Positions 1 through 64,000 of a DNA stretch of 64,000 bases are shown here, one piece after another (the first letter of the stretch is position 1; every line of letters begins with the position of its first letter). The notes under the pieces are model-generated. The model was given only the letters and a program-made list of their open reading frames with translations, had not been told where the DNA came from and ran no database searches. Position numbers and translations under genes: made by a program. Origin of the DNA: Aquabacterium humicola. Lineage in GTDB: Bacteria > Pseudomonadota > Gammaproteobacteria > Burkholderiales > Burkholderiaceae_C. Location: positions 496,001-560,000 of the forward strand of contig NZ_JARGNB010000001.1 in the NCBI RefSeq assembly GCF_030167915.1, given 5' to 3'.

Positions 1-330
1 CTGGCGCGGCTGGTGCTCGAGGATGCCGGTTTCGAGGTCGAGACCGCGCCCGACGGCGAAGCCGCGCGCCAGTGCATCGCCGGGCGACGGCCGGACCTGG
101 TGCTGATGGACATCCAGATGCCGGGCGTCGACGGCCTCACGCTCACCGTCGAGCTGAAGGCCCAGCCGCCGACCGCCGACCTGGTGATCGTCGCCTTCAC
201 CGCCTATGCGGTGGCCGGCGACGAGCAGCGCTTCCTGGACGCCGGCTTCGACGGTTACCTCAGCAAGCCGATCGACGTGCCGACCTTCGCCGGCCAGGTG
301 CGTGCAATGCTGCCCGCGGCGGCCGGGTGA
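1..330 (+). CDS. Single-domain response regulator (5' end cut by window)
   Basis: The reading frame is open from base 1, so the true start lies upstream. What remains is the larger part of a CheY-like receiver domain: the phosphoacceptor aspartate lies in VLMDIQMPG, the conserved threonine in FTAYA and the lysine in LSKPID near the C-terminus. The protein stops right after the receiver fold, so there is no output domain. It resembles stand-alone receivers of the DivK type, which signal by protein-protein contact or act as the last gene of a hybrid kinase operon. Its partner kinase would be to the left, outside the window. Confidence 0.85.
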   Translation: MARLVLEDAGFEVETAPDGEAARQCIAGRRPDLVLMDIQMPGVDGLTLTVELKAQPPTADLVIVAFTAYAVAGDEQRFLDAGFDGYLSKPIDVPTFAGQVRAMLPAAAG

Positions 331-400
331 TCACCCGCGATACGGCGCCGCCTTGCGCGGCGTCAACGGGGCCCGCGGCCCGCGGTGCGGCAATGGCCGG

Positions 401-1093
401 ATGGACTTTCCCGCCTTCTTCGACGAGGTGCCGGCGCTGCGTGTGCACGATGCGCTGGCCGAGACGCTCGGCAGCGCCACCGACGGCATCCTCGAGTTCC
501 GGTATGCCGATGCGGTACGGTTGACCGGTCATTCCTGCCCGACGGTCGCGTCGGCCTACTGGCTCACCTGGCTCGCGCTGCGGCAGCTGTACGGCGACGA
601 CCTGCCCGAACGCGGCGGCTTGAGCGTCGAATTCCGCGAGGACGCCCGCAGCGGCAGCACCGGCGTCGTGGCCACCGTCGTGCAGATGCTCACCGGCGCC
701 GCCGGCCGCAGCGGCTTCAAGGGCCTGGGCGGACGCTTCGCGCGCGCCGGCCTGCAGCGCTTCGTGCCGGAGCTGCCGTTGACGATGCGCTACACGCGGC
801 TCGACAACCGGGCGGCGATCGATGCCACTGCCGACCTGAGCCTGTTGCCGTGCGATGCGCGGCTCGACGAACTGGTGGATGGCCTGCAGCGCCGCCATGT
901 CGACGGCGCCGACCTGCGCGAACTGGGCGAACGCTGGCAGCGGCGCGTGAAGACGCTGCTGATCGACCTGCGCGACGACCCGGCGGTGTTCATCGTGCGG
1001 CCGGTGGAGCGGCGCGCGCTCGCGCTGCTCGTGCCGCCGCCGGCGCGTTCGCCGCTGCGCGGCGCCATGCCCATGCCGCAGCGGCGATCGTGA
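401..1093 (+). CDS. FmdE-like protein, possible metal-binding domain
   Basis: A 230-residue soluble protein. The N-terminal part contains LTGHSCPTVASAYW, reminiscent of the conserved H-G-H-x-C-P segment of FmdE-family proteins, followed by an alpha/beta region with FKGLGGRFARAG. FmdE proteins are found beside molybdenum enzymes and respiratory genes, but their reaction is unknown. The ATG at 401 is chosen because upstream codons in this frame look non-coding. The 3' end overlaps the convergent NnrS-like gene by about 100 bp, so one of the two C-termini may be mis-assigned. Family assignment is tentative. Confidence 0.55.
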   Translation: MDFPAFFDEVPALRVHDALAETLGSATDGILEFRYADAVRLTGHSCPTVASAYWLTWLALRQLYGDDLPERGGLSVEFREDARSGSTGVVATVVQMLTGAAGRSGFKGLGGRFARAGLQRFVPELPLTMRYTRLDNRAAIDATADLSLLPCDARLDELVDGLQRRHVDGADLRELGERWQRRVKTLLIDLRDDPAVFIVRPVERRALALLVPPPARSPLRGAMPMPQRRS

Positions 1094-2138
1094 GCGCGAA
1101 CAGCACGATCGCCGCGACGTTCAGCAGCGTGCCGGCCCGGCGCAGCCCGTCGTCGGCGAGGCCGCCTGCCAGCCGTAGCAGCAGCGAGACCTGCAGCAGC
1201 GCGAGCGGCGCGTAGAAGGCCCGCGACCACGCGAGCCGGATGCCGGTGACCGCCGGCAGGATCACCGGCGCGTGCGCCATCACCATGCCGAAGACGAAGC
1301 CGAGGCCGATCGCATGCAGCGCGAGGTCGCGCGTCGGCGCACCGGCGGCCATCGCGGCCCACGCGGCGCCGCCGGCGGCGAGCCACGCGTACCCGGCGAG
1401 CAGGCACACGGCCATGTAACGGCTCAGGCCGGCCGCGTGCACCGTGCGCCGCGCGACGTCGAACAGCACCAGCCACAGCGCCAGCGCCACCAGCGCGGCA
1501 CCGAAGCCGATGCCGGCCGCGCGCGGCGCCAGCGCGGTGCACGCGCTGGCCACCAGCAGCGCGGCCAGCACCAGCAGCAGCAGCGGCCGCGCGGCCGGGT
1601 GCGGCCGCATCAGGCGCGCCATCTCCAGCCGCTCGGCGGCGATCGTCAGCACCAGGAAGTCGAACCACCACGGCAGCACCAGCGGTGCATCCACCCCGAG
1701 CGCGAACAGCCCGTTGCCGGCGAGCAGCGCGAGCGCGCCGGCCAGCAGCAGCGCGGTGTGCGGTGCCGCCTGGCGCTTGAGCACGACGAGGTTGACCGCG
1801 ACGAACGCGAGCGACGCGGCCAGCCACAAGGCCTGCGCCGGCGCGGCCAGCCCCGCCAGCCAGGCCAGCGTGCCGAGCGCCGAGGTCAACGGCGCGACGA
1901 AGACCGCGGTCCGTCCGGCGGTCGATGCGCCGTGCGACAACGCCACCGCCCGCTCGACGCCGATCACCGTGCCGAGGAAGCCGACCATCATCAGCGCCGC
2001 ATGGCCGAGCGCCGCGCGGGCGGCCGCATCCGCCGGCAGTGGTGGCAGCCAGTGGCCCAGCCCGGCGCGCAGCAGGCCGCCGGCGATCGCCGCGAGCAGC
2101 GCGGTGGCGACCAGCGCCACCAGCAGCGCGCGGATCAC
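990..2138 (-). CDS. NnrS-like polytopic membrane protein (second copy)
   Basis: About 382 residues, almost entirely hydrophobic with roughly twelve predicted membrane segments, e.g. VIRALLVALVATALLAAIAG at the N-terminus. It contains GHAALMMVGFLGTVIGVERAVAL and a late HAIGLGFVFGMVMAHAP segment; histidines in membrane helices are typical of the haem-copper NnrS group involved in nitric oxide tolerance. The GTG start overlaps the stop of the upstream SufT-like gene (GTGA), so translation is probably coupled. It is the last gene of the ten-gene leftward operon that also holds a canonical nnrS. The C-terminal 35 codons overlap the convergent gene at 401-1093. Confidence 0.65.
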   Translation of the reverse strand: MIRALLVALVATALLAAIAGGLLRAGLGHWLPPLPADAAARAALGHAALMMVGFLGTVIGVERAVALSHGASTAGRTAVFVAPLTSALGTLAWLAGLAAPAQALWLAASLAFVAVNLVVLKRQAAPHTALLLAGALALLAGNGLFALGVDAPLVLPWWFDFLVLTIAAERLEMARLMRPHPAARPLLLLVLAALLVASACTALAPRAAGIGFGAALVALALWLVLFDVARRTVHAAGLSRYMAVCLLAGYAWLAAGGAAWAAMAAGAPTRDLALHAIGLGFVFGMVMAHAPVILPAVTGIRLAWSRAFYAPLALLQVSLLLRLAGGLADDGLRRAGTLLNVAAIVLFALTIAAAAWAWRRAAANAPAAARAARARAAPPAAR

Positions 2139-2458
2139 CAGCCCATGAAGCGGCGGGCGTCGGCGCTCATGCGTTCGGGGGTCCACGGCGGCTCCCAGAC
2201 CAGGTCGACGTCGATCGTGCAATGCGTCGGCAGCACACGCTCGAGCTCGCGGCCGATGTCGTCGACGATCACATCGGCGACCGGGCAGGCGGGCGTGGTC
2301 ATCGTCAGCTTCACGGTGGCCACGTCGTCGGCGATCGTCACGCCGTAGATCAGGCCGACGTCGACGATCGACAGCGCGACTTCCGGATCGACGACGCGCT
2401 TGAGCGCCTCGATCACGTCGTCGTGCAGCGCGTCGGGACCGTCGTAGGGGAAGGACAT
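2135..2458 (-). CDS. SufT/PaaD-like DUF59 Fe-S assembly factor
   Basis: 107 residues, the full length of a MIP18/DUF59 domain. The family signature is present: VDPEVALSIVDVGLIYGV, then TMTTPACPVADVI with the reactive cysteine, and VWEPPWTPERMS near the end. Such proteins help mature Fe-S clusters (SufT, PaaD). Here it follows ubiU and ubiV, whose products need [4Fe-4S] clusters, and lies in an operon whose regulator NsrR is itself an Fe-S protein, so a role in cluster loading under NO stress or anaerobiosis fits (inference). Its 5' end overlaps the 3' end of the DUF3079 gene; its stop overlaps the next start. Confidence 0.85.
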   Translation of the reverse strand: MSFPYDGPDALHDDVIEALKRVVDPEVALSIVDVGLIYGVTIADDVATVKLTMTTPACPVADVIVDDIGRELERVLPTHCTIDVDLVWEPPWTPERMSADARRFMGW

Positions 2459-2718
2459 GGCGTCTCCGCGGGCGGTGGGCCTGCCGATGATGGCGCATCT
2501 GATGGCGCACCGGATGGGGCACCGCAGGTCTCGTCAGTCTGCGCCTGCTGTGGCGAGTCCAGGCCCCACTCGGCCCAATCCTCGCCGAACAGCTCGGACG
2601 GGTGCGGCGTGCGCACGCTGCCGTTGCCGCAGATCATCGCGTCGGATGCGCAGTAGCGGTCGCAGCCCCAGCACACCCGCTCGGGGTGGGCGGGCTGGAT
2701 CGGGAAGCGACGGGCCAT
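2413..2718 (-). CDS. DUF3079-like small cysteine protein
   Basis: 101 residues. The N-terminal 50 match what I know of DUF3079: IQPAHPERVCWGCDRYC, then ICGNGSVRTPHPSELFGEDW. Four cysteines (CWGCDRYC plus MICG) could bind a metal or Fe-S cluster. The C-terminal half is a proline/alanine/serine-rich tail of low complexity that overlaps the start of the next gene by 46 bp and may be a poorly conserved extension. The ATG at 2718 is chosen because the family starts with M-A-(K/R)-(K/R)-F-P. Function unknown; the operon position links it to anaerobic or NO metabolism. Confidence 0.7.
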   Translation of the reverse strand: MARRFPIQPAHPERVCWGCDRYCASDAMICGNGSVRTPHPSELFGEDWAEWGLDSPQQAQTDETCGAPSGAPSDAPSSAGPPPAETPCPSPTTVPTRCTTT

Positions 2719-2768
2719 GGGGGGCGTTCCGGTGGGGCGGTGCGGTGGCCGATCCGGGGGGCGATCGG

Positions 2769-3275
2769 TCAGCGGGCGCCGCCGCGCCACGGCAACCAGT
2801 CGGGGCCGATCGCGTCGAGCGTGTTCTTCAGCACCAGGCCGAGCTCGGTGTCGCCTTCCATCACCAGGCGGCGCTCGAAGAACAGACGGTCGGGGTCTTC
2901 GAGGCCGCGGGCCAGCGCGAGATAGGCCTCGGCGCAGGCGCGGATGGTCAGCGCCGCGGGCTCGCGGTCGCCAGCGGCGGCGAAGCCGCGCGGGCCCAGC
3001 CGCAGCCGCACCCGCAGGCCGAAGTCGCGCACCTCCAGCGCCACGACGCGGCCCTGCAGCGCATCGACCGCATCCTGCGGCAGCCGCGGCAGCAGGCGCC
3101 GGTTCAGCGCCAGCGCCAGCAAGGCCGACGGCGGCGCGCTCGGCAGCCGTTCGGCCACGTCGGCGAGGCGCCGGTGCAGCGCAGCGAGAGGGAGCGGCAG
3201 GCCGCGCGGCACGGGACGTTCGGCCGCCGGGGCGGAACCTTGGGCCGCCGAGTCGGCGGGGCTGAAGCTCGTCAT
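2769..3275 (-). CDS. ubiT: UbiT, SCP2-domain lipid carrier for anaerobic ubiquinone synthesis
   Basis: 168 residues with an SCP2 sterol-carrier-like fold: a region rich in L/R, then VVALEVRDFGLRVRLRLGPRGF and ACAEAYLALARGLEDPDRLFFERRLVMEGDTELGL, the typical UbiT (YhbT) C-terminal signature. In Escherichia coli UbiT binds ubiquinone intermediates and is essential for O2-independent ubiquinone synthesis together with UbiU and UbiV. The start codon overlaps the stop of ubiV (ATGA), so the two are translationally coupled. Gene order U-V-T on one strand confirms the call. Confidence 0.88.
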   Translation of the reverse strand: MTSFSPADSAAQGSAPAAERPVPRGLPLPLAALHRRLADVAERLPSAPPSALLALALNRRLLPRLPQDAVDALQGRVVALEVRDFGLRVRLRLGPRGFAAAGDREPAALTIRACAEAYLALARGLEDPDRLFFERRLVMEGDTELGLVLKNTLDAIGPDWLPWRGGAR

Positions 3276-4216
3276 GGTTCGATCCAGTTCATGCCCGGGG
3301 CGCGCCGGGCGTAGCCGTTGGCCAGCGGGCCGGGCACGCCGAGGCCGCGCCAGTCGCCGGTGCGCGAGCCGGCGGGCTCGCCGTGGTTCATCACCGCGTC
3401 GAAATCGCGCAGCACCTGCTCGAAGCCCTGTGCACACGGCGACAGCCGCAGCCGGCGCACGCCGGCGGCGCGCAGCGCAGCGGCGTCGTGCAGCAGGCAC
3501 TGCACCGCGGCCGACTGCGTCTGCGTGCCGTTGAGCACGAGGAAGGGCGCGCCTTCCGTGGTCTTCATCGGCAGCCCGTCCGGGTCTTCGAGGCACCGGT
3601 ACTCGCAGGCATCCTTGGCCAGGCGGTGGTGGCGTGCGGTGAAGCAGCGCGCCGAGAACGACAGCGGCACGCGGCCGAAGGCCCAGGCCTCGGTCTCGAT
3701 CGCCGCATCCAGCGGCGTGCGCACCGGGTCGGCCGGCGGGTTGATCGCCGCCAGCGAGTCGAGCGGCAGCTCGATCGGCGCGACCCAGCGCGTCGCGCCG
3801 AGGCCCGCATGTTCGACCAGCGCGGCGCGGCTGTAGATGTTCAGGTGCGGGCCCAGCACCAGCGGCACGCGGCCGACCAGCAGCTGCAGCGCCGAGGCGT
3901 CGTTGGCCTCGACCGCGAACCCGTCCTGTTCGCCCAGGTGCTCGATCAGCCGCAGGTCGGCTTCGGTCTCTACCAGCACCTGCGCCGCGAGCACCACGGT
4001 CTTGCCGGCCTGCTGCAGCTCGCGGCCCAGCGCCAGCCAGTCGGCCAGGCGCAGCTCGCGGCGGCGCGCGCAGACCGCTTCCCCGATCACCAGCGTATCG
4101 GCCGGGCTGTCGGCGAGGCCGGCGTAGAACTGCAGCAGCGTCGCGCGCGGCCAGAAATAGAGCACCGGGCCGACCGTCAGGCCGAGGCGGGTGCTATCTG
4201 TTGAAATGAGCGTCAT
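3272..4216 (-). CDS. ubiV: UbiV, Fe-S U32-family hydroxylation protein
   Basis: 314 residues from the ATG at 4216 (an ATG ten codons upstream is also possible). U32 peptidase-like fold. The four cluster cysteines of UbiV are visible: Cys49 (GEAVCARRRE) and a C-x12-C-x3-C group at Cys191, Cys204 and Cys208, exactly the spacing that ligates the [4Fe-4S] cluster in the E. coli protein. UbiU and UbiV form a heterodimer that hydroxylates the ubiquinone ring without O2, using prephenate as oxygen donor (established in E. coli). It sits between ubiU and ubiT in the anaerobic operon. Confidence 0.92.
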   Translation of the reverse strand: MTLISTDSTRLGLTVGPVLYFWPRATLLQFYAGLADSPADTLVIGEAVCARRRELRLADWLALGRELQQAGKTVVLAAQVLVETEADLRLIEHLGEQDGFAVEANDASALQLLVGRVPLVLGPHLNIYSRAALVEHAGLGATRWVAPIELPLDSLAAINPPADPVRTPLDAAIETEAWAFGRVPLSFSARCFTARHHRLAKDACEYRCLEDPDGLPMKTTEGAPFLVLNGTQTQSAAVQCLLHDAAALRAAGVRRLRLSPCAQGFEQVLRDFDAVMNHGEPAGSRTGDWRGLGVPGPLANGYARRAPGMNWIEP

Positions 4217-4264
4217 GGTGTCGGTGCGAGATGACGGCGGATTCACCGCGGAATCCCCGCGGAA

Positions 4265-5287
4265 TCATCGCCAGGGGCGGTCATAGGCCCCCAGCGTCTG
4301 CTGCTGGCCTTCCGCATGGCGCGCCAGCTGTGCGGTCCAGGCCGGCGCCACGCTGTACGGCCCCGGTCCGGCCGCGGCATCGATCGCCGCACGCCACACC
4401 CGCGTGACCTGCTCGACATAGGCCGCGCTGCGCTGGCGGCCTTCGATCTTGATCGCCTTGACGCCGATGTCGATCAGCCGCGGCAGCAGGGTCAGCGTGT
4501 TCAGGCTGGTCGGCTCCTCCAGCGCGTAGTCGCGCCGGCCGTCGACGACGAAGCGGCCCTTGCACAGCGTCGGGTAGCCGCGCGGCTCGTCGGGCGCGTA
4601 GGTGTCGATCAGCACGTCGTTCAGCCGCGCTTCGACGCCGGCCGTGGTGTCGTTCCAGCGCACCGCCGAGGCCGGCGAGCAGACGCCGGCGTTGTTCGGC
4701 GAGCAGCCGGTGGTCCAGGACGACAGCGTGCAGCGGCCCTCGACCATCACGCACAGGCTGCCGAAGCCGAAGACCTCGATGTCGACGCCGGTGTGGCGCG
4801 CGACCTGCGCAACTTGCTCGATCGTCAGCACGCGCGGCAGCACCGCGCGCTGGATGCCGTAGCGCTGGCGGTAGAACTCGATCGCCGCATGCGTGGTTGC
4901 CGACGCCTGCACCGACAGGTGCAGCCGCAGCGACGGGTGGTGGTCGCGGCACCAGGCCATCACCGCGCTGTCGGCGACGATCAGCGCATCGGCGCCGAGC
5001 GCCGCCGCGCGGTCGGCGGCGCGGAACCACGGGGAGGGGTCGCGCGCGTCGGCGAAGGTGTTCAGCGCCATCAGCACCTGCGCGCCGCGGGCGTGGGCAT
5101 AGGCCACGCCGTCGCGCACCTGCGCATCGTCGAAGTTCAGGCCGGCGAAGTTGCGCGCATTGGTCGCGTCCTTCAGGCCGAGGTACACCGCGTCGGCGCC
5201 GGCATCGACGGCGCACTGCAGTGCGCGCAGCGATCCGGCGGGGCAGACGAGGTCGGGCTTGGATCGGGGCTTCACGGGATCGGGCAT
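4265..5287 (-). CDS. ubiU: UbiU, Fe-S U32-family hydroxylation protein
   Basis: 340 residues from ATG 5287. The U32 signature is clear: LVCPAGSLRALQCAVDAGADAVYLGLK, EVFGFGSLCVMVEGRC, then a further C-P-N-N-x-G-x-C region and GVKAIKIEGRQRSAAYV. The conserved cysteines of UbiU are present. Partner of UbiV in O2-independent ring hydroxylation of ubiquinone. A possible weak FNR-type site (TTGCC-TCAA-CTCAA, 5326-5339) overlaps the end of sirB2 and would put a transcription start near 5291, so an internal promoter is conceivable; E. coli ubiUV is FNR-activated. Confidence 0.92.
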   Translation of the reverse strand: MPDPVKPRSKPDLVCPAGSLRALQCAVDAGADAVYLGLKDATNARNFAGLNFDDAQVRDGVAYAHARGAQVLMALNTFADARDPSPWFRAADRAAALGADALIVADSAVMAWCRDHHPSLRLHLSVQASATTHAAIEFYRQRYGIQRAVLPRVLTIEQVAQVARHTGVDIEVFGFGSLCVMVEGRCTLSSWTTGCSPNNAGVCSPASAVRWNDTTAGVEARLNDVLIDTYAPDEPRGYPTLCKGRFVVDGRRDYALEEPTSLNTLTLLPRLIDIGVKAIKIEGRQRSAAYVEQVTRVWRAAIDAAAGPGPYSVAPAWTAQLARHAEGQQQTLGAYDRPWR

Positions 5288-5335
5288 CACGGCCCGCACT
5301 GTGCGGGCGAGTCGCGAGGGCGGTTTTGCCTCAAC

Positions 5336-5725
5336 TCAAGTGAAGGCGAAGAAGCCGGCAGGCCGCTTGGTGATCGCCACTGTGACGATCCAGACGAAGG
5401 TGGCCAGCGCGGCCAGCCAGGCGAGCGCGCGCAGCGGCAGCGGCGTCGACGGGCGCAACGCCACCACGCCGAGCCCGATGTAGGCGAGCAGGCCGAGGAT
5501 CTTCGCCAGCAGCCAGGGCGCCTCCAGCGGCGACAGCCGCAATGCGAAGGCCATCGCCAGCGCCGACAGCAGCAGCACCGAATCGACGATGTGCGGCAGC
5601 GTGCGCGCCGGCCGGCTGCGCACCCAGGCGGCGCCGGCCAGCGCCGCGGCGCCGCGGGCGAAGAAGCCGGCGAACGACAGCGCGACGGCGGCCTGGTGGA
5701 TCGACTTCAGCAGCGGGTAGTCCAT
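5336..5725 (-). CDS. SirB2-family membrane protein
   Basis: 129 residues with four hydrophobic helices and the family pattern: KSIHQAAVALSFAGFFARG in helix 1, RTLPHIVDSVLLLSALAMA in helix 2 and LLAKILGLLAYIGLGVVALR in helix 3. Conserved His residues in helices 1 and 2 are typical of SirB2, a small inner-membrane protein of unknown biochemical role found beside respiratory and nitrogen-oxide genes. It follows nnrS with only a 10-bp gap, so it is co-transcribed. Confidence 0.82.
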   Translation of the reverse strand: MDYPLLKSIHQAAVALSFAGFFARGAAALAGAAWVRSRPARTLPHIVDSVLLLSALAMAFALRLSPLEAPWLLAKILGLLAYIGLGVVALRPSTPLPLRALAWLAALATFVWIVTVAITKRPAGFFAFT

Positions 5726-5735
5726 CCCGCCAAGG

Positions 5736-6968
5736 CTAACCCGGCTGGCCGTCTGCGCGCGGGCGGATCAGCGTCGGCGCGTAGCGCAACGCATACAGCG
5801 CGAAGCCGGCCGACCACAGCGCGGCCGAGCCCAGCACCGCATGCAGCGTGGCGGCGGGCGACAGCATCGGCACCAGCACCCGCACCGGCGCGGCCAGCAG
5901 CACCAGCGCATAACACGCGATGTCCACGTGGTCCGCGCGCAGCGGGCGCCCGGTGTGGCCGCGCGCGGTGCGCGTCATCATGCCGATGATCAGCCCGCCG
6001 GCCGCACCGACCGTCAGCGCATGCACCGCGAGCGACGGCGCCACCCAGCCGAGCGGGCCGGCGGCGCGCAGGCCGAGGTGCAGCGGCACCCAGGCATAAG
6101 CGACGTGAAGCACCCAGACCAGCGGCGTGCGCAGCGTGCGCCAGGGTTTCCAGAGCGCGAATCGCCAGCCATGCGCGACCGCCGCGACCAGCGCGACCAG
6201 CGCGAGCACCGCCCCGGGCGCGCGCAGCAGGTCCGCCGCCAGCAGCGCCAGCAGGCTGCCGAGCGCGGCCTTCTCGACACGCGCGTCGCGCAGCGCGCCG
6301 GCCAGCGGCACGCCGTTGTTGGTGAACATCGGGATCACGCGGCCGCCCATCACCGCGAGGATGAAGAGCACCACGTCGAGCCCGAGCTGCACGCCGATCC
6401 AGTCCGGCAGCGTCAGCAGCTTCAGCTGCGTCAGATGCAGCGCGGCCTCGGCCGCCGCCATCAGCAGCAGCAGGCCGACGAAGAAGTAGTTGCGCCGGTT
6501 GCGGGCGCGCCAGAACGGGATCGCCAGCGCGATCGCCGCGGCGAGCGGGAAGGCGGTGGTGACCAGCGCGGCGGCCCAGGCGAAGGGCGTCAGCACCAGC
6601 ACGCGGCCGGCCAGCCACAGCGCGGCCAGCGCGGCCAGCGGCGCGCCGGTGGGCGTCGGGTGGCCGGTCCAGTTGCGGCCGGCGGTGAACAGGAAGCCGA
6701 CGATCACCGCCAGCGTGAAGCCGAACAGCATCTCGTGCGCATGCCACAGCGGGCCGGCGAGATAGGGCCGAGCGAGCCAGCCCGCGAACTGCGCGGCCCA
6801 CAGCGCGATCGACAGCGCGGCGAAGCTGCTGGCCAGCAGGTAGAAGGGGCGGAAACCGAGGGCCCACAGCGCGAAGCCGCGCGGCGGTTCGGCCGGGGCC
6901 GGTTCGTGGAGGGTCAGCACGGGCGTCATGGTGTGCGCTGCAGGGTGGGCGCCGCTTGTCGACGCCAT
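5736..6968 (-). CDS. nnrS: NnrS, haem-copper NO-response membrane protein
   Basis: 410 residues, twelve membrane segments. NnrS hallmarks: FALWALGFRPFYLLAS at the N-terminus, PLWHAHEMLFGF, RNYFFVGLLLLMA, VIPMFTNNGVP and HALTVGAAGGLIIGMMTRTARGHTGRPL. NnrS binds haem and copper and protects cells from nitrosative stress by limiting iron-nitrosyl formation (Vibrio, Rhodobacter). The ATG at 6968 lies just after the nsrR stop (6974); an ATG at 6929 is an alternative. The position directly after an nsrR-like gene and behind an NsrR-like operator fits NO control. Confidence 0.93.
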   Translation of the reverse strand: MASTSGAHPAAHTMTPVLTLHEPAPAEPPRGFALWALGFRPFYLLASSFAALSIALWAAQFAGWLARPYLAGPLWHAHEMLFGFTLAVIVGFLFTAGRNWTGHPTPTGAPLAALAALWLAGRVLVLTPFAWAAALVTTAFPLAAAIALAIPFWRARNRRNYFFVGLLLLMAAAEAALHLTQLKLLTLPDWIGVQLGLDVVLFILAVMGGRVIPMFTNNGVPLAGALRDARVEKAALGSLLALLAADLLRAPGAVLALVALVAAVAHGWRFALWKPWRTLRTPLVWVLHVAYAWVPLHLGLRAAGPLGWVAPSLAVHALTVGAAGGLIIGMMTRTARGHTGRPLRADHVDIACYALVLLAAPVRVLVPMLSPAATLHAVLGSAALWSAGFALYALRYAPTLIRPRADGQPG

Positions 6969-6973
6969 CGCGT

Positions 6974-7426
6974 TCAGGCGTTGCCGGCGGCCGGCCGGAT
7001 GAACAGCGCGCGTGTCAGCGTGGTGCGGTTGTAGACGAGGTCGGCCAGCGTGTAGCCGTCCAGCACCGCATGGAAGGCCTCGACCGCGTCGCGCAGCACG
7101 CCGCGCAGGCGGCAGATGCGGGCGATGGAACAGTTGTCGGGCGTATCGCCGAAACACTCGGCGGGCATCGCCGCGCCTTCGGTGGCCCGGACGACGTGGC
7201 CGATCACGATGTCTTCCGGCAGCATCGCCAGCCCGAGCCCACCGCCCTTGCCGCGCACCGTGGCGAGCCAGCCTTCACGCCCGAGGAAATGCACGACCTT
7301 GGTGAGGTGGTGCTCCGACACGTCGAACGCGGCGGCGATCTCGGCCACCGTCGCGCGCCGGCCCGGCTCGGCGGCCAGGTAGATCAGCACGCGCAGGCTG
7401 TAGTCGGTGAAGGTCGTCAGGCGCAT
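6974..7426 (-). CDS. nsrR: NsrR-type Rrf2 Fe-S repressor (NO sensor)
   Basis: 150 residues, Rrf2 family. It starts MRLTTFTDYSLRVLIYLA as in NsrR, with a winged HTH (AEIAAAFDVSEHHLTKVV) and wing RGKGGGLGLA. Three cluster cysteines are at 91, 99 and 105; Asp8, the fourth ligand in characterised NsrR, is present. The Cys91-Cys99 spacing is wider than in E. coli NsrR (x7 rather than x4) but cysteine triads of this kind occur in other Rrf2 proteins. NsrR represses NO-detoxification genes until NO damages its cluster. An NsrR-like operator lies upstream of the operon (7747-7769), suggesting autoregulation. Confidence 0.87.
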   Translation of the reverse strand: MRLTTFTDYSLRVLIYLAAEPGRRATVAEIAAAFDVSEHHLTKVVHFLGREGWLATVRGKGGGLGLAMLPEDIVIGHVVRATEGAAMPAECFGDTPDNCSIARICRLRGVLRDAVEAFHAVLDGYTLADLVYNRTTLTRALFIRPAAGNA

Positions 7427-7446
7427 GGCCTTGGTTCCGTCGAAGT

Positions 7447-7728
7447 TCAGCCGTTGCAGCAGCCGCCGCAGCAACTGCCGCCGGCCTTGCTGGTCGCCAG
7501 CCGCGTGATGCGCACGCGCCAGGTCTCGGGGCCGGATTCTAGGTAGTCCCAGCCGAAGCCGCCGGGCAGCTCGGCCTGGAAGTGGTGGTACAGCGGACGC
7601 GGGTCGTGGTCGTTGACCAGTTGCATCGCCTCGCCCGCGGCGAGGCCGCGGAAGGTCGAGAAGATCAGCGGATGGCGCTCGCGCGGGGGCAGGGCGCGGA
7701 CGTCGAGGGTGGTGCTGGCGCTGGTCAT
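7447..7728 (-). CDS. DUF2249 protein with cysteine-rich tail
   Basis: 93 residues. The DUF2249 pattern is clear: LDVRALPPRERHPLIFSTF, AMQLVNDHDPRPLYHHFQAE and WDYLESGPETWRVRITR. The last eleven residues are GGSCCGGCCNG, a possible metal or Fe-S site. DUF2249 proteins cluster with denitrification and NO-response genes; their biochemical role is not established. It is the first gene of the leftward operon, with an AGGAG ribosome-binding site, directly downstream of the dual FNR/NsrR-type promoter. Confidence 0.82.
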   Translation of the reverse strand: MTSASTTLDVRALPPRERHPLIFSTFRGLAAGEAMQLVNDHDPRPLYHHFQAELPGGFGWDYLESGPETWRVRITRLATSKAGGSCCGGCCNG

Positions 7729-7746
7729 CAAAAGGGGCTCCTGTCA

Positions 7747-7769
7747 AAGGTGCACGTTGAATGCATCAA
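7747..7769 (-). promoter_or_regulatory. Putative NsrR operator
   Basis: A 23-bp imperfect inverted repeat, AAGGTGCAC-N5-ATGCATCAA, matching the NsrR consensus (AAGATGCAT-N5-ATGCATCTT) in most key bases. It covers the predicted transcription start (about 7761) of the DUF2249-nsrR-nnrS operon, where a bound repressor would block RNA polymerase. Confidence 0.6.
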
Positions 7770-7809
7770 TTCTAGGAATCGCCCTCGCCCGGCGTTTGCG
7801 CCATGTCAA
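7769..7809 (-). promoter_or_regulatory. FNR/DNR-type class II promoter of the NO/ubiUVT operon
   Basis: On the minus strand TTGAC-ATGG-CGCAA (7809-7796) is followed after 21 bp by TAGAAT (7774-7769), a 5/6 match to the -10 consensus. Predicted start near 7761. The same box-21-bp-TAGANT architecture recurs throughout the window. Confidence 0.7.
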
Positions 7810-7837
7810 TGGCGGGGGCCCGGCGCGCCCCTCGGGC

Positions 7838-10800
7838 TCAGGGTCGATCGGCGGCGGGTCTTTCGCCGATTCGCCTGTACACGAAGGGCGGTGGCTTGAT
7901 CGGCGCGGCCTGAGGGGCAGGGTCGGCGGCGAGGATCGAACGCCGGACGGCGTTCGACTTGCGCCGGCCCTCCGGCACGGTCGTGCAGGACCAGTCGACC
8001 CAGTCCCAGAGCGGGCCCATCCGGCAGGTCAGCGTCAGCGAGCCGGTGGTCGGTCCGATCGAATCGACCCAGTTCCTGGTGGTGTCGGGCAGGAACGGCG
8101 GCCCGTAGTCGTCCGCTTCGCAGAAGTTCCCCTCTCCGTCCCCCCACAGGATGTTGCCGCAGGCAGGCTTGGTCGGCGAGCAGAAGGTGTTCGAACCGAC
8201 CGGAACAAGGGTTCCGCTCACGCATTCAGCGTCCAGGAACCCATACGGTGCCGAGTTGATGTCCGTCCACTGGATGCGTGCGCCGGAGGGTGCCCACTTC
8301 TCGTCCCAGCCGTTCCGGGTGTCAGGGAAGCAGGTGGGGCCGCCCGCTGTCCACCCCGACGCGGCGAGCGCGTCCACGTTGCAGGCCCCCGCCTGCAGCG
8401 TGCACGACGGCGTGCCGACCGGCGTCAGCGTGCCGTCGGTGCATTGCAGGGTGATGGTCCCGGTCTCCGGTTCGTAGGTGTCGGTGAAGGTCCGCTGCGT
8501 GCCGGAGGCGATCGTCTGGTCGAAGGTCCACGCGCGGCAGGTGTAGCCGTTGGCCGTCCAACCCGTGGTCGGCAGGTAGGAGATGTCGCAGGCGGCGGGG
8601 CCGCTGGCGTTGCAGGTCGGCGATCCCGTCGTCGACAGCGTGCCGTTGCCGCAGCTCAGCGAGATGGCGCCCGTCGTGGGCTGCTGGCTGTCGGTGAGGT
8701 CGAGCGTCGCGCCATGGGCCACCGAGCCGGGCAGGCTGTCCGGCATGCAGGTGTTCGCGCCGACGGTCCAGCCGTTCGCGGCCAGCGACGCCGTGCTGCA
8801 GCCCTGGGGAGGCGGGCTGCCGGCCGCGCACGACGACTGCCCCACCTGGTTCAGCGCGCCGTCATTGCACTGCAGGCTCACGCCGCCGGTGTTGGGCTCC
8901 TGCGAATCGACGAGGTGCAGCATCTGGCCCGATGCGACGCTGGCTGGAACCGAATCGGGCCTGCAGTTCGCTGTGCCCACGGTCCAGCCGGCGCTCGCGA
9001 CGGCCGCGGTGTCGCAGGCCTTCGCCGCCGAGCTGCTGCAGGACGGATCGCCGACCGTCAGCAGCGTGCCGTTGACGCACTGCGCGTTCATCGTGCCGGT
9101 GGTCGGCCCGGTGGCATCGGCGAGCGCCAGGCTCGCGCCGGAGGCAACGCTGGCTGGTGCTGAATCGGGCTTGCAGGTCTGGCCGCCCACGGTCCAGCCA
9201 TTGGCGACGATGTCCGCCGTTTCGCACGGCACCGCGGCGGTGCTGCAGCTCGGCGGCTCGATGTCGCTGAGCTGCCCCTGGCTGCACTGCGCGGTCAGCA
9301 CGCCCGTGGTCGGCGCCTGGGTGTCCCGCAGGGTCAGCGTGCTGCCGGAAGCCACGATGACCGGCTGGCCGAAGTCGGGAGCGCACGCCGAGCCGCCAAC
9401 CGTCCACGACGTCGGCGCGGTGCAGGCCGTCGCGCACGTGCCCGCCGCGGCCGGTGCCGCGGTGCCGTCGTGGCATGTCCAGGTGATCGAGCCGGTCGTC
9501 GGCATGCTGCTGTCCTGGTGGGTCAGGCGCTCGCCGGAGGCCAGCGTCGTCGCTTGACCGGGATCGGGCGTGCAGCTCGCGTCGCCCGCTTTCCACGACG
9601 TTGGCAGCGTGCAGCTCGCGGCGATCGTGCAGTTCATCGCCGTGGGCGGCTGCAGCGTGCCGTTGCTGCAGGACCACTGCGCCGCGCCGGTCGCATTGCC
9701 GGTGCTGTCGCGGATGATCTCGCTCTCGCCGGAGGCGATCGCAGCCGGCTGGCCGGGATCGGGACTGCAGGTCGCGTTGCCGACCTTCCAGGAGGCCGGA
9801 ACGGCACAGCTGGTCGCCGTCTGCCGGCACACCAGGCTGGAAGGTGGCGCCAGGGTGCCGTCCAGGCATGACCAAGTCACCGAGCCGGTGGTCGCGCCGG
9901 CCGTGTCGACGTGCTTCACGCTCGTGCCCGAGGCGATCTGCGTCGGCTGCCCTCCGTCGGGGCTGCAGGAGGCCGCGCCGTCGGACCAGGCGCTCGGCGC
10001 GGTGCAGCTCGCGGCCGGGCGCCGGACGTTGCAGGCGCGCTGCTTCAACTCCAGCGCCCCCTTGTTGCAGGACCAGTTGGCGAAGCCCTCGGTGCTGCCG
10101 ATCGAGTCCGCGATCACGCGCGTGGTGCCCGACTGAACGACAGCGGGCTGATCCGGGTCCGGCGCGCAGGTTGCGCTGCCGACGCTCCAGGACGCCGGCA
10201 GCGGGCAGTCGAGGGTCGTGACCACCGTTGTTCCCTTGTCGTCGGTGCCGATCACCAGGTTGTCGAGCACCCGGTCGTAGCCGGTGCCGTCGGCGCGGAA
10301 CGGTGTGGTCAGCGGATCGAAGCGGGCCGGGTCGATGCCGGCGCCGCGCAGCAGCGGGCTGATGCCGGGATCGGTGCGCATCGCGGCGAGCGCGCTGTCG
10401 AGTGCCGACGGATTCGAGGCGATGATCGCCGGCGTCAGCCCCGAGGCCCCGGGATAGCCGGCCGCCCGCGCGATGTCCGACGCGATCTTGTCGCTGAGTC
10501 CGGTCACGGCGACGAACGCATAGCGGTTCGGGACCAGCGGCTGCGTGCTCAGCGAGTGGCGCACGACCCCGTCGGGCCGCGCGACGCTGACGACGATCGG
10601 CGCCTCGAAGCCGGGCGTCCTGACGCGAAAGTAGCCGTTGGCCTGCGTCGTGCCGTAAGCCTTCCTGCCGTTCCTGTCGGTCACCGTGACGAGGCCGCCA
10701 GCGATCGGTGCACCATCGCCCGCGGTGCCGTCCGCGCCACCGGCGTCGCCACCGTCGCCGCCGAAGCTGTCCTGCACGCGCGCCTGCGCGCCGCAGGTCG

Positions 10801-11926
10801 CGTTGATCAGGTCGATCTCCAGGCCGCGGGTGGTGCAGAGGACCGCGGCCTCGCCGGTCGTGCCGCCTGTCGAGTCGGTCATGCCGAAGCGACCGCCCAC
10901 CGCGATCTGCTCGGGCAACACGTCCGGGCTGCAGGCGTTGAGGCCTTCGGCCCAGCTCAACGCGAAGGTGGGCCGGCATGGCTGCGCCGCCGGCTGGGCG
11001 CAGCTGGCGTTGGCCGGCGCGGACAGCACGCCGTCCGTGCAGGTGAAGGTGGCCTGTCCGAGCAACGAGGTCGATGCGCTGAACGTGTGGCTGCGGCCAG
11101 AGGAGATCTGCTCGGGTTCGCCGACGTTGGCCGTGCAGCTGCGGCCGCCGGCGGTCCACGCCTGTCGCGGCGTGTTGCACGCCCGCTCGGGGACCGCATC
11201 GCACACGGCCTGCCCCTTCACCGCCAGGCTGCCATCGGTGCAGGTGAAGGTGGCGCTGCCGTGCGTGGCGCCCAGCGCGTCGACGTAGCTGACCGAATCG
11301 CCGGACTCGAGTTCGAGTTTCTGGCCGCTGTTGGGCGTGCAGGTCAGCCCGCCCACCTCCCAGGACGTCACCTGGCACCGGCGCGCTTCGGGCTGACAGT
11401 CTGCGGGGAAGACCTGGCAGGCGAAGGTCTCGACCCGTCCCACCTCGAGCATCTCGTTGTTGCTGATCGGCCCGAGCACGTAGGCGATGCCGTTGGCGAC
11501 CGCGGCGTAGTTCCCGGTTTGCGGATAGTGCCGGTAGGCATACGGCGGAAAGGTCAGGGTCGGCTGGTGCGTCGGGAAGAACTGCGGATAGGTCCGCTCG
11601 GCCCAGTCGAACAGCTCGTCCGGCGTCGGCGTGCGGGGCGCAGCCGTGGCCGCCAGGGCCCGTCGGCGCGGGTGCTGGGTCGTGGTCGAGGCGGACGCCG
11701 CGTCCAGGCCAGCGAAGCGACGGACGCAGGCGCCGTCGATCACGTGGTGCCGGATCAGCGACGCGGCGTGCGGCCGGTCGGGCCGGCAGAACGAAGGGTC
11801 GACGGCCGCCACCTCGGCGTGGCTGAACGGGTTGCGCTGCGCCTGCTCCGCGCCGTCCTGCCGGCCGCCCCCGCACGAAACCAGCAGCACCGTCAGGGCG
11901 ACGCGAAAGGCACGCGACCGGTTCAT
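7838..11926 (-). CDS. Giant lipoprotein with 14 four-cysteine repeats
   Basis: 1362 residues. The N-terminus MNRSRAFRVALTVLLVSCGGG is a lipoprotein signal with the lipobox cysteine in LVSC. Residues about 100-180 form a domain (DELFDWAERTYPQFFP, YRHYPQTGNYAAVANG, VLGPISN) I recognise from many Burkholderiales surface proteins. Then come 14 degenerate repeats of about 62-70 residues: three before and eleven after a carboxypeptidase-regulatory-like insert (VTVTDRNGRKAYGTTQANGY) preceded by a Gly/Asp linker. Each repeat has four cysteines and the pattern C-x(6-12)-W-x-x-G-x-x-x-C-x-P-D ... ASG ... D-S-x-x-x-T-G ... C-x-x-G-x-L ... C. Probably disulfide-rich and cell-surface exposed; ligand unknown. 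The start at 11926 is set by the signal peptide. Confidence 0.75.
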   Translation of the reverse strand: MNRSRAFRVALTVLLVSCGGGRQDGAEQAQRNPFSHAEVAAVDPSFCRPDRPHAASLIRHHVIDGACVRRFAGLDAASASTTTQHPRRRALAATAAPRTPTPDELFDWAERTYPQFFPTHQPTLTFPPYAYRHYPQTGNYAAVANGIAYVLGPISNNEMLEVGRVETFACQVFPADCQPEARRCQVTSWEVGGLTCTPNSGQKLELESGDSVSYVDALGATHGSATFTCTDGSLAVKGQAVCDAVPERACNTPRQAWTAGGRSCTANVGEPEQISSGRSHTFSASTSLLGQATFTCTDGVLSAPANASCAQPAAQPCRPTFALSWAEGLNACSPDVLPEQIAVGGRFGMTDSTGGTTGEAAVLCTTRGLEIDLINATCGAQARVQDSFGGDGGDAGGADGTAGDGAPIAGGLVTVTDRNGRKAYGTTQANGYFRVRTPGFEAPIVVSVARPDGVVRHSLSTQPLVPNRYAFVAVTGLSDKIASDIARAAGYPGASGLTPAIIASNPSALDSALAAMRTDPGISPLLRGAGIDPARFDPLTTPFRADGTGYDRVLDNLVIGTDDKGTTVVTTLDCPLPASWSVGSATCAPDPDQPAVVQSGTTRVIADSIGSTEGFANWSCNKGALELKQRACNVRRPAASCTAPSAWSDGAASCSPDGGQPTQIASGTSVKHVDTAGATTGSVTWSCLDGTLAPPSSLVCRQTATSCAVPASWKVGNATCSPDPGQPAAIASGESEIIRDSTGNATGAAQWSCSNGTLQPPTAMNCTIAASCTLPTSWKAGDASCTPDPGQATTLASGERLTHQDSSMPTTGSITWTCHDGTAAPAAAGTCATACTAPTSWTVGGSACAPDFGQPVIVASGSTLTLRDTQAPTTGVLTAQCSQGQLSDIEPPSCSTAAVPCETADIVANGWTVGGQTCKPDSAPASVASGASLALADATGPTTGTMNAQCVNGTLLTVGDPSCSSSAAKACDTAAVASAGWTVGTANCRPDSVPASVASGQMLHLVDSQEPNTGGVSLQCNDGALNQVGQSSCAAGSPPPQGCSTASLAANGWTVGANTCMPDSLPGSVAHGATLDLTDSQQPTTGAISLSCGNGTLSTTGSPTCNASGPAACDISYLPTTGWTANGYTCRAWTFDQTIASGTQRTFTDTYEPETGTITLQCTDGTLTPVGTPSCTLQAGACNVDALAASGWTAGGPTCFPDTRNGWDEKWAPSGARIQWTDINSAPYGFLDAECVSGTLVPVGSNTFCSPTKPACGNILWGDGEGNFCEADDYGPPFLPDTTRNWVDSIGPTTGSLTLTCRMGPLWDWVDWSCTTVPEGRRKSNAVRRSILAADPAPQAAPIKPPPFVYRRIGERPAADRP

Positions 11927-12029
11927 GGGCTGTCTCACATCCGGCGGGAGAGGCGCATTGCAACACTTCGTGAACCCGCAGAGAAGGCCTGCGCCCGGAA
12001 TGACCCTGCAGGCCGGCCGTTCCGACGGT

Positions 12030-12071
12030 TTGCGCTGGCGCAATGGACGCCATCCCGACGGCGTTCAGAGT
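12030..12071 (+). promoter_or_regulatory. FNR-type box and -10 for tandem Usp gene
   Basis: TTGCG-CTGG-CGCAA at 12030-12043, then 22 bp to CAGAGT (12066-12071). The ATG at 12079 is 8 nt after this hexamer, so the mRNA would be leaderless. In the opposite direction GGTCAT (12005-12000) could serve the lipoprotein gene, but less convincingly. Confidence 0.6.
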
Positions 12072-12078
12072 TGTCGGC

Positions 12079-12921
12079 ATGACCTACCGAAGCCTGCTGA
12101 CCCTGCTCGACAACGATGCGCGCTGCCCGGTGCGAACGCAACTGGCGATCCAGCTGGCGCATGCGTTCGAGGCCCATCTGGTCGGACTGGCCCCCACCGG
12201 CCGCATCCAGTGGCCGACCAGCGTGCACGGCGCGGCGATGCTCGACGAGTTCGCCGGCATCGCGTGGGCGGCGCTGCACGGCCAGGCGCAGCAGGCGACG
12301 GAGCGCTTCGACGAGGCCTGCCGCGACGCGCACCTGGCTTCGAAGGAGACCGTGGTCGTCGAGGAGGACGAGGCGGTCGCGCTGGTGCGGCATGCGCATT
12401 GCAGCGATCTGGTCCTGCTCGGCCAGCCCGACCCCGATCAGGCGGACTACCTGCTGCGGCGCGACATGGTCGAGGGCGTGGTGCTGCAGAGCGCGCGGCC
12501 GACGCTGATCGTGCCGTATGCCGGCCGATTCGGCGACGTCGGGCAGCGCGTGATGGTGGCCTGGGACGACAGCCGGGAGGCCGCGCGGGCGGTGACCGAT
12601 GCGTTGCCGCTGCTGCGCCGCGCCGCGCAGGTGCAGGTGGTGGCCTGGCAGGAACGGGGGCTGCAGGGCGAGGTGCCGCTGGCCGAGCGCCTGGGCGCGC
12701 TGCGCCAGTGGCTGGCGTGGCATGGGGTGGTCGCCGAGACCGCCGTGGAAACGAGCAGCGTCGCAGTTGCCGAGGCGATGTTGTCGCGGGCGGCTGACCT
12801 CGGGGCGGACCTGCTGGTGATGGGCGCCTACGGCCACATGCGCTGGACCGAGCGCATGCTCGGCGGCGCCACGCGCAGACTGCTGGACGCCATGACGGTG
12901 CCGGTACTGATGTCGCACTGA
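12079..12921 (+). CDS. Tandem universal stress protein
   Basis: 280 residues with two UspA domains. The first (residues 1-150) is degenerate (SDLVLLGQPDPDQ). The second (about 155-280) ends in the classic ATP-binding loop GADLLVMGAYGHMRWTERMLGGATRRLLDAMTVPVLMSH (G-x2-G-x9-G-S/T). Tandem Usps are typically induced by low oxygen, starvation or NO. The ATG at 12079 gives the normal Usp beta-1 strand (YRSLLTLLD); no Shine-Dalgarno is visible, in line with a leaderless start after the FNR-type promoter. The next gene begins 40 bp downstream. Confidence 0.9.
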   Translation: MTYRSLLTLLDNDARCPVRTQLAIQLAHAFEAHLVGLAPTGRIQWPTSVHGAAMLDEFAGIAWAALHGQAQQATERFDEACRDAHLASKETVVVEEDEAVALVRHAHCSDLVLLGQPDPDQADYLLRRDMVEGVVLQSARPTLIVPYAGRFGDVGQRVMVAWDDSREAARAVTDALPLLRRAAQVQVVAWQERGLQGEVPLAERLGALRQWLAWHGVVAETAVETSSVAVAEAMLSRAADLGADLLVMGAYGHMRWTERMLGGATRRLLDAMTVPVLMSH

Positions 12922-12961
12922 CCGACGGTGAATCGAGTTGAACTGAATGGAGCGAACAGCG

Positions 12962-13191
12962 ATGGCAAAGGACATGATCGCGAGCAACCCGGCGGCGCTG
13001 GCGCCGCTCGGTGCGGTGCACGACAGCTTGCGCTGGATCGACGGCGGCAGCGCCGCGATGCAGGCGTGGCTCGAGTTGCAGCAGGCGCTGTGGCAGCCGT
13101 GGTGGGACCTGCAGGCCGAGTGGATCCGCCAATGGGGCGCGACCCCGTGGCTGGTGCCGGCGTTGTTGCCGCGCGGCGTGGAGCAACTGGG

Positions 13192-13195
<4 letters not shown>
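12962..13195 (+). CDS. Small Trp-rich helical protein upstream of fadD
   Basis: 77 residues, no recognised family. It has a long amphipathic helix with many tryptophans (WLELQQALWQPWWDLQAEWIRQWG), reminiscent of phasins or membrane-surface helices, but too short for a classical phasin. ATG 12962 is preceded by GGAG; an ATG at 12947 in the same frame is less likely. Its stop overlaps the start of the acyl-CoA ligase gene (ATGA), so the two are translationally coupled and perhaps act together on fatty-acid or lipid metabolism (inference). Confidence 0.6.
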
Positions 13196-14928
<1,733 letters not shown>

Positions 14929-15009
14929 CGCCGCGTGGCCGGCACGCCGGCGCGGCCGGCCGGCCGGACACAACCCGTATCGCGCGCACCGCGAATCGTC
15001 CGGCGGCCC

Positions 15010-15051
15010 TTGACAACACGCAAGGGCCGGCGCCGACGCCGGGCCTATAGT
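15010..15051 (+). promoter_or_regulatory. FNR-type class II promoter of the PAS kinase/LuxR-type regulator operon
   Basis: TTGAC-AACA-CGCAA at 15010-15023, 22 bp, then TATAGT (15046-15051). The box centre to predicted start (15058) is 41.5 bp, an ideal class II arrangement. Confidence 0.78.
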
Positions 15052-15085
15052 GGCGTGGCGAGGGAGGAGGCGATTCGCCGCGCCC

Positions 15086-16636
15086 ATGGACGATCCAGAT
15101 TTCCGAGTGCTGTTCGAGGCCTCTCCGGAGCCGACGCTCGCGCTGCGCCCCGATTCCCCGCGCTTCACCATTGCCGCCGTCAGCGACGACTACGCCCGCG
15201 CGACGATGACACGGCGCGACCGGATCCTCGGGCGTGGCCTGTTCGACGTCTTTCCCGACAACCCGGACGATCCGCGGGCCGATGGCGTGCGCAACCTCCG
15301 CGCCTCGCTCGATCGCGTGCTGGCGACCGGCGCGCCCGACGTGATGGCGGTGCAGAAGCACGACGTGCAGCGGCCGCCCGAGCAGGGTGGCGGTTTCGAG
15401 CCGCGCTGGTGGAGCCCGGTCAATTCGCCGGCCTTCGGTGCCGACGGCCGCATCGCCTACCTCCTGCACCGCGTCGAGGACGTCACCGACGTCGTGCGCC
15501 TGACGCAGCGTGGCGCCGAGCAGCCCCGGGTCGCCACGCGCAGCGAGGAATACTGGCACGGGCTGTTCGAGCAGGTCTCCGAGGGCATCGTGATCGTCGA
15601 TCCGGACCACGGCTGCATCGAGGCGAACGAGGCGGCCTGCGCATTGTTGGGCCGCCGCCGCGACCAGCTCGTCGGCAGCGGCTTCGACGCGCTGCTGGCA
15701 CCCGGGCACCACCAGCGCGAGGCCTTCGAGGCCTGCCGGTCCGCGGCCGACCGCGCGGTGCACCGCCATCCGTGGACACTGCTGCGCGGCGACGGCGGCG
15801 TGGTGGCGGTCGACGCTTCGGTCCGCCGGCTGTCCGACGACCGCTGCCTGGTGCTGCTGCACGACGCGACCGAACGCCGGCAGCGCGAGCGGCTCGCGCA
15901 GCAGGCCGCCGACGAGCTCGAGCGCCGCGTCGTCGAGCGCACCGAACAGCTGCGGCGACTGGCCGCGGAGCTGGAGGCGGCCGAGATCGGCGAGCGGCGC
16001 CAGCTCGCGCGCGACCTGCACGACGACCTCGGCCAGACCCTGGCGGCGGCGCGCATCCGGCTCGATGCCCTGTGCCGCGATGCCCAGCCCGAGGTGAGGG
16101 CGGCGGCCGCCGAGATCGCGGCGATCGTGTCGGAGGCGAACCGCGCGACGCGATCGCTCGCCGCGCAGCTGGCGCCCGCGGTGCTGTACGAGCTGGGCCT
16201 CGCGGCCGCCCTGGAATGGCTCGCCGAGGAGGTGGAGGCGCAGTTCGGCCTGGTGGTCACGATCACCGACGACGGTGCGCCCAAGCCGCTGTCGACGGAG
16301 GCGCGCTCGATCGTCTACCGGGCGGTGCGTGAACTGCTGATCAACGTGGCCAAGCATGCCGCGGTGCGCTCGGCCGCCGTGCGTCTCGAGCGCCACGGGG
16401 CCGAACTGCGCGTGCGCGTCGACGATGCCGGCGTCGGCTTCCTGCCGATGCCGGCCGGGTCGGCGCGGCGCGGCCTCGGCCTGGCGAGCGTGCGCGAACG
16501 GCTGGCGTTCATCGGCGGGCGGTTCGAGATCCGCAGCGTTCCGGGCGATGGCACGGAGGCGTTGCTGCACGTGCCCCTGCTGGGCATGGCGCCCGCATGC
16601 GCGCCCATGGCGCACGACCAGGGGAGCACCGCGTGA
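15086..16636 (+). CDS. PAS-PAS NarX/DegS-type sensor histidine kinase
   Basis: 516 residues, no membrane segment, so a cytoplasmic sensor. Two PAS-like regions (about 10-140 and 155-275), a coiled coil (QQAADELERRVVERTEQLRRLAAELEAAE), then HisKA_3 with His312 in ARDLHDDLGQTLAAARIRLD, and an HATPase_c domain (LLINVAKHA, DDAGVGF, GLGLASVRERLAFIGG). The first PAS has the form often annotated in Burkholderiales with a FEASPEPTLALRPDSPRFTI-like start. Partner regulator: the LuxR-type response regulator that overlaps its stop by 4 bp. Preceded by GGGAGGAGG, about 15 nt from the ATG. Confidence 0.9.
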   Translation: MDDPDFRVLFEASPEPTLALRPDSPRFTIAAVSDDYARATMTRRDRILGRGLFDVFPDNPDDPRADGVRNLRASLDRVLATGAPDVMAVQKHDVQRPPEQGGGFEPRWWSPVNSPAFGADGRIAYLLHRVEDVTDVVRLTQRGAEQPRVATRSEEYWHGLFEQVSEGIVIVDPDHGCIEANEAACALLGRRRDQLVGSGFDALLAPGHHQREAFEACRSAADRAVHRHPWTLLRGDGGVVAVDASVRRLSDDRCLVLLHDATERRQRERLAQQAADELERRVVERTEQLRRLAAELEAAEIGERRQLARDLHDDLGQTLAAARIRLDALCRDAQPEVRAAAAEIAAIVSEANRATRSLAAQLAPAVLYELGLAAALEWLAEEVEAQFGLVVTITDDGAPKPLSTEARSIVYRAVRELLINVAKHAAVRSAAVRLERHGAELRVRVDDAGVGFLPMPAGSARRGLGLASVRERLAFIGGRFEIRSVPGDGTEALLHVPLLGMAPACAPMAHDQGSTA

Positions 16637-17280
16637 GCGAAACGACAGTGATGCTGGTGGAGGACCACCGGCTGGTGCGCGAGGCGCTGCGCGACACGCT
16701 GGCCCGCGAGGCCGACATCCGCGTCGTCGCCGAGGCGGGCGACGCGGCGACGGCGCTGGCGCTGGCGCGCGAGTGGGTGCCCGACGTGATCGTGCTGGAC
16801 ATCGGGCTGCCGGACGTCAACGGCATCGAGACCGCGGCGCGGCTGCGCGACGCGCGCCTGTCGACGCGCATCATCGCGTTGTCCGCCTACAGCGACAAGC
16901 GCTTCGTCACCGAGATGCTGCGGGCCGGCGCGGCCGCCTATGTCACGAAATCCGCGGCCGGCACGGACCTGGTGGCCGCGATCCGCGCCGTCGCGGCCGG
17001 GCACGGCTACTTCAGCCCCGAGGTGTCCGCCGCGCTGGTCGACGAGGTTCGCGACACCGCGGCCGGCGACCTGCGCGCGCCACAGCGGCTGGGCCGGCGC
17101 GAGCGCGAGGTGCTGCGCATGGTCGCCGAGGGTCGCCGGTCGGCCGAGATCGCCGAGCAGATGCACATCTCGGTCGCGACGGTGGAGGTGCACCGCCGCA
17201 ACATCATGCGCAAGCTGGACCTGCACACCGTCGCCGAGCTGACGCGATACGCGATCCGCGAGGGCATGAGCTCGCTCTGA
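16633..17280 (+). CDS. NarL/FixJ-family response regulator
   Basis: 215 residues. Receiver domain with Asp56 in VIVLDIGLPDVNG, LSAYSDKRF and lysine in VTKSAAG. LuxR-type HTH at the C-terminus: LGRREREVLRMVAEGRRSAEIAEQMHISVATVEVHRRNIMRKL. The GTG start (16633) overlaps the kinase stop (GTGA), a classic coupled pair. Target genes unknown; the TAC-N10-GTA inverted repeats at 35124 and 58691 have the spacing of NarL-family sites and are candidates (inference). Confidence 0.93.
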   Translation: MSETTVMLVEDHRLVREALRDTLAREADIRVVAEAGDAATALALAREWVPDVIVLDIGLPDVNGIETAARLRDARLSTRIIALSAYSDKRFVTEMLRAGAAAYVTKSAAGTDLVAAIRAVAAGHGYFSPEVSAALVDEVRDTAAGDLRAPQRLGRREREVLRMVAEGRRSAEIAEQMHISVATVEVHRRNIMRKLDLHTVAELTRYAIREGMSSL

Positions 17281-17309
17281 CGGGCGGCCGGCTCGCGCGC
17301 GGAAGGAAC

Positions 17310-18737
17310 ATGCGCGAACCCGGCGACCGGACTCCGCCGTTCGACCCGCTGGCCGCCGGCGTCGCACTCGCCGAGGTGGCGTGGGCGCCGCTGGCGGGCG
17401 CGCCGGCGCTGCGGCTGCTGCAGGCGCGCCGGCTCGCCCGGCTGCTGCGCGCGGCGCAGCACGCCTCGCCGCTGTACCGAACGCTGCTGCGGGGTCTCGA
17501 TCCCGATCGCGACGACGTGCTGCAGCTGCTGCCGACGCTGCCGGTGCTGCGCAAGGCCACGCTGATGGCGCAGTTCGAGGGCTGGGTGGGCGATCCGGCG
17601 CTGCGCCTGGCCGACCTGCGCCGCTTCACCGCCGACCCCGCACGCATCGGGGACGCGTACCTGGGACGCTATCTGGTCTGGGAGAGCTCGGGCAGCCGAG
17701 GCGAGCCCGGCATCTTCGTGCAGGACGCGGCCGCGCTGGCCGTCTACGACGCGCTCGAGGCCCTGCGCCGGCCGTGGTCGCCGGGGCGCCTGCTCGACCC
17801 GTGGTACGCCGGCGAGGTGATCGCGCTCGTCGGCGCGACCGGCGGGCACTTCGCCAGCGTCGTCTCGACGACGCGGCTGCGCCGCCTCAACCCGGCGATG
17901 TCGCAGCGCCTGCACGAGGTGTCCTTCCTGCAGCCGCCCGAGGCGCTGGCGGCCCGGTTGAACGCGCTGCAGCCGACCCTCATCGGCAGCTACCCGACGG
18001 CGGCGATGGTGCTGGCCGAGCTGGCCGAGGCCGGCCGGCTGACGGTGCATCCGCGCGAGATCCGCACCGGCGGCGAGACGCTGACCGCGCCGATGCGGCA
18101 GCGGCTGCAGCGGGTCTTCGGCTGCCCGGTGATCGACAGCTACGGCGCCAGCGAGTTCTTCACCATCGCCTGCGAGTGCCCGCAGGGCCGCCTGCACCTG
18201 AACAGCGACTGGGTGATCCTGGAGCCGGTCGATGCGCACGGCCGGCCGGTGCCGGCGGGCACCAGCGGCGCCAGCGTGCTGCTGACCAACCTGGCCAACA
18301 CCGTGCAGCCGCTGATCCGCTACGACCTGGGCGATCGCGTGCGCTTGCCGGTGGAACGCTGCGCCTGCGGCTCGCCACTGCCGCTGCTGGAGGTGGCCGG
18401 TCGCAGCGACGACCTGTTGCACCTGCCGGCGGCACGCGGCGCCGGGCTCGTCGCGATCGCGCCGCTGGCGCTGTGCACGGTGCTGGAGGACGACGCCGGG
18501 CTGTTCGACTTCCGGCTGGAACAGCTGGCGCCGGCCGAGCTGCTGCTGTCGGTGCCCGGCCACGGCGCTGCCGCGACGGCGGCGCTCGAACGCGGGCAAC
18601 GGGCCCTGGCCGCGTACTTCGACCGTCAGGGCATCGCTCGCGTGCGGCTGCAGCGGCGCAGCGGCCGGCCGGGTTCACGCGGGCGCGGGGGCAAGCTGCA
18701 GCGCGTGGTCGCGCTGGCGGCGGACCCGCCGGCCTGA
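17310..18737 (+). CDS. PaaK/CapK-like adenylate-forming enzyme
   Basis: 475 residues. It resembles phenylacetate-CoA ligase/coenzyme F390 synthetase proteins: an N-terminal helical part (LARLLRAAQHASPLYRTLLRGLD), the P-loop-like WESSGSRGEPGIFVQD, IGSYPTAAMVLAELAEAG, IRTGGETLTAPMRQRLQRVFGCPVIDSYGASEFF and LANTVQPLIRYDLGDRV. The short C-terminal domain (GRPGSRGRGGKLQRVV) retains a terminal lysine. The substrate acid cannot be predicted. ATG 17310 has a GGAAGGAA ribosome-binding site and lies 30 bp after the response regulator, so it may be the third gene of that operon. Confidence 0.78.
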   Translation: MREPGDRTPPFDPLAAGVALAEVAWAPLAGAPALRLLQARRLARLLRAAQHASPLYRTLLRGLDPDRDDVLQLLPTLPVLRKATLMAQFEGWVGDPALRLADLRRFTADPARIGDAYLGRYLVWESSGSRGEPGIFVQDAAALAVYDALEALRRPWSPGRLLDPWYAGEVIALVGATGGHFASVVSTTRLRRLNPAMSQRLHEVSFLQPPEALAARLNALQPTLIGSYPTAAMVLAELAEAGRLTVHPREIRTGGETLTAPMRQRLQRVFGCPVIDSYGASEFFTIACECPQGRLHLNSDWVILEPVDAHGRPVPAGTSGASVLLTNLANTVQPLIRYDLGDRVRLPVERCACGSPLPLLEVAGRSDDLLHLPAARGAGLVAIAPLALCTVLEDDAGLFDFRLEQLAPAELLLSVPGHGAAATAALERGQRALAAYFDRQGIARVRLQRRSGRPGSRGRGGKLQRVVALAADPPA

Positions 18738-18765
18738 CCAACGCGCGCACGACGGCGCGGACCGG

Positions 18766-19656
18766 TCACGGCGGCAGCCGATCGCCCGCGGCGGCGCCGA
18801 TCGCCGGCGCCGCGGCGCGGCTCTTGGCCGCGAGGTAGTCCGCGCGCTCGACCTCGTGCAGCTGGCGCGGGTAGCGCTCGGTGGCGTCGAACCAGGCCGC
18901 GAGGCGGTGCGCCCGCCGGGCCGGCTCGGGCAGCGCCAGGCTGTCGAGGTAGGCCTCGATCGCCAGCTCGTAGCGCATCGCGTTGCGCTCGACGACGCCG
19001 CGGGTGCCGCGGATCGTGCCTGGTCGATCGTCGCCCGGCGCGGCGCTGAAGCCCACCTTGTCGCGCCCGCGCGTGGCCAGGTAGGCCTGCAGCGCCCACT
19101 GCCCCATCATCGATGCGCCGGCCTGGTAGCCGAAGTGCACGAAGCTCGCCGACGGCCCGGCGGGCACGGCCTCGAACACGATCTCGTAGTCGCGCGTGCC
19201 CAGCGGCCCCCTCGCAGCGCGAAGCTGCGTGCGCACGTAGCCTGAGCCCTCGACCTCGCGGCTGAAGGCCAGCGCCAGCGCATGAGCGCCATCGGCCGGC
19301 GCGTCGTGGCGCGTGACGACCTGCAGCGTCAGGCCCGGCGGGCCCGCGCTGCAGCCGCGCACGTACAGGTGCAGCTCGAACGCTTCGCACCACTGCGCCG
19401 GCTCGCGCAGCGCCGCGACGAGCGTCGCGTACGGATGCGGCAGCACGGCGTAGATGTCGCCGCGCGCGACGGCCGCCTGTTCGCTCGACTCGATCAGCAG
19501 CGGTCGCGGCGTTGGCGCCGCGGCCAGGCGCGGCGCCAGCGCCGCCTGCATCGCGGCCAGGCGCTGCGCGCCGGCGGACTCCGGTTGCGGCGGCGCGGCG
19601 AAGGCGCTCGAAGCGACGGCGGCCGCAGCGGCCAGCGCGAGCAGGGAGAACCGCAC
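18766..19656 (-). CDS. Secreted protein of unknown function
   Basis: 296 residues with a Sec signal peptide (MRFSLLALAAAAAVASSAFA, cleavage after AFA). The mature protein has DIYAVLPHPYATLVAALREPAQWCEAF and LHLYVRGC, then FVHFGYQAGASMMGQWALQAYLATRGRDKVGFS, suggesting a START/polyketide-cyclase-like lipid-binding fold (low confidence). Two cysteines (in WCEAF and VRGC) could form a disulfide in the periplasm. No regulatory box found upstream. It is probably transcribed after the two Usp genes (37-bp gap). Confidence 0.6.
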   Translation of the reverse strand: MRFSLLALAAAAAVASSAFAAPPQPESAGAQRLAAMQAALAPRLAAAPTPRPLLIESSEQAAVARGDIYAVLPHPYATLVAALREPAQWCEAFELHLYVRGCSAGPPGLTLQVVTRHDAPADGAHALALAFSREVEGSGYVRTQLRAARGPLGTRDYEIVFEAVPAGPSASFVHFGYQAGASMMGQWALQAYLATRGRDKVGFSAAPGDDRPGTIRGTRGVVERNAMRYELAIEAYLDSLALPEPARRAHRLAAWFDATERYPRQLHEVERADYLAAKSRAAAPAIGAAAGDRLPP

Positions 19657-19693
19657 CGCGTGCCTTTCCTTGCGAATCCAGGCGCGGTCCGGG

Positions 19694-20179
19694 TCAGCGC
19701 ACGATCAGCACCGGCATCGTGGCCGTCGCCACGACGCCGTCGGCGTCGCCGCCGAGCGGCAGCGGCGTCAGGCCGCGGCGCCCGTGCGAGCCCAGCACGA
19801 CCAGGCCGCACTCGCGCGCGGCGGCCTCGTCGAGGATGGTGCGGGCAATGTTCACGCGGCCCGCCTTGCGCTGCACCCGCTCGGCCTTCGCGCCGGCGCC
19901 GGCGGCGGCGTCCGCCGCGCGCTGCAGCAGCACCTGCCCGAAGTCGGCCAGCGCCCGATGGCGTTCGCCCTCGTCGTGCAGGTCCACGGCGCCCGGCAAC
20001 CAGGGCGCCGGGTCCTCGACGACATGCAGCAGCACCAGCTCGGAGCGCAGCGCCACCGCGAGGCCGATCGCTTCGCGCAGCGCACGTTCGCTGGCGGGGC
20101 TGCCGTCGAGCGCTGCCAGGATGGCGCGTCCCTTCGTGTCAGGCGCTGTCCTGCGCGGCCGGCGACGCCGTCTCGGCAT
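19694..20179 (-). CDS. Universal stress protein
   Basis: One UspA domain: ILAALDGSPASERALREAIGLA, LLHVVEDP and the ATP loop GLVVLGSHGRRGLTPLPLGGDADGVVATATMPVLIVR. The start is uncertain. The only in-frame ATG is at 20179, which overlaps the previous usp gene by 41 bp and adds a basic stretch foreign to Usps. The conserved fold begins at an ATC codon (ATC CTG GCA GCG) preceded by AAGGGA at good ribosome-binding distance, so a non-standard start around 20128 is possible. Co-transcribed with the upstream Usp. Confidence 0.8.
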   Translation of the reverse strand: MPRRRRRPRRTAPDTKGRAILAALDGSPASERALREAIGLAVALRSELVLLHVVEDPAPWLPGAVDLHDEGERHRALADFGQVLLQRAADAAAGAGAKAERVQRKAGRVNIARTILDEAAARECGLVVLGSHGRRGLTPLPLGGDADGVVATATMPVLIVR

Positions 20180-20615
20180 CGCGCACCAGCAGCACCGGTA
20201 CCGGCGCGTGGCGCAGCACCAGTTCGGCATCGCTGCCCATCGTCAGGCGGCGCAGGCCGCGGCGGCCGTGCGTGCCCATCACGATCAGGTCGCAGCGGCG
20301 CGTGCGCGCCTCTTCGACCACCACGTCGGCCACCGGCGTCGTCCGGGCGTCGCGCAGCACGCATTCGGCGTCGACCCCGGCGGCCGCTGCCGCCGCCTCG
20401 GCCTGGGTCAGCGTCGCGCGGGCCGCCTCGAGCACGCCGGCGTGCGGCACGTCGACGGCCTGCGCCGAGCCCATCGCCATCAGCAGCGGGAAGTCGTTGA
20501 CGACATGCAGCAGCACCAGCGACGCCTTCAGCTGCCGGGCCAGCGCGATCGCTTCGCGCAGGCCGCGTTCGCTGCAGGGGCTGCCGTCGGTCGGTACCAG
20601 GATGCGGGTGTACAT
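20139..20615 (-). CDS. Universal stress protein
   Basis: 158 residues from ATG 20615 (MYTRILVPTDGSPCSERGLREA). A single UspA domain with LVLLHVVNDFP and the nucleotide-binding loop CDLIVMGTHGRRGLRRLTMGSDAELVLRHAPVPVLLVR (G-x2-G-x9-G-S). Single-domain ATP-binding Usp, first gene of a Usp pair; the two are about half-identical by eye and likely arose by duplication. A weak FNR-type box (20712-20725) lies upstream. Confidence 0.9.
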   Translation of the reverse strand: MYTRILVPTDGSPCSERGLREAIALARQLKASLVLLHVVNDFPLLMAMGSAQAVDVPHAGVLEAARATLTQAEAAAAAAGVDAECVLRDARTTPVADVVVEEARTRRCDLIVMGTHGRRGLRRLTMGSDAELVLRHAPVPVLLVRDAETASPAAQDSA

Positions 20616-20683
20616 GGATCGCGCCTTCCCCGGCCGATGTCCTGCAAGGGCGCCCTGCGTCGACCGCCGCACGGGCTTGGTCG

Positions 20684-20725
20684 ATGTTGGCGCCGGGGCG
20701 CCTGCCGCGCATTGAGATGGCGCAG
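20684..20725 (-). promoter_or_regulatory. Weak FNR-type promoter for the Usp pair
   Basis: Minus strand CTGCG-CCAT-CTCAA (20725-20712), 22 bp, CAACAT (20689-20684). Two mismatches to the half-site consensus; kept because the spacing fits and usp genes follow. Confidence 0.4.
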
Positions 20726-20780
20726 ATCGGCGAGCGCGAAGGCGACGAAACCGTCGGCCGTGCGGTCGCGCGGCGTGCGC

Positions 20781-20821
20781 TTGCGGCCGATCAAGGCGGG
20801 CCGCTGCCGGCGACGGATAGT
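20781..20821 (+). promoter_or_regulatory. FNR-type class II promoter of the HhH protein gene
   Basis: TTGCG-GCCG-ATCAA at 20781-20794, 21 bp, GATAGT (20816-20821). Confidence 0.7.
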
Positions 20822-20864
20822 GCTCGGGCGGCGTGCATCACGCACACGCAGTCCGCCGACGACC

Positions 20865-21809
20865 ATGAACGAGATCGCCAGCGCCCCCTTCAACCCCTCG
20901 ATCGCTGCCGAGAACGCGCGCATCGCCGAAGCGCTGCGCGAGGCGGCGACGCTGCTGGCCGCGCAGCGGGCCAATCCGTTCCGGGTCGGCGCCTACCGCG
21001 AGGCGGCCCGCACCGTCGATGCGCAGCGCGATGGCGTGCGCGCGACCTTCGATCGCGGCGGCCGGGCCGCGCTCGACGCCCTGCCCGCGATCGGCCCCGG
21101 CATCGCCGGTGCGATCGCCGAGATGCTGGTGACCGGCCGCTGGCGGCAGCTCGAGCGCTGGCGCGGCGAGACCGACGCGGCCCACCTGTTCCAGGTCGTG
21201 CCGGGCATCGGCGCCGAGCTGAGCGAACGCATCCACGACGAGCTGCACATCGATACGCTCGAAGCCCTGGAGGCCGCCGCGTTCGACGGCCGGCTCGCCG
21301 CCGTGCGCGGCATCGGGCCGCGACGGGCGCGCGCGATCGGCGCGGTGCTGGCGCAGATGCTGGACCGCGGACCGCCGCGTGCGGCGCCGCAGGCGAGCGC
21401 GCCGGGCCGCGGGGACGCGGCGTCGACGTCGTCGGCGCCGTCCACCGATCGGGCCGTTCCACCGGTGGACCTGCTGCTCGAACTCGATGCCGAGTACCGG
21501 GCGCAGGCCGCCGCCGGCCGGCTGCCGACGATCGCGCCGCGGCGCTTCAACCCGCGCGGCGAGGCCTGGCTGCCGGTGTGGCACGTCGAGCGCGACGGCT
21601 GGCACTTCACGCTGCTGTTCTCCAACACCGCGCGTGCGCACGAGCTGCACCGCGAGCGCGACTGGGTGGTGATCTACTTCCACGGGGCCGATCACTTCGA
21701 GCGGCAGCACACCATCGTGACCGAGACGCGCGGCAGCCTGGAGGGGCTGCGTGTCGTTCGCGGCCGCGAGCTGGAATGCCGAGACCGGTACGCGCCGCAC
21801 CACGGATGA
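20865..21809 (+). CDS. PolX-like helix-hairpin-helix protein lacking polymerase domain
   Basis: 314 residues. The first 170 match the N-terminal DNA-binding part of family X DNA polymerases: NARIAEALREAATLLAAQRANPFRVGAYREAARTV, then three helix-hairpin-helix motifs (LPAIGPGIAGAIAEML, VPGIGAELSERIHDELHIDTLEALE, VRGIGPRRARAIGAVL). The polymerase palm and PHP exonuclease are absent. A linker (residues about 170-200) leads to a separate C-terminal domain with RRFNPRGEAWLPVWHVERDGWHFTLLFSNTARAHEL and DWVVIYFHGADHFERQHTIVTE, function unknown. It likely binds damaged or structured DNA; its FNR-type promoter suggests DNA protection during oxygen limitation. Confidence 0.72.
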   Translation: MNEIASAPFNPSIAAENARIAEALREAATLLAAQRANPFRVGAYREAARTVDAQRDGVRATFDRGGRAALDALPAIGPGIAGAIAEMLVTGRWRQLERWRGETDAAHLFQVVPGIGAELSERIHDELHIDTLEALEAAAFDGRLAAVRGIGPRRARAIGAVLAQMLDRGPPRAAPQASAPGRGDAASTSSAPSTDRAVPPVDLLLELDAEYRAQAAAGRLPTIAPRRFNPRGEAWLPVWHVERDGWHFTLLFSNTARAHELHRERDWVVIYFHGADHFERQHTIVTETRGSLEGLRVVRGRELECRDRYAPHHG

Positions 21810-21836
21810 CCCTCTGCGCCGGCGCGCCGGCGTCGC

Positions 21837-22268
21837 TCAACCCGTGACGCCGGCGCGCCGGTCCAGCAGGCTGCACAGCGCCGGGACGAGTTCGGCGTCG
21901 GCGCGGTCCTTGAGGACGTAGGCGTCGGCGCCGCACTCGAACGCCCGCTGCCGGTACGGCCCCTCGTCGTGCATGCTGAGCACCACTGCTGGCGTGGCGC
22001 CGAAACCGGCGCGCAGGCGCTGCAGCAGCTCGATGCCGCTCATGCCGGGCATCGACAGGTCGAGCACCACCGCGTCGGCCGGGTCCGCCCGCAACATCGC
22101 CAGGGCCTGCTCGCCGCCTGTCGCGCTGCTCACGCGCCAGTTCCGTCCGGCCGCCTGCAGCAGGGACACGAGCAACCGGCGAACCACGGCGTGGTCGTCG
22201 ACGACGAGCACATGGGTCGTCAGCACGGCGAACGAAGCGAGCGAGGGCGTTTCATTTCGGCGATCCAC
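21837..22268 (-). CDS. Single-domain response regulator
   Basis: 143 residues from GTG 22268, a receiver domain only: VVDDHAVVRRLLVSLL, phospho-Asp70 in AVVLDLSMPGMSG, VVLSMHDE and lysine in YVLKDRADAEL. No output domain. The receiver sequence is of the NarL type, as if the HTH had been lost. The GTG overlaps the 3' end of a 21-codon upstream frame; a GTG at 22226 is an alternative start. Orphan; it could compete for phosphate with the NarL-type systems nearby. Confidence 0.75.
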   Translation of the reverse strand: MDRRNETPSLASFAVLTTHVLVVDDHAVVRRLLVSLLQAAGRNWRVSSATGGEQALAMLRADPADAVVLDLSMPGMSGIELLQRLRAGFGATPAVVLSMHDEGPYRQRAFECGADAYVLKDRADAELVPALCSLLDRRAGVTG

Positions 22269-22317
22269 CCGTGCCCTGCGCCAGGCGGTCGGTCACGATC
22301 TCGGCCAGGTTCGTCAT
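22252..22317 (-). CDS. Micro-ORF between FNR-type promoter and response regulator
   Basis: Encodes 21 residues (MTNLAEIVTDRLAQG, then a Gly/Ser/Pro end). It has a strong ribosome-binding site (AGGAG, 22324-22320) and its stop overlaps the start region of the response regulator. Sequence resembles a short amphipathic helix. Could be a leader peptide or a small protein. Confidence 0.45.
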   Translation of the reverse strand: MTNLAEIVTDRLAQGTGGSPK

Positions 22318-22385
22318 CCTTGCTCCTGCAGATCGGCGGCGCTGTCCACCTCGGCGCTCAGAACGCCGCGGTGGATGTTCGCGTG

Positions 22386-22427
22386 ATTCTTGGTTGGTCC
22401 CGCACCGGCGCGATTGCGTTTGCGCAA
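22386..22427 (-). promoter_or_regulatory. FNR-type promoter for micro-ORF/response regulator
   Basis: Perfect half-sites TTGCG/CGCAA at 22414-22427 (minus spacer CAAA), 22 bp, AAGAAT (22391-22386) on the minus strand. Confidence 0.65.
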
Positions 22428-22586
22428 TGCCAACGCGGTCCTGCCCGTTCGATCCCTGTCAACCGTCACCACGGACGCGGTCGCCGCCGGCGCAGGCGCC
22501 GGCGTTCGCGGGCAGCGGCGCGGTGGAGCCCGCGGTGGATCAGGGCGGGTGCCAGGATCACCGGCACGTTGTCGCCGCGGCACCAC

Positions 22587-22600
22587 TTGCGCAAGCTCAA
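22587..22600. promoter_or_regulatory. Orphan FNR-type box
   Basis: TTGCG-CAAG-CTCAA in the 400-bp gap between the divergent genes at 22317 and 22721. No convincing -10 hexamer at 21-22 bp in either direction. The rest of the gap (about 22430-22585) shows no gene I would defend. Confidence 0.35.
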
Positions 22601-22644
22601 TCGCCTGGGTGCGCGCCGTTCCCGCCGTTCGCCCCCGGGGCGGA

Positions 22645-22685
22645 TTGCGAACGCGCAATCGGCCTCTCGTCATGGTGGCTGTAAT
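22645..22685 (+). promoter_or_regulatory. FNR-type class II promoter of the PEP-CTERM tandem gene
   Basis: TTGCG-AACG-CGCAA at 22645-22658, 21 bp, TGTAAT (22680-22685, 5/6 match). Confidence 0.72.
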
Positions 22686-22720
22686 CGATCGGATCGACAC
22701 GACCGAAGACGAGGACTTCG

Positions 22721-25700
22721 ATGAGAACCCTGATGAGGCACATCCTGCTGGCCGCCGCCACCCTGCTGGCCGGCGCCCAGGCACCCGCCGCGACGATCAC
22801 GCTGTTCGACCATGCGCTCAAGATCGACGGCACGGTGTACGGACACACCGATTCACTGCCGGCGCACGTCAATGCCGGCGGCTTCGATCCCTCGACGGGC
22901 ATCGGGACCCTGACGCTCACGATGAGCGGCGCCGGCAACCACACGGTCGGCCTGTTCGTCGACCACGAGATCGACGAGGCGATCAATACCTTCTTCAACG
23001 AGCGCGGCGCCATGAGCGGGTCCGCCGCCGCGGGCCTGAGCTGGGAGATCGACGAGCCGGGCTTCCTCTTCGGCGACATCTACGACCACTTCATGACCGG
23101 TGCGCTCGACAACACCAACGCCGTGCCCGCGGGCCAGGAGGACGACGTCGCGATGGCGCTGGCGTGGAACTTCCTGCTCGACAGCGACGAGACGGCGACG
23201 ATCCGGTTCATCGTCTCGAGCTCGAAGCCGGCCAACGGACTGCTGCTCGCGCAGTCCGATCCGGACAGCGACGCGGCGCTGTACTTCTGGAGCACGCTGA
23301 GCATCCAGGGCGGCGGGCAGGCGCCGGAGCCGGCCAGCGCCGCGCTGGTGACGCTCGGCGTGCTGGCGCTGTGCTGGAGCCGCCGCCGCCGTGTCCTGGC
23401 CATCGCAGCGGGCGCCGCCTCGGCGCTGTTCGCGCTGACGGCCCACGCTGCGGCGCCGGTCGTCAAGACCGTGCCCTGGGTGGCGAGCAATCCGCTGATC
23501 CCCCACACCACGTTCCCGGGCAAGTCGATCCGCCTGAAGGGCACCAGCGACCTCGCAGGTGCCGGCATCCAGTACAGCTGGGACTTCGGCGACGGCAGCC
23601 CGGCGGCCACAGGCACCGTGGCCAACGGCTACGCCATCGAGGCCGCCCACAGCTATGCCGGCCTGCCGGGCACGGTCTGGACCGCACGCCTGACGGTGCT
23701 CAACATGGCCACGGGCGAATCGGCGAACCGCGCCTATTACGTCGAGATGAAGCCGAAGACGTTGGATGCCGAAGTCAACGTCGCGATCGACGAAGGCCTG
23801 TGGTACCTGCACAAGGCGCAGAACCGCTTTTCATCCGGCGGTGTCGCGCTGGGCGACTGGACGAACGTGTTCGGCTACTACGGATTAAGCGCGGCCAACG
23901 TCAATGCCTTCCTCGTCAATGGCCACTCCGAAACCGGATCGGCCGACAACCCGTATACCGAGACCGCTGCGCGCGGCGTGCGACGGCTGTTCGACTTCCT
24001 CGGCACGGCGTCCATCGGCACGCAGACCAACGGGCTGGGCACGTTCAACCCCGATGCCAACGGCAACGGCATCGGCACGTACGTCAACCAGTCCTACCCC
24101 TTCTACCAGGGCGGCATGTTCATCGATGCCCTCGTCGCGACCGGCACCCCCAACGCCATTGCGACGCGGGGCCCGGCCAACATCGTCGGCCGCACCTACC
24201 GCGACATCGTGCAGGACCTCGTCGACTACTACGCCTACTGCCAGTACGACGGCAGCGGCGGCGGCGGCTGGCGCTACAACTGCAACGAGTTTCCCGACAA
24301 CTCGTCGGCGCAGTGGGGCGCGATCGGTCTGATCGCCGCGCAGCGCCACTTCGGCGCCGTGGTGCCCGCGCTCGTCAAGAACTGGAACCGCTACTGGCTC
24401 AACTACACGCAGCATGCGGCCGGCTACTTCGGCTACACCAACACCGCGCCGGTATGGGGGCCGTTCGCCACCACGCCGTCGGGCATGGTGCAGATGGCGA
24501 TGGACGGCATCGGCCGCGGCACGCCGGAAGGTCCCAACGATCCCAGCTGGGATCGCGCGGAGACCTACATGCGCGACAACTTCGCCAACGGCGGCGGCTC
24601 TACGAGCAACGTCAAGGCCTACTACTACGGGCTGTTCTCGTTCACCAAGTCGATGCTGCTGCACGACAGCAACGGCGATGGCATCGCCGAGCCGATCACG
24701 CTGCTGCGGTCGATGACGCCGGGTGTCGCGCCGATCGACTGGTATGCGGCGGAGACGAGCAAGGGCGACCCGACCAACGGCGTCGCTCGCACGCTGGTCA
24801 ATGACCAGCTCGCGGCCGGCTACTGGATCGGTCACGATGCCGACGGCAGCCAGTACCCCTTCGAGACCGCGTGGGCGATCATGATGCTCAACCGCACGGT
24901 GTTCGAGTCCGGCGTGCCGGTGGCCGTGGCCAAGGCGGTGCCCAACCCGGCGCTCGTGGGTCAGACGATCACGCTCGACGGCAGCGACTCGTTCCACCAG
25001 GACGCTGCGCGCAAGGTCGACTCGTGGCAGTGGGACCTGAACAACGACGGCATCTGGGACTTCACCGGGCCGGTGGTGACCACCTCGTTCGCGGCGCTCG
25101 GCAGCCATCCGGTCACGCTGCGCGTCACCGACGACGGCGCGCCGGAGAAGGCCGCCACCACGACGATGATGGTGCAGGTCACGATCCCGCCGTCGCCGCC
25201 GACCGCGAACGCGAACGGACCCTACAGCTTCTGTCCGGCGACGGCCAACTGGTTCCTCGACGGCAGCGGCTCGGTCAATCCGGACGACGGGCAACACCAG
25301 CCCGGGCCGTATCCCGGCGACATGATCCAGAGCTGGCTGTGGGACCTCGACGGCGACGGCAGCTTCGGTGACGCGTCCGGTCCGATGCCCAGCGTCAAGG
25401 GGCCGTTGCAGGCTCTCGGCGTCGGCAGCCACCTCGTGCAGCTGAAGGTGACCGACACGACGGCGGCTTCGTACCCCGCCAGCGGGCAGGGCAACCTGAG
25501 CAGCGTCGCCAGCGCGACGGTGCATGTGCGGGCCGTCGACGACCCGGCATGCGCCTGCATCGCGAACCTCGCGGCGCGGCCGAAGTCGGGCAAGGTGCAG
25601 CTGACCTGGACGCCGTGGGCCGGCGCGGCCGGCTACAACGTCTACCGCGGCACCCTCAGCGGCGGGCCGTACGTCAAGATCGGCACCACCGCGTCGACCT

Positions 25701-25828
25701 GGGCGACCTGGCTCGACGACAAGGCGGTGAACGGCACGACCTACCACTACGTCGTGCGGCCGGCGGCGCCGAACACCGACGAGCTGTGCCAGTCGAACCA
25801 GGCCAGCGCGAAGGCCGCGCCGCGTTGA
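22721..25828 (+). CDS. Two-part secreted protein: PEP-CTERM module joined to PKD/repeat module
   Basis: 1035 residues in one frame that looks like two exported proteins. Part 1 (1-224): signal peptide (LLAAATLLAGAQAPAA), a beta-rich domain, then a complete PEP-CTERM exosortase signal (PEPASAALVTLGVLALCW followed by four arginines, about 202-224). Part 2 (225-1035) begins with a second signal-like segment (VLAIAAGAASALFALTAHA), a PKD domain (QYSWDFGDGSPAATG), a helical domain with aromatic repeats (DEGLWYLHKAQNRF, YYGLFSFTKSMLLHD, AWAIMMLNRTVF) of alpha/alpha-toroid type, two more PKD-like domains (WQWDLNNDGIWDFTG, WLWDLDGDGSFGD) and a C-terminal fibronectin-III-like domain (VQLTWTPWAGAAGYNVYRG). 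An internal GTG within the PEP-CTERM helix might start part 2 separately. Function unknown. Confidence 0.75.
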   Translation: MRTLMRHILLAAATLLAGAQAPAATITLFDHALKIDGTVYGHTDSLPAHVNAGGFDPSTGIGTLTLTMSGAGNHTVGLFVDHEIDEAINTFFNERGAMSGSAAAGLSWEIDEPGFLFGDIYDHFMTGALDNTNAVPAGQEDDVAMALAWNFLLDSDETATIRFIVSSSKPANGLLLAQSDPDSDAALYFWSTLSIQGGGQAPEPASAALVTLGVLALCWSRRRRVLAIAAGAASALFALTAHAAAPVVKTVPWVASNPLIPHTTFPGKSIRLKGTSDLAGAGIQYSWDFGDGSPAATGTVANGYAIEAAHSYAGLPGTVWTARLTVLNMATGESANRAYYVEMKPKTLDAEVNVAIDEGLWYLHKAQNRFSSGGVALGDWTNVFGYYGLSAANVNAFLVNGHSETGSADNPYTETAARGVRRLFDFLGTASIGTQTNGLGTFNPDANGNGIGTYVNQSYPFYQGGMFIDALVATGTPNAIATRGPANIVGRTYRDIVQDLVDYYAYCQYDGSGGGGWRYNCNEFPDNSSAQWGAIGLIAAQRHFGAVVPALVKNWNRYWLNYTQHAAGYFGYTNTAPVWGPFATTPSGMVQMAMDGIGRGTPEGPNDPSWDRAETYMRDNFANGGGSTSNVKAYYYGLFSFTKSMLLHDSNGDGIAEPITLLRSMTPGVAPIDWYAAETSKGDPTNGVARTLVNDQLAAGYWIGHDADGSQYPFETAWAIMMLNRTVFESGVPVAVAKAVPNPALVGQTITLDGSDSFHQDAARKVDSWQWDLNNDGIWDFTGPVVTTSFAALGSHPVTLRVTDDGAPEKAATTTMMVQVTIPPSPPTANANGPYSFCPATANWFLDGSGSVNPDDGQHQPGPYPGDMIQSWLWDLDGDGSFGDASGPMPSVKGPLQALGVGSHLVQLKVTDTTAASYPASGQGNLSSVASATVHVRAVDDPACACIANLAARPKSGKVQLTWTPWAGAAGYNVYRGTLSGGPYVKIGTTASTWATWLDDKAVNGTTYHYVVRPAAPNTDELCQSNQASAKAAPR

Positions 25829-25855
25829 AGCCGCGCCGCGCGCCCCAGGCTTCGG

Positions 25856-25993
25856 TCAGCGGGGGCGCGGCGAAGGTGCCCGACGCCAGGCGACGCCGCG
25901 CAGCGGGCTCGCTGCCTTCTCGGCATGCCGCCGCTGGAAGTCCCCGTCGACCTCGCCGTGCAGCGTGATCCAGCCGCGGGCGACGGGCGGCAT
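25856..25993 (-). pseudogene. BON-domain remnant
   Basis: A 45-residue frame whose middle (GWITLHGEVDGDFQRRHAEKAASPLRGVAW) is the characteristic second half of a BON/OsmY domain. A full BON protein has a signal peptide or 2-3 such domains; here the N-terminal half and the final VSN-type strand are missing and the end is low-complexity. Probably a decayed gene or the tail of a deletion, in the 200-bp gap before the patatin gene. Confidence 0.55.
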
Positions 25994-26026
25994 TGACGCG
26001 CCGCAGTCGTCGCCGGCTGCCGGCGC

Positions 26027-26992
26027 TCAGGCCTTCAGGTAGCCGTCCAGCGCCGCCGCGGGCAGTGCCTGCAGCGAGGCCAGGGCGAGGTTCTCCAGCG
26101 TGCCGGCGGCCGCCGCCGTCGCGACGTCGAGCCCCAGGCCGGCGCCGATCGGCCAGTCGGCGTCGATGCGCAGCAGCCGCGGACCGAGGCGGTCCTCGAC
26201 CATGGCCTGCACGTGCTGCTGCTGCACCGAGATCAGCGTCAGGATCAGCCGCCCGTCGCGCAGCCAGCCGACGGCACCGGCGTCCTCGTCGACCCGCGCG
26301 TCGGGCACGAAGCCCCGGGTGGCGGTGCCGATCGACAGCAGCTTCAGGCGATCGAACCGCAGGCCCAGGAAATGCTCGGCCTCGTGCAGCGCGATCTGGT
26401 CCGGCGCCACCGCGAACAGGCCACCATCGGCGTACAGCCGATCGCCGATGCGCACCGCGGGAAAGTACGTCGGCGCGGCGCAGGCGGCCATCGCGACGTC
26501 GACCGCGCGCAGCGCGCCGTCGCCGCGCGCGCCCGGCGCATGGGGCGTCTTGAAGACCTTGGTGCGGCAGCGCTCGATGTCGACCGCCGGCATCACGACC
26601 GGATGCGGCGCGTCGGCCAACCGCCGGTCGCCGAGCTCGGCCTCCAGCAGGCTGCGCAGCGCCTCGCCGGAGTACTTGGGGCCCAGCACCGCGCGGCTCA
26701 TGTCGACGAGGCGTCCGAGCTGGCCGCGCGGCAGCGGCCGGCGCGAGAACACGCGCTCGCCGTGGTCCGTGAAGAGCTGGACCAGGCGTGCGGCGGGCAC
26801 CTCGAAGGCCAGGCCCAGCGCCAGCACGGCGCCGATCGACGTGCCGGCGAGCAGGTCGAAGCGCCGTGCCAGCGGCATGCCGGCGCGCGCCTCCAGTTCC
26901 TTCAACACGACGGCCGTGTACAGCCCGAGAAAGCCGCCGCCGGACAGCGCCAGCACGCGCGGGCTCGGCGTGCCGCGGACTTCGGCGTTCAT
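26027..26992 (-). CDS. Patatin-like phospholipase
   Basis: 321 residues. Patatin fold with the oxyanion loop LSGGGFLGLY, nucleophile elbow GTSIGA and the Asp dyad in YADGGLFAVAPDQIALHEAE. The overall pattern (KYSGEALRSLLEAELGD, KVFKTPHAP, ISVQQQHVQAM) resembles the CapV group of patatins, which act as effectors in CBASS antiviral systems, but no cyclase or accessory gene is near. It may hydrolyse membrane phospholipids or release fatty acids from storage lipids. The start at 26992 is set by homology; no strong ribosome-binding site. An FNR-type box pair (27071, 27110) lies upstream. Confidence 0.85.
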   Translation of the reverse strand: MNAEVRGTPSPRVLALSGGGFLGLYTAVVLKELEARAGMPLARRFDLLAGTSIGAVLALGLAFEVPAARLVQLFTDHGERVFSRRPLPRGQLGRLVDMSRAVLGPKYSGEALRSLLEAELGDRRLADAPHPVVMPAVDIERCRTKVFKTPHAPGARGDGALRAVDVAMAACAAPTYFPAVRIGDRLYADGGLFAVAPDQIALHEAEHFLGLRFDRLKLLSIGTATRGFVPDARVDEDAGAVGWLRDGRLILTLISVQQQHVQAMVEDRLGPRLLRIDADWPIGAGLGLDVATAAAAGTLENLALASLQALPAAALDGYLKA

Positions 26993-27070
26993 CGGAGGGT
27001 GTCGGCCGGCATGGCGCGATGGGGCTGGCTGGTGTGGCCGCGATCCTGCCGGCCGCCCGGCGGGCGGGCC

Positions 27071-27084
27071 TTGCGCCCGATCAG
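27071..27084 (-). promoter_or_regulatory. Possible FNR-type box upstream of patatin gene
   Basis: TTGCG-CCCG-ATCAG (one mismatch in the second half-site). No good -10 at 21-22 bp on the minus strand, so its role is uncertain. Confidence 0.35.
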
Positions 27085-27109
27085 TCGGCCGCGCGCGATG
27101 ACGGGCCGG

Positions 27110-27150
27110 TTGCGCAATCGCAATGCGCGTGGTCGCGCGCTGCCTAGCAT
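27110..27150 (+). promoter_or_regulatory. FNR-type class II promoter
   Basis: TTGCG-CAAT-CGCAA at 27110-27123, 21 bp, TAGCAT (27145-27150). Faces the degenerate PRTase gene at 27204. Confidence 0.75.
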
Positions 27151-27203
27151 GCAGCGCATCGGGCCCCGCAGGGCCATGGCGGTCATTCGAGGAGACAGGC
27201 GCG

Positions 27204-27629
27204 ATGACACGTGAGCTGCTGATGCCCCCGGCCCCGGTGGAGATGCTCGGCCAGGCGCTGGTCGAGCTGGACCTGCCGAACCCGATGGTCGTGGCGCTGC
27301 CCGAGGGCATGCTGAGCGCCTGCCGCATCGCGCGCGCGCTCGGGGCGCCGTTCGACGTGCTGGTGGGCCCCGGGGCGCACGTGGCGCCGGCGCTCACGCC
27401 GGAGCTCGTCGAGGACTATCGTGCCCTGCGGCTGCGGGGCCGTGCCGTGGTGCTGATCGACGACGGCGCCGCCGAGCCGGCGAGCTGGGCCGCGGCGCTG
27501 AACGCCTTGCGCGCGATGCGGCCGGACGTGCTCGTCGCCGCCGCGCCGCGCCTGCAGCCGGCCGTCGCGCACTGGCTGGCCGCCCAGATCCGGCACATGG
27601 CCGGCCCGCTGCGGGCGCTGGCGGCCTGA
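27204..27629 (+). CDS. Short PRTase-like protein, probably inactive
   Basis: 141 residues. Alignment by eye with the PRTase domain at 57.4-58.0 kb: NPMVVALPEGMLSACRIARALGAPFDVLVG corresponds to [31 protein letters not shown], and AVVLIDDGAAEPASWAAALNALR to [22 protein letters not shown]. The PRPP loop (DDGLATGTT) is replaced by DDGAAEPAS, which lacks the threonines that hold PRPP, and the flexible middle is missing, so catalysis is unlikely. Perhaps a regulatory relative. GAGGAG ribosome-binding site before ATG 27204. Own FNR-type promoter. Confidence 0.62.
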   Translation: MTRELLMPPAPVEMLGQALVELDLPNPMVVALPEGMLSACRIARALGAPFDVLVGPGAHVAPALTPELVEDYRALRLRGRAVVLIDDGAAEPASWAAALNALRAMRPDVLVAAAPRLQPAVAHWLAAQIRHMAGPLRALAA

Positions 27630-27798
27630 CGACCACCCTTCACGCCAGCGGGCGGACCATGACGGACACCGAGCGAGTTGCGGCGCTGCCGCCCGACGAC
27701 AGCGGCCTGCGCCTCGTGCAGCCGCACCTGCACGACCGCGCGCCGATAGTCGCGCACCTGCTGCGCCCGCAGCGTCTGCCCGGTGGCCGCCACGGCGC

Positions 27799-28317
27799 TC
27801 AGGCGCCGGGCTCCAGCGCCGCGATGCCGACGACGTAGTTCCGGCCGTAGGCCTGGGCGCACTTCGGGCAGGTGGTGTAGAAGAAGTAGACGTCGCCCGG
27901 CACCGCATGGTGCGCGCGCACCCGCTGCGCCAGCTCGTCGCGCCACTGCCCGATGCGCTCGTACGGTCCCTCGAAGACCTTTGTGACGAAGTCGCCGCTG
28001 AGCGTGGTCATCTGCTCTTCCGGCACGGGCTTCGACACCGCGAACAGGTGCTCGGCGTTCGTCGGCGACAGGTCGCGGCTCATCACGAGCACGCCGTCCT
28101 CGCCCGATGCACCGGCCTGCTCGATGTGGCGGAAGACGCGGGCGAACACCTCGCCCATGTCCTGGGGCACGTACATGACGCTGCGCGTGCCGGCCCGCAC
28201 GAACGGCTTGTCGCGCAGGTGCAGCGCCTGGTCGTCCCAGCCGGCGGGGTCGAACTTCGGGCAGCAGCCGGTCGTATTGACGCTGGTGTCGTAGCGCAGC
28301 AGTTCATTGATGTTCAC
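27799..28317 (-). CDS. Conserved protein with GCC and CPKC motifs
   Basis: 172 residues from GTG 28317, preceded by GGAGG. The pattern NTTGCCPKFDPAGWDDQALHLRDKPFVRAG, PQDMGEVFARVFRHIEQAGA, VLVMSRDLSPTNAEHLFAVSK, KVFEGPYERIGQWRDEL and YFFYTTCPKCAQAYGRNYVVGIA is a family I have seen annotated only as hydrolase. The CPKC motif and the GCC pair suggest zinc binding or redox activity. A 23-codon frame and an FNR-type box lie upstream. The 170 bp between its end and the gene at 27629 holds no frame I trust. Confidence 0.7.
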   Translation of the reverse strand: MNINELLRYDTSVNTTGCCPKFDPAGWDDQALHLRDKPFVRAGTRSVMYVPQDMGEVFARVFRHIEQAGASGEDGVLVMSRDLSPTNAEHLFAVSKPVPEEQMTTLSGDFVTKVFEGPYERIGQWRDELAQRVRAHHAVPGDVYFFYTTCPKCAQAYGRNYVVGIAALEPGA

Positions 28318-28351
28318 GAGGCCTCCACGCATCGGGAAGGGTGGGTCGCGC

Positions 28352-28423
28352 TCACAAGCCGGCCTCGCGCAGCCGCCGCAGCAGCTCGTCGGTCACCGGC
28401 AGCTCGTCTGATTCGCCGTGCAT
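28352..28423 (-). CDS. Micro-ORF upstream of the CPKC protein gene
   Basis: Encodes 23 residues (MHGESDELPVTDELLRRLRE, then three more). GGAGG (28433-28429) lies 5 nt before the ATG; an in-frame ATG at 28435 would add four codons. It ends 34 bp before the next start. Charged amphipathic helix. Confidence 0.45.
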   Translation of the reverse strand: MHGESDELPVTDELLRRLREAGL

Positions 28424-28454
28424 CGCATCCTCCATCGACCGTTGCACCGCAGCG

Positions 28455-28496
28455 ATGGTGGCCGCGTCGCCCGCCGTCGGGCTTGCGAACGCTCAA
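28455..28496 (-). promoter_or_regulatory. FNR-type promoter for micro-ORF/CPKC gene
   Basis: Plus strand TTGCG-AACG-CTCAA (28483-28496); on the minus strand 22 bp then CACCAT (28460-28455). One mismatch in one half-site. Confidence 0.5.
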
Positions 28497-28575
28497 TCGG
28501 CGGGCCGGATGCGTGGCGGCGGCCGTTCACTTCGAGCGGCAGCACCGCCTCGTCACCGGGGCCCTGGGGGAGCGA

Positions 28576-28616
28576 TTGCGCTGGCGCAACCCGGCCGCAC
28601 GGCCGCTCCCTATCGT
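28576..28616 (+). promoter_or_regulatory. FNR-type class II promoter
   Basis: TTGCG-CTGG-CGCAA at 28576-28589, 21 bp, TATCGT (28611-28616). Faces the membrane TPR protein at 28651. Confidence 0.75.
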
Positions 28617-28650
28617 TGCAGGGTGCGTGGGCTCGAAGGGAGATGCAGCC

Positions 28651-29514
28651 ATGGATCCGGCAGCTTCAGGGTGGTACGTGATTGGCGTCGTGATGCTGTT
28701 CGGCGCGCTCGGCGGCTTCGTCGACGGGCTGACCACCGACATCTCGTACAAGGTGTCCTGGGGCAGCCGCAGCTTCGACATCGGCTCGGCAGGCGACGCG
28801 CTGGTGGGCATGACGGCGGCGATCGCGATCTTCACCGTCGCCAGCGCGCTGTTCCCCGACCTGAAGGTCGAGCAGTTCGGGAATGACATGACGCAGCTGA
28901 TCCGCGTCGTCGCGCTGGGCGTGCTGTCCGGGTACGCGGGCATCCGCCTGCTGAACCCGCTGACGCGCAAGATCGCCGAACAGATCGCCACCGACAAGGC
29001 CGACGCCGCGGTGCGGGCGGCCCGCACGCAGAGCGTCGAGCTGACCATCAACGTGAAGGACGGCGACCGCAAGCTGATCGAGTTCGACCTGCGCAAGGAG
29101 CAACTGCTCGCCGCCGGCGGCTTCGACGAGGCCCAGCGCATCCTGGAGCAGGCGCAGCAGCGCTTCAAGGCCGCGCTGGAAGTCGACGCGGACGATGCCG
29201 AGGCGCTGATGGGCAGCGCCAAGGTGGCGCGCCGCAAGGCGGAGCTCGCGGGACAGCAGGGCCGTGACGCCGCGGCCGACTGGACGGCCGCGCTGCGGGC
29301 CCTGGATGCCGTCACCAGCCGCGATCCTCGTGCCGCGCGCGCCTGGTACAACAAGGCCTGCTACAAGGCGCTGATGGGCAAGCCGCCGGCCGAGGTGGTG
29401 CGCGATGCCGGCAAGGCCTTCGAGCTCCTGCCCGCGCTGAAGGAGCGGGCGCGGACCGACCCCGACTTCGCGGGCCTGAAGACGCAGGCCGAGTTCGCCG
29501 CGGCGGTCGCCTAG
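28651..29514 (+). CDS. Membrane protein with C-terminal TPR-like helices
   Basis: 287 residues. Three N-terminal membrane helices ([57 protein letters not shown]), a beta/charged segment ([39 protein letters not shown]) and TPR-like helices to the end ([40 protein letters not shown]). The helical part probably faces the cytoplasm and could recruit a partner. I do not recognise a named family. GGGAG precedes the ATG. Own FNR-type promoter. Confidence 0.65.
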
Positions 29515-29551
29515 CGGCGCAGGGGCGACCGGCCGGCGGCGTAGCGCCCGC

Positions 29552-31252
29552 TCAGCGCAGGTACACCTCGCTCGCGTAGCGGCGCATCATGCGCTGGCTG
29601 TTGAAGTACGAGGCGATCGTGCGGATCGCCTCCTTCATCATCGTGCGCCAGCGCGCGCGGTCGTGCGCGTACAGCGGCAGCACCACCTCGTCGAGCAGGC
29701 GGTACAGCTCGGCGGCGTGCGCCTGCGGGGCGTCGTTGCCGCCGTCGGTGCCGATCGCCCAGCCGTTGATGCCGTCGGCGCAGGCCTCGAGCCACCAGCC
29801 GTCGAGCACGCTCAGGTTCAGCACGCCGTTGAGCGCGGCCTTCATGCCGCTGGTGCCGGACGCCTCCATCGGCGGCAGCGGCGTGTTCAGCCAGACGTCC
29901 GCGCCGGCCACCAGCGTCTTCGCCAGGTCGATCTCGTGGTTCGGCAGGAAAACCGCGTCCAGCCCCGGCGGCAGCGCGCGCAGCACCTCGTGCAGGTGGC
30001 GGATCGCGTCCTTGCCGCCTTCGTCGCGCGGATGCGCCTTGCCGGCGATCACCACCTGGAACGGATGCCGCGCGGCGATGGCCGCGAGCCGGTCCCGGTC
30101 GCTGAACAGCAGCAGCGGGCGCTTGTAGGCCGTCATGCGGCGGGCGATCACCAGGATCGGGCGCTCGGGGTCGAGCCGCGGGCCGCCGAGGCCGTGCACG
30201 CGCTCGATCAGCGCCTGCTTGGCGGCTTCGTGGCAGCGCCACAGCTCGCCGTCGTCGAGCTGCCCTGCGCGCGCGAGCAGCTCCGGCTCGTGCTGCCATT
30301 GCGGCCAGTGCGCGCGGTACAGCCGCGCGAAGGCTTCGTGCGTCCAGGTGCCCACGTGCACGCCGTTGGTGATCGCGTGCACGCGTCGCCCCGGGTAGCG
30401 CTGCTCTGTCGTGCGCGCATGGCGCGCCGAGACGCCGTTGACCCAGCCCGACAGGCTGAGCGCGAGCTGCGTCATGTTCACGCCGCCGGAGCCGGCCAGC
30501 TCGCGCAGCAGCGCCGGCTCGATCAGGTCGGGCAGCAGCCGCTCGAACAGCGGGTAGGGGAAGCGGTCCTGCGCCGCGTCGACGGGGGTGTGCGTCGTGA
30601 ACAGGCAACGCGCGCGGACCGCGGCCACGTCGCACGGCGGCGCGCCGGCGGCACCGTCGCGCGGCGCCGGCCGCGAGCGCTCCAGCAGCTCGAGCGCCAG
30701 CAGCGCGGCATGGCCCTCGTTGAGGTGCCAGGTTCGGATGCGGAAGCCCAGCGCGCGCAGCAGCCGCGTGCCACCGAGGCCGAGCACTGCCTCCTGCTTC
30801 AGCCGGTAGGCCTCGTCGCCGCCGTACAGGTAATGCGTTATCTCGCGGTCGTCCGGGGCGTTCTGGTCGAGGTCGGTGTCGAGCAGCAGGATCGGCACCT
30901 CCCGGCCGCCGTCGCCGCGGTGCACATACAGCCACGGCCGCACCCACACGGCGCGGCCCTCGATCGCCACCGCCACCATCGCGTCGAGCGCCTGGCACCA
31001 CTGCCCGGGCTGCCACCAGTCGGGCTGTTCGAGCTGGCGACCCTGGGCATCGATGACCTGGCGGAAGTAGCCGGCGCGGCTGACCAGCGTGACGAAGACC
31101 ACCGGCAGCTCGAGGTCCGCGCAGGTACGCGCCGTGTCGCCGGCCAGCACGCCCAGGCCGCCGGCGTAGCTGTGCACCTCCGGCCGGATCGCCATCTCCA
31201 TCGTGAAGTAGGCGATGTGCGTGCGGGCGAGGAACGGGCGCAGCGATCCCAT
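29552..31252 (-). CDS. glgP: Alpha-glucan (glycogen) phosphorylase, short form
   Basis: 566 residues, family GT35 short type. Signatures: [104 protein letters not shown] and the pyridoxal-phosphate lysine region [28 protein letters not shown]. It releases glucose-1-phosphate from glycogen or maltodextrin without spending ATP, useful during energy limitation. The ATG is 54 bp after a lipoprotein gene with which it shares the FNR-type promoter at 32001. Confidence 0.93.
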
Positions 31253-31306
31253 GGCGCGTTCCGGGGCCGATGCGGGGCCTGCGGCGGGCCGGTGTCCCGC
31301 GCGCTG

Positions 31307-31927
31307 TCAGCGCAGGGCGGGCACCGCCGTCATCTCCATCACCTGGACGCCCGCGCCGCCCATCGGATGCGTCGCCGAACGCTCGTTGACGCGACGGGCG
31401 AACGCGCCCATCGTCTCGGGCACGGACCAGGTGGTCTGCCGGAACCCGAAGTTGTCCTCCATGACGATCTTCCAGGCCTTGAAGGTACCGGCCGGCACGG
31501 TGACCTCCTCGTGCGCCTCGACCTTCCAGCGGCTCGTCATCGGCACCGGCTCGCCGCTCGCGCCGATCCGCAGCATGTGCTGCTGGGTCCAGCTGCGGCC
31601 CACCTCCAGCGGCCACTCGAAGCTGAGCGGGGGGTCATAGCGCATCAGCGGGTTGCCGTTGCGGTCGAGCGTCGCCAGCAGGCCGACGCGGTCGGTCTGC
31701 AGGGTCGCGCCGGCCGCGTACTCGTAGCGCAGCACGGGCTGCCCCTGCCATTGCCCGCTGGCCATGCGCATCGTCAGGGTGGACACCCCGCTGCCGAAGC
31801 TGCCGCTGCTGGTGACCTGGTAGCTCCAGGTGGCGCCGGCCGGCGGCGGCACGTAGCGCTCCGCGCGCGGCGGCGTGGAACAGGCCGTGGTGGCGGCGGC
31901 GATGGCCAGGGTCAGGACAACAGGCAT
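31307..31927 (-). CDS. Lipoprotein of unknown function
   Basis: 206 residues with a probable lipoprotein signal ([20 protein letters not shown]; the lipobox TTAC is not ideal). The mature protein is beta-rich: [59 protein letters not shown] and [18 protein letters not shown]. The last motif, V-P-A-G-x-F-x-A-x-K-I, is common in outer-membrane-associated DUF3108-like proteins. Upstream gene of glgP and first behind the 32001 box. Confidence 0.68.
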
Positions 31928-31972
31928 CGGCAGGGCGTTCACGGCGGGGTTTGCGTCAATGCGATGCCGGCG

Positions 31973-32014
31973 ATCATCGAGCCGCAGCGGCTGGTGCCCA
32001 TTGCGTTCGCGCAA
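31973..32014 (-). promoter_or_regulatory. FNR-type promoter of lipoprotein-glgP
   Basis: TTGCG/CGCAA half-sites at 32001-32014 (plus spacer TTCG). Minus strand: 22 bp, GATGAT (31978-31973). Confidence 0.68.
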
Positions 32015-32107
32015 TCGGCGGCGTCCGTGCCGCGCTGAGCGGCCCCGACCGCCGTGGGCGGGCGGACACCGGTGGTCACAACACGGGATGCGCGCGGCAG
32101 CGGTCGA

Positions 32108-32149
32108 TTGCGGTTGCGCAATCCCCGCCTGGCCGGCCCGGTCGAGGAT
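32108..32149 (+). promoter_or_regulatory. FNR-type promoter, divergent from lipoprotein-glgP
   Basis: TTGCG-GTTG-CGCAA at 32108-32121, 22 bp, GAGGAT (32144-32149, weak). Faces the micro-ORF at 32184 and the two genes after it. Confidence 0.6.
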
Positions 32150-32183
32150 GGCATCCGCCAGAGCGGTGGTAAGGAGCAGCACC

Positions 32184-32243
32184 ATGTCGACCAGAAGCAG
32201 GAAGGCGGACGTGGCACGGGGATCGTCCGACGCGGCGCCCTGA
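32184..32243 (+). CDS. Micro-ORF, basic 19-residue peptide
   Basis: Begins MSTRSRKADVARGSS and ends with DAAP. AAGGAG lies 8 nt before the ATG. First frame behind the 32108 promoter; 34 bp before the next gene. Confidence 0.45.
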   Translation: MSTRSRKADVARGSSDAAP

Positions 32244-32277
32244 CAGGGTGGCAGCTGTCCGAGAGGAGCAACAGGCG

Positions 32278-32739
32278 ATGGCGAGCGACGCGCGTTCCAC
32301 CGAGATCCCGGCGCGGTTGCTGACGCTGATGCTGGCGGCCTCCGGCGACGGCCCGGCGATCGTCCGGCGGCTCGACGAGCTCGATGCCTTCGCCGTGCTC
32401 GGCATCGGCCGCGGGCGGTTCGTCGACCTGCTCGCCGTCGCCGCGGGCGAGTTCGGCAACCGCCTGTGCGACTGTTCCTGGTTGCGCGATGACGACCGTG
32501 CGCGCGTCGACGAACTGCTCGAATCGATCGAGGAGCCGCGCCTGCGGCTGCAGCTGTGCCGCATCGCCGACGACGTGGTCGGTCGCGACGACAACGTCGC
32601 CAACAATCGCCGCCTCGTGCTCGGCCACGCGATGTCGCGCTGGCGCATCGGGGCGGCGCAACTCGCCATCGACGCGGCCGCTGCCTTCGGCCCGGCGGCG
32701 CGTGCCGCGTCGGGCACGCCGTCGCCGCGGGACGGCTAG
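32278..32739 (+). CDS. Helical protein of unknown function
   Basis: 153 residues, all-alpha by eye: IPARLLTLMLAASGDGPAIVRRLDELDAFAVLGIGRGRFVDLLAVAAGEFGNRLCD, then RVDELLESIEEPRLRLQLCRIADDVVGRDDNVANNRRLVLGHAMSRWRI. The layout resembles TerB-like helical bundles, but the acidic metal-binding residues are not convincingly conserved. GGAG before the ATG at 32278. Followed after 45 bp by the alpha/beta hydrolase gene, likely one operon. A Pro/Ala-rich C-terminal tail. Confidence 0.6.
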   Translation: MASDARSTEIPARLLTLMLAASGDGPAIVRRLDELDAFAVLGIGRGRFVDLLAVAAGEFGNRLCDCSWLRDDDRARVDELLESIEEPRLRLQLCRIADDVVGRDDNVANNRRLVLGHAMSRWRIGAAQLAIDAAAAFGPAARAASGTPSPRDG

Positions 32740-32784
32740 GGCCGCAGCCAGGCGCGCCGACGATCCGCAGGCAAGGAGGTCGCC

Positions 32785-33417
32785 ATGATCCATGCCGAAA
32801 CGATCCTGAGCATCGGCAGCTGCCGCCTGCCCGGGGACTTGTACGATGCCGGCGGCGGCATCGTCGTGTTCGCCCACGGCAGCGGCAGCAGTCGCCTGAG
32901 CCCGCGCAACCGCCAGGTCGCCCAGGCACTGCAGCGGCAGGGCCTGGGCACGCTGCTGTTCGACCTGCTCACCCCGGACGAGGCGGACGACCGGCGCAAC
33001 GTGTTCGACATCGGCCTGCTCGCCGGGCGAGTCGGCGAGGCCATCGACGAGGTGCGCCGCCTGCACCCGGACCGCCCGCTGGGCCTGTTCGGCGCCAGCA
33101 CTGGCGCCGCCGCGGCGCTGGTGGCGGCGGCGCAGCGGCCGCAGCAGGTGCAGGCGGTGGTCTCGCGCGGTGGCCGACCCGACCTGGCGGGCGAGCTGCT
33201 GGCCGAGGTGCGTGCGCCGACGCTGCTGATCGTCGGCGGGGCCGACGCGGACGTGCTGGCGCTGAACCGGCAGGCGCTGGCGCGGCTCGGTGGCGAGAAG
33301 CGGCTCGAGGTCGTGCCGCGCGCGACGCATCTGTTCGAGGAGGCCGGCACGCTCGAGCAGGTGTCCCGGCTCGCGGCGCAGTGGTTCGTCGATCGGCTGG
33401 GCATGCCGGCGCGGTGA
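32785..33417 (+). CDS. Dienelactone-hydrolase-like alpha/beta hydrolase
   Basis: 210 residues. Alpha/beta hydrolase core: GIVVFAHGSGSSRLSPRNRQVAQALQRQGLGTLLFDLLT, nucleophile elbow GLFGASTGAAAAL (Ser in GASTG), APTLLIVGGADADV (acid) and VPRATHLFEEAG (His). This subtype is often fused to or encoded beside phosphoribosyltransferases, as in mycobacterial Rv0571c of the DosR regulon. Substrate unknown. AAGGAGG ribosome-binding site. Confidence 0.85.
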   Translation: MIHAETILSIGSCRLPGDLYDAGGGIVVFAHGSGSSRLSPRNRQVAQALQRQGLGTLLFDLLTPDEADDRRNVFDIGLLAGRVGEAIDEVRRLHPDRPLGLFGASTGAAAALVAAAQRPQQVQAVVSRGGRPDLAGELLAEVRAPTLLIVGGADADVLALNRQALARLGGEKRLEVVPRATHLFEEAGTLEQVSRLAAQWFVDRLGMPAR

Positions 33418-33436
33418 CCGCGGCGCGGCCGGGCCG

Positions 33437-35041
33437 TCACTGCGCCTGCCCGCGCGCGAACTCGCGCAGCGCCTCCAGCCGCGGGATCGCGATCTCCTTG
33501 CGGCACGGCCCGCTGAACCGCACCAGTTGCTCGCGCTCGAGCCTCGTCATCGCGCGGCTGACGGACTCCAGCCGCAGGCCGACGTGGCTGCCGATCTCGG
33601 CGCGCGAGACATGCAGCGTCAGCTGGTCGTTGCGCAGCCCGCAGTCGTGCAGGCCATCGGCCCAGCGGCAGAGGAAGTCGGCCACCTTCGCGTCGGCGTT
33701 GAGCGCATGCTGTGCCAGCGACCCCTCGCGCTCGCGCGCGGCCTGACGCGCCATCGCGACATGCAGCCACTCCAGCAGCTGCGGATGGCGCGTGCCGGCG
33801 CGCAGCAGCGACTCATAGCTCATCGTCCACAGCTCGCCGGTGTCCACCGCCTGCGCGGTGCATGCGTGGCGGCCGTCGATCAGGCCGTCGAAGCCCAGCC
33901 AGTCGCCCTTGAACAGCAGGGCGCTGAGCTCCTCGCGTCCCTCCGGGCTGACGCTGACCAGCTTGCACATGCCCGCGTTGACCAGGTGCACGCCGCGCAG
34001 GCGCTCGCCGGCCCGGTAGATCGTGTCGCCCGCACGCAGCACGCGGCGCACCACCGGCACGTGTTCGAGCAGCAGCGCCGCCGGCCCGCTCGCCGACGCC
34101 AGGGCCACCGGGCTGGCATCGCCCGCGTCCGGCGGCACGGCGGCCTCGCCGCCGACGGCGCCGCCACCCGCCTGCTTGACCCGGTACATCGCCTGGTCGG
34201 CATGGCGCAGCAGCGCCGAGGCATCGCGGCCGTCCCGTGGGTACGCGCCGACGCCGATGCTCAGCGAGACATCCAGCGGCGCCGCGCCTTCGATGGCCAC
34301 CGGCTCGGCGCACACGCGTGCGATCGAGTCCAGCACGCGGGTCGGATCCTCGGTGTCCGGCAGCAGCAGCGCGAACTCGTCGCCGCCGAGCCGCGCTGCG
34401 GTGTCCGACTCGCGCAGGCACTGGCGCAGCCGCTGCGCGACCGCGCGCAGCACCGCGTCCCCGGCCTCGTGCCCGAAGCGGTCGTTGACCTGCTTGAAGC
34501 GGTCGATGTCGATCATCGCGATCGCGAAGGGCTCGCCGCTGCGTGCGCCGCGATGAAGCGCCTGTTCCAGCCGGTCGAGGTACAGACTGCGGTTCGGCAG
34601 CCCGGTCAGTGCATCGTGCGAGGCCTCGTGCGACAGGCGCTCGAAGGCCTGCACGCGTGCGCTGACGTCGTGCCCGCACGACAGGTAGTGGCTCACCGCG
34701 CCCGAGCCGTCGCGCAGCGGCCGGATCGTCTTCTCCTCGTGGTACAGCGTGCCGTCCTGGCGCCGGTTGACCAGCACGCCATGGAACTCGTGGCCGCTGC
34801 GCAGGGTGTCCCACAGCTCGCCGTAGAAGTCGCGCCCGAGCAGGCCCGACTTCAGGATGGAAGGTGTGCGGCCCAGCGCGGCGGCGCGTTCATAGCCCGT
34901 CAGTGCCTCGAAGGCCTTGTTCACGTAGACGATCTGGCCGCGCACATCGGTGGCCAGCGCCGCCTCGTCGCTCTCGTCCAGCATCCAGGCAGCCAGTTGC
35001 AGGGCGCTCGGTGCTTCGGGCTTCTCCATCGCCAGCGTCAT
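33437..35041 (-). CDS. PAS-GGDEF-cNMP-binding-HTH regulator (CRP/FNR family)
   Basis: 534 residues from ATG 35041. Domains: PAS (about 20-130, ALATDVRGQIVYVNKAFEALTGY, PLRDGSGAVSHYLSCGHDVS), diguanylate cyclase (135-300) with intact GGDEF at 219-223 and inhibitory I-site R210-E-S-D213 five residues before it, a cyclic-nucleotide-binding fold (about 340-450, VLRAGDTIYRAGERLRGVHLVNAGMCKLV) and a CRP-type winged HTH (VSRAEIGSHVGLRLESVSRAMTRLERE). The recognition helix holds E-x-x-S-R, the residues with which FNR reads TTGAT. No FNR-type N-terminal Fe-S cysteines, so the signal must differ (PAS ligand, c-di-GMP). It is the only CRP/FNR protein in the window and the best local candidate for the recurrent boxes. 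An earlier ATG at 35086 lies upstream of the likely -10. Confidence 0.88.
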   Translation of the reverse strand: MTLAMEKPEAPSALQLAAWMLDESDEAALATDVRGQIVYVNKAFEALTGYERAAALGRTPSILKSGLLGRDFYGELWDTLRSGHEFHGVLVNRRQDGTLYHEEKTIRPLRDGSGAVSHYLSCGHDVSARVQAFERLSHEASHDALTGLPNRSLYLDRLEQALHRGARSGEPFAIAMIDIDRFKQVNDRFGHEAGDAVLRAVAQRLRQCLRESDTAARLGGDEFALLLPDTEDPTRVLDSIARVCAEPVAIEGAAPLDVSLSIGVGAYPRDGRDASALLRHADQAMYRVKQAGGGAVGGEAAVPPDAGDASPVALASASGPAALLLEHVPVVRRVLRAGDTIYRAGERLRGVHLVNAGMCKLVSVSPEGREELSALLFKGDWLGFDGLIDGRHACTAQAVDTGELWTMSYESLLRAGTRHPQLLEWLHVAMARQAAREREGSLAQHALNADAKVADFLCRWADGLHDCGLRNDQLTLHVSRAEIGSHVGLRLESVSRAMTRLEREQLVRFSGPCRKEIAIPRLEALREFARGQAQ

Positions 35042-35071
35042 CGGTCGTCTCGGTTCAACTCGTGTGCGACC

Positions 35072-35166
35072 AATGTAGGCAGGCATGGGGCGTGACGGAA
35101 TTCCGTCGCCTGCGAGACGGCACTACCGGAACGCCGGTATTCGCTCGAAAGGTTGACAACGATCAA
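35072..35166 (-). promoter_or_regulatory. Promoter of the PAS-GGDEF-CRP regulator with three palindromes
   Basis: On the minus strand: FNR-type TTGAT-CGTT-GTCAA (35166-35153), TACCGG-N4-CCGGTA (35139-35124), a perfect 14-bp palindrome GACGGAATTCCGTC (35107-35094) and -10 TACATT (35077-35072). Relative to a start near 35065 the centres lie at about -94, -66 and -35. Confidence 0.6.
35124..35139. promoter_or_regulatory. NarL-like inverted repeat
   Basis: TACCGG-AACG-CCGGTA. TAC-N10-GTA is the outer spacing of NarL 7-2-7 sites. Centre 57 bp from the centre of the -10, identical to the copy at 58691. Confidence 0.55.
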
Positions 35167-35234
35167 ACGCGATACAGGGACTCGGGCGTCGCGAAGACGA
35201 CTGTCGGCGACACCGGACGTGGATCGCCCCGTCC

Positions 35235-36197
35235 CTAACGCATCCAGGCCGCGTGGCTGGCCCGCATCGCCGCGGCGAACAGCGGCACGCACGACATCAC
35301 GCGCAGCTTGTCGCGCAGCGCGCCGGTGGCGGGCACGCGAAAGCCGGGCACGCTGTCGGTGACCAGCACCTGGTCGATCGCCGGATCGGTCAGGCGCTCG
35401 GCGGCGGGGGCGACGAAGAGGCCGTGGGCGGCGCAGGCCAGCACGCGCTTCGCGCCGGCCGCGCGCAGCGCGAGCGCGGCGCGTTGCAGCGTGGCGCCGG
35501 TGGCGATCAGGTCGTCGACCAGCAGCACGACCGCCCCGTCGACATCGCCGGCGACGAAGTGGCCGCCTTCGATGCGGTCCTCGCTGCGCCGCTTGTCGAC
35601 CATCGCCAGCCCGACGGGCCGCTTCAGCCGCGCCGCCAGGTCCTCCTGCCAGGCCTGCGCACGCTTCAGGCCGCCGCCGTCGGGCGATGCGACGACGACG
35701 GGCGCCGCGGCATGCAGTTCGTCGGCCAGCGCTGCGAACGCGGCATGGCCGTGCAGATGCACGGTGGGACACCGGAAGGCGTTCTGGAACGCGGCCTCGT
35801 TGTGGGCCTCCAGGGCGATCACCTGGTAGGCGCCCACCGCCTCGACGAGTTGCGCCACGTAGCGCAGCGTCACGGGGTCGAACGGCTTGGTCCGCCGGTC
35901 CTTGCGCGCGAACGCGAAGTAGGGCACTACCGCGCTGACGCGTGCGGCGCCGTGGTCGCGCAGCGCCGCGATGAAGAACAGCAGCCGGCACAGCTGGTCC
36001 CGCGGCGAGGCGTCGGGGCTGGCGTGCAGCCCGAGCACGACGTAGGCGTCGGCGCCGCACGGGTCGACGAGCGGCCGCAGCGTCGCCTCGCCGTCCTCGA
36101 AGGCCCGCTCCTCGTGCGGCGCCAGTTCGGTGTCGAGGTGCAGCGCCAGCTGGTCCGCGAAGCCGCGCTGGTGAGGATCGAGGGCGAAGACCAGCAT
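35235..36197 (-). CDS. prs: Ribose-phosphate pyrophosphokinase paralogue
   Basis: 320 residues, the usual PRPP synthetase length. Motifs: ALHLDTELAPHEERAFEDGE, ARVSAVVPYFAFARKDRRTKPFDPVTLRYVAQLVEAVGAYQVIALEAHNEAAFQN, VVVASPDGGGLKRAQAW, GLAMVDKRR and the PRPP loop AVVLLVDDLIATGATLQRAA. The canonical FDPVT-H-A segment is less strict than in housekeeping Prs (LEAHNEAAFQN replaces the usual D-L-H-x-x-Q-I-Q-G-F-F), so this is a divergent, stress-regulated paralogue. PRPP could serve nucleotide salvage or the nearby PRTase domains. FNR-type box upstream. Confidence 0.85.
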   Translation of the reverse strand: MLVFALDPHQRGFADQLALHLDTELAPHEERAFEDGEATLRPLVDPCGADAYVVLGLHASPDASPRDQLCRLLFFIAALRDHGAARVSAVVPYFAFARKDRRTKPFDPVTLRYVAQLVEAVGAYQVIALEAHNEAAFQNAFRCPTVHLHGHAAFAALADELHAAAPVVVASPDGGGLKRAQAWQEDLAARLKRPVGLAMVDKRRSEDRIEGGHFVAGDVDGAVVLLVDDLIATGATLQRAALALRAAGAKRVLACAAHGLFVAPAAERLTDPAIDQVLVTDSVPGFRVPATGALRDKLRVMSCVPLFAAAMRASHAAWMR

Positions 36198-36226
36198 GGC
36201 AGCACTCCGGCGGTGGCGGTCGGTGC

Positions 36227-36267
36227 AGTGTTCCCCTGTGGCGGCAGGCCGGCTTGCGCCGGCGCAA
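36227..36267 (-). promoter_or_regulatory. FNR-type promoter of the prs paralogue
   Basis: Perfect palindrome with TTGCG-CCGG-CGCAA (36254-36267), 21 bp, AACACT (36232-36227) on the minus strand. Confidence 0.62.
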
Positions 36268-36291
36268 GCGATCCGCGGGGGCGGCGGTCGA

Positions 36292-36332
36292 TTGCGTTCG
36301 CGCAGTCGCTGCGCCGGCCCGCTGCCTAGAGT
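36292..36332 (+). promoter_or_regulatory. FNR-type class II promoter
   Basis: TTGCG-TTCG-CGCAG at 36292-36305, 21 bp, TAGAGT (36327-36332). The ATG at 36340 follows 8 nt after the hexamer (leaderless). Confidence 0.75.
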
Positions 36333-36339
36333 GCGGCCC

Positions 36340-36642
36340 ATGGTGAACCATTGGCCCGAGCTCGCGATGCTCGGCCTCGGCGTCGGAGCCGCCTTGCGGA
36401 TCTGGACCGGTCCGCTGGCGGGCGCCGCCCTGACGGCGTTCCTGGTGGGCGGCGGCGTGGCGGTCTTCGCCTGGCCCGGCATCGATGCACCGGGCACGAT
36501 GGGGGCCGGGATGATCGCCGGCGCCTCGGCGCTGGCCGATTCGATGGCTGCCCTGCGCGCTGGCCGGCGCCGCGCGCGCGCCGGTGTCTGGCCGCCGGCC
36601 GACCTGTCCGCGTGGCCGGCCGGCATCTCGAATACAGACTAG
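36340..36642 (+). CDS. Small membrane protein
   Basis: 100 residues with two or three hydrophobic helices (LAMLGLGVGAALRIWTG, GAALTAFLVGGGVAVFAW, GAGMIAGASALADSMAAL) and a basic C-terminal part (ALRAGRRRARAGVW). I do not recognise a family. No ribosome-binding site; ATG at the predicted transcription start. Divergent from prs with two FNR-type boxes between. The 279 bp after it (36643-36921) contains no trustworthy gene apart from the next promoter. Confidence 0.6.
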   Translation: MVNHWPELAMLGLGVGAALRIWTGPLAGAALTAFLVGGGVAVFAWPGIDAPGTMGAGMIAGASALADSMAALRAGRRRARAGVWPPADLSAWPAGISNTD

Positions 36643-36840
36643 GCGGTATTCGACGCGTCGGCTTGCCGGGCCCGGCGCTGCGGCACCGGGCTCGTCAACG
36701 TGAAGCCGCCGCGTACTTCAGCAGTCAGCGCGGTTGGTTCACGGTGGCCGATGCGACGAGTTGCAGGCCACGAGGTCGGTACCGCCCCGGCGCGGGCGAG
36801 CGCGCCGAATTGCAGGCCGCGCCCGCCGCGGCGCCAGGCA

Positions 36841-36881
36841 TTGCGATACCTCAATCGCCCGCCGGTGCGGGGTCCTAGAGT
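36841..36881 (+). promoter_or_regulatory. FNR-type class II promoter of hibernation factor gene
   Basis: TTGCG-ATAC-CTCAA at 36841-36854, 21 bp, TAGAGT (36876-36881), inside the same CCTAGAGTGC context as the promoter at 36292. Confidence 0.73.
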
Positions 36882-36921
36882 GCTTTCAGAACCACCACTG
36901 GGCCACGCCGCCTCGCTTGCA

Positions 36922-37308
36922 ATGAAACAACCTCTGCAGATCGTGTTCATCGGCATGGCGGCCTCCGCCGCAGTGGAGGCCTCGGTGCGCGAGAAGGCGT
37001 CGCGCCTCGACCGCTTCCGGCCCGACCTGATGTCGTGCCGCGTCAGCATCGAACTGGTGGACCGTCACAAGCACCAGGGCCGGCTGTTCGCCGTGCGCAT
37101 CGACGCTACGATGCCGGGCGCCGAGCTGGTGGTCGACCGCGTGCAGCACGAGGATGTCTACGTGGCCCTGCACGACGCGTTCGACGACATGAAGCGGCAG
37201 GTGCAGGACGGCGCCCGTCGCCTGCAGGGCCAGGTCAAGACGCACGCCGACCGCGACGGCGCGGGCGGCCAGCCGTCGTGGCCGGGGGGCGACCGGTCCG
37301 ACGCCTGA
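36922..37308 (+). CDS. Ribosome hibernation factor (HPF/RaiA family)
   Basis: 128 residues. HPF/YfiA fold: LQIVFIGMAASAAVEASVREKASRLDRFRPDLMSCRVSIELVDRHKHQGRLFAVRIDATMPGAELVVDRVQHEDVYVALHDAFDDMKRQVQD. The pattern beta-alpha-beta-beta-beta-alpha with a final D-A-F-D-x-M-x-R-Q-x-x-D helix is diagnostic. Binds the 30S decoding centre and silences idle ribosomes. The short tail after 105 is Gly/Asp-rich and lacks the C-terminal dimerisation domain of long HPF. Convergent overlap of 74 bp with the acyltransferase gene. Under an FNR-type promoter, analogous to the hibernation factor of the DosR regulon. Confidence 0.88.
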   Translation: MKQPLQIVFIGMAASAAVEASVREKASRLDRFRPDLMSCRVSIELVDRHKHQGRLFAVRIDATMPGAELVVDRVQHEDVYVALHDAFDDMKRQVQDGARRLQGQVKTHADRDGAGGQPSWPGGDRSDA

Positions 37309-38626
37309 TCGTGTGCCGACCCGGTGCTCGCGTTTCGGGGCGCGACGCCGTGCGCAGCAGCGCGTCGAACTCGCGCTCGAACAGCCGCGTGATCGCCTGC
37401 GGATCGGGCACCAGCCCGGCGTCGGCCATCACCAGCAGCGTCACGCGGCCTGCGTAGCTCATGATGCTGATGCCCATGCCGAGATCGTTGCCCGGGTGCG
37501 GCACGCAGAACATCAGCCGCTCGACCGGCGCGCCGGCGAAGCGCACCGGCTCCATCGGACCGGCGACGTTGGTGAACACCACGCTGGCCTTGCTGCCGAA
37601 CAGCGTGTTCGCGACGTCCTCGAGGACCTTCGGCCCGCGTCCGAACAGGTCCATCAGCACGCGCATCGCGAACGGTTCGGCCGAGCGCTTGAGCGCGTCC
37701 ATGCGCTGCTGGGTCGCTGCCAGGCGCTGGTCGCGCCGCGCCAGGCCGATCGGCAGCTCGAGGATCACGAGGCCGAACTCGTTGCCCAGGCGCCCGCGCC
37801 GCGCCGGCGGCCGCAGGTCGACCGGCACCATCGCGCGCAGCGTGCGCAAGCGCGGGTCGTGGCCGCGGCGCTGCAGGTAGGCGCGCAGGGCGCCGGTCAT
37901 CGTCGCGACCAGCACGTCGTTGACCTTCGCGGCGCGGCGGGCGCCGATGCGCTTGACGTCCTTCAGCGCGAGCGGGCGCGACCAGGCGACCTGCTGGCGC
38001 ACGCCGAAGGCGCCCTTCATCGGCGAGGCCGGGTCGTCCGGGCGCAGCAACTCGCCGACGATGGCCGTGACGCCGCCGGCCAGGCCGTCGAGCCAGCCCA
38101 GCAGCCCGCGCGGCGGCGCCGGTGGCGCCGCGTGCCGCGCGTGCACCGGCAGCGCGGCGCCGTCGAACAGCCGCTGCGCGACCGCCATCATCGCGCCGCC
38201 GTCGCCGATGCAGTGATGGCAGCGCATGACCAGCGCGCTGCCGCGGCCGACGCGGTCGACCAGCGTCCACTGCCACAGCGGCAGGCGCCGGTCCAGCGGC
38301 GTGCTGGCGAGCTCGCCGACCAGCCGGCGCAGCGCCTCGTCGTCGTGCGGCGCCGGCAGCGCGACGTGGTGCAGGTGCTGGTCGAGGTCGAAGTCCGGCA
38401 GCGTGCGCCAGTGCGGCACCGGCAGCGGCAGGCCGTGTTCGACGACGCGCTGGCGGAAGCGCTCGAACGACAGCAACCGCTCGCGGCAGACCTGCTGAAC
38501 GCGCGCGACGTCCAGCGGCGTGCGCGTGACCAGCACGCCGGTGACGATCGCCGGGTTCACGCGGCCGTCCATGTGGTACCAGGCCGCATCGACCGGGCTC
38601 ATCGGCTCGTCGGGTGTCGTCGTCAT
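37235..38626 (-). CDS. Wax ester synthase/diacylglycerol acyltransferase (WS/DGAT)
   Basis: 463 residues from ATG 38626. WS/DGAT signatures: MSPVDAAWYHMD at the N-terminus, active-site HHxxxDG in VMRCHHCIGDGGAMM, LALKDVKRIGARRAAKVNDVLVATMTGALRAYL, the PLW-type LPLWQWTLVD, and VFTNVAGPMEPVRFAGAPVERLMF near the C-terminus. Makes triacylglycerol or wax esters from acyl-CoA for storage. The mycobacterial homologue Tgs1 is a core dormancy gene. Shares a divergent FNR-type box with the usp gene at 38764. Confidence 0.92.
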   Translation of the reverse strand: MTTTPDEPMSPVDAAWYHMDGRVNPAIVTGVLVTRTPLDVARVQQVCRERLLSFERFRQRVVEHGLPLPVPHWRTLPDFDLDQHLHHVALPAPHDDEALRRLVGELASTPLDRRLPLWQWTLVDRVGRGSALVMRCHHCIGDGGAMMAVAQRLFDGAALPVHARHAAPPAPPRGLLGWLDGLAGGVTAIVGELLRPDDPASPMKGAFGVRQQVAWSRPLALKDVKRIGARRAAKVNDVLVATMTGALRAYLQRRGHDPRLRTLRAMVPVDLRPPARRGRLGNEFGLVILELPIGLARRDQRLAATQQRMDALKRSAEPFAMRVLMDLFGRGPKVLEDVANTLFGSKASVVFTNVAGPMEPVRFAGAPVERLMFCVPHPGNDLGMGISIMSYAGRVTLLVMADAGLVPDPQAITRLFEREFDALLRTASRPETRAPGRHTIRRRTGRPPATTAGRPRRRGRRAS

Positions 38627-38666
38627 GCTCTGTTCCCCGCGCCGGACCACGCGACGCGCCCCTTCG

Positions 38667-38735
38667 ATGCTAGGAAGCACCGCCCCGCGGCGATTGCGCG
38701 CGATCAAGCGTGCGTCACCGACGGCGGCGCATCAT
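38667..38735. promoter_or_regulatory. Divergent FNR-type promoter between WS/DGAT and usp
   Basis: One box, TTGCG-CGCG-ATCAA (38694-38707). Leftward: 21 bp, TAGCAT (38672-38667). Rightward: 22 bp, CATCAT (38730-38735). A single site could drive both genes. Confidence 0.7.
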
Positions 38736-38763
38736 CGGCGCGGTCCGTTGTCCGGAGGGCGCC

Positions 38764-39576
38764 ATGTCATCCATCCGAACGCTGCTGGTCCAGCTCGACG
38801 CCACGCCGTCGGCCGCGGCGCGGCTTCACTCGGCGCTGGCGCTCGCGACGCAGCACCGCGCCCTGCTGACCGGCGTCTTCGCCGCGTCGCCGCCGGCCGC
38901 GGCGCTCGCCGCCACGGTGTCCGATCGGCCCGCCGCGCTGCTGCTGCGCGCCGATCGGGCCGCCTACGAGGACGCGCACGCGCTGTTCGAGTCCGCACGC
39001 GGCGGCAGCACGGCCGAGATGCGCTGGCGCGCGCCAGGCCCGGACGGCGCGCTGGCGGACGTGTGCGAAGAAGCCGCCTACGCCGACCTGCTTGTGCTGG
39101 GTGCGCACGATCCGGCGCTTGCGCAGGGCACGCCGTCCGGCCTGGTCGACGAGGTGCTGCGCACCAGCGGCCGCCCCGCGCTGGTGATGCCGCCCGGGGC
39201 GGTGCCGAGTCCCCCGTCGCAAGTGGTGCTGGTCGGCTGGGACGCCTCGGCCGCCGCGGCGCGTGCGCTGGCCGCGGCGCAGCCGTTGCTGCAGGAAGCC
39301 CGGCGCGTGCTGGTGCTCGACGGCACGCCCTCGGGCCGCGACGACGGGCGCATCCGCGACTACCTGCAGCGGCACGGCATCGCTGCGCAGATCGTGCCAT
39401 GGCCCCATGCCGCGCAGGCGCCTGGCGAAGCGCTGCTGGCGCTGGCGCGTCGCGATGGGGTGGACCTGCTCGTCATGGGCTGCCACGGCCACGGGCGGCT
39501 GCACGAGCTGCTGTTCGGCAGCACCACCTGCAGCGTGCTGCAGCGGCCGCCGTTGCCGCTGCTGCTGGCGCACTGA
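38764..39576 (+). CDS. Tandem universal stress protein
   Basis: 270 residues, two UspA domains. Domain 1 (1-145): IRTLLVQLDATPSAAARLHSALALA, ADLLVLGAHDPALAQGTPSGLVDEVLRTSGRPALVMP. Domain 2 (155-270): VVLVGWDASAAAARALAAAQPLL and the ATP loop VDLLVMGCHGHGRLHELLFGSTTCSVLQRPPLPLLLAH. Same architecture as the Usp at 12079. Follows the divergent box at 38694. Confidence 0.9.
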   Translation: MSSIRTLLVQLDATPSAAARLHSALALATQHRALLTGVFAASPPAAALAATVSDRPAALLLRADRAAYEDAHALFESARGGSTAEMRWRAPGPDGALADVCEEAAYADLLVLGAHDPALAQGTPSGLVDEVLRTSGRPALVMPPGAVPSPPSQVVLVGWDASAAAARALAAAQPLLQEARRVLVLDGTPSGRDDGRIRDYLQRHGIAAQIVPWPHAAQAPGEALLALARRDGVDLLVMGCHGHGRLHELLFGSTTCSVLQRPPLPLLLAH

Positions 39577-39590
39577 ACGGCGCTGGCCGG

Positions 39591-40286
39591 TCAGCCGCTC
39601 GGCGGGCCGCCCAGTTCCGGCGGCAGCACCCCGTCGTCGCGTCGCTGGATCTCGAGCACCTGGTCGACCAGTGCCAGCAGGTGCTCGCCGCCGTGGACGA
39701 TATGCGCGGCATAACCGGCGAGTTTCTCGTCGGCGGCGAGCGACATCTGCAGCAGCTGGCCGAAGCCGAGGATCGCGTTCAGCGGCGTGCGCAGTTCGTG
39801 GCTGAAGCGCGACAGCAGCGCGCTGCGTTCGCGCGCCACGGCCTCGGCCGCCTCCAGGCGCGCGCGCTGGGCGGCGCTTTCCGCTTCGCTGCGGGCGCGG
39901 ACCAGCGCCAGTTCGACGGCCGCGTGCAGCACTTGCGGATCGAAGGGCTTCATCAGGTAGCCGAAGGGCCGCGTCGCGGTTGCGCGCTGCACCGATTGCG
40001 CGTCGCGCCCGGCGGTCAGGTAGACCACCGGCGTGCCGAGCTCGTCGCGCAGGCGCGCGGCGACCTCGACGCCGTCGTCACCGCCTTGCAGCCGCACATC
40101 CATCAACACCAGGTCGGGCCGCTTCTCGCGCGCCAGCGCCAGCGCGGCGGCTGCGTTGCCCGCGCTGCCGCAGACGTCGTAGCCGTGCGCGGCGAGTTGC
40201 TGGCACAGGTCGAGCGCGACGATGGCCTCGTCCTCGACCACCAGGATGCGCGCCGCCGCAGGCGCCTGGGCCACAGGCTCGTTCAC
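39591..40286 (-). CDS. Receiver-HisKA protein without ATPase domain
   Basis: 231 residues from GTG 40286. Receiver domain (13-125) with Asp63 in LVLMDVRLQGGDDG, TAG and K113 in LMKPFD; a coiled coil; then HisKA with His163 in LLSRFSHELRTPLNAILGFGQLLQ. It ends after the second HisKA helix (LVDQVLEIQRRDDG) without any HATPase_c domain, so it cannot phosphorylate itself. It may be a phosphotransfer protein: receiver plus histidine. The start overlaps the stop of the kinase gene (GTGA). Confidence 0.8.
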   Translation of the reverse strand: MNEPVAQAPAAARILVVEDEAIVALDLCQQLAAHGYDVCGSAGNAAAALALAREKRPDLVLMDVRLQGGDDGVEVAARLRDELGTPVVYLTAGRDAQSVQRATATRPFGYLMKPFDPQVLHAAVELALVRARSEAESAAQRARLEAAEAVARERSALLSRFSHELRTPLNAILGFGQLLQMSLAADEKLAGYAAHIVHGGEHLLALVDQVLEIQRRDDGVLPPELGGPPSG

Positions 40287-42007
40287 AGCTGCGCCACCTG
40301 CACGGAGGCCGTCGTGCCGGCGCCCGGCGACGACTGGTAGCGCAGCTCGCCGCCGAGCTGCCGGGCGAGGCTGGCGGCCAGCTGCCGGCCCAGGGTCGGC
40401 GGGTGCACTGCCGTGCCGTCGATGGGCAAGCCGCGCCCGTCGTCGGCCACCGCGATGCGCACGCCATCGGCCGCCGGCTGCACGCTGACCGTCACGTGGC
40501 CCGGCATGCCGGCCGCGAAGGCGTGCTTGAGGCTGTTGCCGACCAGTTCGGTGAGCAACAGGCCCAGCGGGATGGCGGTGTCGGGTCGGACGTCGACCTC
40601 GGCCACGTTGGTGTTGACCTGCACCGTGCCGTCGCGCCGGGCGGCTGCGGCGAGCTGGCCGACCAACGCCTGCACGTACTTCGGCAGCGGCACCGACGAG
40701 AGGGTGGGCGCCTGGTAGAGCTGCTCGTGCACCAGCGCCATCGCGCGCACGCGCTGGGCCATCTCTGCCAGTGCGTCGCGTGCCGACGCGTCCGCCACGC
40801 TGCGGCTCTGCAGGCTCAACAGGCTCTGCACGACCTGCAGGTTGTTCTTCACGCGGTGGTAGACCTCCTTCAACAGCGTTTCCTTCTCGTCGAGCGCGCG
40901 CGCCAGCGCCTGCCGCGAGCGCACGTGCTCGCTGACGTCGGTGACCAGCACGACGAAACCGTCGACTCTTCCATCGGCCCCCACGTGCGGCACGTAGCTC
41001 GCGTGGCTGTGGCGCAGCACGCCGTCGGCGCCCGGGATCGAGCGGTCGAACTCCTGGCGCTCGCCCGCCAGCGCGCCTTCGATGTACGGCTTGTTCTGCG
41101 CGTACAGCTCGGGGCCCAGCACGTCGGCGATGTGCCGGCCGCGCATGTCTTCCGGGGAGCGGCCGAACCAGCGGCGGTAGTCGGCATTGGCCAGCCGGTT
41201 GCGCTGCTCGCGATCCCAGTAGCCGATCAGCGCCGGCACGTTGTCGATCACCCGCCGCAGCAGGGCCTCGCTGGCGTCCAGCGCGGCCGTGCGTTCGGCC
41301 AGCGCATCGGCGAGCCGGTCGTAGTGCTCTGCGAGCTCGCCGATCTCGTTGCGCGGCGCACCGTCGCTCGCCGCGACGCGGGTGCCGCGCGCCGCGGCGT
41401 CGATCGCCGCGCGCAGCCGGGCCAGCGGCGCCAGCACGCGCCGCATCACCAGCGCGACGGCCACGGCGAGCAGCACCAGCAGCAGGGCGGGCACCACCAC
41501 CGCCAGCGCCATCAGGCGGTGCTCGCTGTCGGCCTGCAGCGCTTCGATCTCCTGCTCGCGCTGGTAGGCGTTGTCGGCCAGCGACTGTGCCGCCCCGAGC
41601 AGCCGGTCGATGGCCAGCTCGCGCCGGCGCGCGAGCAGCGGCGAGTCGGACGGCGCGTCGGCCAGCGAGCGCAGCTGCTCGAACAGCTCCGGCAGCACCT
41701 GCACCTGCTCCACCGCGGCCAGGCGCGTGACGCCGGGCAGGTCGGCCTCGCGCGCGGCGGCATAGGCCTTCTCGATGCGGCGCATGCGCGCCTGCCATTG
41801 CGCCAGCGCGCGCGGTTCGGCATGCAGCAGGTAGTCCTGCGTCAGCACCAGCAGGCCGGTCACCTCGAGCGCCATCGACGTCGAGGCCTCGTGGCTGGCC
41901 AGCAGCGTGCGCGTGCGCAGCAGCGACCAGCCCAGCACGGTCAGCATCGTCAGGCCCAGGACCACCGCGAAGGCGATCAGCGCGCGAAACTGGCGGCGCA
42001 GCTGCAT
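40283..42007 (-). CDS. Membrane sensor kinase (HAMP-PAS-HisKA_2)
   Basis: 574 residues. Helix 1 (ALIAFAVVLGLTMLTVLGWSLL), a periplasmic four-helix-like region (about 35-175), helix 2 (LMALAVVVPALLLVLLAVAVALVM), HAMP, PAS (IDNVPALIGYWDREQRNRLANADYRRWFG) and a HisKA_2 domain with His384 in KEVYHRVKNNLQVVQSLLSLQS, followed by HATPase (LLLTELVGNSLKHAF, VADDGRGLP). The H-R-V-K-N-N-L-Q box is typical of HWE/HisKA_2 kinases. Lies 2 bp after a periplasmic-binding-protein gene, so the binding protein is probably its ligand sensor. Confidence 0.88.
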   Translation of the reverse strand: MQLRRQFRALIAFAVVLGLTMLTVLGWSLLRTRTLLASHEASTSMALEVTGLLVLTQDYLLHAEPRALAQWQARMRRIEKAYAAAREADLPGVTRLAAVEQVQVLPELFEQLRSLADAPSDSPLLARRRELAIDRLLGAAQSLADNAYQREQEIEALQADSEHRLMALAVVVPALLLVLLAVAVALVMRRVLAPLARLRAAIDAAARGTRVAASDGAPRNEIGELAEHYDRLADALAERTAALDASEALLRRVIDNVPALIGYWDREQRNRLANADYRRWFGRSPEDMRGRHIADVLGPELYAQNKPYIEGALAGERQEFDRSIPGADGVLRHSHASYVPHVGADGRVDGFVVLVTDVSEHVRSRQALARALDEKETLLKEVYHRVKNNLQVVQSLLSLQSRSVADASARDALAEMAQRVRAMALVHEQLYQAPTLSSVPLPKYVQALVGQLAAAARRDGTVQVNTNVAEVDVRPDTAIPLGLLLTELVGNSLKHAFAAGMPGHVTVSVQPAADGVRIAVADDGRGLPIDGTAVHPPTLGRQLAASLARQLGGELRYQSSPGAGTTASVQVAQL

Positions 42008-42009
42008 GG

Positions 42010-43020
42010 TCAGCGCACGACGGTGACGGCGTCCGGACGCACCGCTTCCAGCGGCCCGGGCACGAGGTAGTCGAGAAAGTTGGGCATCGTGCCGCGCGCA
42101 TGTCCGCCGCGCAGCGCCCAGCGCGCCTGACCCTCCAGCGACGTCAGCAGCGACTGCCGCAACTCCAGCGCGAAGTCGATGTCCCGACGCATCGCGGCCA
42201 CCGCGGCCGCGTCGTAGCCGAGGCGGCGGCCCAGGATGGCCCAGGCCTCGTCCGGTTGCTCGGCGATGAAGCGCATCGCACGGTCGAGCGCGCGGCACAG
42301 CGCGCGCAACTGTGCATCCCGGCCTGGCAGCACGCGGGCCGAGACGACGATGCTCCAGGGCTCGACGTGCAGTCGGCGGTCGGTGATCACCTGCGCCTGC
42401 GATCCCAGCGCCTGCATCGCCTGCCAGGCGTACGGCTCGAACACCGCCAACGCGTCGACCTCGCGCGCACGCAGCGCGCCGACGGCATCGGCCGGTTGCA
42501 GCGCCCGCACCTGCACCGTCGCCGGATCGACGCCGGCGGCGAGCAGGCTCAGATCGAGCAGGTACTGCGCCGACGTGCCGACGAACGTGCCGACCCGCCG
42601 CCCGACGAGCGCGGCGGCAGCGTCGATGCCGCTGCCGCGCCGCGTCACGATCTTGGTGTCGTTGCGCGTGGTCGCGATGGTGGCCAGCACGCCGAAGCGC
42701 TCGCCGCGCAGCGCCGAGTCGACCAGCGGCAGCACCGCGACCGTGGCGAGGTCCGCGCCTCCGGCCAGCAGGCGCTCGAGGCAGCGACGGCCGTAGTCGC
42801 AATCGACGATGCGCACCGGCGCGTCCTCGGCCGACAGGAAGCCGCGCGCCTCGGCCACGTACAGCGGCAGGCTCAGCGGCAGGCGGGCCACGGCCATCAC
42901 CAGCGGATCGGCCGCAGCTGCCGCAGGGCCGCTCGCGATGGCGCACAGCAGCCATCCGATGAGCGACGCGACACGCGCCAGCCTGAGGCGCGAACGGGCA
43001 GCTGGCGGCGCACGACTCAT
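42010..43020 (-). CDS. NMT1/SsuA-like substrate-binding protein, sensory
   Basis: 336 residues with a signal peptide (LARVASLIGWLLCAIASGPAAAAA). ABC-type nitrate/sulfonate/taurine binding fold: LVMAVARLPLSLPLYVAEARGFL, CDYGRRCLERLLAGGADLATVAVLPLVDSAL, RVGTFVGTSAQYLLDLSLLAAGVDPATVQVRALQPADAVGALRAREVDALAVFEPYAW. No permease or ATPase gene nearby; instead it leads a three-gene set with a membrane kinase and a receiver-HisKA protein, so it likely presents a small ligand to the kinase. The ATG is 8 nt after the -10: leaderless. Confidence 0.85.
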   Translation of the reverse strand: MSRAPPAARSRLRLARVASLIGWLLCAIASGPAAAAADPLVMAVARLPLSLPLYVAEARGFLSAEDAPVRIVDCDYGRRCLERLLAGGADLATVAVLPLVDSALRGERFGVLATIATTRNDTKIVTRRGSGIDAAAALVGRRVGTFVGTSAQYLLDLSLLAAGVDPATVQVRALQPADAVGALRAREVDALAVFEPYAWQAMQALGSQAQVITDRRLHVEPWSIVVSARVLPGRDAQLRALCRALDRAMRFIAEQPDEAWAILGRRLGYDAAAVAAMRRDIDFALELRQSLLTSLEGQARWALRGGHARGTMPNFLDYLVPGPLEAVRPDAVTVVR

Positions 43021-43027
43021 GCAGTCG

Positions 43028-43068
43028 AGCCTACGTGGCCGTCGTGGTCCTCGATTGCGCCTGATCAA
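43028..43068 (-). promoter_or_regulatory. FNR-type class II promoter of the binding-protein/kinase operon
   Basis: Plus strand TTGCG-CCTG-ATCAA (43055-43068); minus strand 21 bp, TAGGCT (43033-43028). ATG 43020 follows at 8 nt. Confidence 0.72.
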
Positions 43069-43089
43069 TTCGCCGCCGCAGTTGACCGC

Positions 43090-43130
43090 TTGATCGCCCG
43101 CAAGCGACGCTTGAACCGGATGCCTAGACT
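43090..43130 (+). promoter_or_regulatory. FNR-type class II promoter of the CHASE3/PAS kinase
   Basis: TTGAT-CGCC-CGCAA at 43090-43103, 21 bp, TAGACT (43125-43130). Only 21 bp separate it from the divergent box at 43055. Confidence 0.78.
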
Positions 43131-43165
43131 GGCCGCTGCGCGACGTTGCGCGCCACAGCCGAGCC

Positions 43166-45358
43166 ATGCGCCTTCGCCTCGACCGCAGATTCCTCGCCGT
43201 GCTGGCGCTGGCCGCGGCAGGCATCGCGATGATCGCCGCGATCGGCGTGCTGTCGACCGCGCACTGGCGCGAGGCGCTGGCCCAGGCGCAGCGCGCCGCG
43301 CAGGCGCGCGAGGCGCTGGCGGACTTGCAGTCGGCGCTCGAGGGTGCGGACGAGGCGCTGCGCTCGCACGTGCTGGACGGCGACACGTCGGCGGCCGCCG
43401 CGTACCGCGATGCCGACGCACGCGCCGCGGCGCGGCTCGACGCTGCCGAGCGCCTGGCCGAACCGGATGCCGACCTGCTCGATCTGCGCGCGGCCGTCGA
43501 CGTCAAGCGCGACCAGCTGGCGACGACGATGGCGCTGGCCCTGCAGGATCGGGCGGGCGCGGCCGCACGCATCACCGGTGACGACCGGAACCGCAGCCTG
43601 GAGCGCGTGCGCGCGCTGCTGCGCCGTCTGGACGACGCGGCCGGCGCGCGCGTCGTCCGGCGCCTGGACCAGGCGCAGCGCGAGCTGCAGCGAGACCGGA
43701 GCCTGCTGCTGGTGGCCGGGGCCGCGGGCATCGCGCTGTTCACGGTGCTGGGCGGCAGGCTGCGCAGCCAGCGCGCGGCGCGCCTGCGCGCGCTGGGCCT
43801 GCAGCGCCGCCACCGGCAGGCGCTCGAGTGGCTCATGGCCGAGCGGACGCGGGCGCTGCAGGCCACACGCGACGCCCTCGCGCTCAGCGAAACGCGACTG
43901 CGCGCGATCTTCGAGACCGCGAGCGAGGCGATCGTGACGGTCGACGCGCGGCAGCGCATCGTGATGGCCAACATGGCGGCGGCATCGATGTTCGGTCATC
44001 GTGTGGAGCGGCTGATCGGCGCGCCGCTGGACCTGCTCATCCCCGCGCCACTGCAGCAGTGGCATCACGAGGCGGTCGCCACCTTCGTCGGCGGCGCGAG
44101 CGGGCGCCGTACGATGGGCGGCGGCGGCCCGCTCATCGGCCAGCGCAGCAGCGGCGAGCGCTTCTCCGCCGAAGCGACGATCTCGCAGCAGCGGGTCAAC
44201 GGGCAGGACTTCTGCACCGCGGTGATCCGCGACACCAGCGAGCAGCGGCGCGCCGAGCAGGAGGTGCGCGACAGCGAAGCGCGCATTCGCCGGCTGCTCG
44301 AGCTGTTGCCCGACGCCGTCCTGGTGCAGGCCGACGAGGGCATCGCCTACGTGAATGCCGAGGCACTGCACCTGTTCGGCGGCACGCCGGCGCAGCTCGC
44401 CGCGCGTACGCCGCTCGCGCTGGTCCATCCGGACTCGCGCGCGCTGCTGCAGCAACGCATGGAGGCGTTGCAGGCCGGCGTCACGACGCTGCCGCTCGTC
44501 GAGCTGCGCGTGATGCGACTGGACGGCGGCATCCGCACGGTGCAGGCGACGGCGACGCAGTTCATCGAACGCGGCCACCCGCAGATCGTGCTGGTGATGC
44601 GCGACGTGAGCGAGCTGCGCCGCATCGAGGCCGACCTCGCGCGATCGAATGCCGACCTGCAGCGCCTGGTCGCCGCGCAGGACGAGGTCCAGGAGGGCGA
44701 ACGCCGGCGCATCGCGATCGAGCTGCACGACGAGCTGCAGCAGACGCTCGCGGCGATCAAGATGGACATCGGGCTCGCCGTGCAGCGGCTGGCCGACACC
44801 GCGCCGGCGACGCTGGCGTTGCTGCAGTCCGCACGCGAGCTGGCCGACCAGTCGATCGAGGCGACGCGGCGCATCATCGGCGACCTGCGGCCGCAGATGC
44901 TCGACGATCTCGGCCTGGTCGCGGCGCTGCGCACGCTGGCGGCGCAGTTCTCGCGGCGCACCGGCATGGCCTGCCATGTCGAGGCCGACGCCCATGCCGT
45001 GGAGCCGCTGCTGCCGCCGCGCGCCGCGACCTGCCTGTACCGCATCGTTCAGGAGGCGCTGAACAATGTCGCGAAGCACTCGGGTGCACGCACGGCGCAG
45101 GTGACGCTCGAGGTGCAGCCGCGGCAGCTGCGCCTCGTGATCCGTGACGACGGGGTCGGCATCGCCGCGATGCAGCAGCGCCGCAGCGGCGCGGTCGGGC
45201 TGATCGGCATGCAGGAGCGCGTGCGCATGATCGACGGCACGCTCGACGTGCGTCCCGGCGACGACGGTGGAACGCTGGTCTGCGTCAGCGTGCCGCGGCC
45301 GGTCCGGCTGCCCGACGCCGCGTTCGCGGCGCGCGCGCCGGCATCGATCGATCGGTGA
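43166..45358 (+). CDS. CHASE3-PAS-PAS NarX/DegS-type sensor kinase (orphan)
   Basis: 730 residues. Two N-terminal membrane helices (FLAVLALAAAGIAMIAAIGVL and LLLVAGAAGIALFTVLGG) flank a CHASE3-like helical periplasmic domain. Two PAS domains (about 245-365 and 370-490), then HisKA_3 with His521 in RRIAIELHDELQQTLAAIKMD and HATPase_c (LYRIVQEALNNVAKHSGA, RDDGVGI, GLIGMQERVRMIDG). No response regulator adjoins it; the NarL-type regulator at 16633 or the receivers at 21837 and 39591 are possible partners. DosS-like in role only: PAS instead of GAF. Own FNR-type promoter. Confidence 0.9.
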   Translation: MRLRLDRRFLAVLALAAAGIAMIAAIGVLSTAHWREALAQAQRAAQAREALADLQSALEGADEALRSHVLDGDTSAAAAYRDADARAAARLDAAERLAEPDADLLDLRAAVDVKRDQLATTMALALQDRAGAAARITGDDRNRSLERVRALLRRLDDAAGARVVRRLDQAQRELQRDRSLLLVAGAAGIALFTVLGGRLRSQRAARLRALGLQRRHRQALEWLMAERTRALQATRDALALSETRLRAIFETASEAIVTVDARQRIVMANMAAASMFGHRVERLIGAPLDLLIPAPLQQWHHEAVATFVGGASGRRTMGGGGPLIGQRSSGERFSAEATISQQRVNGQDFCTAVIRDTSEQRRAEQEVRDSEARIRRLLELLPDAVLVQADEGIAYVNAEALHLFGGTPAQLAARTPLALVHPDSRALLQQRMEALQAGVTTLPLVELRVMRLDGGIRTVQATATQFIERGHPQIVLVMRDVSELRRIEADLARSNADLQRLVAAQDEVQEGERRRIAIELHDELQQTLAAIKMDIGLAVQRLADTAPATLALLQSARELADQSIEATRRIIGDLRPQMLDDLGLVAALRTLAAQFSRRTGMACHVEADAHAVEPLLPPRAATCLYRIVQEALNNVAKHSGARTAQVTLEVQPRQLRLVIRDDGVGIAAMQQRRSGAVGLIGMQERVRMIDGTLDVRPGDDGGTLVCVSVPRPVRLPDAAFAARAPASIDR

Positions 45359-45543
45359 GGTCGCACGGCAGGGCGATCACGCCGTCCGGGTCGGCTGCCG
45401 GCCGGATCCAGGCTTGCGGTTCGGACGCCGCTGATCATCGACCGCACGGCCGGGCGCATGCACCGTCACCGGATGGATACGGGCGATTCACCGATCGTTG
45501 CCGAGTGGTGCATGCCGTTGTCAGGCGATTGACAGGGGCGGCC

Positions 45544-45549
45544 TAGTCT
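45544..45549 (+). promoter_or_regulatory. -10 hexamer of small conserved gene
   Basis: TAGTCT in the CCTAGNNT context seen in the other promoters, 26 bp before ATG 45575, but with no FNR-type palindrome at the expected place; TTGTCA at 45518 is too far for a normal -35. Confidence 0.4.
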
Positions 45550-45574
45550 TCCTTCATCCGCCCAGGAGACCGCC

Positions 45575-45784
45575 ATGAACCAGCCGATGTCGACCGCCGC
45601 CTACGAGCTGCGCTTCCGTTCGCTGTTCAACGAAGGCCGCGCGCTCGCATTTCCGTGCGACCAAGAAGGCCATGTGGCGCTCGATGCCCTGAGCGAACGC
45701 GCGCGCTTGAACTACTTCTTCGCGCGCCACGCGGTCGGGCGGGAGTTCTCGGCGCCGGCGGTGCAGGCCGCGGCGCCGCATTGA
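45575..45784 (+). CDS. Small conserved protein of unknown function
   Basis: 69 residues: [54 protein letters not shown] have seen this short protein in many Burkholderiales genomes without assigned function; the pattern [12 protein letters not shown] is its core. AGGAG before the ATG. The single cysteine lies in FPCD. Confidence 0.75.
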
Positions 45785-45866
45785 GGGCCGATGTCGGCAC
45801 CGGCTGCTTCAGTACATCTCGGGACTCACTGGAGGCACTCCCCGCTCGTGCGACGTCCTCGCCGGT

Positions 45867-46043
45867 GGACTTGGCGACGACGACGCCGGAATTCACGATC
45901 TGCGGCGGCCCGAAGTCGCGATCGAGGATCACGGTGCGGCCGCGCGGGCCGAGCGTCACCTTCACCGCATCGGCGAGGGCATCGACGCCGCGGCGGATCT
46001 TCTCGCGCGCGTCGTCCCCATGAACGAGTTGCTTGCGTGCCAT
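45867..46043 (-). pseudogene. groEL: groEL fragment (first 59 codons)
   Basis: The minus-strand frame from ATG 46043 reads [20 protein letters not shown], then [20 protein letters not shown] and a GroEL-like segment ending GVVVAKS, clearly the GroEL N-terminus. After this the frame no longer resembles GroEL and runs antisense to the neighbouring small gene; a chaperonin needs about 545 residues. The most likely explanation is a deletion that left a 180-bp remnant. It sits next to the FNR-type box at 46062. Confidence 0.8.
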
Positions 46044-46061
46044 CGGTCGGCCCGATAGCGA

Positions 46062-46102
46062 TTGAGGCGCATCAACGCGACATCGCCGACAGCCCGGATA
46101 GT
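46062..46102 (+). promoter_or_regulatory. FNR-type class II promoter of ACP-GNAT gene
   Basis: TTGAG-GCGC-ATCAA at 46062-46075, 21 bp, GATAGT (46097-46102). Confidence 0.68.
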
Positions 46103-46111
46103 GGGTGCCCC

Positions 46112-46162
46112 ATGGAGCGCCCCGACAACGCCTGGATCGCGCCTGCCGTCCATGGGACCTGA
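46112..46162 (+). CDS. Micro-ORF overlapping the ACP-GNAT start
   Basis: [16 protein letters not shown]. The ATG is only 10 nt after the -10 hexamer and the stop lies 8 nt inside the following gene, so ribosomes finishing it could restart at 46152. Confidence 0.4.
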
Positions 46163-46994
46163 GACCGCCCCCGATGCGCAGCAGATCCGCCGCGCCGTGC
46201 TGGCGGCCATCGACGCAGTAGTGCCGGGCGCCGACGTGCAGCGAATCCGGCCCGCTCAGCCGCTGCGCGCCCAGCTCGAGCTCGACTCGCTGGACTGGTT
46301 GAACGTCGTCGAGATACTGGGCGAACGCCTGTCGGTCCCGATTCCGGCTTCCGACCACGGACAGCTGGACACCCTCGATGCGCTGGTGGACTACCTCGGC
46401 CGCCGGCTGACCGACCGGCGGGCGCCGCCGCCGTCCGGCGAGGCCCCCGACGAACGGGGCGTGAGCCGGCACGTGCTGCGGGACACGCCGGTCACCATCC
46501 GGCCGCTTTGCGCCGACGACAAGGCCCTGGAGGCGTCCTTCGTCCGCCGACTCTCCGCCGAGGCCCGCTACAACCGGTTCATGGTCACGATGAAGGAGCT
46601 GCCGGAAAAGAAGCTGGACTGGTTGACGTCGGTGGACCAGGCGCGACACGTGGCCCTGGTGGCGACCGTCGAGTCCCCCGCCGGCTGCCTCGAGGTGGGC
46701 GTCGTGCACTACTTCGTCGATGCACCCGGTACCGGCTGCGAGTTCGCGGTCGCCGTCGACGACGCCTGGCAGGGCAGCGGTCTGGCCGGCATCCTGATGC
46801 AGCGGCTGATCGACATCGCGCGGGCGCGCGGCCTGGCGACGATGGAGGGTCTGGTGCTGGTCACCAACCGCCGCATGCGCAAGCTGGCACGCCAGCTGGG
46901 GTTCGTGGAGCGATCGGACGCCGAGGACCGCAGGACGGTTCGCATCGTGCGTTCGTTGCGCGAGCCCGCAGGGCTCGGGCCCGGTCGCGCCTGA
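46152..46994 (+). CDS. Acyl carrier protein-GNAT acetyltransferase fusion
   Basis: 280 residues. Residues 1-85: an ACP-like domain, [21 protein letters not shown], with phosphopantetheine site [24 protein letters not shown]. Residues about 105-270: a GNAT domain, [72 protein letters not shown] and [13 protein letters not shown], with the acetyl-CoA loop W-Q-G-S-G-L-A. It might acylate a protein or metabolite with an ACP-bound or CoA-bound group. A related ACP is encoded at 52.2 kb. No ribosome-binding site visible; see the overlapping micro-ORF. Confidence 0.85.
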
Positions 46995-47015
46995 GCCCCG
47001 CCCGCCGCGCAGTCG

Positions 47016-49424
47016 TCAGCGCGCGGGGCCTCCGCGCTCGGCGTCCAGCACCGTGCGCCGGATCTGCAGCAGCGTGTCGGGCGTCACGCTGATCGAGTCG
47101 ATGCCGAGCTCGACCAGGATGCGCGCGAAGTCGGGATGGTCCGACGGCGCCTGGCCGCACAGGCCGACGTGGCGGCCGTTGCGGTGCGCGCCCTCGATGG
47201 TCTGGCGGATCAAGGCCAGCACGCCGGGATCGCGCTCGTCGAAGTCGAAGGCCACCAGCTCCGAGTCGCGATCGACGCCCAGCACCAGTTGCGTCAGGTC
47301 GTTCGAGCCGATCGAGAAACCGTCGAACAGCCGCGCGAACGCGTCGATCTGGATCACGTTGTTGGGGATCTCGCACATCACGTAGATCTCGAGCCCGCCC
47401 TCGCCGCGCACCAGGCCGTGCGAGGCCATCGCCGCGAGCACGCCCTCGGCCTCCTGCACGCGGCGGCAGAACGGGATCATCAGCTTCACGTTCGTCAGGC
47501 CCATCTCGTCGCGCACGCGCTTCATGGCCGCGCACTCCAGTGCAAAGCCTTCGGCATACGCCGGGTGCGCATAGCGCGACGCGCCGCGGAAGCCGATCAT
47601 CGGATTGGCCTCCACCGGCTCGAACCAGCGGCCGCCCAGCAGGCTGGCGTATTCGTTGGTCTTGAAGTCCGACAGCCGCACGATCACCGGCTTCGGGTAG
47701 AAGGCCGCGGCGATGGTGCCCACGCCCTCGGCGAGCTGGCGCACGAAGTACGCGGCCGGCGTGGCGTGACCGCGCGTGAGCTGCGCGATCTGCGCGCGCA
47801 CCGCGGCATCCTCGACCCGCTCGGGATGCACCAGCGCCATCGGGTGCACGCGGATGTGCTCGGCGACGATGAACTCCATGCGCGCGAGCCCCACGCCGTC
47901 GTTCGGCAGCATGGCGGTCTGGAAAGCGGCATCCGGATTGCCCAGGTTGACCATCAGCCGCGTGCGCGGCCGGCCCAGGCCGGCCGTCTCGACGGCCTGG
48001 CGCGTGAAGGGCAGGGTGCCGGCGTAGACGCGGCCCTCGCTGCCCTCGGCACAGCAGACGGTGACGGCGTCGCCGCTGCGGATCGCCGTGGTGGCCGTCT
48101 CGCAGCCGACGACCGCCGGGATGCCCTGTTCGCGCGCGACGATCGCCGCATGGCAGGTGCGTCCGCCGCGGTTGGTGACCACGGCGGCGGCGATCTTCAT
48201 CACCGTGCCCCAGTCGGGCATCGTCGTGTCGGCCACCAGCACCTCGCCGGGCCGGAAGTCGCCCAGCTGCGCGATGTCGCCGATCACGCGGGCGCGCCCG
48301 GTGGCGATGCGGCTGCCCACCGCGCGGCCGCGCGCCAGCACCGGGCCGCTGCCGCCGAGGCGGTAGTCGTCGACGACACCGGCCGGCCGCTGCGAGGCCA
48401 CCGTCTCGGGCCGCGCCTGCACGATGTACAGGCGTCCGTCGAGGCCGTCCTTGGCCCATTCGATGTCCATGGGCACCGGGTGACCGGCGCGCGCGCTGTA
48501 GTGGGCCTCGATCGCCACGCCCGCCTGCGCGAGCTCGATGACCTCGTCGTCGTCGAGGCAGTAACGCACACGATCCTCGGCCGCCGTCGGCATGTTGCAG
48601 GTGGTGTCGCGGCCGGCGCGCGAGGCGTAGACCATGCGCACCTCCTTGCTGCCCAGGCTGCGCCGCAGCACCGTGCGGTGGCCGGCGGCGAGCGTCGGCT
48701 TGAACACATGGAACTCGTCCGGGTCGACCGTGCCCTGCACGACGTTCTCGCCCAGGCCCCAGGCGCCGGTGACGAAGACCACGTCGCGAAAGCCCGTCTC
48801 GGTATCGAGCGTGAACATCACGCCGCTGCTCGCGCGGTCCGAGCGCACCATCTTCATGATGCCCACCGACTGCAGCACCTTCAGGTGGTCGATGCCGCGC
48901 TGCGCCCGGTAGGCGATCGCGCGGTCGCGGAACAGGCTGGCGAAACAATGCCGCACGGCGTCGAGCACACGCGCCTCGCCGGCGACGTTGAGGAAGGTCT
49001 CGTGCTGCCCGGCGAAGCTGGCCTCGGCCGAGTCCTCGGCGGTCGCCGAGCTGCGCACCGCGACGGTCAGCGCATCGCCGTACTCGTCGCGCAGGCGCCG
49101 GTACGCGGCGCGGATCTCGGTCGCCAGCTCGTCCGGCAGCGCCGCGCCGGCGACGATGTCGCGCGCCCGCTGCGCGCGGCGGGCCAGGCCGTCGAGGTCG
49201 TCGACGTCGAGCCCGTCCAGGGTCGCGCGCAGCGCCGGCAGCACGCCGCTGCGCTCGAGCGTCAGGCGGTAGGCATCGGCGGTGACGGCGAAGCCGTCGG
49301 GCACGCGCACGCCCAGTGGCGACAGCTCGCGGAACATCTCGCCCAGCGAAGCGTTCTTGCCCCCGACCAGCGGCACGTCGGCCAGGCCGAGCTCGGAGAA
49401 CCAGCGGATGTAGCGGGTGGGCAT
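47016..49424 (-). CDS. ppsA: Phosphoenolpyruvate synthase
   Basis: 802 residues, normal for PpsA. Signatures: FSELGLADVPLVGGKNASLGEM, AVRSSATAEDSAEASFAGQHETFLNV, the phospho-His segment VVTNRGGRTCHAAIVARE, LGNPDAAF, GVGLARMEFI, MIGFRGASRY, MIPFCRRVQEA, EIPNNVIQ and FSIGSNDLTQLVLGVDRDS with CGQAPSDHP. It converts pyruvate, ATP and water to PEP, AMP and phosphate; the reversal toward ATP formation has been proposed in some anaerobes. The start at ATG 49424 is set by the N-terminus. An FNR-type box with one weak half-site lies upstream. Confidence 0.95.
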   Translation of the reverse strand: MPTRYIRWFSELGLADVPLVGGKNASLGEMFRELSPLGVRVPDGFAVTADAYRLTLERSGVLPALRATLDGLDVDDLDGLARRAQRARDIVAGAALPDELATEIRAAYRRLRDEYGDALTVAVRSSATAEDSAEASFAGQHETFLNVAGEARVLDAVRHCFASLFRDRAIAYRAQRGIDHLKVLQSVGIMKMVRSDRASSGVMFTLDTETGFRDVVFVTGAWGLGENVVQGTVDPDEFHVFKPTLAAGHRTVLRRSLGSKEVRMVYASRAGRDTTCNMPTAAEDRVRYCLDDDEVIELAQAGVAIEAHYSARAGHPVPMDIEWAKDGLDGRLYIVQARPETVASQRPAGVVDDYRLGGSGPVLARGRAVGSRIATGRARVIGDIAQLGDFRPGEVLVADTTMPDWGTVMKIAAAVVTNRGGRTCHAAIVAREQGIPAVVGCETATTAIRSGDAVTVCCAEGSEGRVYAGTLPFTRQAVETAGLGRPRTRLMVNLGNPDAAFQTAMLPNDGVGLARMEFIVAEHIRVHPMALVHPERVEDAAVRAQIAQLTRGHATPAAYFVRQLAEGVGTIAAAFYPKPVIVRLSDFKTNEYASLLGGRWFEPVEANPMIGFRGASRYAHPAYAEGFALECAAMKRVRDEMGLTNVKLMIPFCRRVQEAEGVLAAMASHGLVRGEGGLEIYVMCEIPNNVIQIDAFARLFDGFSIGSNDLTQLVLGVDRDSELVAFDFDERDPGVLALIRQTIEGAHRNGRHVGLCGQAPSDHPDFARILVELGIDSISVTPDTLLQIRRTVLDAERGGPAR

Positions 49425-49472
49425 GGGCAGTCCTCCGGTCGGTCGGCCTTTGCGGGGCCTCCATGCCGATCG

Positions 49473-49513
49473 ATTCTGTCGAGCGCTGCGCGCCGACGAT
49501 TGATCGATGTCAG
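49473..49513 (-). promoter_or_regulatory. FNR-type promoter of ppsA
   Basis: Plus strand TTGAT-CGAT-GTCAG (49500-49513); minus strand 21 bp, CAGAAT (49478-49473). Confidence 0.58.
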
Positions 49514-49614
49514 CCGCGGCCTGGCGCGCCGACGCCCGAAACGCGGCAGCGCCTGGTGTCCGAGGCGCCAGCCAGCCCGGGCTCGCGCCCGCGCGATCAC
49601 GCCCGCCCCGGCGA

Positions 49615-49655
49615 TTGATCTGCCGCAAGCGCGCGGACAGGTCGCTTCCTAGACT
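49615..49655 (+). promoter_or_regulatory. FNR-type class II promoter of CBS-ftsH operon
   Basis: TTGAT-CTGC-CGCAA at 49615-49628, 21 bp, TAGACT (49650-49655). Confidence 0.77.
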
Positions 49656-49694
49656 TGTTTCGACGGGCCCAGGCGGCTCGCATGAAGGCTGCAC

Positions 49695-49814
49695 ATGAAG
49701 GTCGGCGCCGCGATGCTGCCGATGAGCGAGTTCGAATACACCGGCATCGTCGAGACGCTGGCGGCGCTGGACCGCGGCTTCCGCGTTCGCGGCGAGCGCG
49801 GCCGCGCCGACTAG
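49695..49814 (+). CDS. Small protein (39 residues) ahead of CBS gene
   Basis: Begins MKVGAAMLPMSEFEYTGIVE and continues with LAALDRGFRVRGERG. In-frame ATGs at 49713 and 49722 could shorten it. Ends 17 bp before the CBS gene. First frame after the promoter, like the other micro-ORFs, but long enough to be a real small protein. Confidence 0.5.
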   Translation: MKVGAAMLPMSEFEYTGIVETLAALDRGFRVRGERGRAD

Positions 49815-49831
49815 CGCCCAGGAGGCACGGC

Positions 49832-50270
49832 ATGTACCTGTCTGATTTGTGCACCCGCGCGGTGGTCACCTGCGGGCGCCAGGCGAGCGCGCTGGAACTG
49901 GCGCGCGTGATGCGCGACCGGCACGTCGGCGACGTGGTGATCGTCGAGGACGTCGAGGGCGGCGTGCGCCCGGTGGGCGTGGTCACCGACCGCGACCTCG
50001 CGGTGCGCGTGATGGCGTGCGGCATCGCGCCCGAGCACGCAGTTGCCGAGGACCTGATGCACGAGGACGTGCACACCGCGATCGGCTCCGAGACCGCCTA
50101 CGACGCGATCTGGCACATGCGCAGCCACGGCATACGCCGCTTGCCGGTCGTCGACGCGCACGGCCGCCTGGTCGGCATCGTGACCGCCGACGACGTGGCC
50201 GACCTGCTCGCGCAGGAGCTCTCCGCGCTGGCGCGCATAGCGGGCCGCCAGGCAAGCCGCGAGCAGGTTC

Positions 50271-50287
<17 letters not shown>
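49832..50287 (+). CDS. CBS-domain pair protein
   Basis: 151 residues consisting of two CBS motifs: [57 protein letters not shown] and [45 protein letters not shown] pairs bind adenine nucleotides and sense energy state. The stand-alone form is like mycobacterial Hrp1 (Rv2626c), a dormancy protein. GGAGG before the ATG. The 3' end overlaps the ftsH paralogue by 17 bp. Confidence 0.92.
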
Positions 50288-52142
<1,855 letters not shown>

Positions 52143-52207
52143 CGCGCCGATCCGCGGTTCAGTGACGTGGCGGGCGACGGCTCGAGGGACGTGTCCGCCG
52201 CAGCGAT

Positions 52208-52510
52208 TCAGCGCTGAGCGGTGCGCGCCGCGAGGTAGTCGAGCAGGCCGTCGAGGGAATCCACGCGCGCGTAGTCCGCCTCGGGCACGTCGACGCCCAG
52301 GCGCTCGTGCAGCTCGATGAGCAGCTGCAGGAAGTCGTAGGAGTCGAGGTCCAGCTGGGCGCGCAACGATCGCCGGGGCACCAGGTCGTCGATCCGGGCT
52401 TCCGGCGCGATGGCGGCGATGCTGTCGGCGAGCGTGGCGCGCAGCGCCGCGGTGTCGACAGGCGCGGCCGCTGCGCCGGACGGGTCTTGCGGCAGGGGAG
52501 CAGGGGTCAC
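52208..52510 (-). CDS. Acyl carrier protein of the pyruvate dehydrogenase operon
   Basis: 100 residues from GTG 52510. ACP fold in the last 75: LRATLADSIAAIAPEARIDDLVPRRSLRAQLDLDSYDFLQLLIELHERLGVDVPEADYARVDSLDGLLDYL, with the phosphopantetheine serine in LDLDSYDFLQ. The N-terminal 20 residues are Pro/Ala-rich. The GTG overlaps the E2 stop (GTGA). ACP genes at the end of acetyl-CoA synthetase/pyruvate dehydrogenase clusters are known in other proteobacteria; the acyl cargo is not established. Confidence 0.85.
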   Translation of the reverse strand: MTPAPLPQDPSGAAAAPVDTAALRATLADSIAAIAPEARIDDLVPRRSLRAQLDLDSYDFLQLLIELHERLGVDVPEADYARVDSLDGLLDYLAARTAQR

Positions 52511-53727
52511 AGGTCCTCCGGATGGTCGAGGCGCTCGACGAGCGTGGCCAGGAAGCGGGCGCCGGTCGCGCCGTCGCTGACGCGGTGGTCGGCCGCCAGC
52601 GTCAGCTGCACGGTGCGCGCGGCGATCAGCCGGCCGTCCTGCACGATCGCGCGGCTGGCGATGCGGCCGGCACCGACGAGGGCCACCTGCGGCGGGTAGA
52701 TCACGCCGTGCACGGCGTCCGCGCCCAGATCGCCCAGGTTGCTGACGCTGATCGTCGCCTCGCCGAGGTCCGAGCTGCGCAGCCGACCGCCGCGCGCCCG
52801 GGCGAGCACATCGTTTAGTGCCGCCATCAGCTGCGGCAGCGGCAGCCGGGCGGCGTCGTGCAGCGTCGGAATCACCAGCCCGCCGCGGCGCAGCGAGGTG
52901 ACGACCGCCAGGTCCACCGTGGCGGACGGCTGGAAGCGGCCGCCGACGCATCGGCCGTTGAGCGTCGGCGCATCGGCCAGCGCCAGCGCCACGGCGCGCA
53001 GCAGCATCGCGGCGAACAGCATGCGCTCGGCCGGCGGCCGCGCGGCGTTGTAGCCCTCCAGCCAGCGCAGGGCCGGCTCCACCACCGCCTCGCGGGCCAG
53101 GTAGTAGTGCGGGATCTCGCGCTTGGAGCGCGCCATCGCCGCGGCGATGGCCTCGCGCATGGCCGACCCTTCGGAGGGCGCGCCGGCGGCGGGTGCCGCC
53201 GCCGCAGCGGACTCGATATCGGACAAGGTGAGCGGCCTGTCGCCGACGCGGGCGGCCAGCGCGTCGAGGTCGACGCCGAGCTCGCGCGCGCGCCGTCGCG
53301 CTGCCGGCGATGCACGCGGGCCACCGGCACGCTCGGGCGAGCCCGTGGGCGAGAGCGGGGGCCCGCCCGCGGGCGAGGGCGCTGCCGCTGCGTCCGGCGC
53401 CGGCGCCGTGGCGGTCGCGGCGGCCGGTGTCGATGGCGGTGCCGGCCCGGCGGCCGCGGGTGCGGCGTCGGCCAGCGTGCGCCAGTCCTCGTGCGCCTCG
53501 GCCAGCAGCGCCAGCGGGCTGCCCACCGGCAGGCGCTGCCCCGGTTCGGCGATCAGTCGCGCGACGGTGCCGTCCTGCCACACCTCGACGTCGATCGCGC
53601 CCTTCTGCGTCTCGACGACGCAGGCGATGTCGCCGCGCGCGACCGCCTGGCCCGGCTGCACGTTCCATTGCACGAACTCGGCGTCGTCCATGTCGGCGCC
53701 GAACGATGGCAGGCGCAGCTCGATCAT
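52507..53727 (-). CDS. pdhC: Pyruvate/2-oxoacid dehydrogenase E2 (lipoyl acyltransferase)
   Basis: 406 residues. Lipoyl domain at the N-terminus with the lipoylated lysine in [13 protein letters not shown], a Pro/Ala linker, a peripheral-subunit-binding domain ([24 protein letters not shown]) and a catalytic domain ([16 protein letters not shown] ... [17 protein letters not shown] ... [29 protein letters not shown] ... [19 protein letters not shown]) with the DHRVSDG active site. Transfers the acyl group to CoA. Start and stop overlap its neighbours by 4 bp, so E1-alpha, E1-beta, E2 and ACP are tightly coupled. Confidence 0.93.
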
Positions 53728-54704
53728 CGCTGCACCAGCGCGTGCGCCGCCTCGACGATGCGCGCCACGTTCGGCAGCGCCGCCTCTTCCAGGTGCCTGG
53801 CGTACGGCATCGGCACCTCCACGCTGCACACCCGCGCGGGCGGTGCGTCCAGCTCGTAGAACGCGCCTTCGACCACGGAGGCGATGAGCTCGGCGGCCAG
53901 GCCGCAGGTCTTCCAGCCTTCGTCGACGACCAGCACGCGCCGGGTGCGCTGCACCGTGGCGGTGATCGCCGCGCGGTCCAGCGGACGCAGCACGCGCAGG
54001 TCGAGCACCTCGGCCTCGATGCCCTCGGCCGCCAGCTGCTGCGCCGCCTCCAGGCAGCGCGGCAGCGAGCCGCCGTAGGTGACGAGGCTCAGGTCGCGGC
54101 CGCTGCGGCGCAGCGCGGCGCGCTCGATGTCCACCGGCGGCGGCGGGTCCGGCAGCTCGTCCTCGGCGTTCAGCAGCAGTGCATGCTCGAAGATCACCAC
54201 CGGATCCTCGCGCTGCAGCGCCGCCTGCAGCATGCCGCGCGCGTCGGCCACGGTGGCCGGCGCCAGCACGCGCAGGCCCGGCACGTGGGCGTACCAGACC
54301 TCCAGGCTGTGCGAGTGCTGGGCCGCCAGCTGGCGGCCGGCGCCGGTGCTCATGCGGATCACCAGCGGCACGTGCACCTGGCCGCCGGACATGTGGCGCA
54401 GCGTCGCGGCGTTGTTGACGATCTGGTCGAGCGCGAGCAGGCTGAAGTTGACGGTCATGACCTCGACGATCGGCCGCAGCCCGTTGATGGCCGCGCCGAT
54501 GCCGCAGCCGACGAAGGCCGACTCGGACAACGGCGTGTCGCGGATGCGGTCCGGCCCGAACTCTTCCAGCAGGCCCTTGCTGACGGCGTAGCTGCCGCCA
54601 TAACGTCCGACATCCTCGCCCATCAGGAAGACGCGGGCATCGGCGCCGAGCGCCGCGCGCAGGCCCTGGCGCAGCGCCTCGCGATAGCTGATGCGCGCGC
54701 TCAT
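53724..54704 (-). CDS. pdhB: Pyruvate/2-oxoacid dehydrogenase E1 beta
   Basis: 326 residues. E1-beta signatures: [130 protein letters not shown] and [19 protein letters not shown]. Forms the thiamine-diphosphate E1 with PdhA. The sequence is of the acetoin/pyruvate dehydrogenase type used by many bacteria; pyruvate is the likely but unproven substrate. Confidence 0.93.
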
Positions 54705-55671
54705 GCCGGTCTCCCCGATTCCGCCGTGACATCGGTCTCCAGCGCGTCGACAGGCTCCAGCGTGCCCGCCTCGGCATAGGCCACGGCCTCGGCCACCTCC
54801 CGCGCCACCTCGGCCTCCAGCGCCGGCTGGTCGAGCAGCCAGCCCTCGGCCTCGGCGTGGCGGGCCAGCGCGGCGATCGGGCAGCGCTGCTTCCACAGCT
54901 CGACCTCGTCGCGCGTGCGGTACAGCTCGGCGTCGTACATCGAGTGGGCGCGGAAGCGATAGGTGCGCAGCTCGAGGAACTGCGGACCGTCGCCGGCCCG
55001 GACCCGGGCCAGCGCGGCGCGCGTCGCGGCCCGCACCGCGGCGACATTCATGCCGTCGACGGCGATCGCGCCGATGCCGTAGCTGCGCGCCTTGGCGCAC
55101 AGGTCGGTCGACGACTCCGAGCGGTCCAGCGCCGTGCCCATCGCGTACAGGTTGTTTTCGCAGACCAGCAGCAGCGGCAGCTGCCACAGCGCGGCGAGGT
55201 TCACGCTCTCGTGAAACTCGCCCTCGGCGACCGCGCCTTCGCCGAAGAAGCAGGCGGTGACGGCGTCGCTGCCGCGCATCCGATCGGCCAGCGCGAAGCC
55301 GGCGGCCATCGGCAGCGCGCCGGCGACGATGGCGTTGCCACCGAACAGCCGCCGCTCGGCATCGAACAGGTGCATCGAACCGCCGCGGCCGTGGCTGCAG
55401 CCTTCGCGGCGGCCGAACATCTCTGCCATCAGGGCGTTCATCGGCACGCCGCGGGCGAGCGCATGGCCGTGCTCGCGGTAGGTGGCCAGCAGGCTGTCGC
55501 CCGGGCGCAGCTCCGGCACCGCGCCGGCGCTGATCGCTTCCTGCCCGATGCACAGGTGCAGGAAGCCGCGGATCTTGCCGGTGCCGTAGAGCTCGGCGCA
55601 GGCCTCCTCGAAGCGACGGATGCGCAGCATCTGGTGCAGCGCGGCGCGTGCCTCGTCGGCATTCATCGTCG

Positions 55672-55675
<4 letters not shown>
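54701..55675 (-). CDS. pdhA: Pyruvate/2-oxoacid dehydrogenase E1 alpha
   Basis: 324 residues. E1-alpha signatures: [94 protein letters not shown], the ThDP motif [39 protein letters not shown] and [23 protein letters not shown]. The serine/tyrosine phosphorylation loop is the short bacterial form. Coupled by 4-bp overlaps to the synthetase upstream and E1-beta downstream. Confidence 0.94.
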
Positions 55676-58035
<2,360 letters not shown>

Positions 58036-58067
58036 GCGTGCAAGCTCCGTCGCATCAGATGCCGGCG

Positions 58068-58109
58068 ATCGTCACGCGAGCTGCGAGGGGAGGCGTTGCG
58101 CGAGCGCAA
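58068..58109 (-). promoter_or_regulatory. FNR-type promoter of PRTase-Acs-pdh operon
   Basis: TTGCG-CGAG-CGCAA (58096-58109); minus strand 22 bp, GACGAT (58073-58068). Confidence 0.62.
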
Positions 58110-58205
58110 AGCGGCCGGCGGGGGCGCCGCGGCCCGCATCGGCGATGGGCAGGTCACCCTGGTTCGGTCACTGTCCTTGTGCGCGAGCCTGGTGTTCGAA
58201 CAGGC

Positions 58206-58631
58206 CTATGGCCCTGTCGAAGGCAACAGCGCGTCGCTGGCCCTGTTGTGCGCACCGCTGTCGTCTCTGGCGGGCATACCGATCCCGCAGTCGCTGGCCG
58301 TTGCCGGATCGGTCGGCCAGCATGGCCGCGTGCAGGCGGCCAGGCGGCGCGTGACCACGCGGCCTCCGCCGCCATCGATGGACAGCAGGATGCCGCCACG
58401 CGCATGCCGTTGGGCCGGGTGCACGCCGATCCGGAGACGGCCACTGTCCAGCATGGCACCGAGCAATGGCCTGATCGCCAGCAGCAACAGGTCTTCCACC
58501 GCTTCGCGCCGGCAGGCCGCCGGGGGACAGCCTGGCCCGATGTCGAGTGCCAGTTCGATGCGCTCGTCGAGCACCGCTCGCAGGGCGGGCGCAAGCTCCC
58601 GCACGGTCGCGGCGACGTCCGTTCCAGCCAT
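58206..58631 (-). CDS. Stand-alone degenerate HATPase-like protein
   Basis: 141 residues from ATG 58631. The N-terminal 90 resemble the start of a histidine-kinase ATPase: [62 protein letters not shown], like the NtrB-type pattern with the N-box N-A-R-D-A replaced by I-R-P-L-L. The G1/G2 boxes are not recognisable; the rest is Ala/Arg-rich. Probably not an active ATPase. The ATG is 8 nt after the -10 (leaderless), behind a NarL-like inverted repeat. Confidence 0.5.
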
Positions 58632-58638
58632 GACGCCG

Positions 58639-58708
58639 ACTGTAGGCACGGCGCCCCGTGCGCGCCATGCCGGACATTGGTAGGGCGGGCTACCGGATAA
58701 CCGGTAGC
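58639..58708 (-). promoter_or_regulatory. Promoter with NarL-like inverted repeat
   Basis: Perfect inverted repeat GCTACCGG-ATAA-CCGGTAGC (58689-58708), containing the TACCGG-N4-CCGGTA core of the repeat at 35124, and -10 TACAGT (58644-58639) in the context GCCTACAGT. Centre-to-centre distance 57 bp, the same as at the regulator gene. Confidence 0.6.
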
Positions 58709-58752
58709 GATCCGGGCCGGCTTCGAGGAGCCCCGCGGCGAACCAGTGGTGC

Positions 58753-59184
58753 TCAGGTGCGCAGGCGCTGAGCGAGTTCGTCGTCCGCCAGCGTGGTGTA
58801 GTCGGCCGCCACCGTGCGCAGGACCGACTTCAACGCTTGTGCTCCGAGATGGGCCTTCAGTTCGCCCAGGAACGGGTTCGACGCCACCAGCACCAGTCCG
58901 GCACAGCGCCCCGCCGCAACGCCGTCGTCCAGCACCGCGGCGACCTCCCGCGCGAAACGCTCGTGCTCGCGTTCTCGCACGTCGGTGCGTGGGATGTATT
59001 GGGCGCTACCCAGGCCATGGCCCGCACCGGAGACGCGACCCGCGCGGTCGTCGCCGAGCTCCACGCCTTTCTGCCGGCTCTGCGGGTGCACCAGATCGGC
59101 AACGTGCACGTACGGTTCCGCCCCGTCGGCGGCTTCGAGCACCCGGGCCCGCGCGGCATTGGCCACCACCAGCCAGTTCTTCAT
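58753..59184 (-). CDS. Host-attachment-like protein (AtsE/Hcp type)
   Basis: 143 residues. The family pattern is clear: NWLVVANAARARVLEAADGAEPYVHVADLVHPQSRQKGVELGDDRAGR, HERFAREVAAVLDDGVAAGRCAGLVLVASNPFLGELKAHLGAQALKSVLRTVAADYTTLADDELAQRL. It has the fold of eRF1/Pelota domain 2 and is named from Agrobacterium plant attachment, but in most bacteria it is a soluble protein of unknown role. Lies 30 bp after hsp20, so co-expressed from the 59727 box. Confidence 0.85.
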   Translation of the reverse strand: MKNWLVVANAARARVLEAADGAEPYVHVADLVHPQSRQKGVELGDDRAGRVSGAGHGLGSAQYIPRTDVREREHERFAREVAAVLDDGVAAGRCAGLVLVASNPFLGELKAHLGAQALKSVLRTVAADYTTLADDELAQRLRT

Positions 59185-59214
59185 GGATCGACTCCTTCCC
59201 GGGTGGGCGACAAC

Positions 59215-59637
59215 TCACTGGATGGGGATGGTCCGCGCACCGGCACCTTCGCGCTTGGGCAGCGTGAGCTTGAGCACGCCGTCCTCGAGCTTGGCGACGA
59301 TGCCTTTCTGGTCGATCTCGCTGGCCAGCGAGAAGCCGCGCGACACGCTGCCCTGGTAGGTCTCCTTGACCAGCGTGCGGCCGGTCTTCTGCTCCTTCTC
59401 TTCCTTCTCGCGCCGGACCTCGGCGGCGATCGAGACGAAGTTGCCGTCGACGGTGACGCGGATGTCCTCCTTCTTGGCGCCGGGGATCTCGGCGCGCACC
59501 TGGTAGTCCTTGTCGTTCTCGGTGACATCGATCTTGATCTCGCCGGGCATGTCGGGCATGGCCAGCGGCCGCGACATGCGGCGGAAGAGCTCGGGGAAGA
59601 ACTCGTCGAAACGCTCGAGGCGGGTCAATGCGCTCAT
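59215..59637 (-). CDS. Hsp20-family small heat-shock protein
   Basis: 140 residues. Alpha-crystallin domain: IKIDVTENDKDYQVRAEIPGAKKEDIRVTVDGNFVSIAAEVRREKEEKEQ, SRGFSLASEIDQKGIVAKLEDGVLKLTLPKRE, and a C-terminal I-P-I motif (ARTIPIQ) that mediates oligomer assembly. N-terminus with FDEFFPELFRRM. ATP-independent holdase. Equivalent in role to mycobacterial HspX/Acr, the most strongly induced dormancy protein. FNR-type promoter upstream. Confidence 0.94.
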   Translation of the reverse strand: MSALTRLERFDEFFPELFRRMSRPLAMPDMPGEIKIDVTENDKDYQVRAEIPGAKKEDIRVTVDGNFVSIAAEVRREKEEKEQKTGRTLVKETYQGSVSRGFSLASEIDQKGIVAKLEDGVLKLTLPKREGAGARTIPIQ

Positions 59638-59699
59638 GATGAAACTCCTGGCTTGCGATGTGATCGTTCCCGGCACGACCGCGTGCACGGGTGCCAAAA

Positions 59700-59740
59700 A
59701 GTCTAGGCACTGCATCTCGGGGCCGTTTGCGCAAACGCAA
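59700..59740 (-). promoter_or_regulatory. FNR-type class II promoter of hsp20
   Basis: TTGCG-CAAA-CGCAA (plus strand 59727-59740); minus strand 21 bp, TAGACT (59705-59700). One of the cleanest examples. Last box of the series. Confidence 0.8.
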
Positions 59741-59922
59741 TGCATGCCGCCGCGCGCCTCTCCGGCGTGCGTGTGCACCGTCTCCAGCATGCGACCAGGT
59801 CCGTAAGCAAGGGCGCTAAGGCAGGAAATCGGATGCGACATCGTTCGCCTCGTTGCTAGCGTACGATGTGAGCGTCAGTTCCGTGATCGCGAGATTTGCT
59901 CACAGGATCTGCTGCGAACGCG

Positions 59923-59928
59923 TATACT
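59923..59928 (+). promoter_or_regulatory. -10 of the cold-shock gene and long 5' leader
   Basis: TATACT. Start near 59935 gives a leader of about 160 nt before ATG 60094, typical of cspA-type genes whose leader acts as a temperature-dependent RNA switch. Between it and hsp20 (59741-59890) I see no gene. Confidence 0.6.
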
Positions 59929-60093
59929 GCGCTGAGTAGTGGTGCACAAGACCGTCGTTTCGAGGTCGGTTCTGTTCTCCCGTCCGGTTCCGTGACGGGC
60001 TCTGTCTGGATTTCCCCCTTGGTGATCTCTTGCGTGTCTCTGCCACGCGTCAGCGTTTGCTGCGCGGTTCTTTCACCTTCAAAGGAAATCTTC

Positions 60094-60312
60094 ATGTCCA
60101 ACGACAACACCGAAGTCGGCACCGTCAAATGGTTCAACGATGGCAAGGGCTTCGGCTTCATCACGCCTGAAAAGGGCGGCAAGGACCTCTTCGCGCATTT
60201 CAAGGAAATCCGCGGTGATGGCTTCAAGAGCCTGACCGAAGGCCAGCGCGTCCAGTTCGAAGTCACTCAAGGCCAGAAGGGCCTGCAGGCATCGAACATC
60301 CGTCCGGTCTGA
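60094..60312 (+). CDS. cspA: Cold-shock protein (CspA family)
   Basis: 72 residues, one cold-shock domain: [50 protein letters not shown] with RNP1 (KGFGFI) and RNP2 (LFAHF). The usual VFVHF is LFAHF here, a common betaproteobacterial variant. RNA chaperone. AAAGGA ribosome-binding site, long leader and strong terminator: a monocistronic unit. Confidence 0.95.
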
Positions 60313-60333
60313 CCGTTCGGTCTCTGTGACAGG

Positions 60334-60362
60334 AAAGCCGCGGTTCGCCGCGGTTTTTTTTT
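60334..60362 (+). terminator. Rho-independent terminator of the cold-shock gene
   Basis: Stem CCGCGG-TTCG-CCGCGG (60338-60353), extended by A/T pairs, followed by nine T. Confidence 0.92.
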
Positions 60363-60429
60363 GGTACTGCTGGAACCACGATTCCCAGCCGTTGACCTTC
60401 GAACACGATCGCCTGCCGACCTGCTGCCC

Positions 60430-61242
60430 ATGACGAACGCCGTCCAAATCGGACCTCTGCTGCTACCGCTTCAGCTGATCCTGGTCCTGGCCTCCGTGGG
60501 ACTGGCCTTCGCTACGGGCCTGTGGCTCGGCAAGCGAGCCAGCGTCAAGGTCGAAGACGAGCTGTGGCTGGCCGTCCTGGTGTGCGTGCTGGCTGCGCGG
60601 CTGGCGTTCGTCTACGAGTATCGAGGGCTCTACCTCGCTTCGCCGTTGACGATCCTGGACCTCCGCGACGGCGGCTGGAACGCCCCGGCGGGCCTGGCGG
60701 GCGGCTGGCTGTTGGCATTCAGCCGCTGGCGCAAGCGCCCGGGCCTTGTGGTGCCGCTGCGAGCCGCGATGGCGGCGGGCACCGCGCTGTTCGTCGCCGG
60801 CACGGCGGCGCTTGTCCTTCACCCGGTCGATCGTGCGCTGCCCGATCTGAGCTTCAAGTCCCTCGATGGAACCGATGTCCGGCTGGACAGCTTTTCGGGC
60901 AAGCCCGTCGTGATCAACCTCTGGGCCACCTGGTGTCCGCCCTGCGTCCGCGAGATGCCCGTGCTGCAACAAGGCCAGCGGGACCGCCGCGACGTGACGT
61001 TCGTGTTCCTGAACCAGGGGGAAGACCCCGGCCACGTGAAGGCTTGGCTGCAACGGCAGGGGCTGGACCTCGAGAACGCCTTGACCGACCCGCTTCGCCA
61101 GGCCAGCGCAGCGTTCAAGCAGCAGGGTTATCCAACGACGCTGTTCTTCGACAGGCACGGAAAGCAGGTGGCCAGTCACATCGGCGCGCTCTCGACGGCC
61201 ACGCTGGCGCAGCGACTGGAGCGGATAACGGGGCCCCACTGA
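60430..61242 (+). CDS. TlpA-like thioredoxin with Lgt-like membrane part
   Basis: 270 residues. The N-terminal 135 has four membrane helices with a resemblance to prolipoprotein diacylglyceryl transferase (LLLPLQLILVLASVGLAFATG, AARLAFVYEYRGLYLASPLTILDLRDGGWNAPAGLAGGWLL). The C-terminal domain is thioredoxin-like (LPDLSFKSLDGTDVRLDSFSGKPVVINLWATWCPPCVREMP, active site WCPPC at 168-172; cis-Pro in GYPTTLFFD), facing the periplasm. A membrane-bound thiol:disulfide oxidoreductase, possibly for cytochrome c maturation or disulfide reduction. A lipoyl-transferase catalytic H-G-G-L is absent, so the membrane part is probably an anchor. Confidence 0.85.
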   Translation: MTNAVQIGPLLLPLQLILVLASVGLAFATGLWLGKRASVKVEDELWLAVLVCVLAARLAFVYEYRGLYLASPLTILDLRDGGWNAPAGLAGGWLLAFSRWRKRPGLVVPLRAAMAAGTALFVAGTAALVLHPVDRALPDLSFKSLDGTDVRLDSFSGKPVVINLWATWCPPCVREMPVLQQGQRDRRDVTFVFLNQGEDPGHVKAWLQRQGLDLENALTDPLRQASAAFKQQGYPTTLFFDRHGKQVASHIGALSTATLAQRLERITGPH

Positions 61243-61268
61243 CTTGGCCTTCCCCTTGGCTTTCCCAA

Positions 61269-61306
61269 GCCCGAAAAGAACAGGGGCCGCACACTGGCGG
61301 CCCCTG
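61269..61306 (-). terminator. Terminator downstream of tRNA-Ala
   Basis: Perfect 10-bp stem CAGGGGCCGC/GCGGCCCCTG (61281-61306, loop ACACTG), followed on the minus strand by TTCTTTTC. It may also end the rightward thioredoxin gene. Confidence 0.75.
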
Positions 61307-61313
61307 GAATGTC

Positions 61314-61389
<76 letters not shown>

Positions 61390-61493
61390 AGAAGCTGGGC
61401 ATTCTAGCAATACTTTGAGCCTTCCCCGCCGCACGGCGCGCGCGATAGAAAGCGGCCTCGCCGCAAGGCGCCACGAACGATCGGAACACCTCG

Positions 61494-62357
61494 ATGGCGA
61501 CAGCCGCAGTGCAGCAGGAACCGGCCTGGTACGAGGCCCAGTACAACAACCGGGCCCGCGTGCCCGAGCACGGCGCGGTGCTCGCGCGCTGGACGGAGGC
61601 GTCGCGCCTGGCGCGCGAGGGCCTGCGCCACGCGCTCGACCTGCCGTACGGCGACAGCGCGGCCGAGCGGCTCGATGTCTTCGCCGCCGAGCGACCCGGC
61701 TCGCCGGTGCTCGTCTTCATTCATGGCGGCTGGTGGCGCGCGCTGGACAAGGCCGACCATTCCTTCGTCGCGCCGGCCTACGTGAAGGCCGGCGCGATGG
61801 TCGTGGTGCCGAACTACGGCCTGTGCCCGGCGGTCACCATCGAGGACATCGCGCTGCAGATGACGCGCGCGCTGGAATGGACCTGGCGCCACGCGGCCGA
61901 GCACGGCGGCGATCCGTCGCGCATCGTCGTCGCCGGGCATTCGGCCGGTGGTCATCTTGCGGCGATGCTGCTGGCCTGCCGCTGGAAGACCGTCGCCGAA
62001 GACCTGCCGCCGCGCCTGGTGACCGGCGCGCTGTCGATCTCCGGCGTGTTCGACCTCGACCCGATCCGCCAGGCGCCGTTCCTGCAGGCCGACCTGCAGC
62101 TGACGCCGGCGAGCGTGAAGCGCCTGAGCCCGGCCTTCTTCCCGCGGCCGCGCGGGCCGCTGTACGCAGTGGTCGGCGGGCAGGAAAGCGACGAGCACCT
62201 GCGGCAGAACCGCCTGATCCGCGACCAGTGGGGCCCGAGCACGGTGCCGGTGTGCGAGACGGTCGTCGGCAAGAACCACTTCGACGTGCTGCACGAATTC
62301 GTCGACCCGGCGGCGCGATTGCATGCACTGGGATTGAGGTTGCTCGGCCTCGGTTGA
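61494..62357 (+). CDS. Alpha/beta hydrolase, kynurenine-formamidase-like
   Basis: 287 residues. Esterase/lipase of the HGGxW group: FIHGGWWRALDKADHSFVAPAYVKAGAMVVVPNYGL (oxyanion HGGWW), nucleophile elbow VVAGHSAGGHLAAML, acid region GGQESDEHLRQN and His in KNHFDVLHEF. This arrangement fits arylformamidase (kynurenine formamidase) and related carboxylesterases; no tryptophan-degradation gene is adjacent, so the substrate is open. Confidence 0.85.
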   Translation: MATAAVQQEPAWYEAQYNNRARVPEHGAVLARWTEASRLAREGLRHALDLPYGDSAAERLDVFAAERPGSPVLVFIHGGWWRALDKADHSFVAPAYVKAGAMVVVPNYGLCPAVTIEDIALQMTRALEWTWRHAAEHGGDPSRIVVAGHSAGGHLAAMLLACRWKTVAEDLPPRLVTGALSISGVFDLDPIRQAPFLQADLQLTPASVKRLSPAFFPRPRGPLYAVVGGQESDEHLRQNRLIRDQWGPSTVPVCETVVGKNHFDVLHEFVDPAARLHALGLRLLGLG

Positions 62358-62359
62358 CA

Positions 62360-62534
62360 GCCCGGTCGCCGAGGCACAGACTCTGTGCCAGCTATGGGTA
62401 ACTACTTATTCATAGTCATCGGCTATACATTGAATAGAAGCGATGTATTGGCTGCAGCGCATCCCGTTTGGTAGCGTTGATTCGTGCCGCCCGAACAGAG
62501 GCGGACGCCGACCCACTTTCCAGAGGAGCCTCCC
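62360..62534 (+). promoter_or_regulatory. AT-rich promoter region of rubrerythrin
   Basis: 62390-62445 is unusually AT-rich for this window, with TATACA (62425-62430) as possible -10 and a short repeat CTATG...CATAG around 62393-62416. No FNR-type box. Confidence 0.45.
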
Positions 62535-62954
62535 ATGAGCCTGAAGGGATCCAAGACCGAGCAGAACCTGAAGGACGCGTTCGCCGGTGAGTCGCAAGCC
62601 AACCGTCGCTACCTGTACTTCGCGAACAAGGCGGACATCGAAGGCCAGAACGACGTTGCCGCGCTGTTCCGCTCCACCGCCGAAGGCGAGACCGGCCATG
62701 CGCACGGCCACCTCGAGTTCCTCGAGGCCGTGGGCGATCCGGCCACCGGCCTGCCGATCGGCCCCACCCGCGACAACCTGAAGGCCGCCGTCGCCGGCGA
62801 GACGCACGAGTACACCGACATGTACCCGGGCATGGCCCGCACCGCGCGCGAAGAGGGCCACGACGAGATCGCCGACTGGTTCGAGACGCTGGCCAAGGCC
62901 GAGCGATCGCATGCCAACCGCTACCAGAAGGCACTCGATCAGCTGGTCGACTGA
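62535..62954 (+). CDS. Rubrerythrin (diiron, without rubredoxin domain)
   Basis: 139 residues. Ferritin-like four-helix bundle: TEQNLKDAFAGESQANRRYLYFANKADIEGQNDVAALFRSTAEGETGHAHGHLEFLEAVG and AVAGETHEYTDMYPGMARTAREEGHDEIADWFETLAKAERSHANRYQKAL. The diiron ligands are visible (E in FAGES, E-x-x-H in EGETGHAH, E in AGETHEY, E-x-x-H in KAERSHAN). There is no C-terminal rubredoxin CxxC pair, so it needs an external electron donor for peroxide reduction, possibly the Fe-S protein encoded next. Confidence 0.93.
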   Translation: MSLKGSKTEQNLKDAFAGESQANRRYLYFANKADIEGQNDVAALFRSTAEGETGHAHGHLEFLEAVGDPATGLPIGPTRDNLKAAVAGETHEYTDMYPGMARTAREEGHDEIADWFETLAKAERSHANRYQKALDQLVD

Positions 62955-62974
62955 CCTCCGCGACGCACGATGAT

Positions 62975-63007
62975 CACAAGGGGCTTCGCGGCCCCTTGTG
63001 TGCTTCC
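62975..63007 (+). terminator. Terminator after rubrerythrin
   Basis: 10-bp perfect stem CACAAGGGGC/GCCCCTTGTG (62975-63000), loop TTCGCG, then TGCTTCC. Weak T-tract, so partial read-through into the next gene is possible. Confidence 0.65.
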
Positions 63008-63039
63008 GAAGCTCCCCGACGCCAGCCAAAGGCCAGCCC

Positions 63040-64000
63040 ATGCGCGAAGGCAACCTCGAAGCCCCGACCCGGCATCCGATCGACTGGAAGAACCCGCTCT
63101 TCTACGACCGCGACGACTGCAACCGCGAGCTCGAGCGCGTGTTCGACATCTGCCACGGCTGCCGCCGCTGCGTGAGCCTGTGCCAGAGCTTCCCGACGCT
63201 GTTCGACCTGGTCGATGCCACCGAGGACGGCGAGGTGCACGGCGTCGCGAAGGCCGACTACGGCCAGGTGGTCGACCAGTGCTACCTGTGCGACCTGTGC
63301 TACATGACGAAGTGCCCGTACGTGCCGCCGCACCCGTGGAACCTGGACTTCCCGCACCTGATGCTGCGGGCCAAGGCGATCAAGCACAGCCAGGGGCTGG
63401 TCGGCCCCGGCGAGCAGTTCCTCGCGTCGACCGACGTGCACGGCAGCTTCGCCGGCATCCCGGTGGTGGTGCAGGCGGTCAACGCCGTCAATCGCGCGAA
63501 GGTCACGCGCAATGCGCTCGACAGCCTGCTCGGCGTGCACCCGGATGCCTGGATGCCCGAGCTGGCGACCAAGCGCTTCCGCTGGTCGGCGCCGAAGCAG
63601 GGCACCGCGACCGACGTCAGGGACGGCGAGCGCACGCCGGGCCGCGTGGTGATCTTCGCGACCTGCTACGTCAACTACAACGAGCCCGGCATCGGCCATG
63701 ACCTGCTGAAGGTGCTCGAGCACAACGCGATTCCCTACGTGATCGTCGAGAAGGAATCGTGCTGCGGCATGCCCAAGCTCGAGCTCGGCGACCTGCCCGC
63801 GGTCGAACGCCACAAGAACGCCAACATCCCGGTGCTCGCGAAGTACGCGAAGGACGGCTTCGCGATCCTCTCGGCGATTCCCAGCTGCACGCTGATGTTC
63901 AAGCAGGAGCTGCCGCTGATGTTCCCCGACGAAGCCGACGTGCAGCTCGTCAAGGACGCCTTCTACGACCCCTTCGAGTACCTCGTCGCGCGGCAGAAGG
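63040..64000 (+). CDS. Fe-S oxidoreductase, GlpC/HdrD-like (3' end cut by window)
   Basis: 320 codons visible. Two ferredoxin-type clusters near the N-terminus: CHGCRRCVSLC and CYLCDLCYMTKCP; then a cysteine-rich CCG-type domain starting with FATCYVNYNEPGIGHDLLKVLEHNAIPYVIVEKESCCGMPKLELGDL. Similar to the C subunit of anaerobic glycerol-3-phosphate dehydrogenase and heterodisulfide reductase D. Genes of this kind regularly follow rubrerythrin, and a DUF3501 gene is often next (outside the window). Likely passes electrons to rubrerythrin (inference). Confidence 0.88.
   Translation, partial: MREGNLEAPTRHPIDWKNPLFYDRDDCNRELERVFDICHGCRRCVSLCQSFPTLFDLVDATEDGEVHGVAKADYGQVVDQCYLCDLCYMTKCPYVPPHPWNLDFPHLMLRAKAIKHSQGLVGPGEQFLASTDVHGSFAGIPVVVQAVNAVNRAKVTRNALDSLLGVHPDAWMPELATKRFRWSAPKQGTATDVRDGERTPGRVVIFATCYVNYNEPGIGHDLLKVLEHNAIPYVIVEKESCCGMPKLELGDLPAVERHKNANIPVLAKYAKDGFAILSAIPSCTLMFKQELPLMFPDEADVQLVKDAFYDPFEYLVARQK

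Follow-up and report, generated by a model that had tools for sequence, protein, structure and literature searches.

The locus and its boxes

The window, that is, the whole stretch of 64,000 nucleotides of Aquabacterium humicola DNA that was analysed, includes a 52-kb stretch of chromosome (7.4-59.7 kb; all coordinates are positions within the window) referred to below as the island. A Pfam scan covering 56 of the 63 window genes, the other seven being short, doubtful or outside the island, found in it four Usp proteins, an HSP20, a ribosome hibernation factor, CBS-FtsH, a WS/DGAT, a PEP synthase and PAS kinases. The hibernation factor is HPF/YfiA-like (36922..37308, plus strand), with Ribosomal_S30AE over the Pfam cut-off and NCBIfam yfiA below its own. 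As this gene was found downstream of the box at 36841, the idea of a small RNA at that place was abandoned. Rfam at gathering threshold returned one tRNA in the window and nothing else. A NarL-type protein (16633-17280), 76% identical in genome G677, is a further candidate regulator.

The island carries boxes that conform to the 14-bp TTG-N8-CAA palindrome of FNR/CRP class II promoters. The original prediction had listed 26 of them as all intergenic; each of the 26 strings lies at its coordinates and nearly all are intergenic, the exception at 32001 sitting in a spurious 24-aa gene call. The boxes, with strand, -10 hexamer and genes, and the resident fusion gene are as follows.

7796..7809, minus: -10 TAGAAT (7774 down); DUF2249, Rrf2 (NsrR-like) and NnrS genes, 7728-5736
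12030..12043, common to a divergent pair, right side: CAGAGT; Usp 12043-12921 and fatty acyl-CoA ligase
12030..12043, left side: -10 CAGGGT; 1362-aa protein, 11926-7838
15010..15023, plus: TATAGT at 22; PAS kinase, NarL-type regulator and AMP-ligase-like, 15107-18737
20712..20725, minus, weaker (CAG end): -10 CAACAT; Usp 20139-20615 and Usp 19694-20056
20781..20794, plus: -10 GATAGT; HHH protein, 20865-21809
22414..22427, minus: -10 AAGAAT; receiver protein, 21837-22226
22587..22600, no strand given: third box between 22414 and 22645, without own gene and with no -10 at the spacing
22645..22658, plus: TGTAAT at 21 (not NANNNT); PKD-domain protein, 22721-25828
27071..27084, minus, weaker (CAG end): -10 CAGGAT; patatin-like, 26027-26992
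27110..27123, plus: -10 TAGCAT; gene 27204-27629
28483..28496, minus: -10 CACCAT; hydrolase, 27799-28317
28576..28589, plus: -10 TATCGT; gene 28678-29514
32001..32014, minus: -10 GATGAT; gene 31307-31942 and alpha-glucan phosphorylase 29552-31252
32108..32121, plus: -10 GAGGAT; gene 32278-32739 and alpha/beta hydrolase 32785-33417
33437..35041, minus: PAS-GGDEF-cNMP-fold-HTH_Crp fusion, 534 aa, coded inside the island
35153..35166, minus: precedes the fusion gene; -10 lacking at 21/22
36254..36267, minus: -10 AACACT; ribose-phosphate diphosphokinase-like, 35235-36197
36292..36305, plus (CAG end): -10 TAGAGT; gene 36340-36642
36841..36854, plus: -10 TAGAGT (36876); HPF-like gene
38694..38707, common to two genes: left TAGCAT, WS/DGAT 37235-38626; right CATCAT, Usp 38764-39576
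43055..43068, minus: -10 TAGGCT; NMT1-like, histidine kinase and REC-HisKA, 42900-39591
43090..43103, plus: -10 TAGACT; CHASE3-PAS histidine kinase, 43166-45358
46062..46075, plus: -10 GATAGT; PP-binding and GNAT protein, 46152-46994
49500..49513, minus (CAG end read on plus): -10 CAGAAT; PEP synthase, 47016-49424
49615..49628, plus: -10 TAGACT; CBS protein 49832-50287 and FtsH 50271-52142
58096..58109, minus: -10 GACGAT; acetyl-CoA ligase-like, E1a, E1b, E2 and ACP, 58035-52208
59727..59740, minus: -10 TAGACT; HSP20 59215-59637 and Host_attach/baeRF 58753-59184

A count of TTGN8CAA over the whole window gives 26, of which 24 lie outside called genes. Four listed boxes (20712, 27071, 36292 and 49500) have CAG ends and fall outside this set, which includes two sites beyond the island (353 and 5326) and one at 36917, absent from the original list, that overlaps the HPF gene start. 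Past 59740 there is no TTGN8CAA, in agreement with what had been stated for the 60-64 kb segment.

Density, spacing and direction

The 7.8 kb of intergenic DNA in the window hold 25 TTGN8CAA. For comparison, 2.0 Mb of the same genome have 65 in their 154.5 kb of intergenic DNA and 51 in their 1.84 Mb of coding DNA. Markov shuffles of the intergenic DNA of the window, a comparison proposed beforehand, gave a mean of 0.8 and a maximum of 5 (200 shuffles). Genome-wide, TTGMKN4MKCAA has 87 sites against 57 for the reversed-pattern control, and 19 of the 87 lie in the window, which is 0.87% of the genome (P ~3e-21). A box followed by N21/22 and TANNNT occurs 36 times, 10 of them in the window, against 0 for the reversed control. 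Hence neither the 2.0 Mb nor the two whole-genome patterns showed intergenic DNA elsewhere to match the window in density and spacing, the outcome against which the prediction had been set. A chance origin of the boxes is ruled out by the shuffles, the reversed-pattern counts, the lack of reversed box-plus-10 matches and the direction of the -10 relative to the gene.

FNR/CRP class II sites are centred near -41.5, and so lie about 22 bp before the -10. At that distance, 21-22 bp downstream, NANNNT was found in 25 of the 27 boxes facing an assigned gene, the boxes being assigned by position under a rule fixed only after the spacing pattern was already visible and the count leaving out boxes 22587, 353, 5326 and the overlapping 22420. 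On the side facing away from the gene the figure is 0/23, and at other offset pairs the mean is 0.59 (maximum 2). The distance had been predicted as fixed, which stands except for 35153 and 22645, where NANNNT is lacking; the 13 hexamers listed are all present. Strict TANNNT occurs at 11 of the 27 promoters and NANNNT only at 14 more. At these 14 of the 25 promoters the hexamer lacks the initial T and makes a weak -10. When the -10 was scored with a matrix trained outside the window, P<0.05 was reached in some orientation by 22 of 28 boxes; at 24 control offset pairs, a mean of 0.8 and at most 4 of the 56 oriented tests did so. Among boxes outside the window, 40 oriented sites have 12 TANNNT at offsets 21/22 and 2 at 35 other offsets.

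By our own gene calls, 27 of the 28 transcription units at 7.4-59.7 kb have a box, the small gene 45575-45784 being the one without. Most box pairs consist of one box for each gene of a divergent pair; tandem activator sites were on this account mostly rejected, and 22587 stays extra. Hybrid boxes have a preferred direction toward the -10 in this genome (15 TTGAYN4CGCAA against 3 TTGCGN4RTCAA; two-sided P 0.008). It is not claimed as a rule because looser hybrid classes gave 21 against 17 in regions of 13 relatives and any match in 152 against 120 of 299 family genomes.

Distribution among relatives

Box-rich stretches with related gene families occur patchily in other genera, several with an FNR-type gene in or beside them. 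NANNNT at 21/22, in either direction, accompanies 17 of 18 boxes in G070, 11 of 11 in G641, 14 of 17 in G677 and 7 of 8 in G633, figures that are partly selected because these genomes had been picked for listed promoters of this kind; a stretch in G562, where no genes were called, is not in the counts. Four further genomes of the genus were compared. Three had no excess of box plus TANNNT when set against the reversed pattern (G011, 6 against 7; G614, 6 against 6; G683, 7 against 7), and G532 had 10 against 12, with 8 of the 10 within 173 kb of one contig. Many of 100 family genomes had no such excess either. The island is thus not general in the genus.

The fusion protein and other FNR-type regulators

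The fusion is the new element. Its GGDEF motif (LGGDEF) and RxxD site (RESD) are intact, and by these motifs it is a predicted diguanylate cyclase. No Cys group like the N-terminal cluster of FNR precedes its FNR-like half, and its Cys 394 lines up with the one inner Cys. FNR-type regulators are recognized by an E--SR recognition helix, which is ESVSR in the fusion; the genome codes FNR-like proteins with ESVSR or ETVSR helices. It also codes an FNR/ANR (C23:455039) with Cys 8, 11, 17 and 99 and a stand-alone FNR-like paralog (C23:392119-392916) whose recognition helix is nearly identical to that of the fusion. Proteins at C12:233036 and C34:323769 have E--SR too, but with Arg before Glu as in CRP. 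Among the literature titles and abstract openings listed, none described the fusion of a diguanylate cyclase with a DNA-binding protein of FNR-like type.

Discussion

The density, spacing and orientation of the boxes uphold the original reading of a dense FNR/CRP class II regulon. The island very probably constitutes a regulon for low-oxygen survival, activated in class II fashion by an FNR/DNR-type protein. Nearly every transcription unit would have its own promoter of this type, with 21-22 bp between the end of the palindrome and a NANNNT -10 (best TAGACT), a distance that would place the activator dimer over the -35 position, where it would recruit the sigma-70 polymerase. Activation, as opposed to repression, and low oxygen as the signal are presumed.

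In content the island is similar to the lxa locus of Burkholderia and to the DosR regulon of mycobacteria. The DosR regulon is controlled by a response regulator and includes a wax ester/diacylglycerol acyltransferase and a NarL-type response regulator, both likewise present in the island, whose sites are instead FNR-type class II boxes. The available parts of two papers describe the lxa locus of Burkholderia cenocepacia as a single large locus that includes an alpha-crystallin HSP20 besides several Usp and has a part in anoxic persistence, and suggest an Anr/FixK-type regulator for its oxygen response (PMC6127331, PMC9104464). Compared by gene kinds as described there, the island is also one locus, with four Usp and one HSP20; the phosphofructokinase named for lxa (PMC6127331) was not found when 56 of the 63 window genes were scanned with Pfam, and the diguanylate cyclase-FNR fusion is a further difference. 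The same source, in its available part, likens lxa to the mycobacterial DosR dormancy regulon through Usp and alpha-crystallin, which the island has too (PMC6127331). In Herbaspirillum seropedicae, according to the part of the paper at hand, Fnr1/Fnr3 respond to oxygen and have Usp targets and mixed half-sites, and fnr1 carries a class II site at -42 (PMC5934665). The island shares the Usp targets, the class II site, the mixed half-sites and, presumably, the oxygen-type control, but the targets named there are electron-transport and stress genes, whereas here the sites are packed at the survival genes of one island and often have TTGCG half-sites.

Which protein drives the island, FNR proper, the Cys-less FNR-like paralog or the PAS-GGDEF-FNR fusion, is unsettled. 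The fusion had been proposed for binding tests as the regulator, a role that cannot be assumed for it because the FNR with the Cys cluster and the paralog with the near-identical helix are also coded. That activation is mainly the work of the fusion, with FNR proper taking no part, appears unlikely. The fusion gene does lie within the island, box-rich stretches of G677, G633 and G587 hold FNR-like relatives of the C-terminal half, and the one full-length relative found, in G028 (RQTD in place of RESD), is surrounded by boxes of the same kind; yet the paralog and the Cys-cluster FNR have very similar helices, and no full-length fusion was listed for the other genomes searched, G677 and G633 included. 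One further relative found lacks the DNA-binding part. Most likely, the genomic FNR/ANR and the Cys-less FNR-like paralogs, the resident fusion among them, would share the predicted sites.

A regulon for nitric oxide, with the TTGCG boxes bound by an NO-sensing FNR relative of the NnrR/DNR type and not by an oxygen-driven one, is quite improbable. The left edge of the island does carry nnrS, together with an Rrf2 gene that comes close to NsrR/RirA but scores below their cut-offs, and C23 codes, around 468 and 485 kb, two more E--SR proteins, which we take to be DNR-like; a scan of 56 of the 63 window genes nevertheless found no nir, nor or nos gene, nnrS being the only denitrification gene, and most named genes serve survival, signalling and carbon storage. 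The palindrome itself is shared with NnrR: as far as the available parts of the papers go, the NnrR consensus is ctTTGcgnnnncgCAAag (PMC1274295) and NnrR-dependent promoters of B. diazoefficiens carry TTGCGN4CGCAA (PMC6710368). Therefore TTGCG, first taken for a non-standard variant, was rejected as a novel half-site. The core of the consensus fits many boxes, but many others are TTGAY hybrids that do not, and the available part of the source describes NnrR for alpha-proteobacteria (PMC1274295). The boxes are palindromic and dense in short intergenic stretches, but that they are repeated DNA, structural or mobile, and not promoters can practically be dismissed because of the orientation (25/27 against 0/23), and also in view of their fixed distance and direction to -10 and gene starts, of spacers and flanks that differ by eye, and of the 20 largest of at least 60 direct-repeat families, no copy of which includes a box as part of a longer repeat.

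Under the reading of a low-oxygen class II regulon, 52 kb of previously unannotated DNA can be tested as a regulon whose 25 predicted promoters are located to a base or two, and the rule of box plus spacing picks out candidate islands in other genera. A second outcome is the predicted diguanylate cyclase joined to a DNA-binding protein of FNR-like type. It is possible, though rather unlikely, that this fusion couples redox sensing, c-di-GMP synthesis and transcription in one molecule, a NifL-like PAS controlling GGDEF and either the product or the state of PAS-GGDEF gating the FNR-like domain. If so, one polypeptide would set both the low-oxygen dormancy regulon and the level of c-di-GMP, replacing the iron-sulphur switch of FNR.

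Promoter architecture

All the strings listed in the original prediction are present where it placed them, and its 13 named −10 hexamers (13/13) were recovered 21-22 bp from boxes, that is, from the 14-bp TTG-N8-CAA palindromes of FNR type, named here by their start positions. Boxes were assigned to genes by position: in a divergent region the gene on the left was paired with the left-most box and that on the right with the right-most one, and a lone box counted for both. This rule was drawn up only after a matrix-based test had revealed the spacing pattern. With this assignment, which excludes box 22587, the overlapping 22420, and boxes 353 and 5326 (both outside the island of 7.4-59.7 kb), NANNNT lies 21 or 22 bp from the box at 25 of 27 promoters and TANNNT at 11 of the 27, while other offset pairs, serving as control for the spacing, gave a mean of 0.59 of 27. 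None of the 23 opposite box directions carries NANNNT or TANNNT at 21/22 bp. When 24 of the 26 genomic matches lying outside the window were used to train a −10 matrix, 22 of the 28 boxes scored P<0.05, against a mean of 0.8 of 56 and a maximum of 4 in the 24 control offset pairs. Genome-wide, a box followed by N21/22 and TANNNT occurs 36 times and the reversed pattern 0 times. In this genome 15 of 18 hybrid boxes read TTGAY-N4-CGCAA towards the −10; relatives show no clear preference (21 vs 17).

In class II promoters the site is centred at −41.5. Judged by this centre, and by the H. seropedicae fnr1 site, which is centred at −42 and considered class II in the excerpted text of PMC5934665, the 21-22 bp gap has the class II geometry that had been claimed for it.

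Box density and transcription units

The genome comprises 7.39 Mb in 44 contigs; the window spans C1:496001-560000 and has a G+C content of 72%. Intergenic TTGN8CAA occurs 25 times per 7.8 kb in the window; in the other 2.0 Mb fetched from the genome there are 65 per 154.5 kb of intergenic and 51 per 1.84 Mb of coding DNA. The comparison with shuffled DNA proposed as a check on the density bore it out, as Markov-shuffled intergenic DNA of the window gave a mean of 0.8 against the 25 observed. The stricter TTGMKN4MKCAA has 87 sites in the whole genome (reversed pattern, 57), 19 of them inside the window (hypergeometric P near 3e-21). Part of the 65 intergenic boxes outside the window are likely real sites too, because the −10 spacing there matches that of the window.

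Gene calls came from a codon-usage script written by us, in place of a standard gene finder; there were 62, a few short ones doubtful, and at least one gene (36922-37308, the HPF gene) was missed. Of the resulting 63 genes, 56 were scanned with Pfam and 20 with NCBIfam. Taking as a transcription unit same-strand neighbours without an intervening box, among the script calls and the HPF gene, 27 of 28 units between 7.4 and 59.7 kb have a box by hand count, the sole exception being a 69-aa gene at 45575. Apparent tandem boxes are mostly the boxes of divergent promoters. For box 22587, the third in the intergenic stretch at 22.2-22.7 kb, neither a gene nor a −10 of its own was found.

Related stretches and patchiness

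Two groups of regions in relatives were considered: five around relatives of the PAS-GGDEF-FNR fusion protein of the island (group 1) and nine chosen from matches to such promoters (group 2), the latter without G562, where zero genes were called. The eight counted group-2 regions come from six genera; since they were picked for having such promoters, their excess is no independent test.

Intergenic boxes in group-2 regions, and how many of them have NANNNT 21/22 bp away on either side
G070: 18 boxes, 17 with NANNNT
G641: 11 boxes, 11 with NANNNT
G677: 17 boxes, 14 with NANNNT
G633: 8 boxes, 7 with NANNNT
G061: 4 boxes, 4 with NANNNT
G638: 7 boxes, 5 with NANNNT
G599: 6 boxes, 4 with NANNNT
G587: 15 boxes, 11 with NANNNT

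Genes near these boxes again encode Usp, HSP20, CBS, PEP synthase, ligases and PAS kinases. TANNNT at 21/22 accompanies one or more boxes in each of the group-1 regions G028, G091, G075 and G096, and the G030 region has no intergenic box. Pooling 13 of the 14 regions, 57 of 107 intergenic boxes have TANNNT at 21/22, and each other offset a mean of 0.4.

Across 100 family genomes, matches to box plus TANNNT often do not exceed the reversed control (1 vs 9 in G005, 23 vs 35 in G018), and the same-genus genomes G011 (6 vs 7), G614 (6 vs 6) and G683 (7 vs 7) show no excess. G532, also of this genus, has 10 matches vs 12 reversed, 8 of the 10 lying on its contig C2 at 19-192 kb (C2:19132-191864, 173 kb), where an FNR-like half is encoded too (C2:27082). 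Given this frequent lack of excess and the clustering in G532, the island is patchy, and it may be acquired or lost en bloc.

Candidate regulators

CRP-family proteins of this genome and their recognition helices
C23:455039, FNR with Cys 8, 11, 17 and 99; E--SR helix
C23:392119, stand-alone FNR-like protein, N-terminal Cys absent; E--SR helix
33437-35041 (-), fusion protein in the window; E--SR helix
C23:468144 and C23:485385, two further proteins, which we take to be DNR-like; E--SR helix
C12:233036 and C34:323769, two more CRP-family proteins; E--SR with Arg before it

Because the helices of FNR, the stand-alone paralog and the fusion are nearly alike, the boxes are not assignable to one of them by sequence alone. 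The stand-alone gene adjoins a second box-rich region (C23:392119-410249) with five box plus TANNNT matches at 393-410 kb. Stand-alone relatives of the C-terminal half of the fusion (45-50% identical) are found within the G677, G633 and G587 stretches, and the G070 stretch encodes a Cys-bearing FNR. The NarL-type regulator at 16633-17280, with a 76% identical counterpart in the box-rich stretch of G677 (another genus), is a further candidate.

The fusion is a single open frame of 534 aa with PAS (20-126), GGDEF (140-293), cNMP-fold (333-415) and HTH_Crp (452-527) domains by Pfam; its GGDEF motif is intact, as is the RxxD site five residues ahead. The nearest PDB entries to the PAS domain are 3ewk and 2gj3 (NifL PAS1), both of which bind FAD; the Trp of NifL 'kpWsG' is Phe in the fusion, which therefore may, but need not, bind flavin. 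Among the best candidates scored (14 per family genome, 3 per genome of order and class, up to 86 in 17 chosen genomes), the 99 other family genomes yielded a single full-length relative, in G028 (57% identity across 13-529), and G028 was also the only one of the 17 chosen genomes with the full fusion. Apart from the fusion itself, the best candidates included none at E<=1e-85 across the order (399 genomes, G381 giving a PAS-GGDEF match only) and none across the class (369 genomes). More fusions may have been overlooked, because the best candidates alone were scored. In the contig scan, the best 80 of more matches were all mainly over the PAS-GGDEF half. Among the 17 chosen genomes, locus L258 of G654 encodes a 444-aa PAS-GGDEF-cNMP-fold protein with the HTH absent. 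None of the titles and abstract openings found by literature search describes such a fusion.

Gene content and biological meaning

The island encodes four Usp, HSP20, an HPF/YfiA-like ribosome hibernation factor, a CBS protein, FtsH, WS/DGAT, PEP synthase, alpha-glucan phosphorylase, a fatty acyl-CoA ligase, a PRPP-synthase-like protein, an acetyl-CoA ligase-like/E1/E2/ACP operon, and several PAS kinases besides the NarL-type regulator. At its end, the WS/DGAT gene is overlapped by the S30AE hibernation-factor-like gene at 36922-37308 on the opposite strand. The acetyl-CoA ligase-like protein of 55672-58035 has a phosphoribosyltransferase domain at its N terminus. At 5736-7728, NnrS, an NsrR/RirA-like Rrf2 regulator and DUF2249 stand behind one box, with a possible link to NO.

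Boxes of this type, this promoter class and loci of this kind are already known; probably new are the dense arrangement, with one box to each unit along 52 kb, the similar stretches found in other genera, and the fusion regulator. The gene content has the profile of a programme for low-energy survival, for which the box type and the known lxa (low-oxygen-activated) locus of Burkholderia cenocepacia suggest that low oxygen would be the signal.
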